Shown here piece after piece: positions 1 to 24,817 of a stretch of DNA of 24,817 nucleotides. The notes beneath the pieces were generated by a model. The model saw nothing but the letters and a program-made list of their open reading frames with translations. It was not told where the DNA came from and did no database searches. A program made the position numbers and the translations under genes. The number at the start of each line of letters is the position of its first letter. Within the stretch, counting starts at the first letter, position 1. The stretch is from a virus. The stretch is taken from positions 1 through 24,817 of IMG/VR virus record IMGVR_UViG_3300027971_000210; one strand, 5' to 3'.

Positions 1-77
1 TGCAGAAATTAACGGCCGAGTGCCTGGCTGTGCTCGAGCAGATCAGTTTGATAAGCCAACTGGAGGACGGGAAATGA
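1..77 (+). CDS. C-terminal end of an upstream gene (partial)
   Basis: An open frame enters from the left edge and ends at a TGA at 75-77, giving about 24 C-terminal residues rich in Leu, Glu and Gln (ending SQLEDGK). The stop overlaps the start codon of the next gene as ATGA, the same junction seen repeatedly in this operon, which is the main reason to treat it as coding. There is too little sequence to name a product. Confidence 0.55.
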   Translation, partial: QKLTAECLAVLEQISLISQLEDGK

Positions 78-469
78 GCAAGGCATCCCGCGAGAAGGGC
101 AAGCGTGGCGAGCGCATGTTCCGCGACATCTGCCGTGAGGCCGGCTTCGTGAAGACGGAGCGCACTGGCTGGCATCAGTCTTTTTCGGGGAATGCGGCGC
201 CTGATTGCAGGATAGCGGAGCTTCCGACGATCTGGCCGGAGGTAAAGTTCGTTGAGGCGCTCAACGTCCGCGCTGCCTACCGGCAGGCCGAGCTGGCCGC
301 GGCCATCGGCATGACGCCTGTCGTGTTTCACAAGACGAGCCGTGGCGAATGGTTGGCCACCCTGTCGGCCCAAGACTTTCTAGGAATTTTGAGGCGGAGC
401 GACCTGGTCGAGTGGCCAGCCGACGCCTCGGACAGCGAACCGCTCGGTGCGCCGGCCGCTGCAAACTAA
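74..469 (+). CDS. Holliday junction resolvase-like PD-(D/E)XK nuclease
   Basis: A 131-residue protein with the layout of phage/archaeal Hjc-like resolvases: a basic start with a GE pair (E13), a PD at 43-44, an EVK at 56-58 and a conserved Gln at 71 in YRQAEL. Together these make a complete PD-(D/E)XK active site, so metal-dependent DNA cleavage is expected, probably of branched or recombination intermediates in the host cytoplasm. The start at 74 is preferred over the upstream ATG at 20 because it has a GGAGG seven bases before it and overlaps the previous stop as ATGA. The SSB-like, exonuclease, primase and helicase genes downstream fit a replication/recombination role. A restriction-like or repair nuclease of the same fold is the alternative. 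Activity is inferred from motifs only. Confidence 0.8.
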   Translation: MSKASREKGKRGERMFRDICREAGFVKTERTGWHQSFSGNAAPDCRIAELPTIWPEVKFVEALNVRAAYRQAELAAAIGMTPVVFHKTSRGEWLATLSAQDFLGILRRSDLVEWPADASDSEPLGAPAAAN

Positions 470-495
470 GCACCATAAAGAGAAAGAGAACACAT

Positions 496-1023
496 ATGGC
501 AAAGATACCAACATCATCCGGCGGCCTCGGCGCCCTCGGTGAACCACCACCGGCTGGGACATACCTCGCGGTGTGCGTAGACGTGATCGACCTGTACGGA
601 GTCGAGCGGAAGAAGTTCCAGTCCGAGGAGACTGAGTTGCAGGACGTGACCCGTTTTGTCTTCGGCGTGAAGACGAAGAGCGGTGCTCTGCACAAGATCG
701 CTACTCGCGAGTTCAAGATCAGCGGCTCGCCCAAGTCGAACCTGACCAAGTTCATCAAGGCGTGGACCGGCGAGAATCCGAAGGCTGGCGCAGACACGGC
801 CGACCTCAAGGGCCGCGGGGCGCAGATCACCGTCGCTGCCGAGGAAGCCCGCAACGGAAAGACCTACAACAACATCTCCGGCATCGCGCCGGTGATGGAC
901 GGCCTCGAGGACAAGGTGCCGCCGGTCAACTCGTTCGCCAACATTGGTGGGACAACGGCAAAATCGGAGGAGTCCGAGATGGCGTTTCTGGGTGGTCAGA
1001 AGAGCGGGGGCGACCCGTTCTGA
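496..1023 (+). CDS. Phage SSB-like protein with DPF tail
   Basis: A 175-residue protein with the pattern of phage single-strand-binding-like/DUF669-type proteins: an N-terminal PAGTYLAV strand, a central beta-rich region (residues about 20-75) with the SGSPKSNLTKFIKAWTG segment, and an NGKTYNNISGIAP strand near residue 130. The last 25 residues are low-complexity and end GGDPF, like the acidic or aromatic tip with which bacterial SSB recruits partner enzymes. I chose ATG 496 over the longer frame from 349, because the extra N-terminus lies inside the previous gene and reads like out-of-frame sequence. It lies between two nucleases in the replication module and probably coats ssDNA. Family assignment is by pattern; ssDNA binding is inferred. 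Confidence 0.65.
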   Translation: MAKIPTSSGGLGALGEPPPAGTYLAVCVDVIDLYGVERKKFQSEETELQDVTRFVFGVKTKSGALHKIATREFKISGSPKSNLTKFIKAWTGENPKAGADTADLKGRGAQITVAAEEARNGKTYNNISGIAPVMDGLEDKVPPVNSFANIGGTTAKSEESEMAFLGGQKSGGDPF

Positions 1024-1102
1024 GGAATAGGGGCGGGGAGGCAACGCGGCCAACTTTCGACGGGAAGCCGCAACCCCTCCGCCCCGCAACCGCTACGATT
1101 GC

Positions 1103-1930
1103 ATGGCTATCCTGACAAAGTCCGTCTCGGACTCAAGCCACTGGTATTCCCTCGACGGAAAACCAGTCCACACCCAGCCGACAAAAGACGGCGAGGGACA
1201 ACGGCCGACAACGCTGCGTGACGCCCGGAAGCTCATGCTTTTGCCGTCGGTGACTTCCATCATAGGTATCCTCGACAAGCCACAACTCACCCGCTGGAAG
1301 ATGCGCGAGGTGGCCAAGGCGGCCATCAACATCCCGCCGCCGCAGGGCGAGGAGCCGCTGGAGCGGTTCGCGGATCGTGCCATCGAAGCAGCGATGAACC
1401 AAGTCGGTGATGCGGCCGAGCTGGGATCCAAAATCCACGCGGCCATCGAGGATCTCCTGCGCGGCAGCGCCGAGGAGCCGGCCGAGGAACTGCGGCCATA
1501 CGTCAAGCCGGTCTTGGAATGGATGAAGTCCGTCGGCGTGAAGGTGACGCATTCTGAAATTGTCCTGGTGAATGCCGTCCACGGCTTCGCCGGCCGAGTT
1601 GATGCGCTGTTCACATGGGGCGACGGCTTCGGGAAGTTGGGCATCCTCGACTTCAAGACGAAGAAGACAAAGGCAGACGAGAAGGTCGAAGCCTACGACG
1701 AGCACACGCTCCAGTTGGCAGCCTACGCAGCCACCCACTACGGCGCCGAGCACCTACAGCATGTGGTGGCGGCCAACCTGTTCATCAGCTCGACCGAGCC
1801 GGGCCGCCTGGAAGTCGTGAAGCACGACAAGGAGAAGCTGGTGGCGGCCTACGAGGCTTTCACGCAGATGGCGTCCATCTGGCGCTTTCGCAAGGGCTAC
1901 GACCCGCGGCCTTGGAAGGAGGCGGAATGA
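1103..1930 (+). CDS. RecB/Cas4-like PD-(D/E)XK exonuclease
   Basis: A 275-residue nuclease with all motifs of the RecB-like PD-(D/E)XK superfamily in order: GSKIHAAIED (H112), SEIVLV (E152), FAGRVDAL (D167), GILDFKTKK (D183 and K185) and the QLAAYA motif (Q204). Phage versions resect DNA ends or degrade one strand during recombination-dependent replication. No Fe-S cysteine cluster is present, which argues against Cas4 proper. The start at 1103 lies about 80 bases after the SSB-like gene with no strong Shine-Dalgarno. The stop overlaps the next gene as ATGA, and an AAGGAGG inside the end of this gene serves the next start. An exonuclease next to an SSB-like protein suggests they act together. 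I am confident in the fold, less in polarity or substrate. Confidence 0.85.
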   Translation: MAILTKSVSDSSHWYSLDGKPVHTQPTKDGEGQRPTTLRDARKLMLLPSVTSIIGILDKPQLTRWKMREVAKAAINIPPPQGEEPLERFADRAIEAAMNQVGDAAELGSKIHAAIEDLLRGSAEEPAEELRPYVKPVLEWMKSVGVKVTHSEIVLVNAVHGFAGRVDALFTWGDGFGKLGILDFKTKKTKADEKVEAYDEHTLQLAAYAATHYGAEHLQHVVAANLFISSTEPGRLEVVKHDKEKLVAAYEAFTQMASIWRFRKGYDPRPWKEAE

Positions 1931-2127
1931 CAAACTGGATACCCTCCGACCAGGAACTGCCGAGCAACCCGCGTTGTGTGCTGGCGACCGATGGCGAGGC
2001 ACATTTCATCGCTGTCTACGAGGGCGAGGGCGTGCTGAATGACGCCGAATGGTCCGAAGCGTACACGGGCGACGAGATCATCTGGGTCATCACTCACTGG
2101 ATGGAACTGCCGGAGGTGCCGGAATGA
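1927..2127 (+). CDS. DUF551-like small protein
   Basis: A 66-residue protein starting with the NWIPSDQELP motif and ending with ITHWMELPEVPE, the two hallmark ends of the DUF551 family that is common in early regions of phages. Between them is a short beta-rich stretch with LATDGEAHFIAVYEGEG. The function of DUF551 is not known to me. The start overlaps the previous stop as ATGA and is preceded by AAGGAGGCGGA, a strong ribosome binding site, so it is almost certainly translated with its neighbours. Confidence 0.8.
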   Translation: MTNWIPSDQELPSNPRCVLATDGEAHFIAVYEGEGVLNDAEWSEAYTGDEIIWVITHWMELPEVPE

Positions 2128-2294
2128 GTCCACACATCGACAGCGCCGTCCTGCGCCTGGCTAAAGAACGCAACGAGGCACGCGAGCTGGTGCGCCGGCT
2201 GGCCTATGCACCCGAAGACACCGGAAGCCAGGTGCGCTACGACGCGCTCCTCGAGGCCGTGCGGGCTGTTAAGCGGTGGAAGGAGGGGGAATGA
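2124..2294 (+). CDS. Small helical early protein, unknown
   Basis: A 56-residue protein that looks wholly helical and rich in Arg and Glu (LAKERNEARELVRRL, then LLEAVRAVKRWKEGE), probably a short coiled coil. No family recognised. ATGA overlaps at both ends and a GGAGG before the start support translation as part of the early operon. It may be a small host-interaction protein, but nothing in the sequence shows that. Confidence 0.65.
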   Translation: MSPHIDSAVLRLAKERNEARELVRRLAYAPEDTGSQVRYDALLEAVRAVKRWKEGE

Positions 2295-2488
2295 GCGACA
2301 CGCCCGAGACGGACGCGCAGGCCCGCGGCACCATTGCATTCTACTCGTGCGCTGCCGTGCCTGCCGACTTTGCCAGGCGGCTGGAACGCGAGCGCGACGA
2401 GGCACGGCTGCAATACAACACGACGTTGGTGTTTTGCCAGTCGCTGGTGAAGGCGCGTCTGGAAGAGATGGAGGTGGCAGGTGAATAG
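2291..2488 (+). CDS. Small phage early protein (SDTPETD / RRLERERDEAR type)
   Basis: A 65-residue protein beginning MSDTPETDA and followed by VPADFARRLERERDEARLQ, a combination I recognise from many small phage proteins of unknown function: a T-P-x-T-D N-terminus, then an FARxLER helix continuing as a coiled coil. The role is unknown. ATG 2291 overlaps the previous stop as ATGA and has GGAGGGGGA directly upstream. The in-frame ATG at 2276 lies inside the previous gene and is less likely. Confidence 0.7.
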   Translation: MSDTPETDAQARGTIAFYSCAAVPADFARRLERERDEARLQYNTTLVFCQSLVKARLEEMEVAGE

Positions 2489-2678
2489 CGGAGGCTGGGG
2501 GAGCAACCCCAACAAGTACCTGTTCCGCAACGGCAATGGTTGGTGGATGCGCGTGCAGCCATACGATCCGATTAAGGCCGAGCGCCTAACATTTAACCTA
2601 AAGACCCGCGACCTCGAGGAGGCGCGTAAACGCCGCGACGAGATGATTGCGGTGAATGAGTGGAGGTTTTCGCGATGA
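2481..2678 (+). CDS. Free-standing integrase arm-type DNA-binding domain
   Basis: A 65-residue protein starting at GTG with a GGAGG upstream. The body (KYLFRNGNGWWMRV, a turn, LTFNLKTRDLEEARKRRDEMI) matches the three-strand-plus-helix arm-binding domain at the N-terminus of tyrosine recombinases, in which a xWWxR strand, a LxTxD turn and an EA-x2-R helix contact arm-type sites. No catalytic domain follows: the stop overlaps the next gene as ATGA. It is therefore either a stand-alone DNA-binding regulator or a remnant of an integrase. The well-kept start, ribosome binding site and overlaps favour a functional small protein. The domain call is by pattern and not verified. Confidence 0.6.
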   Translation: MNSGGWGSNPNKYLFRNGNGWWMRVQPYDPIKAERLTFNLKTRDLEEARKRRDEMIAVNEWRFSR

Positions 2679-3064
2679 CTGCCGAATTACCAGGCATCTC
2701 GGAGCACTTGGCCGTTGAGAAGGCAGCCGCCCAAGATCGGTGGCGGGACAAACTGGACGAAGACAATCTGCGCTCGATGCGGACGTGTTGGCCCGAGTGG
2801 TATGGCCCGAAGGTCGGAATGACGGCGCAAGTTAAGTCGCCGGTTGTCTTCAGTATCACCGAGGGCGAGATGCGCTATCACGCTGGCGCTCCTGTAGTGC
2901 TGGAGGCGCATGACGGTCTATATTGGACCGCTCGCGTCGAATACGGCGACCATTGCCCGATTGCGCCGATATACAATGGCCACCGGCTCCGCTTGCGGAT
3001 GATGGACATTTGGCCGCCGGTATATGAGTTGCGAGAGCAACGATTTGGGGAGGATGCAAAGTGA
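2675..3064 (+). CDS. Hypothetical early protein
   Basis: A 129-residue protein that I do not recognise. The N-terminal 50 residues are helical and charged. The C-terminal 75 are beta-rich with several aromatic residues (LYWTARVEYG, MMDIWPPVYEL). There are no membrane segments and no clear catalytic motif. ATG 2675 overlaps the previous stop as ATGA and follows TGGAGG at a good distance; the GTG at 2660 is a less likely alternative. It precedes the primase with a 4-base overlap, so it may belong to the replication unit, but that is only context. Confidence 0.65.
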   Translation: MTAELPGISEHLAVEKAAAQDRWRDKLDEDNLRSMRTCWPEWYGPKVGMTAQVKSPVVFSITEGEMRYHAGAPVVLEAHDGLYWTARVEYGDHCPIAPIYNGHRLRLRMMDIWPPVYELREQRFGEDAK

Positions 3065-3942
3065 GCAAATTTCTCTCCTGGTGCCGCAACCCGAACAAGC
3101 GAAAGCGCGTGACGCCGAGCTTGCATGGGCAGATCTACCATTGGGCATGCCTGCTGCGTGACGACGGCATGTCTCACCCTTGGGCCTATCGCATCATCCG
3201 CCAGATGGTGGACTCGATCCGCGAGGAAAACGGGCGCTTCACGCCTGACAGGGAGATCCTGTCGGCCATCCAGTATAGCTATGAGGTGACGCCGTCCACC
3301 GGCTCGGAGCGTGTGCGGCCGTGGCCGATGCCAAACCGCACATTGCAGGCCGAGTGCCGCCGGCTGTCCAAGGCGCGCAACTGGAACCTCGAGCAACTGC
3401 GGGAGGCGTCGGCGCTGGATGCCAGCACGGCCGACACAGCCGAGCCTGCGTGGTTCCTGCGGGCGATGCTCAGGGGAGAGCTTGTCTGCGTTGGGACCGG
3501 CGTGTCCAAGTTCACCACGGCACCCCTTGTCGGGATTTCCGACCAACTGCGTCTCTACGAGTTCGTCGTGCCGTCGGCCATGTCAGCCCTTGAGGGAAAG
3601 CGCAAGAGCGACGGCGAGATGTCGGCGCACACGATGGACAACACCGGGCCTCGACAGAACATCGTGGTGGAATTTGACGACGGGGCAACCCTTGATGAGC
3701 AGGCCGCCCGCCATATCTGGCTCTCCGACTTCCGCCAGCTACGGATGGTGGTCTTCAGCGGAAGTAAGAGCCTGCATGGCTGGTACAAGGCCCAGAACGA
3801 GGCCGACGACAGGAAGTTCATGGAGGAGGCGGTGAGGATGGGAGCCGATCCCAAGACATGGCTCAAGAGCCAGTTCGTTCGGATGCCCAATGGGCAACGG
3901 GAAGACGGAACAATTCAACGAGTGGAGTTTTTCGATGCGTAA
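3061..3942 (+). CDS. Archaeo-eukaryotic-type (AEP) DNA primase
   Basis: A 293-residue protein. The N-terminal 190 residues are mostly helical and unrecognised. The C-terminal 100 carry AEP-type motifs: IVVEFDD at 201-207 (motif I, with Glu where the first Asp is usual), VVFSGSKSLHGWY at 230-242 (motif II, S237 and H239), SQFVRMPNG at 270-278 and QRVEFF at 286-291 (motif III acid E289). Such proteins make primers, and sometimes DNA, at phage forks. The GTG start at 3061 overlaps the previous stop and follows GGGGAGG. The replicative helicase gene begins inside its last codons, so the two are probably translated together as a primase-helicase pair. The core is short and at the extreme C-terminus, so unusual boundaries are possible. 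Confidence 0.75.
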   Translation: MSKFLSWCRNPNKRKRVTPSLHGQIYHWACLLRDDGMSHPWAYRIIRQMVDSIREENGRFTPDREILSAIQYSYEVTPSTGSERVRPWPMPNRTLQAECRRLSKARNWNLEQLREASALDASTADTAEPAWFLRAMLRGELVCVGTGVSKFTTAPLVGISDQLRLYEFVVPSAMSALEGKRKSDGEMSAHTMDNTGPRQNIVVEFDDGATLDEQAARHIWLSDFRQLRMVVFSGSKSLHGWYKAQNEADDRKFMEEAVRMGADPKTWLKSQFVRMPNGQREDGTIQRVEFFDA

Positions 3943-5176
3943 ACTTCACGGAGCACAACCAGTAGGCGAGGAGGCGTTCATGGCGGCCAAGGCCCAAGGC
4001 GGCCTGCTGCCGACCAACATTGAGCACCTCAAGGTGGCCGACAACCCGGACGGGACAAACGACCAGGACATCGATGGCCTGCCGCCGTGGCTCACCGGCA
4101 ACCAGCTCTTCGCCCTTAAGTCGGAGACGCCGGGCCTGCTCATATGCGGGCCGGATGGCTCGGAGAAGGGCGCCATCCTTCGACAGAAGCGCAAGCTGGT
4201 CATCGGTGGCGGTTCCAAGATGGGCAAGACATGGACGCTGTGCGATCTGGCGCTGGCCGTGGCCTCGGGTGGCCTCTGGCTGGGCAAATACAAGTGCGAG
4301 CAGGGAGCGGTGCTGTATGTGAACCTTGAGTTGGATGGATCCACCGCCGGCCGCCGCATGGAGTGGATCGCCTCATTCCGCGGGCTGACCGAGGACGAGC
4401 AGCTTACCAAGCCCGTCTCCGACAATCTCCTGACATGGAACCTGCGCGGCAAGTGCTACGACCTCTCTATCATGCTCTCCTCGGCCCGCCAGAGGCTCAA
4501 GGACGTGCCGGGAGGGCTGAAGCTCATCATCCTCGACCCGATCTATAAAACATACGGTGGGCGTGACGAGAACGCGGCCGGCGACATGGCCAGCCTGATG
4601 CTCGAGCTGGAGCAGTTTGCCGACGACTGCGGGTCGGCCATCGCCTTCGCGGCTCACTTCAGCAAGGGCAACCAGGCAGCCAAGTCGGCAATGGACCGCA
4701 TCAGCGGATCGGGCGTCATCGCCCGCGATCCCGACGCCATTGTCACATTCACAGACCACGAGGATGAGGGATGCTTTGTCATGGAGGCCAGCCTGCGCGA
4801 GTTTGCCCCGGTGCCGTCCACCGTTTTCGAGTGGGTCTGCCCGGTGCTGAACCCGCGGGACGATCTGGACGCCTCCAAGCTGCGACAGGCAGGCAAGGCG
4901 GCCATCTCCAAGGCTCCAGAGCGGGCCGAGGCCGTCAGGGTGGCGCTGGTGGCCAATGGTGGCGAACTGCCGCGAAAGTCGGCGCTGACGGCTGCCATCA
5001 AGACCTGTGGAAAATTCCCAACCGATAGCCTCATTAGGGCTTGGCAGGCATCCATCGAACGTCAGGAAAATCTGTTGGCCGAGACAGGCATTGAAGAGGT
5101 GGAATTTGGCAAAAATCAGATGCCTCTTTGGCGTCTAAAGTTGGCCGATAGAAAGAACTCAAATGACCCGTTTTAA
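3935..5176 (+). CDS. RepA/RecA-like hexameric replicative helicase ATPase
   Basis: A 413-residue P-loop ATPase: Walker A GGGSKMGKT at 91-99, a catalytic-Glu strand YVNLEL at 128-133, Walker B LKLIILD ending at D201, and a sensor-like AAHFSKG with H237. This is the RepA/DnaB-like RecA fold (AAA_25) found as the ring helicase in plasmids and phages. About 110 further residues may form a helical or winged domain. The C-terminus ends SNDPF, the same DPF end as the SSB-like protein. ATG 3935 was chosen because GTGGAG lies just upstream and the overlap with the primase is only eight bases; the ATG at 3890 would overlap by more than 50. It is expected to unwind DNA at the fork with the primase. Confidence 0.85.
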   Translation: MRKLHGAQPVGEEAFMAAKAQGGLLPTNIEHLKVADNPDGTNDQDIDGLPPWLTGNQLFALKSETPGLLICGPDGSEKGAILRQKRKLVIGGGSKMGKTWTLCDLALAVASGGLWLGKYKCEQGAVLYVNLELDGSTAGRRMEWIASFRGLTEDEQLTKPVSDNLLTWNLRGKCYDLSIMLSSARQRLKDVPGGLKLIILDPIYKTYGGRDENAAGDMASLMLELEQFADDCGSAIAFAAHFSKGNQAAKSAMDRISGSGVIARDPDAIVTFTDHEDEGCFVMEASLREFAPVPSTVFEWVCPVLNPRDDLDASKLRQAGKAAISKAPERAEAVRVALVANGGELPRKSALTAAIKTCGKFPTDSLIRAWQASIERQENLLAETGIEEVEFGKNQMPLWRLKLADRKNSNDPF

Positions 5177-5188
5177 GCCCATTTTGCT

Positions 5189-5222
5189 CACACACACACC
5201 CTATAGGGTAAATGTGTGTGTG
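5189..5222. repeat. CA/TG inverted repeat around a CCCTATAGGG palindrome
   Basis: A ten-base alternating CA arm (5189-5198) is the exact reverse complement of the TG arm at 5213-5222. Between them is the perfect palindrome CCCTATAGGG (5199-5208) plus four unpaired bases. It begins 13 bases after the helicase stop and can form a long hairpin or cruciform. It could be a replication origin element, an operator or an mRNA-processing hairpin. There is no T-tract, so it is not a classical terminator. Confidence 0.6.
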
Positions 5223-5243
5223 GGCGAGTTCCCGAAAGACAAA

Positions 5244-5269
5244 GGACGGACGTGCCTTACGTCCCGTCC
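5244..5269. repeat. GC-rich hairpin GGACGGACGT / ACGTCCCGTCC
   Basis: The left arm at 5244-5253 pairs with the right arm at 5259-5269 with a single bulged base and a five-base loop (GCCTT). It lies 22 bases after the CA/TG inverted repeat and before the likely start of the next gene. No T-tract follows. It may be part of the same origin or regulatory element. Confidence 0.5.
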
Positions 5270-5310
5270 GACCCATGTCTGGAGGGCCAATCGACAATAG
5301 CCAAAAACCC

Positions 5311-5514
5311 ATGAAAAAAAGACAACGAAAAGCACTGGCCGAATTGAGGGAAGGCAGGCCAACCCTCAACAACGCCGAACCACCAGCCTGGCTGACTCTA
5401 GCCGTCGGGCCAGATGTGGCATTGGCGGCCGAGATGTTCGAGGCCGCTGCCATTGAACTGTCTGAAGGTGTGACGCTACGGCTGACTGAGCGGCCGACGA
5501 AGGAGGCCGCGTGA
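5311..5514 (+). CDS. Small hypothetical protein
   Basis: A 67-residue protein starting MKKRQRKAL, basic at first and then helical (ALAAEMFEAAAIELSEG). No family recognised. The frame is open back to ATG 5212, but those extra codons are made of the two inverted repeats and look non-coding. ATG 5311 is preferred because TCGACA lies exactly 14 bases upstream, one mismatch from the TTGACA-N13-17-start arrangement seen at many other genes here. ATG 5275 is a third option. The stop overlaps the GTG of the next gene. Confidence 0.5.
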   Translation: MKKRQRKALAELREGRPTLNNAEPPAWLTLAVGPDVALAAEMFEAAAIELSEGVTLRLTERPTKEAA

Positions 5515-6092
5515 TTGACACAGCCAAAGCACAAATGCTCGGAGGAGATCCAGCGGACAGGAAGGAGGCCAGCTACTGGCCACAATACCAGGACAAAGCG
5601 GAAGACCTGTGGGCTGACGATTGGACAAAGATGTGCCGCATTATGGGTGTGGTGGTGGCGGCCGAGGCCATAGAGGCCGGCAAGAGGGCGCTGACCAATG
5701 CGCTCACGGCTTACGACCAAGAAACTGTCAGGGCAGCACAGAGAGACGCTGTCACACGCTTCATGCTTCAGGCCAGGCAAGTGTCGGCCTGCCCAGACTT
5801 GGCCTACTTCGTGGCCTGTTGGCAGCTGGCCTTTGAGACGGACGAGGAGGGAGAAAGCCAGACAGCTGTTGCCAATGAGTTTGGCCTGACAAGGGCCGCC
5901 GTGAGCAAGAGGGTGGTGGAGATACGCAAGGCCGCCACAGGCAATACTATCGCACGCAGCCAGAAGAGCCGCTCGGCGGCCAAAACTTACCAGCTCCGAC
6001 AGCTAATCGTCGGGGCTACACGCAAGAGAATAGACCTAACCAACCAAGAGAAAGAGAGACTACAACTATGGACATCAACGGAAAAATCCTGA
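5511..6092 (+). CDS. Helix-turn-helix DNA-binding protein
   Basis: A 193-residue protein with a clear helix-turn-helix at about residues 117-140 (TAVANEFGLTRAAVSKRV followed by a basic helix), similar to those in sigma region 4, TrfB-type or small-terminase proteins. The N-terminal half is helical; the C-terminus is basic. Likely a transcriptional regulator of the late genes or an origin-binding protein, given its place between the replication and packaging modules; neither role is proven. GTG 5511 has AAGGAGG and overlaps the previous stop. Alternatively ATG 5535, nine codons in, has TTGACA exactly 14 bases upstream (5515-5520), matching the motif at other starts. The 3' end overlaps the next gene by 25 bases. 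Confidence 0.65.
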   Translation: MIDTAKAQMLGGDPADRKEASYWPQYQDKAEDLWADDWTKMCRIMGVVVAAEAIEAGKRALTNALTAYDQETVRAAQRDAVTRFMLQARQVSACPDLAYFVACWQLAFETDEEGESQTAVANEFGLTRAAVSKRVVEIRKAATGNTIARSQKSRSAAKTYQLRQLIVGATRKRIDLTNQEKERLQLWTSTEKS

Positions 6093-6556
6093 CCGTCATA
6101 TCGGTCGAACAACTGCGGGCGATCTCAGATCAGATCCGCGAACACAAGGCCGGGGCCATCGGCTCCATGAAGTCAGCCCTTGAGCTGATGCACGAGCAGG
6201 GTGCCCTATTGATCCAAGCAGAGCTGGAGCTTGGCACGGCGTTTGATGCGTTCGTCGACCAACTCGGCAACCACGGCGTCGATCCCATGCAGGCGCGGGC
6301 TAACCTCAAACTGGCCAAGAAGCACAAGGCACCAGCCAGTTTGTTCAGCGACCCTAACTCAGCTAGGCAGTTGGTCCTTCAGAACTTTGCCCCACCTCAA
6401 CCGGCCAAGCCCGAGATGCCAGAGCGTTCGGCTCCCGCTTTCAGCCTCACCTTCCACCTCAACACCGACCCGCTTGAGTGGAGCAGGGAGATGCGGGCCG
6501 AGTTCCTGACCAAGGCCAAGCCTGTGGTCAAGCTGGTGGAGGAACTCAATGGGTGA
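6068..6556 (+). CDS. Hypothetical protein, helical N-terminus
   Basis: A 162-residue protein. Residues 10-95 look helical (ISDQIREHKAGAIGSMKSAL, ELMHEQGALLIQAELELG, then a QARANLKLAKK helix), a layout loosely like DUF3102/KfrA-type phage regulators but not close enough to name. A Pro-rich linker (about 110-125) leads to a C-terminal part with FSLTFHLNTDPLEWS and a final helix. Upstream is AAAGAGAGACTACAACT with only a purine-rich stretch for ribosome binding. It overlaps the previous gene by 25 bases and ends tail to tail with the minus-strand gene, sharing 11 bases. Confidence 0.6.
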   Translation: MDINGKILTVISVEQLRAISDQIREHKAGAIGSMKSALELMHEQGALLIQAELELGTAFDAFVDQLGNHGVDPMQARANLKLAKKHKAPASLFSDPNSARQLVLQNFAPPQPAKPEMPERSAPAFSLTFHLNTDPLEWSREMRAEFLTKAKPVVKLVEELNG

Positions 6557-6743
6557 GCATCTGCAGCGAGACTGCTATCAATCCAAATAAGAAAATAGCA
6601 GCAATCAAACAACCAACGAAGTGGACAGGGTCAGTAGCTGGCGAAACTTGGTTGTCTGGTTTGAACGTGTGTCCGCACCCAGGACAAAGCTTTGCCGTTG
6701 TTGAAACTTCACGAGCGCAGGAAGGACAGGGGAACAAGCTCAT
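6546..6743 (-). CDS. Zinc-ribbon single-pass membrane protein
   Basis: A 65-residue protein and the only convincing minus-strand gene. Residues 5-24 form a compact zinc ribbon with CPSC (6-9) and CPGC (20-23) and the usual EVSTTAKLCPGCG spacing. Residues about 41-61 are a single hydrophobic membrane helix (VGCLIAAIFLFGLIAVSL). Such small ribbon-plus-helix proteins occur widely in bacteria, usually without known function. The ribbon probably faces the cytoplasm with the helix in the inner membrane. Opposite orientation, its own promoter-like element and a host-type architecture suggest an accessory 'moron' gene, perhaps expressed in lysogeny and altering the host envelope; that is inference. 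No Shine-Dalgarno is visible upstream of the start. Confidence 0.75.
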   Translation of the reverse strand: MSLFPCPSCAREVSTTAKLCPGCGHTFKPDNQVSPATDPVHFVGCLIAAIFLFGLIAVSLQMLTH

Positions 6744-6748
6744 GACAT

Positions 6749-6777
6749 TTTATAAAAAATAAAATGAATACCCGCAA
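6749..6777 (-). promoter_or_regulatory. Promoter-like element for the minus-strand gene
   Basis: On the minus strand TTGCGG (6777-6772) is followed after 17 bases by TATAAA (6754-6749), within an AT-rich patch in an otherwise GC-rich region. The expected transcription start falls on or next to the start codon at 6743, so the message would be leaderless or nearly so, which fits the absence of a Shine-Dalgarno sequence. The -35 match is weak. Confidence 0.35.
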
Positions 6778-6836
6778 GGAATCTCTTAAATTCACCGGAC
6801 GGAAGTGCCCGAACCACACCGATAAGTATCTGCGAG

Positions 6837-6862
6837 CTATAAGCATTGACAGGTGCTTATAG
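6837..6862 (+). promoter_or_regulatory. Inverted repeat before terminase small subunit
   Basis: CTATAAGCA (6837-6845) and TGCTTATAG (6854-6862) are perfect nine-base inverted arms around an eight-base loop, TTGACAGG. The second arm ends four bases before the ATG at 6867. The loop is the TTGACA hexamer found before many other starts. As DNA it could be an operator; as RNA, a hairpin presenting TTGACA and holding the start region. There is no T-tract, so it is not a terminator. Confidence 0.6.
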
Positions 6863-6866
6863 GCAC

Positions 6867-7433
6867 ATGAGCCAGACAGAGATCGCCAAGGCGCTGGGAA
6901 TCAGCCAGCCGGCCGTAGCACAACTGGTCAAGAAGGGCATGCCAACCGCCAGCGTGGACGCTGCCAAGCAATGGAGGTCATCCAACGTCGGACAGAAGCG
7001 AGGCATCCGAAACAGCCAGCCGGTGACGCCCATTGGGCTTTCCACTTTGCCGGACCTGCCTGACGAGCTGGCTGTCACTGACCGACTTCGTCAAATCGCG
7101 GTGCGGGACTTTGAGCAAGCTGGAACAATTCAAGAGAGGAGCGCCGCCAGCCGAACTGTCAGGGATGCGGAAGAAGCGCACGAGACCCGCAAGCGGGATC
7201 TAGTTAAATCCGAGCAGGAGGCGCAAAACCTCATGCATCGAGATCAGGTCCAGGCCGTGATGGCGGAGGAGTCGCAGAAGTTGCGCTCGCTGCTTGAGGC
7301 AATGCCAGGCTCCATCGCAATGGCGGCCAACCCTGCAGATCCAGAGCTAGCCCAAAGCGCCGTCAGCGACTACCTCGAGCAGGTCTTCTCAACCATCAGC
7401 AACACCGGACATGCCCTGCGTTTGGATTCCTGA
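6867..7433 (+). CDS. Terminase small subunit (DNA recognition)
   Basis: A 188-residue protein directly upstream of the GpA-type large terminase. The N-terminus is a helix-turn-helix (TEIAKALGISQPAVAQLVKK, residues 4-23) as in Nu1/TerS proteins that bind the packaging site. A central helical region follows (ERSAASRTVRDAEEAHETRKRDL), then a long C-terminal part (QAVMAEESQKLRSLLEAMPGSI) suited to oligomerisation and contact with the large subunit. ATG 6867 has no Shine-Dalgarno but sits 15 bases after TTGACA and just past the inverted repeat. A TTG at 6846 in the same frame is less likely because it is the motif itself. It overlaps the large subunit gene by 23 bases. Confidence 0.8.
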   Translation: MSQTEIAKALGISQPAVAQLVKKGMPTASVDAAKQWRSSNVGQKRGIRNSQPVTPIGLSTLPDLPDELAVTDRLRQIAVRDFEQAGTIQERSAASRTVRDAEEAHETRKRDLVKSEQEAQNLMHRDQVQAVMAEESQKLRSLLEAMPGSIAMAANPADPELAQSAVSDYLEQVFSTISNTGHALRLDS

Positions 7434-9171
7434 CAGCATAGAAAAGGCGAGGGCCATGTGGCAGAGCCAATGGGTCCCGCACCCAAAGCAGTCGGTGACC
7501 GAGTGGGCAGAGTCCAACATCGCTTTCTCTTCGCGCTTTACGTCGGCTCCCGGGCCATTCCGCGTCAGGAGCTACCCATATATGCGCGAATGGCTGGACG
7601 CCTTCCACCCGGCAAGCGGAGTCCGCAGCATGGCGCTACTGTGCGGCGCGCAAGTGGCGAAGAGCACGGCCATTCAAGTTGGCATGGCCTACCGAGTCTG
7701 CCGTGCTCCGGCGCCGGCACTCTGGGTGCTGGACACCCAGACCAATGCCCAGAGCTTCAGCGAATCCCGATGGCAAGTAATGATCGACGACAACGAGGTC
7801 ATGCGCCGACACCTCCCGGCCAACAAGGACAAGTTTAAGAACCTCGACCAGGCGTTTGACCGTATGCACCTCTGGTTCATCGGGTCCAACAGCCCGGGCA
7901 ACCTAGCCGGGCGCTCCATCTCGCTTCTCTGCTTGGACGAAGTAGACAAATACAAGACGAAAACTAAGCAGGAGGCCGCGGCCGTGCAGCTCGCTGTCCA
8001 GCGTGTGGCCAGCTTCCCTATGCACCTGATCGTGCTGACCAGCACGCCTACGACTCAAGAGGGATCGATATGGAAAGCCTGGCTAGAAGGCGACCAGCGC
8101 CGGTTCTGGGTGCCTTGTCCGCATTGCGGAGAGATGACCACATTGTCATGGCCGCTGATGAAATGGGACGATTCCGCCAGAGGGGATGACCGCAAATGGG
8201 ATCTGAAGCGAGTCCGAGAGACGGCCCGTCTCGAATGCCCAAAATGCTCTGGCCATATCACCGATGCGGTTAAAACCAAAATGCTGCGCGACGGGCAATG
8301 GTTGGCCGAGAATAAGAACGCCCTGCCGGGCCACAGGAGCTATCACCTGTCAGCCCTTTACTCGGTGCGTCGGTCGTTTGGCGCGTTGGCGGTCAAATTT
8401 TTACAAGACCAGCAGTCGATGATGGGCCTGCAAGACTTCGTCAACAGCATCCTCGCTGAACCGTGGGAGGATCAGATCACCGACGAGCAACGCCCATTGA
8501 CTGTCGGGGAGTATCGTCTCAACCCGCCGGCCGAGGAGGAAGAGATTCGCATGATGGCCGTTGACGTGCAGTTGACCGTTTTTTTCTACGTTGTCCGCGC
8601 TTTCAACAAGCAGGGCGAAAGCCGTCTCATCGACGAGGGCCAGCTCACGACATGGGGCGATATTGAGGCAAAAATTACCGAGCACGGCATGGACAAGCTC
8701 CGGCGCGTCGGACCGACGATGGCCAAACTTGTTGTCATTGACTCCGGCTTCCGCACCGACGAAGTGCTTGATTTCTGCGTCCGCGAAAAATGCATCCCAG
8801 GGAAAGGCGAAGACCGCCCGCAGGGATACGGCATCAAGGTCGGCCAGGTCATCCGTAAGGCAGTATCTCTCATCAAGCCATACCGCCGCGGCTGGATCAT
8901 CATGCTCTTCAGTTCTCCCAACGCGCAAGACGTGCTTGAATGGCTGCGCCGCGGCCCGACGTGGACTGTGGCCATCGATGCGTCGCCAGACTACTTGGCC
9001 CAGATCGACAGCCACCGGAAGGTGGTGCGCCGCAACCATCTGACCGGCCGCGAAAATTACATCTGGAAGCAGATCGGGCGGCGCGCCGACCACAAGCTGG
9101 ATTGCGAGCTGATGATTCTGGCGCTGGCTGAAATAGGCGGCATCATCAAAATCAAGCCACCCGAGGATTGA
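7411..9171 (+). CDS. terL: Terminase large subunit, GpA family
   Basis: A 586-residue packaging motor of the lambda GpA family. Visible in order: ATPase Walker A variant GAQVAKS at 79-85, Walker B SLLCLDEVD at 171-179 (D176, E177), coupling motif LTSTPT at 209-214, a zinc-binding pair CPHC (236-239) and CPKC (276-279) typical of GpA, then nuclease-domain acids MMAVDVQ (D385), VVIDSGF (D444) and HKLDCE near 561-566. It translocates DNA into proheads and cuts concatemers at the portal. The start could also be ATG 7456, which has an AAGGCGAGGG before it and lies just past the small-subunit stop; the longer form is listed. It matches the family in length. Confidence 0.95.
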   Translation: MPCVWIPDSIEKARAMWQSQWVPHPKQSVTEWAESNIAFSSRFTSAPGPFRVRSYPYMREWLDAFHPASGVRSMALLCGAQVAKSTAIQVGMAYRVCRAPAPALWVLDTQTNAQSFSESRWQVMIDDNEVMRRHLPANKDKFKNLDQAFDRMHLWFIGSNSPGNLAGRSISLLCLDEVDKYKTKTKQEAAAVQLAVQRVASFPMHLIVLTSTPTTQEGSIWKAWLEGDQRRFWVPCPHCGEMTTLSWPLMKWDDSARGDDRKWDLKRVRETARLECPKCSGHITDAVKTKMLRDGQWLAENKNALPGHRSYHLSALYSVRRSFGALAVKFLQDQQSMMGLQDFVNSILAEPWEDQITDEQRPLTVGEYRLNPPAEEEEIRMMAVDVQLTVFFYVVRAFNKQGESRLIDEGQLTTWGDIEAKITEHGMDKLRRVGPTMAKLVVIDSGFRTDEVLDFCVREKCIPGKGEDRPQGYGIKVGQVIRKAVSLIKPYRRGWIIMLFSSPNAQDVLEWLRRGPTWTVAIDASPDYLAQIDSHRKVVRRNHLTGRENYIWKQIGRRADHKLDCELMILALAEIGGIIKIKPPED

Positions 9172-9190
9172 TTGACACCACCGCCCACCC

Positions 9191-9514
9191 GTGGCCTCAC
9201 CTCGTTCCTTCGTCTTCAGTGTCTGGGCAGCAAATGGCAAAGATGCGGCCAAGACAATCACGGCGCTTGAAACCATAGCTTCTAACAACTTTACCGTTCA
9301 AAAAGAGGGTGGGCGCGTGCTGGTCAGCGCCTCGATGGGCGGCAAGAGCTACAGCTACACCGTGCCGCCCGACCAGACGGCCGGCACCGTGGCCGAGTTG
9401 GCCTTTGAGTCATGGAAGCAGGTCAAAGACTTGAGCGACGCCGACCTCGAGCTGTGGCTCACGCGCAAAGCCGTCAAGACAACCATAGCCGCGTTCAATT
9501 ACCCACTAGCATGA
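9191..9514 (+). CDS. Small protein in the gpW (head-tail joining) position
   Basis: A 107-residue protein between the large terminase and portal, where lambda has the 68-residue head-completion protein gpW. The stretch FTVQKEGGRVLVSASMGGKSYSYT faintly resembles the gpW beta hairpin and is preceded by a helix (AKTITALETIA), but the protein is longer and its C-terminal helical part (SDADLELWLTRKAVKTTIAAF) is not typical. Role by position only. It begins at GTG 9191, 13 bases after TTGACA (9172-9177) and without Shine-Dalgarno. The stop overlaps the portal start as ATGA. Confidence 0.55.
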   Translation: MASPRSFVFSVWAANGKDAAKTITALETIASNNFTVQKEGGRVLVSASMGGKSYSYTVPPDQTAGTVAELAFESWKQVKDLSDADLELWLTRKAVKTTIAAFNYPLA

Positions 9515-10992
9515 AACTCACTGAACGCATCAAGCTCATCGGCCGCGCATTAACTCCAAAAGCCCAAAGCTACGAGGCCGCGCGGCCAAGCATCCAACGG
9601 CGTTTTCCATACAACGCCAGCGCCACAGATGCGCACGTCGATGTGAATGCCTCTGACCGGGACAGGCTCCTGCGTCTGTCCCGATACCTCTACAACAACG
9701 TGCCCGTCATTCGCGGCATGGTGGCCGAAAAAGCCCGCTACGTCGTCGGCCACGGAATCCTGCCGCAGGCCCGCAGCGGCGACGAGGCGTGGGATGTGGC
9801 CGCCGAGGCATACTTCGATCAGTGGTCCCGCGTGGCCGACGTTCAGGGCCGCTTTACCTGGCGCGAGATGCAGCGCCTGGCATCCATCGCTATCGACCGG
9901 GACGGCGAGATTTTCTTTCAGACAGTTACGCAGGCTACCGGCTATCCGGCGCTGCGCATGATTTTGGCGCATCGCATAGGCGATAGCCGCGAGCAGATCT
10001 ATTCACCTAGCGAGCAGCGCATCATCGACGGGGTGGTGCTCAACGCCGAATTCCGCCCAATCTTCTACCGCTACCTGACCGGAACCGACATGGACATGGC
10101 CGCCACGTTCACTGATCTGCCAGCGCAACAAATGATCCACATTGGCGAGGCGTGTGCCGGAGACGAGCTGCGCTTCGTCACGCCGCTCGGGCCATCGATT
10201 AACCATCTGCGCGACCTTCAAGACGCCATCTCTTTTGAAAAAATGGCGCTCAAGATCAACAGCTACGTGGCTTTGGCGATTAAGTCCGGCAATCCACAGG
10301 GCGCCGACTTCTTTGGCGAGTCCACCGAAAGCGTTAACTCTACAGACAATTCCTCCGTCACCGTCGAAAGCCTCGGAAATACCGGAGGCGCCATCCCGCG
10401 CCTTGGCATGGGCGAGGATCTCGTCGCATGGTCTAGCGACAGGCCGAAACAGTCTTTCATGGAGTTCTGCAATGCGCTCTTGCGCGAGGTCTGCATCAAC
10501 ATGGGAGTCCCTTTTGAGTTCGTGGTCCGTCCAGACGCCGCAGGTGGAGCTGCGCTGCGCGCCGTGCTCGTCCGCGCCCAGCGAACCTTTGAGCAACGAC
10601 AGAGCCTGCTGGTGGACCGTCTCTGCTCCCGCGTATGGGCGCATGTCATCACGATAGGCATGCAGCGCGGCGACATACCGCAAAACGACAACTGGTGGAA
10701 AGTCGAGTGGCAACGCCCGGCAGCCGCGTCGGTGGACTACGGACGCGAGGCCGCGGCGAACCTCAACGACGTCCGCGCCGGCCTGCGAACTTTTGCCGAG
10801 GACTACTCAGAGCGTGGCCTTGAATGGAAAGATCAATTACGCCAGCGGGCCACGGAGGCAAAGTTCCTGCACGATTTGGCCGAAGAGTTCGATATCCCGG
10901 AAGATCGCATTGCTACTTTCAGTCCCAATCCGCAGCCAGTCCCAGACCCGGCATCGCCATCGGAACCGTTGACAGCGCAGCCAGAGCAATGA
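9511..10992 (+). CDS. Portal protein, lambda gpB family
   Basis: A 493-residue portal of the lambda family. Recognisable features are the N-terminal segment with SRYLYNNVPVIRGMVAEKARYVVGHGI, the DRDGEIFFQ strand after a helical AYFDQWS region, the IDGVVLNAEFRPIFYR turn, the conserved MIHIGEACAGDELRFVTPLGP block before the wing helices, and the NMGVPFEFV ... GAALRAVLVRAQRTFEQRQ crown region. Twelve copies form the channel at one capsid vertex where terminase docks and the tail attaches. The C-terminus is Pro/Ser-rich and runs into the protease gene with an ATGA overlap. The start at 9511 overlaps the previous stop as ATGA. Length is normal for the family. Confidence 0.92.
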   Translation: MKLTERIKLIGRALTPKAQSYEAARPSIQRRFPYNASATDAHVDVNASDRDRLLRLSRYLYNNVPVIRGMVAEKARYVVGHGILPQARSGDEAWDVAAEAYFDQWSRVADVQGRFTWREMQRLASIAIDRDGEIFFQTVTQATGYPALRMILAHRIGDSREQIYSPSEQRIIDGVVLNAEFRPIFYRYLTGTDMDMAATFTDLPAQQMIHIGEACAGDELRFVTPLGPSINHLRDLQDAISFEKMALKINSYVALAIKSGNPQGADFFGESTESVNSTDNSSVTVESLGNTGGAIPRLGMGEDLVAWSSDRPKQSFMEFCNALLREVCINMGVPFEFVVRPDAAGGAALRAVLVRAQRTFEQRQSLLVDRLCSRVWAHVITIGMQRGDIPQNDNWWKVEWQRPAAASVDYGREAAANLNDVRAGLRTFAEDYSERGLEWKDQLRQRATEAKFLHDLAEEFDIPEDRIATFSPNPQPVPDPASPSEPLTAQPEQ

Positions 10993-12077
10993 AGCCCGCC
11001 CGCTGGTATGCAATTTCAAAAGCCGAGAACAGCGCCTCCGGCGGCAGCGTCGAAATTTCTATTTATGACGAGATCGGCTTTGGCGGCGTCAGCGCCAAAG
11101 ACTTTCTCGCTGAGGTCCAAAAGTTCAGCGGCCAGCACATCGACCTTCGCATCAACAGCGTCGGAGGATCTGTCACCGAAGGCGCTGCAATCTACAACGC
11201 ATTACGCAGGCACCAAGGCGGCTTAACCGTTCACGTTGATGGGCTTGCGGCCAGCATGGCCTCGGTCATTGCTATGGCCGGAGATAAAACTCTAGTGGCC
11301 GACAACGCGCTGCTCATGATCCACAACCCTTGGAGCATCAGCATGGGAGACGCCGAGACGATGCGCAAAGAGGCTGCCGTCTTGGATAAAATCAAGAGCA
11401 CGTTGGTCAACGCCTACACACGCAAGACCGGCATGGACGCAGCCACCATTGGTCAAATGATGGACGCCGAGACGTGGCTCGACTCGACCGAGGCCGTGGC
11501 GATGGGATTTGCCGACGGCATTGAGGACGGCATCGAGGCCGCAGCCTCTCTCACCCGCGAGTCAGCCCGCGCGCGATTTGACAAGCTCACCAATCTTATG
11601 GCACGTAAACCCTCAAAATTGGCCAAGGCCGATGAGGCCGTCATCGTCGATGACGAGCCGACAACCGAAACGGCTCCCGAGCCTACCGTTGACACGCCTT
11701 CCGAGGATGTGAACGCAGAACTCACCGCGAAAGTCGAAGCCCTCCAGGCCGACGTTGACGCTAAGAACGCTTTGCTCGCTCAAGCCAGCGAAGACACGGC
11801 CAAGGAAATTGAATCCTTGAAGCTCGAGGTGGCACGCCTTTCTTCCGAAGTCGCTCAAAAGAACGACGAGATCGCCTCACTGAATTCCGAAAAGAAGTCG
11901 GCCGGCGAACAGGCCGCCCAGATCGTGGCGAGCATCGGCCTCAACATCCCGACGGCCGCCGCGCCCGTCGAACCCGAGCTGAGCGCCGCCCAACATTTCG
12001 CCACCCTCGAGGGGTCGGCCCAAGTAAATTTTTACCGCGCCAACAAAGCCGCAATCCTCAAAACGTTCTACTCCTAA
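10989..12077 (+). CDS. ClpP-like prohead protease fused to scaffold-like tail
   Basis: A 362-residue protein. Residues 18-190 are a ClpP/S49-like head-maturation protease: RINSVGGSVTEGAAIYN, the GLAASMAS nucleophile motif (Ser89), MIHNPW (His112) and DAETWLDSTEAVAMGFAD. Residues about 205-362 are a charged, acidic linker followed by a coiled coil (AELTAKVEALQADVDAKNALL and on), as in scaffolding proteins, like lambda gpC with Nu3 as its C-terminal part. The protease trims the scaffold and capsid proteins inside the prohead. The start at 10989 overlaps the portal stop as ATGA and has TTGACA 14 bases upstream, with no Shine-Dalgarno. No separate delta domain is visible in the capsid protein, so a separate or nested scaffold is needed. 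Confidence 0.88.
   Translation: MKPARWYAISKAENSASGGSVEISIYDEIGFGGVSAKDFLAEVQKFSGQHIDLRINSVGGSVTEGAAIYNALRRHQGGLTVHVDGLAASMASVIAMAGDKTLVADNALLMIHNPWSISMGDAETMRKEAAVLDKIKSTLVNAYTRKTGMDAATIGQMMDAETWLDSTEAVAMGFADGIEDGIEAAASLTRESARARFDKLTNLMARKPSKLAKADEAVIVDDEPTTETAPEPTVDTPSEDVNAELTAKVEALQADVDAKNALLAQASEDTAKEIESLKLEVARLSSEVAQKNDEIASLNSEKKSAGEQAAQIVASIGLNIPTAAAPVEPELSAAQHFATLEGSAQVNFYRANKAAILKTFYS
11598..12077 (+). CDS. Probable nested scaffold protein from internal start
   Basis: An in-frame ATG at 11598 inside the protease gene would give a 159-residue protein (starting MARKPSKLAK) holding only the acidic linker and coiled coil. That is the arrangement of lambda Nu3 inside gene C. The support is TTGACA at 11578-11583, exactly 14 bases before this ATG, the same spacing seen before the protease's own start and other late genes. 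The cut falls at the natural boundary after the protease domain. Scaffold function and actual use of this start are inference. Confidence 0.5.
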   Translation: MARKPSKLAKADEAVIVDDEPTTETAPEPTVDTPSEDVNAELTAKVEALQADVDAKNALLAQASEDTAKEIESLKLEVARLSSEVAQKNDEIASLNSEKKSAGEQAAQIVASIGLNIPTAAAPVEPELSAAQHFATLEGSAQVNFYRANKAAILKTFYS

Positions 12078-12083
12078 AATTTT

Positions 12084-12980
12084 ATGGCAACCATCAATTC
12101 GTCACTAAACGATGCTCTCGTGGCGCAAGCCGCGTTGGAGCAATTCACAGCCGAGCTTCTCGGCCTCAACGTCTTCACGACCAGCTATTCGCCTGAAGTC
12201 GCCCGCCGCGGCGCCTCGGTGAATATCCCGCTCGTTGCGAACCTCACCGCCACCACCTTTGCGGACGATTACACCAGCGACAACGGAACGCTCAACGCTG
12301 TCACCGTCACTCTGGATAAGCAAAAAATCGTTACCGTGGGCCTGTCCGATACCGACTACTCCAAGTCCTCGGCCGCCGACGTGGTGAAATTTGCCAACCA
12401 GCAGGGCCGGGCTTTGGCCCTCGCCGTGATCCAGGACGTGATGAGCGTCTTCGTCACAACGGCCTCCAGCGCGGCGCAGTTCAGCGCCTCGATCACTAGC
12501 GCTTCCAGCTTCACCATCACCAACGCTCGTACGCTCCGCAAGGCGCTGACGGACGACAAGGCCCCGATGATGGATCGCAACCTGATCCTGAACTCGGCGC
12601 TCTACGACAGCCTGCTCTCGCAGCCCGGCCTGCTCGACGCCAGCCAGTTCGGCGCCCGCGACACCATTGTCGATGGCCGCGTTCCCAAGGTTCTCGGCAT
12701 GAACGTCTACGAGTCGATCATCATGCCTTCCAACAGCATCACGCTGTCGGGCTTGGCCGTTCACCAGAACGCCGTGGCCATCGCCGTCCGCGCCGTCGAG
12801 TCGCAGGCTCCCGGTGAGTACCTTGCCGCGCAGACCATCACCGACCCGGTCACTGGCCTGTCTATCAGCTACCGCCGCTTCTACATGCCCAACACCGGCA
12901 AGCATTACGTCAGCTTCTCGAGCCTCTACGGCTACGCCCGTGCCATCACGGCCGCCGCGAAGCTCGTCCTCGGAGCCTAA
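12084..12980 (+). CDS. Major capsid protein
   Basis: A 298-residue protein with HK97-fold features: a helical N-arm (LNDALVAQAALEQFTAELLGLNVFTTSY), an E-loop-like strand region with VNIPLVANLTATTF, LDKQKIVTVGLSDTDY, a spine helix (VVKFANQQGRALALAVIQDVM), MMDRNLILNSALYDSLLSQPG, and a P-domain/A-domain C-terminus (VPKVLGMNVYESIIMP, ending GYARAITAAAKLVL). It directly follows the protease/scaffold gene and is followed by a strong terminator, as usual for the most highly expressed head gene. There is no Shine-Dalgarno and no TTGACA; instead an AT-rich leader (CCTAAAATTTT) precedes the ATG. It resembles P22- or lambda-type coat proteins only in fold. Confidence 0.88.
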   Translation: MATINSSLNDALVAQAALEQFTAELLGLNVFTTSYSPEVARRGASVNIPLVANLTATTFADDYTSDNGTLNAVTVTLDKQKIVTVGLSDTDYSKSSAADVVKFANQQGRALALAVIQDVMSVFVTTASSAAQFSASITSASSFTITNARTLRKALTDDKAPMMDRNLILNSALYDSLLSQPGLLDASQFGARDTIVDGRVPKVLGMNVYESIIMPSNSITLSGLAVHQNAVAIAVRAVESQAPGEYLAAQTITDPVTGLSISYRRFYMPNTGKHYVSFSSLYGYARAITAAAKLVLGA

Positions 12981-12999
12981 TCCTCCTCACAACAAACAC

Positions 13000-13029
13000 A
13001 GAAGCCCCCGCCCGCGCGGGGGTTTTCTG
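13000..13029 (+). terminator. Intrinsic terminator after capsid gene
   Basis: The stem CCCCGC (13007-13012) pairs with GCGGGG (13017-13022) around a CCGC loop and is followed by TTTT; the flanking CAGAA and TTCTG can extend the stem. It lies 20 bases after the capsid stop and before the glycosyltransferase cassette. It probably limits expression of downstream genes relative to capsid, or marks the border of an inserted cassette. Confidence 0.85.
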
Positions 13030-13064
13030 CGTTTGGGTGGGTTGACAAAGTCGCACCCGACGAG

Positions 13065-14894
13065 ATGGAGAAACTTAGCCCGCGGGAGCAGATCTCGCTT
13101 TGCGTTATTGTTGGAAATGAACCCAAGCGCTTAGACCGGGCGCTCACCCTGTTTGGTCCATCCGTCAGTGAGATGGTTGTCGTCCACGCCACTGGCATGG
13201 AGGCCAAGAGCGTCAAGGTTGCCGAGGTATGCCAGAAGCACGGGGCCACCTATGATGTGTACAACAACGAACCGCAGCACGAGTGGCCGCATATCGACAA
13301 CTTCGCCGCCGCCAGGCAAAAGTCTTTTGATTTGGCCACCAAAGAGTGGGCGCTCTGGATCGACGCCGACGACACGCCCGGGCCAAACTTTGCCGAGGCG
13401 CTCCACGAGCTTCTGGACAAATTTCCCGAGATGGACGGCTTCTGCCTCTACCACGACGTGGCCGGCCGCGGCATCGCCCACAACTTGCGCGAACGGTTGC
13501 TCCGCAGAACCAAATTCGAATGGCGCAACCGCATCCACGAGAATTGCTACGCCATCGACGAGAAGAGCGTCAAGCTAGCCAAGTGCGACCAGCCGGTGGT
13601 GCTGCACTTACCAGACGACGAGCCGAAGCAGGGACCGGACCGTAACCTACGAATCCTCGAGTCAATCCCTGAGAGTGAAAGAACCACGTCGGACATCTAT
13701 CATCTCGGCGGAGAATACCAGACGGCCGGCAGGAAGGAGGAGGCCATCGCGCTCTTCCGTGAAGCCATCAAGCGCCCAGACTGCGCCGCCACCGAACGAT
13801 ACGAGCTGTGCCTCAACATCGCCGAGCTGGCCCGCCCTCCCATCATTGAGACAGAAAGCCACGAATACCGAGTGATGTGCTCGGCCCTGCACCACGGCTT
13901 TAGCATCCAGCCTTGGCGCAGGGAGGCGCTGGCGCTGCTTGGGGCACTGCACCTAGACATCGGCGATGCCGAGCGCTCTGAAGCCTACCTGAGGACCATG
14001 CTGGCCGTGCCAACACCAAGCACGCTGCCTTGGACCCACCGGGCATCTCTATACGGATGGGCCGGCGAGAGCCTATGGACGCAATTTCTGCGGCTATCCG
14101 GCAAGATAGAGCAGGCCGACGCCATCGAGGCTGCCAGGCTCAAGAACCACAAATATACCATCTCCATCATCCACCCGACTCGCGGCCGCCCAGAGCAAGC
14201 TGCCGCAGTCCGCAAGCAGTGGCTGGAGAACGCGGCCAACGCCGAGCGCATCGAGCACATCTTTGGCCTTGAGCTGGACAACCCTGATTTGGAGATCCTT
14301 GGCCGATTCCGTCACGCCACCGTTCCGGCCGGACTCATGGATAGCCCGGGAGGAAACTGCGTGAAGGCTTACAACGCCGCAGCGCGCGCGGCGAAAGGCG
14401 ACATAATCATCGCATGCGCTGACGACTTCGCCGCACCTCCGCTCCATTGGGACAACATCGTCGAGTCCGAGCTGCGGCAATATGTGGACACCTATCAGCC
14501 GGCCATGCTCCAGATCCGAGACGGCTACCGCACGGATGACCTTGTTGTCACGCCATGCGTCACCAGAAAAACGCTCAAGGTGCTTGGCTACGGGGGCGGC
14601 ATCTACTCCGACGACTATGTCTCCATGTTCTGCGACACGGAGCTAACGGCAAGGGCGTCCGCTGGCGGATGGCTGGTGCCATCGTCGCTGGTTATCAAAC
14701 ACGAACACCCTATCCACAGGCCAGACCTGCCGGTGCACCCGACCACAGCGAGGTCCAACCGCATGCAGAACTACGACGACGGATTCGCCACCTTCAAGCG
14801 CCGCAACCCGAAATACTGCCAGGACAACCCGAAGTTCGAGCAGGAATTTTTGCAACTCAGAGCCGCCGCCACCGATGCCAAAAATAAACTTTGA
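13065..14894 (+). CDS. Bifunctional glycosyltransferase: GT2-TPR-GT2
   Basis: A 609-residue protein with two GT-A fold modules. Module 1 (about 10-190) has ISLCVIVGNEP, a WIDADD sugar-nucleotide/metal motif at 98-103 and WRNRIHE at 153-159, typical of GT2 enzymes with a following TPR region. Residues about 205-345 are TPR-like helices (IYHLGGEYQTAGRKEEAIALFREAI). Module 2 (about 364-560) begins TISIIHPTRGRPEQ and has GDIIIACADDF with the acidic pair at 453-454 and DTELTARA near 524. It would transfer sugars from nucleotide donors to an acceptor in the cytoplasm; the capsid or a tail protein is the obvious candidate. TTGACA lies 17 bases before ATG 13065. It overlaps the next glycosyltransferase gene by 20 bases. 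Confidence 0.85.
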   Translation: MEKLSPREQISLCVIVGNEPKRLDRALTLFGPSVSEMVVVHATGMEAKSVKVAEVCQKHGATYDVYNNEPQHEWPHIDNFAAARQKSFDLATKEWALWIDADDTPGPNFAEALHELLDKFPEMDGFCLYHDVAGRGIAHNLRERLLRRTKFEWRNRIHENCYAIDEKSVKLAKCDQPVVLHLPDDEPKQGPDRNLRILESIPESERTTSDIYHLGGEYQTAGRKEEAIALFREAIKRPDCAATERYELCLNIAELARPPIIETESHEYRVMCSALHHGFSIQPWRREALALLGALHLDIGDAERSEAYLRTMLAVPTPSTLPWTHRASLYGWAGESLWTQFLRLSGKIEQADAIEAARLKNHKYTISIIHPTRGRPEQAAAVRKQWLENAANAERIEHIFGLELDNPDLEILGRFRHATVPAGLMDSPGGNCVKAYNAAARAAKGDIIIACADDFAAPPLHWDNIVESELRQYVDTYQPAMLQIRDGYRTDDLVVTPCVTRKTLKVLGYGGGIYSDDYVSMFCDTELTARASAGGWLVPSSLVIKHEHPIHRPDLPVHPTTARSNRMQNYDDGFATFKRRNPKYCQDNPKFEQEFLQLRAAATDAKNKL

Positions 14895-15450
14895 GCCACT
14901 GCTGTCCGTGCTAATCGCCACGGTCAGCGAGCGATCCGAGCAGGCCAACGCGCTGTTCAACCGCCTTGAGATGCAGGCCGATCCGCATCCCGTCGAGATC
15001 CTCATGCTCCGAGACAACAGGCGCTCTGGTATTGGCGAGGCGAGAAACAGGCTCCTGCGGGCATCCTCGGGCAAATACGTCACATTCTGCGACGACGACG
15101 ACGACTACGCCGACGACTATTTTGCCAGCATCCTCCCGAGCCTCTCGCAGCAGGCCGACGTAATTACCTACAACCAGCGGGCCGACGTGGACGGCGAGAT
15201 CGGTGAGGTGCATTGCAGTCTCGAGCACGACAACTACCCCTTCCGCCCTGGGCAAGTCACGCAGCGCAAGCCGTGGTTTTGGTGCGCCTGGGAGCGCGAA
15301 CTGGCCATGTCGCACGCTTTTCCCAAAGTGACTGAGCGCGAAGATGTGCTTTGGCTTCAGCACCTCTGGGCCGACGCTGAAACGGAGCTACATATTCCAA
15401 AGATCCTTCACCACTACACGTTCCGGAAGGAGAAGAGCACGCTGCAATGA
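14875..15450 (+). CDS. GT2-family glycosyltransferase
   Basis: A 191-residue compact GT-A enzyme. LLSVLIATVSERSEQANALFNRL starts the Rossmann-like donor site, GEARNRLLRASSGKYVTFCDDDDDY at about 54-78 carries the metal-binding acidic motif, and WFWCAWERELA ... TEREDVLWLQ supplies the acceptor-side and catalytic acid positions. It is shorter than typical stand-alone GT2 proteins (often 250-350 residues), so it has only the catalytic core, without a membrane segment. It overlaps the gene before by 20 bases and the next by four, so the three form one translational unit. The sugar and acceptor cannot be told from sequence. Confidence 0.85.
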   Translation: MPKINFEPLLSVLIATVSERSEQANALFNRLEMQADPHPVEILMLRDNRRSGIGEARNRLLRASSGKYVTFCDDDDDYADDYFASILPSLSQQADVITYNQRADVDGEIGEVHCSLEHDNYPFRPGQVTQRKPWFWCAWERELAMSHAFPKVTEREDVLWLQHLWADAETELHIPKILHHYTFRKEKSTLQ

Positions 15451-16367
15451 GAACCGCAGACATTGTCTATTTTGCAGGAGAGCCGGTGGCCTTCGGCGCC
15501 GGGCTTTGCCAGCAACTCCAGCGGCATGGGCTTTGCCATACGGCCATAGCAATGCCGCACGATTACAGCGCCGCCATCGAAAAGCTCAGAGCAAGCCGCG
15601 CCGATTGCGTCGTCTTCCTGTCTCCTCATGCCGTTGCTGATTTCATAACCACCAAGCACGCCGAGCTGGTCTCCTTGGACAAGCCGCTGCTCGGATACGT
15701 CTCGGAGTGGATCGCCGGGAACGACCTGTTCCCCGCCGGCCGAGACTTCCACTCGCAGCACAACTGGCTGCACTACTACTCGGCGACTCAGATGAGCGAC
15801 GTGCAATGGTTTCGTGGGCTTGGCATGAGCTGCGACTTTGCACAACCAATGTTCGCTAACGAGCTATTCAGCCTCCCTCCAAAAGACCATCCACGCAAAA
15901 AGAAGCTGGCTTACATAGGACATAATAACCCGTGGAAAACCGAGCGCCTCAGAGTCTTGCAAGCCCTCGAGAGCCAAAGCCTTGTTGATGCTTTTGGGCC
16001 ACCGACGACCATTGACGGGGCTTCCGAGGTGGCTGCTGTTTTTCAAAGCTACGAAGGCGTGCTATGCCCTCAAGCTCATGGAAGAGCGCACAGCATCAGA
16101 TGCTACGAAGCCGCCGCCTGCGGGGCGCTAATCGTCGAGTGCCAGCAATTGGATGACGGAAACGAACTTTTCATCGATGGGCAGCACCGGATCTCATTTG
16201 CCGTTGGGACTGAAGCCGAAGACATTCGTCAATTTGTCCGCGGACTTGACTATGAGAAACTTCGCCACATTGCCAAGGCTGGAGCCGAGATGGCGCACGA
16301 GGAATTTTGCGCCCAAGTCGGATTCAACAGGTTTCTTTGCCAGGCTGACAAGGCGCTGACAGGGTGA
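15447..16367 (+). CDS. GT-B fold glycosyltransferase (CgeB/Glyco_trans_1_2-like)
   Basis: A 306-residue protein. The C-terminal half has the signature of the Glyco_trans_1_2/CgeB-like group: GVLCPQAHGRAHSIRCYEAAACGALIVECQ followed by FIDGQHRISF and a helix-rich DIRQFVRGL ... HIAKAGAEMAHEEF end. The N-terminal half is a degenerate GT-B acceptor domain with a MSDVQWFRGLG segment and KKKLAYIGHNNPWKTERL at the domain junction. It is related to enzymes that decorate phage, spore or flagellar surface proteins. ATG 15447 has GGAAGGAG upstream and overlaps the previous stop. It is followed, with a four-base overlap, by a head-tail connector gene, so the cassette sits inside the structural operon. Confidence 0.8.
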   Translation: MRTADIVYFAGEPVAFGAGLCQQLQRHGLCHTAIAMPHDYSAAIEKLRASRADCVVFLSPHAVADFITTKHAELVSLDKPLLGYVSEWIAGNDLFPAGRDFHSQHNWLHYYSATQMSDVQWFRGLGMSCDFAQPMFANELFSLPPKDHPRKKKLAYIGHNNPWKTERLRVLQALESQSLVDAFGPPTTIDGASEVAAVFQSYEGVLCPQAHGRAHSIRCYEAAACGALIVECQQLDDGNELFIDGQHRISFAVGTEAEDIRQFVRGLDYEKLRHIAKAGAEMAHEEFCAQVGFNRFLCQADKALTG

Positions 16368-16669
16368 GCCAGTTTTCACAAGCCTATACGGCCGCCACCA
16401 TTGAGGCCATTGGCACCATCGACGACCTCATCACTTACAACGGCCAGAACTATCAGGCATCTGTAAGCGAGGAAACCTACGGCAATAGCCTGGGAGACGG
16501 TGGATTTGAGGTCAGCCGCACCTTGAGGGCCACGGTAGTCAAGTCCACTGCGCCGGGCTTCCGACTCGGTGGCCGCGTCACCTACAACGAAAGGGTCTAC
16601 CGCATCACCGGGATCGAGACGGACGAGGCGAGCATCGACCTGTCGTTGAGCAGTCCGGACTCCAAATAA
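16364..16669 (+). CDS. Head-tail connector / joining protein
   Basis: A 101-residue beta-rich protein. GGRVTYNERVYRITGIETDEASIDLSL looks like the strand-turn-strand of lambda FII/HK97 gp10-type neck proteins, and DDLITYNGQNYQASVSEETYG is a second repeat of the 'YNG-x-Y' strand. These proteins sit between portal and tail. It starts at GTG 16364, overlapping the glycosyltransferase stop, with CTGACA 13 bases upstream. It ends just before the next gene. The call rests on position and fold pattern. Confidence 0.6.
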   Translation: MSQFSQAYTAATIEAIGTIDDLITYNGQNYQASVSEETYGNSLGDGGFEVSRTLRATVVKSTAPGFRLGGRVTYNERVYRITGIETDEASIDLSLSSPDSK

Positions 16670-16670
16670 C

Positions 16671-17150
16671 ATGCCACTACTTTACAGCCTCGAAGAAAGT
16701 CTAGAGTCGTCGGCCGTCACCGTCTTGAGCGCCGCCGCGGGCCTGTCTACCGTGCGGGTAGTTCCCTATGACCAGAGCGACGAGAATACCCTGCCTCAGC
16801 TTTGTCTGAGATGCGAGAAGCTCGAGGAGCTGGTTCTTGGCATCGGTACATGGAATGCCCGGCTGGTCGCTACCCTGACCGCGGCCGCGGACGAAACACC
16901 CGACGACGAGATCAATGCCCGACGTGTGCCAGATCCAGACGACGACGATGGTGGCGTGACTACTTACCAAGAACTGTGGAAGGCGGTCATGGACGCCGTT
17001 ACAAACAGCACGTTCCGAGCATCTCTCAATGCGACCCAAATCACCTATGTCTGGGGGATCGAATTTGAGCCGGTCAGGTATTCCAACAACGAGCGCACCT
17101 TTTCTAGGTCCATCGCAATGCGCGTATGGGTCAATGAGAGCTACGCCTGA
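16671..17150 (+). CDS. Tail terminator-like protein
   Basis: A 159-residue protein in the lambda gpU position, between the neck protein and tail tube. It has an N-terminal helix (LESSAVTVLSAAAGL), a strand with LCLRCEKLEELV, a hydrophilic loop full of Asp (RRVPDPDDDDGG), a helix (YQELWKAVMDAVTN) and final strands (YVWGIEFEPVRYSNNERTFSRSIAMRVWV), the order of tail terminator/tail completion proteins that cap the tail tube and join it to the head. No catalytic motif. The stop at 17150 is followed almost at once by TTGACA. Confidence 0.65.
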   Translation: MPLLYSLEESLESSAVTVLSAAAGLSTVRVVPYDQSDENTLPQLCLRCEKLEELVLGIGTWNARLVATLTAAADETPDDEINARRVPDPDDDDGGVTTYQELWKAVMDAVTNSTFRASLNATQITYVWGIEFEPVRYSNNERTFSRSIAMRVWVNESYA

Positions 17151-17174
17151 TGGTTGACATCGCATCCCTATATT

Positions 17175-17522
17175 ATGGCCGCAACTATTGTTGGACTCAC
17201 AAACATGACATTTGGCGGAAGCGCCGAAACGGTGGCTGTTTTTACCTCTTTTTCCCAAACATCTGACGCGCAAAAGGCGACAGTGGTGGACGAGGACGGC
17301 GATTTTGTTGCCGCGGCCTATTACAGCAAGAAATCCAGCGCCACGATGAGCGGTTTCCTGAAGGGAACCATCCCGAGCATTGGCGCTTCCATCACACTGG
17401 CCAACAGCATCACAGGCATGGCCGGGGTCACTGGAACATTTTATGTGGACTCCGTGTCGGTGTCCAAGGCTCCGAACAATTTTAACTCGGTGACAGTGCA
17501 GGCGACAAACCACGCCTTCTAG
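17175..17522 (+). CDS. Probable major tail tube protein
   Basis: A 115-residue, beta-rich, Ser/Thr/Ala/Val-dominated protein between the tail terminator and the tail assembly chaperones, where the tube protein normally sits. The pattern ATMSGFLKGTIPSIGASI ... VTGTFYVDSVSVSKAPNNFNSVTVQATNH fits a small beta-sandwich tube subunit in which a final strand follows a 'SVSVSKAPN' turn. It is shorter than most siphophage tube proteins. ATG 17175 has TTGACA 15 bases upstream and no Shine-Dalgarno; the TTG at 17154 is the motif itself and unlikely to be the start. The role is inferred from order and fold style. Confidence 0.55.
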   Translation: MAATIVGLTNMTFGGSAETVAVFTSFSQTSDAQKATVVDEDGDFVAAAYYSKKSSATMSGFLKGTIPSIGASITLANSITGMAGVTGTFYVDSVSVSKAPNNFNSVTVQATNHAF

Positions 17523-17556
17523 TCTGCGCTTTTTAGCGCCCAGAGATCGACAGATT

Positions 17557-17958
17557 ATGAGTGAAGCATATTACGCCACAACCGACACCAAGGTCGCATC
17601 GTGCCTAGCCACAGTTGGCGTCCAGTTGCGCCAGCAAGACCCAATCAGCCGAGTCGTCCAGCGCGGGCGAGAGACATGGCACTACTGGTTTGACCTAAAT
17701 GGAGCCGCCGGCCTTTCGACCAACGATATCGTCACGGCCGTGCTTGAGGGGCAGGAGGCCACCGAGGCCCTGCGGGACAAGTTGCCGGACCTTCCGGGCG
17801 CTCGGGCATCGCTCTTTAATCGTGAAGCTCTGCTTGATCTAGGCAACAATCGTTGTCGACGTCTCGTGCTGGTGAATCTTCCCAATGGTGCAGTCATGCT
17901 GGCCGACGAGAAACTGTCTCCCGAGGTCAAACGCCAAGTCGCCCAGCTCGTGCTTTGA
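17557..17958 (+). CDS. Hypothetical tail-region protein
   Basis: A 133-residue protein that I do not recognise. The first half has a strand-like region (RETWHYWFDLNG), the second is helical (TNDIVTAVLEGQEATEALRDKLPDL, then VKRQVAQLVL). It sits between the tube protein and the tail assembly chaperone. The start ATG 17557 has TCGACA upstream but at only four bases, not the spacing seen elsewhere. Its stop TGA is inside the TTGACA that precedes the chaperone gene. Confidence 0.6.
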   Translation: MSEAYYATTDTKVASCLATVGVQLRQQDPISRVVQRGRETWHYWFDLNGAAGLSTNDIVTAVLEGQEATEALRDKLPDLPGARASLFNREALLDLGNNRCRRLVLVNLPNGAVMLADEKLSPEVKRQVAQLVL

Positions 17959-17976
17959 CAGCACCCGCGGGTCGAT

Positions 17977-18378
17977 ATGGATATTGACCCAGAAAAAAGA
18001 GACATTCTGCTGGAAACGGCAGTCCTGCAGGGCAACGAAACCGTCAACGGTCTAAGCCTACGGCCCATCACCAGCGCCACTTGGTCGCTGTTAACCCGCC
18101 AAGACAACCCATTCATTACAGGCGCCAAGAATACGGATTACGCCTTCGCCGTGTATTCCTTTGTCTGGATGCACAACAGGCCGTTGGCCGAAGTACGCCG
18201 CATGGTGGGCGACCCAGAAATGCTCAAGGCCGCCATCTACGAATGGATGGACACGCGACCAGTAGGAGAGATGTTTGACTTCGTCCCGTGGATCACCAAC
18301 CAGGTCGAGATCGTGGCGATGAGTATCACAAAGTCCGATTCTCCGGTCGGGTCGGGAGCACAGCTCCCAAAAGCCTAG
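17977..18378 (+). CDS. Tail assembly chaperone (gpG-like, zero frame)
   Basis: A 133-residue mostly helical protein immediately upstream of the frameshift site, in the position of lambda gpG: after the tail tube and before the tape measure. It has LRPITSATWSLLTRQDNPFI, then DYAFAVYSFVWMHNRPLAEVRRMV and a helical stretch ending in MSITKSDSPV. This shape is usual for gpG/gp14-type chaperones that coat the tape measure during tail assembly. TTGACA lies 16 bases before ATG 17977 and contains the TGA of the previous gene. The zero-frame product ends at TAG 18376-18378, four bases after the slippery heptamer. Confidence 0.75.
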   Translation: MDIDPEKRDILLETAVLQGNETVNGLSLRPITSATWSLLTRQDNPFITGAKNTDYAFAVYSFVWMHNRPLAEVRRMVGDPEMLKAAIYEWMDTRPVGEMFDFVPWITNQVEIVAMSITKSDSPVGSGAQLPKA

Positions 18379-18413
18379 CGCGCCCGACGTGGCAGTTGGC
18401 GCTCGCGGCGCGC
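18366..18413 (+). promoter_or_regulatory. Programmed -1 ribosomal frameshift signal
   Basis: The heptamer C CCA AAA (18366-18372) is a textbook X-XXY-YYZ slippery site in the correct zero frame. Five bases later a seven-base stem begins: GCGCGCC (18378-18384) with GGCGCGC (18407-18413). Slipping back by one base leads into an open frame ending at 18596. This is the layout of the lambda G/GT system (lambda uses GGGAAAG). Confidence 0.85.
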
Positions 18414-18596
18414 GCATCGAAATACGGAGTCACGCTGTACCAATCGCTGTGGGAGGTTCCGCTTGCCTGTCTGAACCAATACATGGTCTACGACGAGCTG
18501 CACGCTGGCCGCCAGCCGAGGTGGCTTGAAATGGGCGAGGGAGACATTCAATCGCTGGACGACCTCATGGCCGGCGCGATGACAAGCTCAGGCTAG
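18372..18596 (+). CDS. Frameshift extension of the tail assembly chaperone (gpT part)
   Basis: After a -1 slip on CCCAAAA the ribosome continues with AGC CTA GCG, adding 74 residues (starting SLARPTWQLALAARASKYG) and ending MAGAMTSSG at TGA/TAG 18594-18596. The fusion is about 206 residues, like lambda gpGT. The added part contains LWEVPLACLNQYMVYDELH, a helical motif that would contact the tail tube or tape measure. The frame is open further back to 18288 with no good ribosome binding site, so independent translation is unlikely. Frame and site are seen; frameshift frequency is unknown. Confidence 0.8.
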   Translation, partial: SLARPTWQLALAARASKYGVTLYQSLWEVPLACLNQYMVYDELHAGRQPRWLEMGEGDIQSLDDLMAGAMTSSG

Positions 18597-18598
18597 TT

Positions 18599-19357
18599 AT
18601 GGGCGAGGTCATCGTGGAGGCCGACAACCGGGCAATGCGCCGGTTCCATGAGGCCCTGTCCGAATTGGGCAACGTGTCTGGCAAGGAGTTCAAGACGGTT
18701 TTAAAAAGTGAAGTCGGCGCAGTGCTGAACGGAGCAATCACACGCACGAAAAAAGCGAGCGTGAAAAGCATCAAGGGCAACCACGACAGGCAGCCCGGAG
18801 CGGCTTATGGGTTTTCTTACCCAGGGCCGCAGAGCAAAAGCGGGAAGCAATATACTCCAAGCCAAACAGCAAAGGCCCACGCTCGAGCAGCTCGCGCCAG
18901 AAACAGAAAGGGTGGCAAAGCTATTTATTACCTTTCTGGAAGCAGCCAGCCACATCGATACCCAGATGCGCTTTGGCAAAAAATTACCCAGAGCAGGGAA
19001 AAATCATTGGAAAATCACCAGAAGGGGCGGGGGCTGGCCGCGTCGATGTGGGTCAAAATAGCAACTGGACTTGGCATCGACGTAAAGACTCCAAACTACG
19101 TCCGTAACGCCACACACTGGAAGCGTGGCGACATGTCGGACATGGTCAGAACGCATGAGGCCGGAGCAGGAAAAAGCTACGAGCTGGGCTTTGCCAACAG
19201 CCTTACGCATACAAACAACTGGGCAGGAGCGGGCGTTGCCTTTCGAGCCTCGCTCAACGCCCGGGCAACTTATTTCGGCCAAGCCGTCAAGCTGGCGGCC
19301 AAGGGGAAGATCAAGGCTATCATGGACCGCTACCCCGGGCTGGCCAGCGTCTCTTGA
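18599..19357 (+). CDS. Hypothetical tail/neck-region protein
   Basis: A 252-residue basic protein between the chaperone pair and the tape measure. An N-terminal helix (MRRFHEALSELGNVSGKEFKTVLKSEVG) leads to a Lys/Arg-rich region (TRTKKASVKSIKGNHDR, AHARAARARNRKGGK), followed by a C-terminal part with a helix ending LAAKGKIKAIMDRYPG. It could be distantly like HK97 gp10-type structural proteins, but I cannot assign it. ATG 18599 is preceded by ATGACA at exactly 14 bases (18579-18584), one mismatch from the repeated TTGACA signal. Its TGA stop lies inside the TTGACA before the tape measure. Confidence 0.55.
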   Translation: MGEVIVEADNRAMRRFHEALSELGNVSGKEFKTVLKSEVGAVLNGAITRTKKASVKSIKGNHDRQPGAAYGFSYPGPQSKSGKQYTPSQTAKAHARAARARNRKGGKAIYYLSGSSQPHRYPDALWQKITQSREKSLENHQKGRGLAASMWVKIATGLGIDVKTPNYVRNATHWKRGDMSDMVRTHEAGAGKSYELGFANSLTHTNNWAGAGVAFRASLNARATYFGQAVKLAAKGKIKAIMDRYPGLASVS

Positions 19358-19375
19358 CAATAGAGGAAGGTCAAA

Positions 19376-21154
19376 ATGGCTGACGGAGAAATTCTATTTA
19401 AGGCAGGCATGGACACGGCCGGATTTGAATCCGGCTCACGGCGCATCAAGCAGTCTGCCGACGCAACAGCAGATTCCGTAAAGAGCGCATTCGCAAGCAT
19501 TGGAAACATTATTGCCGGAGGCGCCTTTGCCAACGGACTAGAAAACCTGCTGAGCAAAATGGACAGGGTGCAGACCATCGCTAAACAATTTGGAACAAGC
19601 GCAGAGGCGGTGCAACGAATTGGCGGCGCAGCAGATCAGGTTGGCACCAGTTTGGAGAACGTGGAAAGCGCCATGCGCAAGGCTGGCGTCGCGGCGTCCA
19701 AGGCCGCCAACGATGGCAGCGAGGCATGGAAAAATATAGGGATCGATGCCGCCGCTTTTGCGGCCGGCGATCTAGAGGCTAGGGTCAAAATGGTTGGCGC
19801 GGCGATGGAAGCGATTGGCGGCGACCAGCGCAAGATGGCCGAACTCTTCGACGTGATCGGCACCAAGGCCGCCGGCATCAACTTTGCCGAGCTTGTCATC
19901 GAGATGCAGAACGTCAACGTGGCCAGCAACGAGCTGGTCAAGCAGCTTGCAGACGCCAACGATGAGCTAGACAAAATGAAGAACAACGCCACCGTTTTCG
20001 GGGCGAACCTACTGAAGGCGCTTGTGATTGACCCTGCGGAGCGTATTGGAAGCATTCTGTCTGGCCAAGGACCGGCCACCAACGCCGAGGCTGATCAAAT
20101 GGCCTTGAGGGAAAGGGCTAGAGCTAATCTTGAAAGAGAGCAAATGTTGCGCCCAGAAGGCGATTACCAATCCGTAATAGGGCCAGAAGGAATTGCAATG
20201 CCGGTGGCAAATGACGCTGAGGTTGAAAACCTTAGACTGATAGCGGCAGAGATGGAACGCATCCGCAAGTTAGAATCAGAGATAACAACCCAAACAGTTG
20301 CCACCGCAGACGCCGTTGAGACCGTTGCAGACAAAACAAAAGCCAGGGCGGAAGCTGCCGAGCATATCCGCGAATTGGCGCTGGAGATCAAGGAGGCAGA
20401 GAACGCAGGCAACGACGTTCTGGCAGAAAAACTGCGTTGGCAGAAGGACTACGAAACAGCGCTGGCATCCAATCTTGATAGCGAAGACGCCTATGGCATG
20501 GCTGTGCGAGAGGCAAACGCCAACCTTGAGGCGAGGAACAGGCTTCTTGCAGAGCAGCTTCAACGCACCCACGACAATGTAGAGGCTGAACTCAAGTATG
20601 CTGAAACGATGGCCTACGGAACCGCAGAAGAAAAAGCGCGCGCCGAGTGGATGAAGATCTACAACGAGGCCAAATCCAAGCCTGGCGTCACAGAGGACCA
20701 AGCGCAAAGGGCAGCGAACGTCGGGACGTACAAGCCTGAGAAAGACAAAAGCTCCGAAGGTGGCGGAGGAGGTGGCGGAGGACGCGGTGGGAGCGATGAA
20801 TACGAATGGAACGACACTATCTCCCAAGACGAAGCTGAAATGCGCGCCCGCGGTCGCACAAGAAGGGCCAGAGATCGCGCGGATGAACTGGAATCACGCG
20901 GCTACTACGATGCGGCCGCCAGAATCCGCAAGCGCGCCGATGAGAAGTCAAAAGAGATCATCGAGGACGCAAGGCTAAAAGACCAACAAAAAGGCATGGC
21001 TGAAGAGGGATCATCCGAAGATCCAAGCCAGCCCGGCGGAAGCGGCAAGGGGAAGGGCGGTGGTGGAGGCGGGAAAGATTCTTTGCTGACCAAGGTAACT
21101 GAAATCCACAAGTGGATGACAGACAACCTTCCGTCAAACGCACTGACTTCATAA
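19376..21154 (+). CDS. Tail tape measure protein
   Basis: A 592-residue, almost wholly helical protein with the typical tape-measure start (ILFKAGMDTAGFESGSRRIKQSADATADSVKSAF) and a long coiled-coil middle (RLIAAEMERIRKLESEI, ELALEIKEAENAGNDV, further heptads to about 455). Gly-rich spacers follow (about residues 462-475 and 560-573). No strong membrane helix and no lytic transglycosylase or peptidase domain is evident. It sets tail length and probably passes through the tube into the cell. It is short for a tape measure, pointing to a tail shorter than lambda's. TTGACA lies 16 bases before ATG 19376 and a GAGGAAGG Shine-Dalgarno sits in between. The stop is directly followed by the next gene. 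Confidence 0.85.
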   Translation: MADGEILFKAGMDTAGFESGSRRIKQSADATADSVKSAFASIGNIIAGGAFANGLENLLSKMDRVQTIAKQFGTSAEAVQRIGGAADQVGTSLENVESAMRKAGVAASKAANDGSEAWKNIGIDAAAFAAGDLEARVKMVGAAMEAIGGDQRKMAELFDVIGTKAAGINFAELVIEMQNVNVASNELVKQLADANDELDKMKNNATVFGANLLKALVIDPAERIGSILSGQGPATNAEADQMALRERARANLEREQMLRPEGDYQSVIGPEGIAMPVANDAEVENLRLIAAEMERIRKLESEITTQTVATADAVETVADKTKARAEAAEHIRELALEIKEAENAGNDVLAEKLRWQKDYETALASNLDSEDAYGMAVREANANLEARNRLLAEQLQRTHDNVEAELKYAETMAYGTAEEKARAEWMKIYNEAKSKPGVTEDQAQRAANVGTYKPEKDKSSEGGGGGGGGRGGSDEYEWNDTISQDEAEMRARGRTRRARDRADELESRGYYDAAARIRKRADEKSKEIIEDARLKDQQKGMAEEGSSEDPSQPGGSGKGKGGGGGGKDSLLTKVTEIHKWMTDNLPSNALTS

Positions 21155-21155
21155 T

Positions 21156-22034
21156 ATGGCATCTCTCCTAATCCAGTCTCCGGCATTCCAAGCCTCCGGA
21201 ATTGCCATGAACTCGCAGTCTTTCACGGAAGACATTAGCGGCCTAGTGCGGGCTTCGCTCACATTCACCACCACTGCCTCGAGGTCAGACGAAATATCGC
21301 AGTTGTTCTACGTCGACGCGCCGCCGCCGATATGGCCCGATTCCATCGACAGATTTTCATTGCAGTCCCAGCAGCTGTACATGATCAGCCGGACGGTGGA
21401 GAAGTTTGCGGGCCTAGTCACCATCAAGGCGCAATATGCCGGCGCGCTGAGCAATGCTATTTCCAATCCGCGCGTCTCCATCGAGCGGCAAAGCATAAAT
21501 TTCAATCTTCAAATTTATGTGTCCCAGCAGGTGACGCAAACCCAATGGAAAATCATTAATGGCAAATGGTATCTTGTGCCGATCACGATAACCTCATTCA
21601 ATGTAGATACAGGAACATCTTCTTACCAATCATCAATAGTTCCGGCTTATGACTACTATTCCGGCAACGCAACTATCGGAGTAAAGAGAGTTTCTTTTGC
21701 AAGCGTTGGAGAAGACACGTTTTCAATTACGCCGCCAGCAATAAGCAGTCTTATCTTGGGAGCAACATCAACGACCACGCAACTTCAGGATTTGTCCTAC
21801 CAATGGAATCCTTACCCGACTGGTGGAGAAAACCCGTTTCCTCCTAATTCTGGATATGGAGAAGGACAAAGCGGCCCATCTGGTCAATTTGTTGGTGGGC
21901 CGTATTACGAAAGATCGCGAACGGCGGTTTCTCTTCTTGCAGAATTTGGAAAATACGCTCTGGCACAGGATAGCGGCATAGAGTTTATCACGCCAACGGT
22001 CTTTGTTAAAACAGCGCGTTTCTGGCTGGTTTAA
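21156..22034 (+). CDS. Hypothetical distal tail / baseplate protein
   Basis: A 292-residue beta-rich protein directly after the tape measure, where distal tail proteins usually begin. The first half is GC-rich with segments such as IDRFSLQSQQLYMISRTVEK. From about residue 125 the DNA is markedly more AT-rich and the protein richer in Ser, Thr, Tyr and Asn, with a Gly/Pro-rich loop (NPFPPNSGYGEGQSGPSGQ). No enzymatic motif. It is probably structural, perhaps hub or receptor-facing. ATG 21156 follows the TAA of the tape measure and has no clear ribosome binding site. Confidence 0.55.
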   Translation: MASLLIQSPAFQASGIAMNSQSFTEDISGLVRASLTFTTTASRSDEISQLFYVDAPPPIWPDSIDRFSLQSQQLYMISRTVEKFAGLVTIKAQYAGALSNAISNPRVSIERQSINFNLQIYVSQQVTQTQWKIINGKWYLVPITITSFNVDTGTSSYQSSIVPAYDYYSGNATIGVKRVSFASVGEDTFSITPPAISSLILGATSTTTQLQDLSYQWNPYPTGGENPFPPNSGYGEGQSGPSGQFVGGPYYERSRTAVSLLAEFGKYALAQDSGIEFITPTVFVKTARFWLV

Positions 22035-22038
22035 TCTT

Positions 22039-22326
22039 ATGGCGCTCGCAGATCTACATTACTTCAAAGACGATCTGACCAAGAAGCCAACCGGCAATTC
22101 TGGCGCGCCTCCGCGTGGTATTAGCGCAAAGGACTTGGACGGTAACTTTCTAAAGGTGCAGGTCATCGACGATCCAGCCGCTACAAGCAAGGTCTATTCT
22201 GTTGAATACACAGATCAAGGCACGGTTCTAAAGGTGCTACCGACAATCAACGCGTCCGGCACTTATGTTTTAGGCACGGTTGATGGAGTGCTGCAATGGA
22301 TAGCAACGCAGGACTGCGACGCCTAG
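22039..22326 (+). CDS. Hypothetical small tail-region protein
   Basis: A 95-residue protein with a charged start (LHYFKDDLTKKPTG) and a beta-rich remainder (VYSVEYTDQGTVLKVLPTINASGTYVLGTVDGVLQWIATQDCDA). The final segment looks like fibre or decoration modules. No family assigned. ATG 22039 follows the previous stop by four bases; a TTG at 22003 in the same frame overlaps the previous gene and is less likely. The next gene starts four bases after its stop, so the group is one transcription unit. Confidence 0.55.
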   Translation: MALADLHYFKDDLTKKPTGNSGAPPRGISAKDLDGNFLKVQVIDDPAATSKVYSVEYTDQGTVLKVLPTINASGTYVLGTVDGVLQWIATQDCDA

Positions 22327-22329
22327 CAT

Positions 22330-22842
22330 ATGGCAACCATTGCTTTAAGCGGAACCGGGACCGACAAGAAAGTTGTTCTTAAGACGGTTGGTGGTGTGCA
22401 AAAAGTTAGTTGCAGTTGCTGCGGCTGCGGTAGTGTGCCAAACGAGATTAGCGTTGTATTCTCTGGAATAAACGTGTGTACGAATGCGCCTTCGTTCCCT
22501 GGAACACTTTCATCAGCAGTGCTAACTAGAGACGAGAGTGGCAACTTTCTTTACGATGATGGGACACACAGAATAGGCGCGATATGCTGGACTCCAAACA
22601 TAATTTCTCAGTTTTACCCAGAATGGATACCAGATATACCGGTAAATATTGACCCAAATGGAAGCTCTCCTATTTTTTCAATATACTATTACGCAGAGGA
22701 CGGGACAGGAATAATCTTTGCATCCGTATTTACAGGACAATTTGCGGCTAACGGTGGTAGTGTAAGCAATATTCTCACGGCATCGGATTGCGATCCAACT
22801 ACTGCCATTCGATATGGAGGAACTGCGACAATTTCATGGTAA
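22330..22842 (+). CDS. Cys-cluster beta-rich tail/adhesin-like protein
   Basis: A 170-residue beta-rich protein with a striking CSCCGCG cluster at residues 28-34, further cysteines at 50, 86 and about 154, and many aromatic and Asn/Gly/Ser residues. The cluster could bind metal or form disulphides. Codon use is AT-rich (many ATA and AGA codons), unlike the genes on either side. I read it as a late-acquired receptor-binding or adhesin-like tail protein, but no domain is firmly recognised. ATG 22330 has no Shine-Dalgarno. Its end overlaps the next gene by seven bases. Confidence 0.55.
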   Translation: MATIALSGTGTDKKVVLKTVGGVQKVSCSCCGCGSVPNEISVVFSGINVCTNAPSFPGTLSSAVLTRDESGNFLYDDGTHRIGAICWTPNIISQFYPEWIPDIPVNIDPNGSSPIFSIYYYAEDGTGIIFASVFTGQFAANGGSVSNILTASDCDPTTAIRYGGTATISW

Positions 22843-23099
22843 TTGCCTTTGCCGATTCCGCTCATTGCCACAGCCGCGCGCACTGCCGCGCCTGCCGCTC
22901 CGATCCGGCATGGAGAGCCGCTGTCGGCGCACCGGACGAGTGTCCGCATGGAGTGCGCGGCCTCGGCGATATCGTCGAGCTGCTCGCCAAGCCCATCGCC
23001 AAGGCCCTGGGCCTGCCCTGTCTTGATAAGCACAACCGCCTGCGGCCCGAATCGCCATGCGCCAAGCGTAGGAACGCTCTGAACAGAGCAACCCTTTGA
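22836..23099 (+). CDS. Cys/His-rich small protein, putative zinc binding
   Basis: An 87-residue protein with an N-terminal Cys/His run (HCHSRAHCRACRSDP), ECPHG around residue 38, and a C-terminus of the form GLGDIVELLAKPIAKALGLPCLD ... CAKRRNALNRATL. The pairing of CRxCR, CPHG and a final C-x-KRR-x-ALN reminds me of small proteins near phage tail/lysis genes whose function is unknown. Structural zinc binding is likely from the residues. ATG 22836 overlaps the previous gene by seven bases, with a GGAGG 15 bases upstream. The TGA stop is inside the TTGACA preceding the next gene. Confidence 0.55.
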   Translation: MVIAFADSAHCHSRAHCRACRSDPAWRAAVGAPDECPHGVRGLGDIVELLAKPIAKALGLPCLDKHNRLRPESPCAKRRNALNRATL

Positions 23100-23115
23100 C
23101 ACCGCTCCGCAGCAA

Positions 23116-24084
23116 ATGGAAGCCCGCAAGCTGTATATTGACACCCAAAGCCGGCGGTTTGTCACCAGTGACAGTTCCCAAGCTCCGGCCGCGCGGCCCA
23201 CGTTTTACGCCAACGACGTAGAGCCATTTGAGCTATATTTTCTGACGCCTACTGGCTCCGGCTCCTACTACTACTCAGATTACTCGGCAAACACCATCAA
23301 GCTGGCCGTCGGCGTGACCAGCCAGCTCGTGTCTCAGACAACCTGGTCAGCATTGTCGACTGCCATTACAACGACAATAACCTCGCTTACAGCAGGAAGC
23401 AGCACGGCAAACGAGGTGCAAAAGGTTAGCTTTTCCAAGCAACCCAACCTTGGGACATGGGCCATCCAGTTCCCATCCCGGGCGATCACAGTGTCCAGCG
23501 TCTCTTCAAGCCTTTTCACAGCGGCAACCCACGGGCTTTATGATGCACAGCCCATCACGCTATCAGGCTTCACCATCAGCGGCGGCACCTTTTCAAACGC
23601 CGACTACTACGTCGCCAGCTCAACGCTTGGCACATTCTACATCAGCACCATCTCTGGAGGAACCGCTACAGTAGGCGCACAAGTTACCAGCGGCGGCGGC
23701 ACCGCAACGCTCAAGACGATCACAACCAAGGCGCTTCCTTACAACGCAACGGCGCAAGACGTTCAAACGGCACTCATCGACGCCGGATTCAGCGGTACAG
23801 GCAACCCGAACATTACTGTGAGCGGCTCGATGGCCGAGGGTTTCACGATTTGCTACGGAGGCAGATCGTCCAACATAAATTTCGACAACGTGTCCGTCGT
23901 TAACTCGTCCATCTCTTCAGCGGTTGGCGTATCGGCCAACGTGTCTTTCACCACCACCGCCTTCTTGGCCTTGGTGGCAGCGGGAACGACTAGCGCAACC
24001 GTAGAAGTCGAGGTATCCGGCAGCGGACAAAAACAGACCACCGTCATGTCGTGCAACATAGCCGACGACATCATCGACCCATGA
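23116..24084 (+). CDS. Tail fibre/baseplate-type protein with inserted HGL module
   Basis: A 322-residue beta-rich protein. The start (ARKLYIDTQSRRFV ... FYANDVEPFELYFLTPTG ... IKLAVG, about residues 3-66) resembles the N-terminal attachment domain of baseplate/fibre proteins. A module at about 125-200 has the HGLYDAQPITL ... YYVASSTLGTFYIST pattern common in phage fibres. It interrupts a second repeat type: NEVQKVSF (99-106) on one side and ALPYNATAQDVQTALIDAGF on the other. The C-terminal strands (VSANVSFTTTAFLALVAAG) end the protein. TTGACA lies 14 bases before ATG 23116 with no Shine-Dalgarno. Probably structural, contributing to host contact. Confidence 0.6.
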   Translation: MEARKLYIDTQSRRFVTSDSSQAPAARPTFYANDVEPFELYFLTPTGSGSYYYSDYSANTIKLAVGVTSQLVSQTTWSALSTAITTTITSLTAGSSTANEVQKVSFSKQPNLGTWAIQFPSRAITVSSVSSSLFTAATHGLYDAQPITLSGFTISGGTFSNADYYVASSTLGTFYISTISGGTATVGAQVTSGGGTATLKTITTKALPYNATAQDVQTALIDAGFSGTGNPNITVSGSMAEGFTICYGGRSSNINFDNVSVVNSSISSAVGVSANVSFTTTAFLALVAAGTTSATVEVEVSGSGQKQTTVMSCNIADDIIDP

Positions 24085-24251
24085 TAAGCGTTCCGCACGT
24101 TTCACCTGTTATTGGAGTAGCCACCACCATCAGCTCGGTGCTGGTTTCCCTTCTTCCCTGGCTTGAGACGGGCCTGCGGGTCAGCGTTTTGTTGGTAGGT
24201 CTGGCCGCCGGAATACTAAGCCTTCGCACGCAATGGAGGAACCGCAGATGA
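24081..24251 (+). CDS. Putative holin (small two-segment membrane protein)
   Basis: A 56-residue protein with two hydrophobic segments (about 9-28 and 32-49), a short turn around LPWLETG and a basic C-terminus (RTQWRNRR), the size and shape of a class II holin. It overlaps the previous stop as ATGA and the next start by four bases. No endolysin gene is in the window, so lysis function is not confirmed by context; another small membrane protein is possible. Confidence 0.5.
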   Translation: MISVPHVSPVIGVATTISSVLVSLLPWLETGLRVSVLLVGLAAGILSLRTQWRNRR

Positions 24252-24607
24252 AAACTTACGGAAAATGCCCTGCGACAATCAACCTGTGTCTCCCACAAGG
24301 CCAGACGTGGGACAACCAGTTTAAGTGGCGCACCGATGGCGAGCTGGTGAATTTGAGCAATTTCAGCGCAAGGATGCAGTTGCGCGCAACAGCCGAGTCG
24401 GCCAATACGGCAGCCAATCTGACTACCGGCAATGGAGGCATCACTCTTTCTAGTTCCGGAGCCATCACCCTCAATCTTTCAGCAACATCGACAGCAGCCA
24501 TCACTGCCGCAACCTACCTCTACGACCTTGAGGTGGTTTCTCCTAGCGGATCTGTGCGCCGCCTTATGGAGGGGTCGGCCCTAGTCAGTCGGGAGATCAC
24601 AAGATGA
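24248..24607 (+). CDS. Fibre-anchoring baseplate protein (BppU N-terminal-like)
   Basis: A 119-residue protein of the 'QGxTWDxxF ... LSNFSARMQLR ... YDLEV' type: LPQGQTWDNQFKWRTDGELVNLSNFSARMQLRA near the start, ITLSSSGAITLNLSATSTAAI in the middle, YLYDLEVVSPSGSVRRLMEGSALVSREIT at the end. I recognise this layout from small beta-sandwich proteins that tie fibres to phage baseplates. ATG 24248 has GGAGG at a suitable distance and overlaps the previous stop; ATG 24233 is less likely. The next gene, a fibre, overlaps by four bases, which fits an anchor-fibre pair. Confidence 0.7.
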   Translation: MKTYGKCPATINLCLPQGQTWDNQFKWRTDGELVNLSNFSARMQLRATAESANTAANLTTGNGGITLSSSGAITLNLSATSTAAITAATYLYDLEVVSPSGSVRRLMEGSALVSREITR

Positions 24608-24817
24608 GCGACTCCATTGAAGTAATCACAACTACTGCCGGCGATACGATTGAGGTAGTAAGCTCCGGCCCACAAGGTCCACAAGGCACAGCCGGCCAAG
24701 GCGTCGCCACCGGCGGCACCACGGGTCAAGTGCTCAAGAAGCGAAGCGGCACAGATTACGATACGGAGTGGGGCGCAGCGGCCTCCGGCAGCGGCACAGT
24801 CACGTCTGTCGCTCTGG
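24604..24817 (+). CDS. Tail fibre (partial, runs off the window)
   Basis: The first 71 residues of a fibre: a short N-terminus (SDSIEVITTTAGDTIEVVSS), a collagen-like GPQGPQGTAG, then GGTTGQVLKKRSGTDYDTEWG, a repeat seen in many phage fibres. It presumably continues into a receptor-binding tip outside the window. ATG 24604 overlaps the previous stop as ATGA and has CGGGAG upstream. No stop is reached by 24817. Confidence 0.8.
   Translation, partial: MSDSIEVITTTAGDTIEVVSSGPQGPQGTAGQGVATGGTTGQVLKKRSGTDYDTEWGAAASGSGTVTSVAL

Follow-up and report, generated by a model that had tools for sequence, protein, structure and literature searches.

TTGACA upstream of late-gene start codons and its candidate reader, a phage-encoded HTH protein, in uncultured phages and prophages

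Results

TTGACA precedes start codons at a narrow distance

The window, the whole stretch of 24,817 nt that was analysed, contains 12 exact copies of TTGACA. All 12 lie on the + strand, which is the gene strand, and none on the − strand. In 11 of the 12 cases an ATG or GTG is found 13–18 nt 3′ of the hexamer (binomial P = 1.6e-8, with a background probability of 0.158 per position for ATG/GTG at 13–18 nt). The exception, at 23138, lies within a gene and has no ATG at this distance. Dinucleotide shuffling predicted 10.4 copies on both strands together, so that strand and position of the hexamer are unusual, but its copy number is not. An earlier note on this DNA had counted about twelve exact copies on the + strand, most of them at gene starts, which our count bears out, and all its coordinates for exact copies were correct. 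Its claim that chance would give far fewer copies stands for strand and position but not for the total.

The first copy (5515..5520, +) is located 14 nt before ATG 5535 of a gene encoding a helix-turn-helix (HTH) regulator of 185 aa (5535..6092, +), and relatives show the same arrangement. A longer form of this protein would start from GTG 5511, which has GGAGG (+); TTGACA 5515..5520 falls within that longer frame. The next copy (6846..6851, +) lies 15 nt before ATG 6867 of another HTH protein gene (6867..7433, +), a candidate for the small terminase, as the proteins of relatives include the phrog_57 terminase small subunit. The gene for the terminase large subunit (TerL; 7411..9171, +) overlaps the preceding gene at its start and has no motif, and directly after it TTGACA 9172..9177 (+) is found 13 nt before GTG 9191. 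In the 3′ end of the portal gene, a copy at 10969..10974 (+) lies 14 nt before ATG 10989 of the ClpP-like head protease gene. Two further copies are internal to this protease gene, one (11578..11583, +) 14 nt before the in-frame ATG 11598 and one (11689..11694, +) 14 nt before the in-frame GTG 11709; the latter copy was absent from the list in the earlier note. Relatives keep this pair of internal sites, and the start at 11709 is conserved in them as ATG (MNAEL...). In phage lambda, the start of Nu3 is nested inside C, and by analogy GTG 11709 is likely the scaffold start.

A terminator hairpin (CCCCCGCCCGCGCGGGGG followed by a T-run; 13005..13022, +) is located 3′ of the major capsid gene and 19 nt before the next TTGACA (13042..13047, +), which in turn lies 17 nt before ATG 13065 of a glycosyltransferase gene. 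In several lineages, a strong terminator ends 3–19 nt before the hexamer of the post-capsid gene. The remaining exact copies on the + strand are found at 17154..17159 (15 nt before ATG 17175), at 17955..17960 and 19354..19359, both overlapping the TGA of the preceding gene and both 16 nt before an ATG (17977 and, for the tape measure gene, 19376), and at 23096..23101 (14 nt before ATG 23116). In addition, two variants with one mismatch occupy similar positions on this strand: CTGACA at 16345..16350, 13 nt before GTG 16364, and ATGACA at 18579..18584, 14 nt before ATG 18599, which is a weak, single variant. CTGACA is the chief variant, accounting for 17 of the 31 late starts with a one-mismatch copy.

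The hexamer has no conserved partner

In a non-redundant set of 133 unrelated flanks, no conserved partner of the hexamer was found, whether a −10 box, a Shine-Dalgarno sequence or another element, nor was there a rise in A/T in the spacer or the first codons. This is in line with the earlier note, which had seen no common −10 box. The spacers are sometimes GC-rich or contain runs of C, which is unusual for DNA that needs to melt.

The mean anti-Shine-Dalgarno duplex energy was −2.5 kcal/mol for late starts with the motif and −2.3 kcal/mol for late starts without it, compared to −7.4 kcal/mol for overlapping early genes. The weak Shine-Dalgarno at motif starts described before was thus confirmed, but late starts lacking the motif are equally weak, which argues that the motif is not a simple Shine-Dalgarno substitute. 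Moreover, it lies at 13–18 nt from the start codon and not at the about 5–10 nt at which a Shine-Dalgarno sequence pairs with the 3′ end of 16S rRNA. Hairpins in the region between motif and start codon were slightly more stable than in shuffled sequences, an effect too small to bear an interpretation.

The motif is shared by phages and prophages and avoided elsewhere

Among 60 relatives, we found 335 copies of TTGACA on the gene strand versus 16 on the opposite strand, and those on the gene strand nearly always had the 13–18 nt spacing. The enrichment in related phages that the earlier note had proposed to look for is therefore present. The spacing rule persists in phages to about 35% TerL identity, and it also applies to prophages located in Verrucomicrobiota chromosomes and to Mu-like prophages, whose head genes are unrelated. 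Part of the sites are orthologous between relatives. Several motif-bearing phages have an integrase or are located in chromosomes. The exact motif at 13–18 nt was present at 77 of 330 called late starts and at 0 of 217 early starts; since the late regions were delimited by the sites themselves, this difference mainly describes a clustering in the structural-gene block, and it is in this sense that the late-gene specificity noticed earlier holds.

The antisense copy, TGTCAA, occurred only twice inside coding sequences, where synonymous shuffling predicted 36.9 copies (18-fold depletion), while the single-base neighbours of the hexamer were near normal. Depletion affects both strands, and early as well as late genes. 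In the prophages the antisense depletion was weaker than in the family of the window (6 versus about 21 expected). A signal in mRNA hardly explains the avoidance of antisense copies, which indicates that the hexamer functions at the DNA level.

In the chromosome of a prophage-bearing host, the motif was found at 0 of 192 gene starts, and in the whole host genome the motif spacing and a control spacing gave 79 and 73 copies, respectively. An apparent enrichment was seen in 289 Verrucomicrobiota genomes against a reversed-pattern control. However, in 26 genomes (mostly Verrucomicrobiota) a spacing control (N20–25) gave about as many copies as the motif, and we therefore rejected host-wide use as an artefact of the reversed-pattern control. 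The search of the host genome suggested in the earlier note thus gave no sign of host use.

An HTH protein co-occurs with the motif

The product of 5535..6092 belongs to the sole protein family that matches the presence and absence of the motif. Its gene was present in 7/7 close relatives, in the genomes G008 and G009 and in five prophages, and in 0/7 motif-lacking relatives. Structural genes were dismissed as the linked factor because motif-lacking relatives carry them too. A search with the HTH protein alone recovered more motif-bearing prophages, Mu-like ones included, from genomes without a TerL hit at E 1e-30. In the metagenome-assembled genome behind L144, the only copy of the HTH gene is on the motif-bearing phage contig. 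Together, a late-specific site and a phage-encoded factor are thus co-present, with these exceptions: in G010, a fragment of 25.9 kb, the motif is found but the HTH gene is missing, and for the HTH hits G231, G341:C9 and G177:C34 a clear set of motifs was not seen on the strand tested.

No match to the HTH protein was found among the phage records searched; a scan of viral sequences with a sub-alignment of the protein did recover relatives. Weak similarity to Sigma70_r4 was detected in 9 of 19 members (E 0.004–0.05, below the Pfam cut-off), and 8 of 19 matched the phrog_351 sigma factor family weakly (3.9e-5). Similarity to KorA was also weak. Sigma-70 region 2 was not matched in Pfam, PHROGs and PDB searches. 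The protein model, which consists mostly of unmatched helices, gave no Foldseek hit below E 0.001; KorA/ArdK repressors were at the top of the weak matches. This otherwise unknown protein of DNA-binding type, carried by nearly all phages and prophages of the group, probably reads TTGACA.

Discussion

The evidence tips towards TTGACA being the DNA target of a phage late regulator, most likely the HTH protein, that would direct transcription to start near the start codon. The best reading of the hexamer itself would be that of a directional late promoter element. The HTH protein would be made first, from the early operon, and once bound to the hexamer it would make RNA polymerase initiate in the 13–18 bp that follow. 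Transcripts would then have their 5′ ends at the start codon or shortly before it, and late mRNAs would be leaderless or have a very short leader. The hexamer would mark many late genes one by one, and genes that abut or overlap an upstream stop would share the transcript of the preceding gene. Hexamer binding by the HTH protein, activation of transcription and the position of its start are what we infer from these patterns. The geometry would be a non-standard one, as a factor placed like sigma region 4 would put the transcription start about 15 nt into the gene. More tentatively, and at somewhat less than even chances, a 6-bp site and a small HTH factor might form a single-element promoter with no −10 box that gives leaderless late transcripts gene by gene. 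Nested scaffold starts and many unrelated Verrucomicrobiota phages would be covered by such a single-element promoter.

The earlier note had considered both a translation-start signal and a regulator site specific to late genes. A UUGACA in the mRNA that ribosomes or some RNA-binding factor recognize in place of the late Shine-Dalgarno would fit the tight distance to the start codon, the free spacer sequence, the lack of a −10 box and the presence of copies where gene starts are internal or overlap another gene. We nevertheless consider it unlikely: late mRNA never contains antisense copies, yet their avoidance is as strong as that of sense copies, the prophage-bearing host makes no use of the motif, the fold of the co-occurring protein is of a DNA-binding type, and late starts without the motif lack a Shine-Dalgarno as well. 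The HTH protein and the avoidance on both strands support instead the late regulator site. Alternatively, the regulator might not activate late genes from TTGACA but repress or silence them in the lysogen, or form a roadblock, as the KorA/ArdK matches and the integrases and chromosomal locations would suggest. Such a role, which seems to us unlikely, leaves unexplained the fixed distance of 13–18 nt between the site and each gene's start codon, the sites that lie within coding sequence of one and the same operon and the site directly after a terminator.

The hexamer is identical to the sigma-70 −35 box, and in P8625, where TTGACA lies 30 nt before several starts, N17 and a −10-like hexamer would fit an ordinary promoter; because of this spacing of 30, the P8625 scheme was rejected as the same system. 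For the motif described here, an ordinary −35 box is very unlikely, since a −10 at the right distance is absent and transcripts initiated about 30 nt 3′ of the hexamer would start within reading frames with conserved N-termini; host genes, moreover, show no such spacing. Finally, chance or common ancestry of a few gene starts would account for the sites that are orthologous between relatives, but this explanation is refuted by the 133 unrelated flanks, the unrelated Mu-like prophages that share the rule and the near-lack of copies away from starts, which leave it a negligible probability.

The placement of TTGACA before many late genes, its avoidance elsewhere and the presence of the HTH protein point to a dedicated late-gene switch with an unusual geometry, common to a large set of uncultured phages and of prophages, of which several are located in Verrucomicrobiota chromosomes. 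If true, this switch would be a simple one, in which an unknown phage protein is paired with a testable 6-bp target. The sequence rule flags late-gene starts in uncultured phages, nested scaffold genes included, and the motif may be a means of linking such phages to Verrucomicrobiota hosts. Only few phage isolates of Verrucomicrobiota were present in the phage collection searched.

A known TTGACA start signal was not found in the literature. The Start-Associated Sequences (SAS) of Cluster K mycobacteriophages (GGGATAGGAGCCC) are 13 bp long, contain AGGAG, look like an extended ribosome site and lie 3–7 bp before the starts of non-structural genes (PMC3203893). Like TTGACA, SAS are short asymmetric repeats in one orientation just 5′ of many phage start codons, which are kept across different gene families and not found in the host (PMC3203893). 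TTGACA differs from them in sequence, distance and gene class, being a bare 6 bp located 13–18 bp before structural and late genes, and also in that it is linked to an HTH gene and is avoided on both strands.

At T4 late promoters, gp55 recognizes TATAAATA, an AT-rich −10-type element. Both systems would pair a recognition factor encoded by the phage with a short sequence ahead of many late genes, but TTGACA is −35-like, occupies neither the −35 nor the −10 position and has no AT-rich partner. Region 4 of sigma-70 recognizes the −35 element TTGACA, and the hexamer and, by weak similarity, the region-4-like HTH recall this pair; the differences are the lack of a −10 box, the lack of a recognizable region 2 in the HTH protein and a start codon that is too near. 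Leaderless promoters of Deinococcus-Thermus (PMC12340547) and mycobacteria (PMC4633059) likewise have a promoter element close to the start codon; there it is a −10 box next to the start codon, whereas here it is another hexamer, 13–18 nt away.

Linkage of TTGACA to late-gene starts

All 12 copies of TTGACA in the window lie on the gene strand, and in 11 of them an ATG or GTG follows 13-18 nt past the hexamer (P = 1.6e-8, at a chance of 0.158 per position), bearing out the earlier note that TTGACA recurs 13-17 nt ahead of many late-gene starts. The total matches chance (10.4 expected); strand and position are unusual, not copy number. A terminase scan of IMG/VR gave 60 relatives, mostly of ~80% identity, with 335 copies on the gene strand and 16 on the other. 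Their distance from hexamer to ATG peaks at 13-18 nt, with next to none at 8-12 or 18-23. With the window included, an ATG, GTG or TTG is found 13-18 nt downstream of 344 out of 347 gene-strand copies. The same peak was found in more diverged phages (TerL 32-54%, G+C 0.41-0.62), with 169 versus 31 copies by strand and 123 starts at 13-17 nt. In a non-redundant set of 133 sites, conservation is limited to the hexamer and the start codon; neither a -10 box nor a Shine-Dalgarno was found, and the spacer is free.

Ten long relatives and the window carry the exact motif ahead of 77/330 late-block starts and 0/217 starts outside, a contrast that describes clustering, since the outermost motif sites served as the limits of the block. 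This block matches the region that begins with the helix-turn-helix (HTH) gene and the small terminase, continues with head and tail genes and ends with lysis. Starts overlapping the previous gene by at least 5 nt or lying 0-8 nt after it have the exact motif in 3 of 108 cases; behind a gap of 16-30 nt, 33 of 49 have the motif. Two internal copies in the head protease gene precede in-frame starts at 11598 and 11709, a pair conserved in relatives. In lambda, the scaffold Nu3 is nested within C, and the internal protease starts occupy the same place. Unrelated Mu-like prophages (genome G153) also carry the hexamer before their Mu-like protease and again before an in-frame start inside it.

Hosts and prophages

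Judged by capsid and terminase, Verrucomicrobia phage P8625 and Akkermansia phage Moulinsart are among the closest isolates; neither uses the 13-18 nt spacing. In P8625, four genes have TTGACA exactly 30 nt ahead of the ATG (5412, 10736, 15558 and 22406), and in three of these an inverted repeat like GTATCC...GGATAC overlaps the would-be -10; this looks like a leaderless promoter/operator set.

The terminase search found related phages in 30 of 388 Verrucomicrobiota genomes, with motif-bearing prophages on the 3.75-Mb single contig of G141 and on contigs of G229, G341, G198 and G321. The motif precedes 0 of 192 well-separated host starts in G141 (genome-wide, 79 at N13-18 versus 73 at the N20-25 control). 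Because G141 host genes hardly use Shine-Dalgarno, late genes lacking one are ordinary for such a host. G242 and G177 each hold several related motif-type prophages or HTH-gene copies. One motif-bearing contig (L144, G001:C158) was binned in a Betaproteobacteria MAG, either by misbinning or through a wider host range; the sole HTH-gene copy of that MAG is on this phage contig.

TTGACA acts most likely in DNA

TTGACA is a real, phage-specific late-gene regulatory element. The earlier note had left open a translation-start signal or a late regulator site; the second part holds, and a translation signal is disfavoured. When synonymous codons were shuffled within genes of the window family and G007/G008, 36.9 antisense copies were expected in coding sequence and 2 were present (rank 22 of 4072 hexamers, one-base neighbours being near normal). 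Such avoidance fits a directional DNA element, whereas a signal in late mRNA gives no reason for it. Outside starts, sense copies too are fewer than expected (7 versus 45 and 2 versus 19.7), a depletion seen in early genes as well as in late ones. It is slight or absent in P8625 and Moulinsart and about twofold in the host. The element thus most likely acts in DNA.

Strong terminators end 3-19 nt upstream of the hexamer following the capsid gene in several lineages, which fits a new transcription start right there, with read-through possible. Measured from its first T, the hexamer stands 19-24 nt ahead of the start codon. With a sigma-70-type start, ~30 nt past the hexamer, transcription would begin inside frames with conserved N-termini, which is unlikely. 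If the element starts transcription, it would have to do so in the 13-18 nt spacer and yield leaderless or very short-leader mRNAs; the weakest point of this reading is the lack of an A/T-rich stretch.

The capsid gene and its terminator are followed directly by glycosyltransferase-like genes (13065-15450), which the family has kept. GTAC-containing hexamers are nearly absent from coding sequence of the window family (window, G004-G006, G011-G013; for example GTACCG, 0 versus 38 expected), as though to evade a restriction enzyme that recognises it.

A linked HTH protein

When motif-bearing relatives were compared with motif-lacking ones for gene content, one family had the matching pattern, the product of 5535-6092, whose gene lies at the early/late border. 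This gene has two possible starts. One is GTG 5511, behind a GGAGG Shine-Dalgarno overlapping the upstream stop; the other is ATG 5535, preceded by its own TTGACA. Several relatives retain this arrangement. The HTH is the protein's only recognisable part. It is weakly similar to sigma-70 region 4 in 9 of 19 members, in 8 of 19 to a phage sigma-factor family, and also to KorA. AlphaFold predicts an all-helical fold (pLDDT 74), for which only weak HTH matches were found.

With this protein alone as the query, the set of 388 yielded 20 places in 13 genomes, including five without a terminase match at E 1e-30 (G153, G098, G274, G144 and G138); most of the places have gene-strand-biased, start-linked TTGACA around them. 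The HTH gene also occurs in a second large clade of viral contigs, where TTGACA counts are 214 versus 30. The protein is probably a dedicated reader of the hexamer. The nearest published parallel we found is the Start-Associated Sequences of Cluster K mycobacteriophages. Their sequence, distance and gene class are different, and a linked protein is not named for them.

The HTH-gene start also has one or two TTGACA at ~33 nt or more upstream in some prophages (L194 9639-9658, L246 2332, L253 269), possibly for autoregulation.
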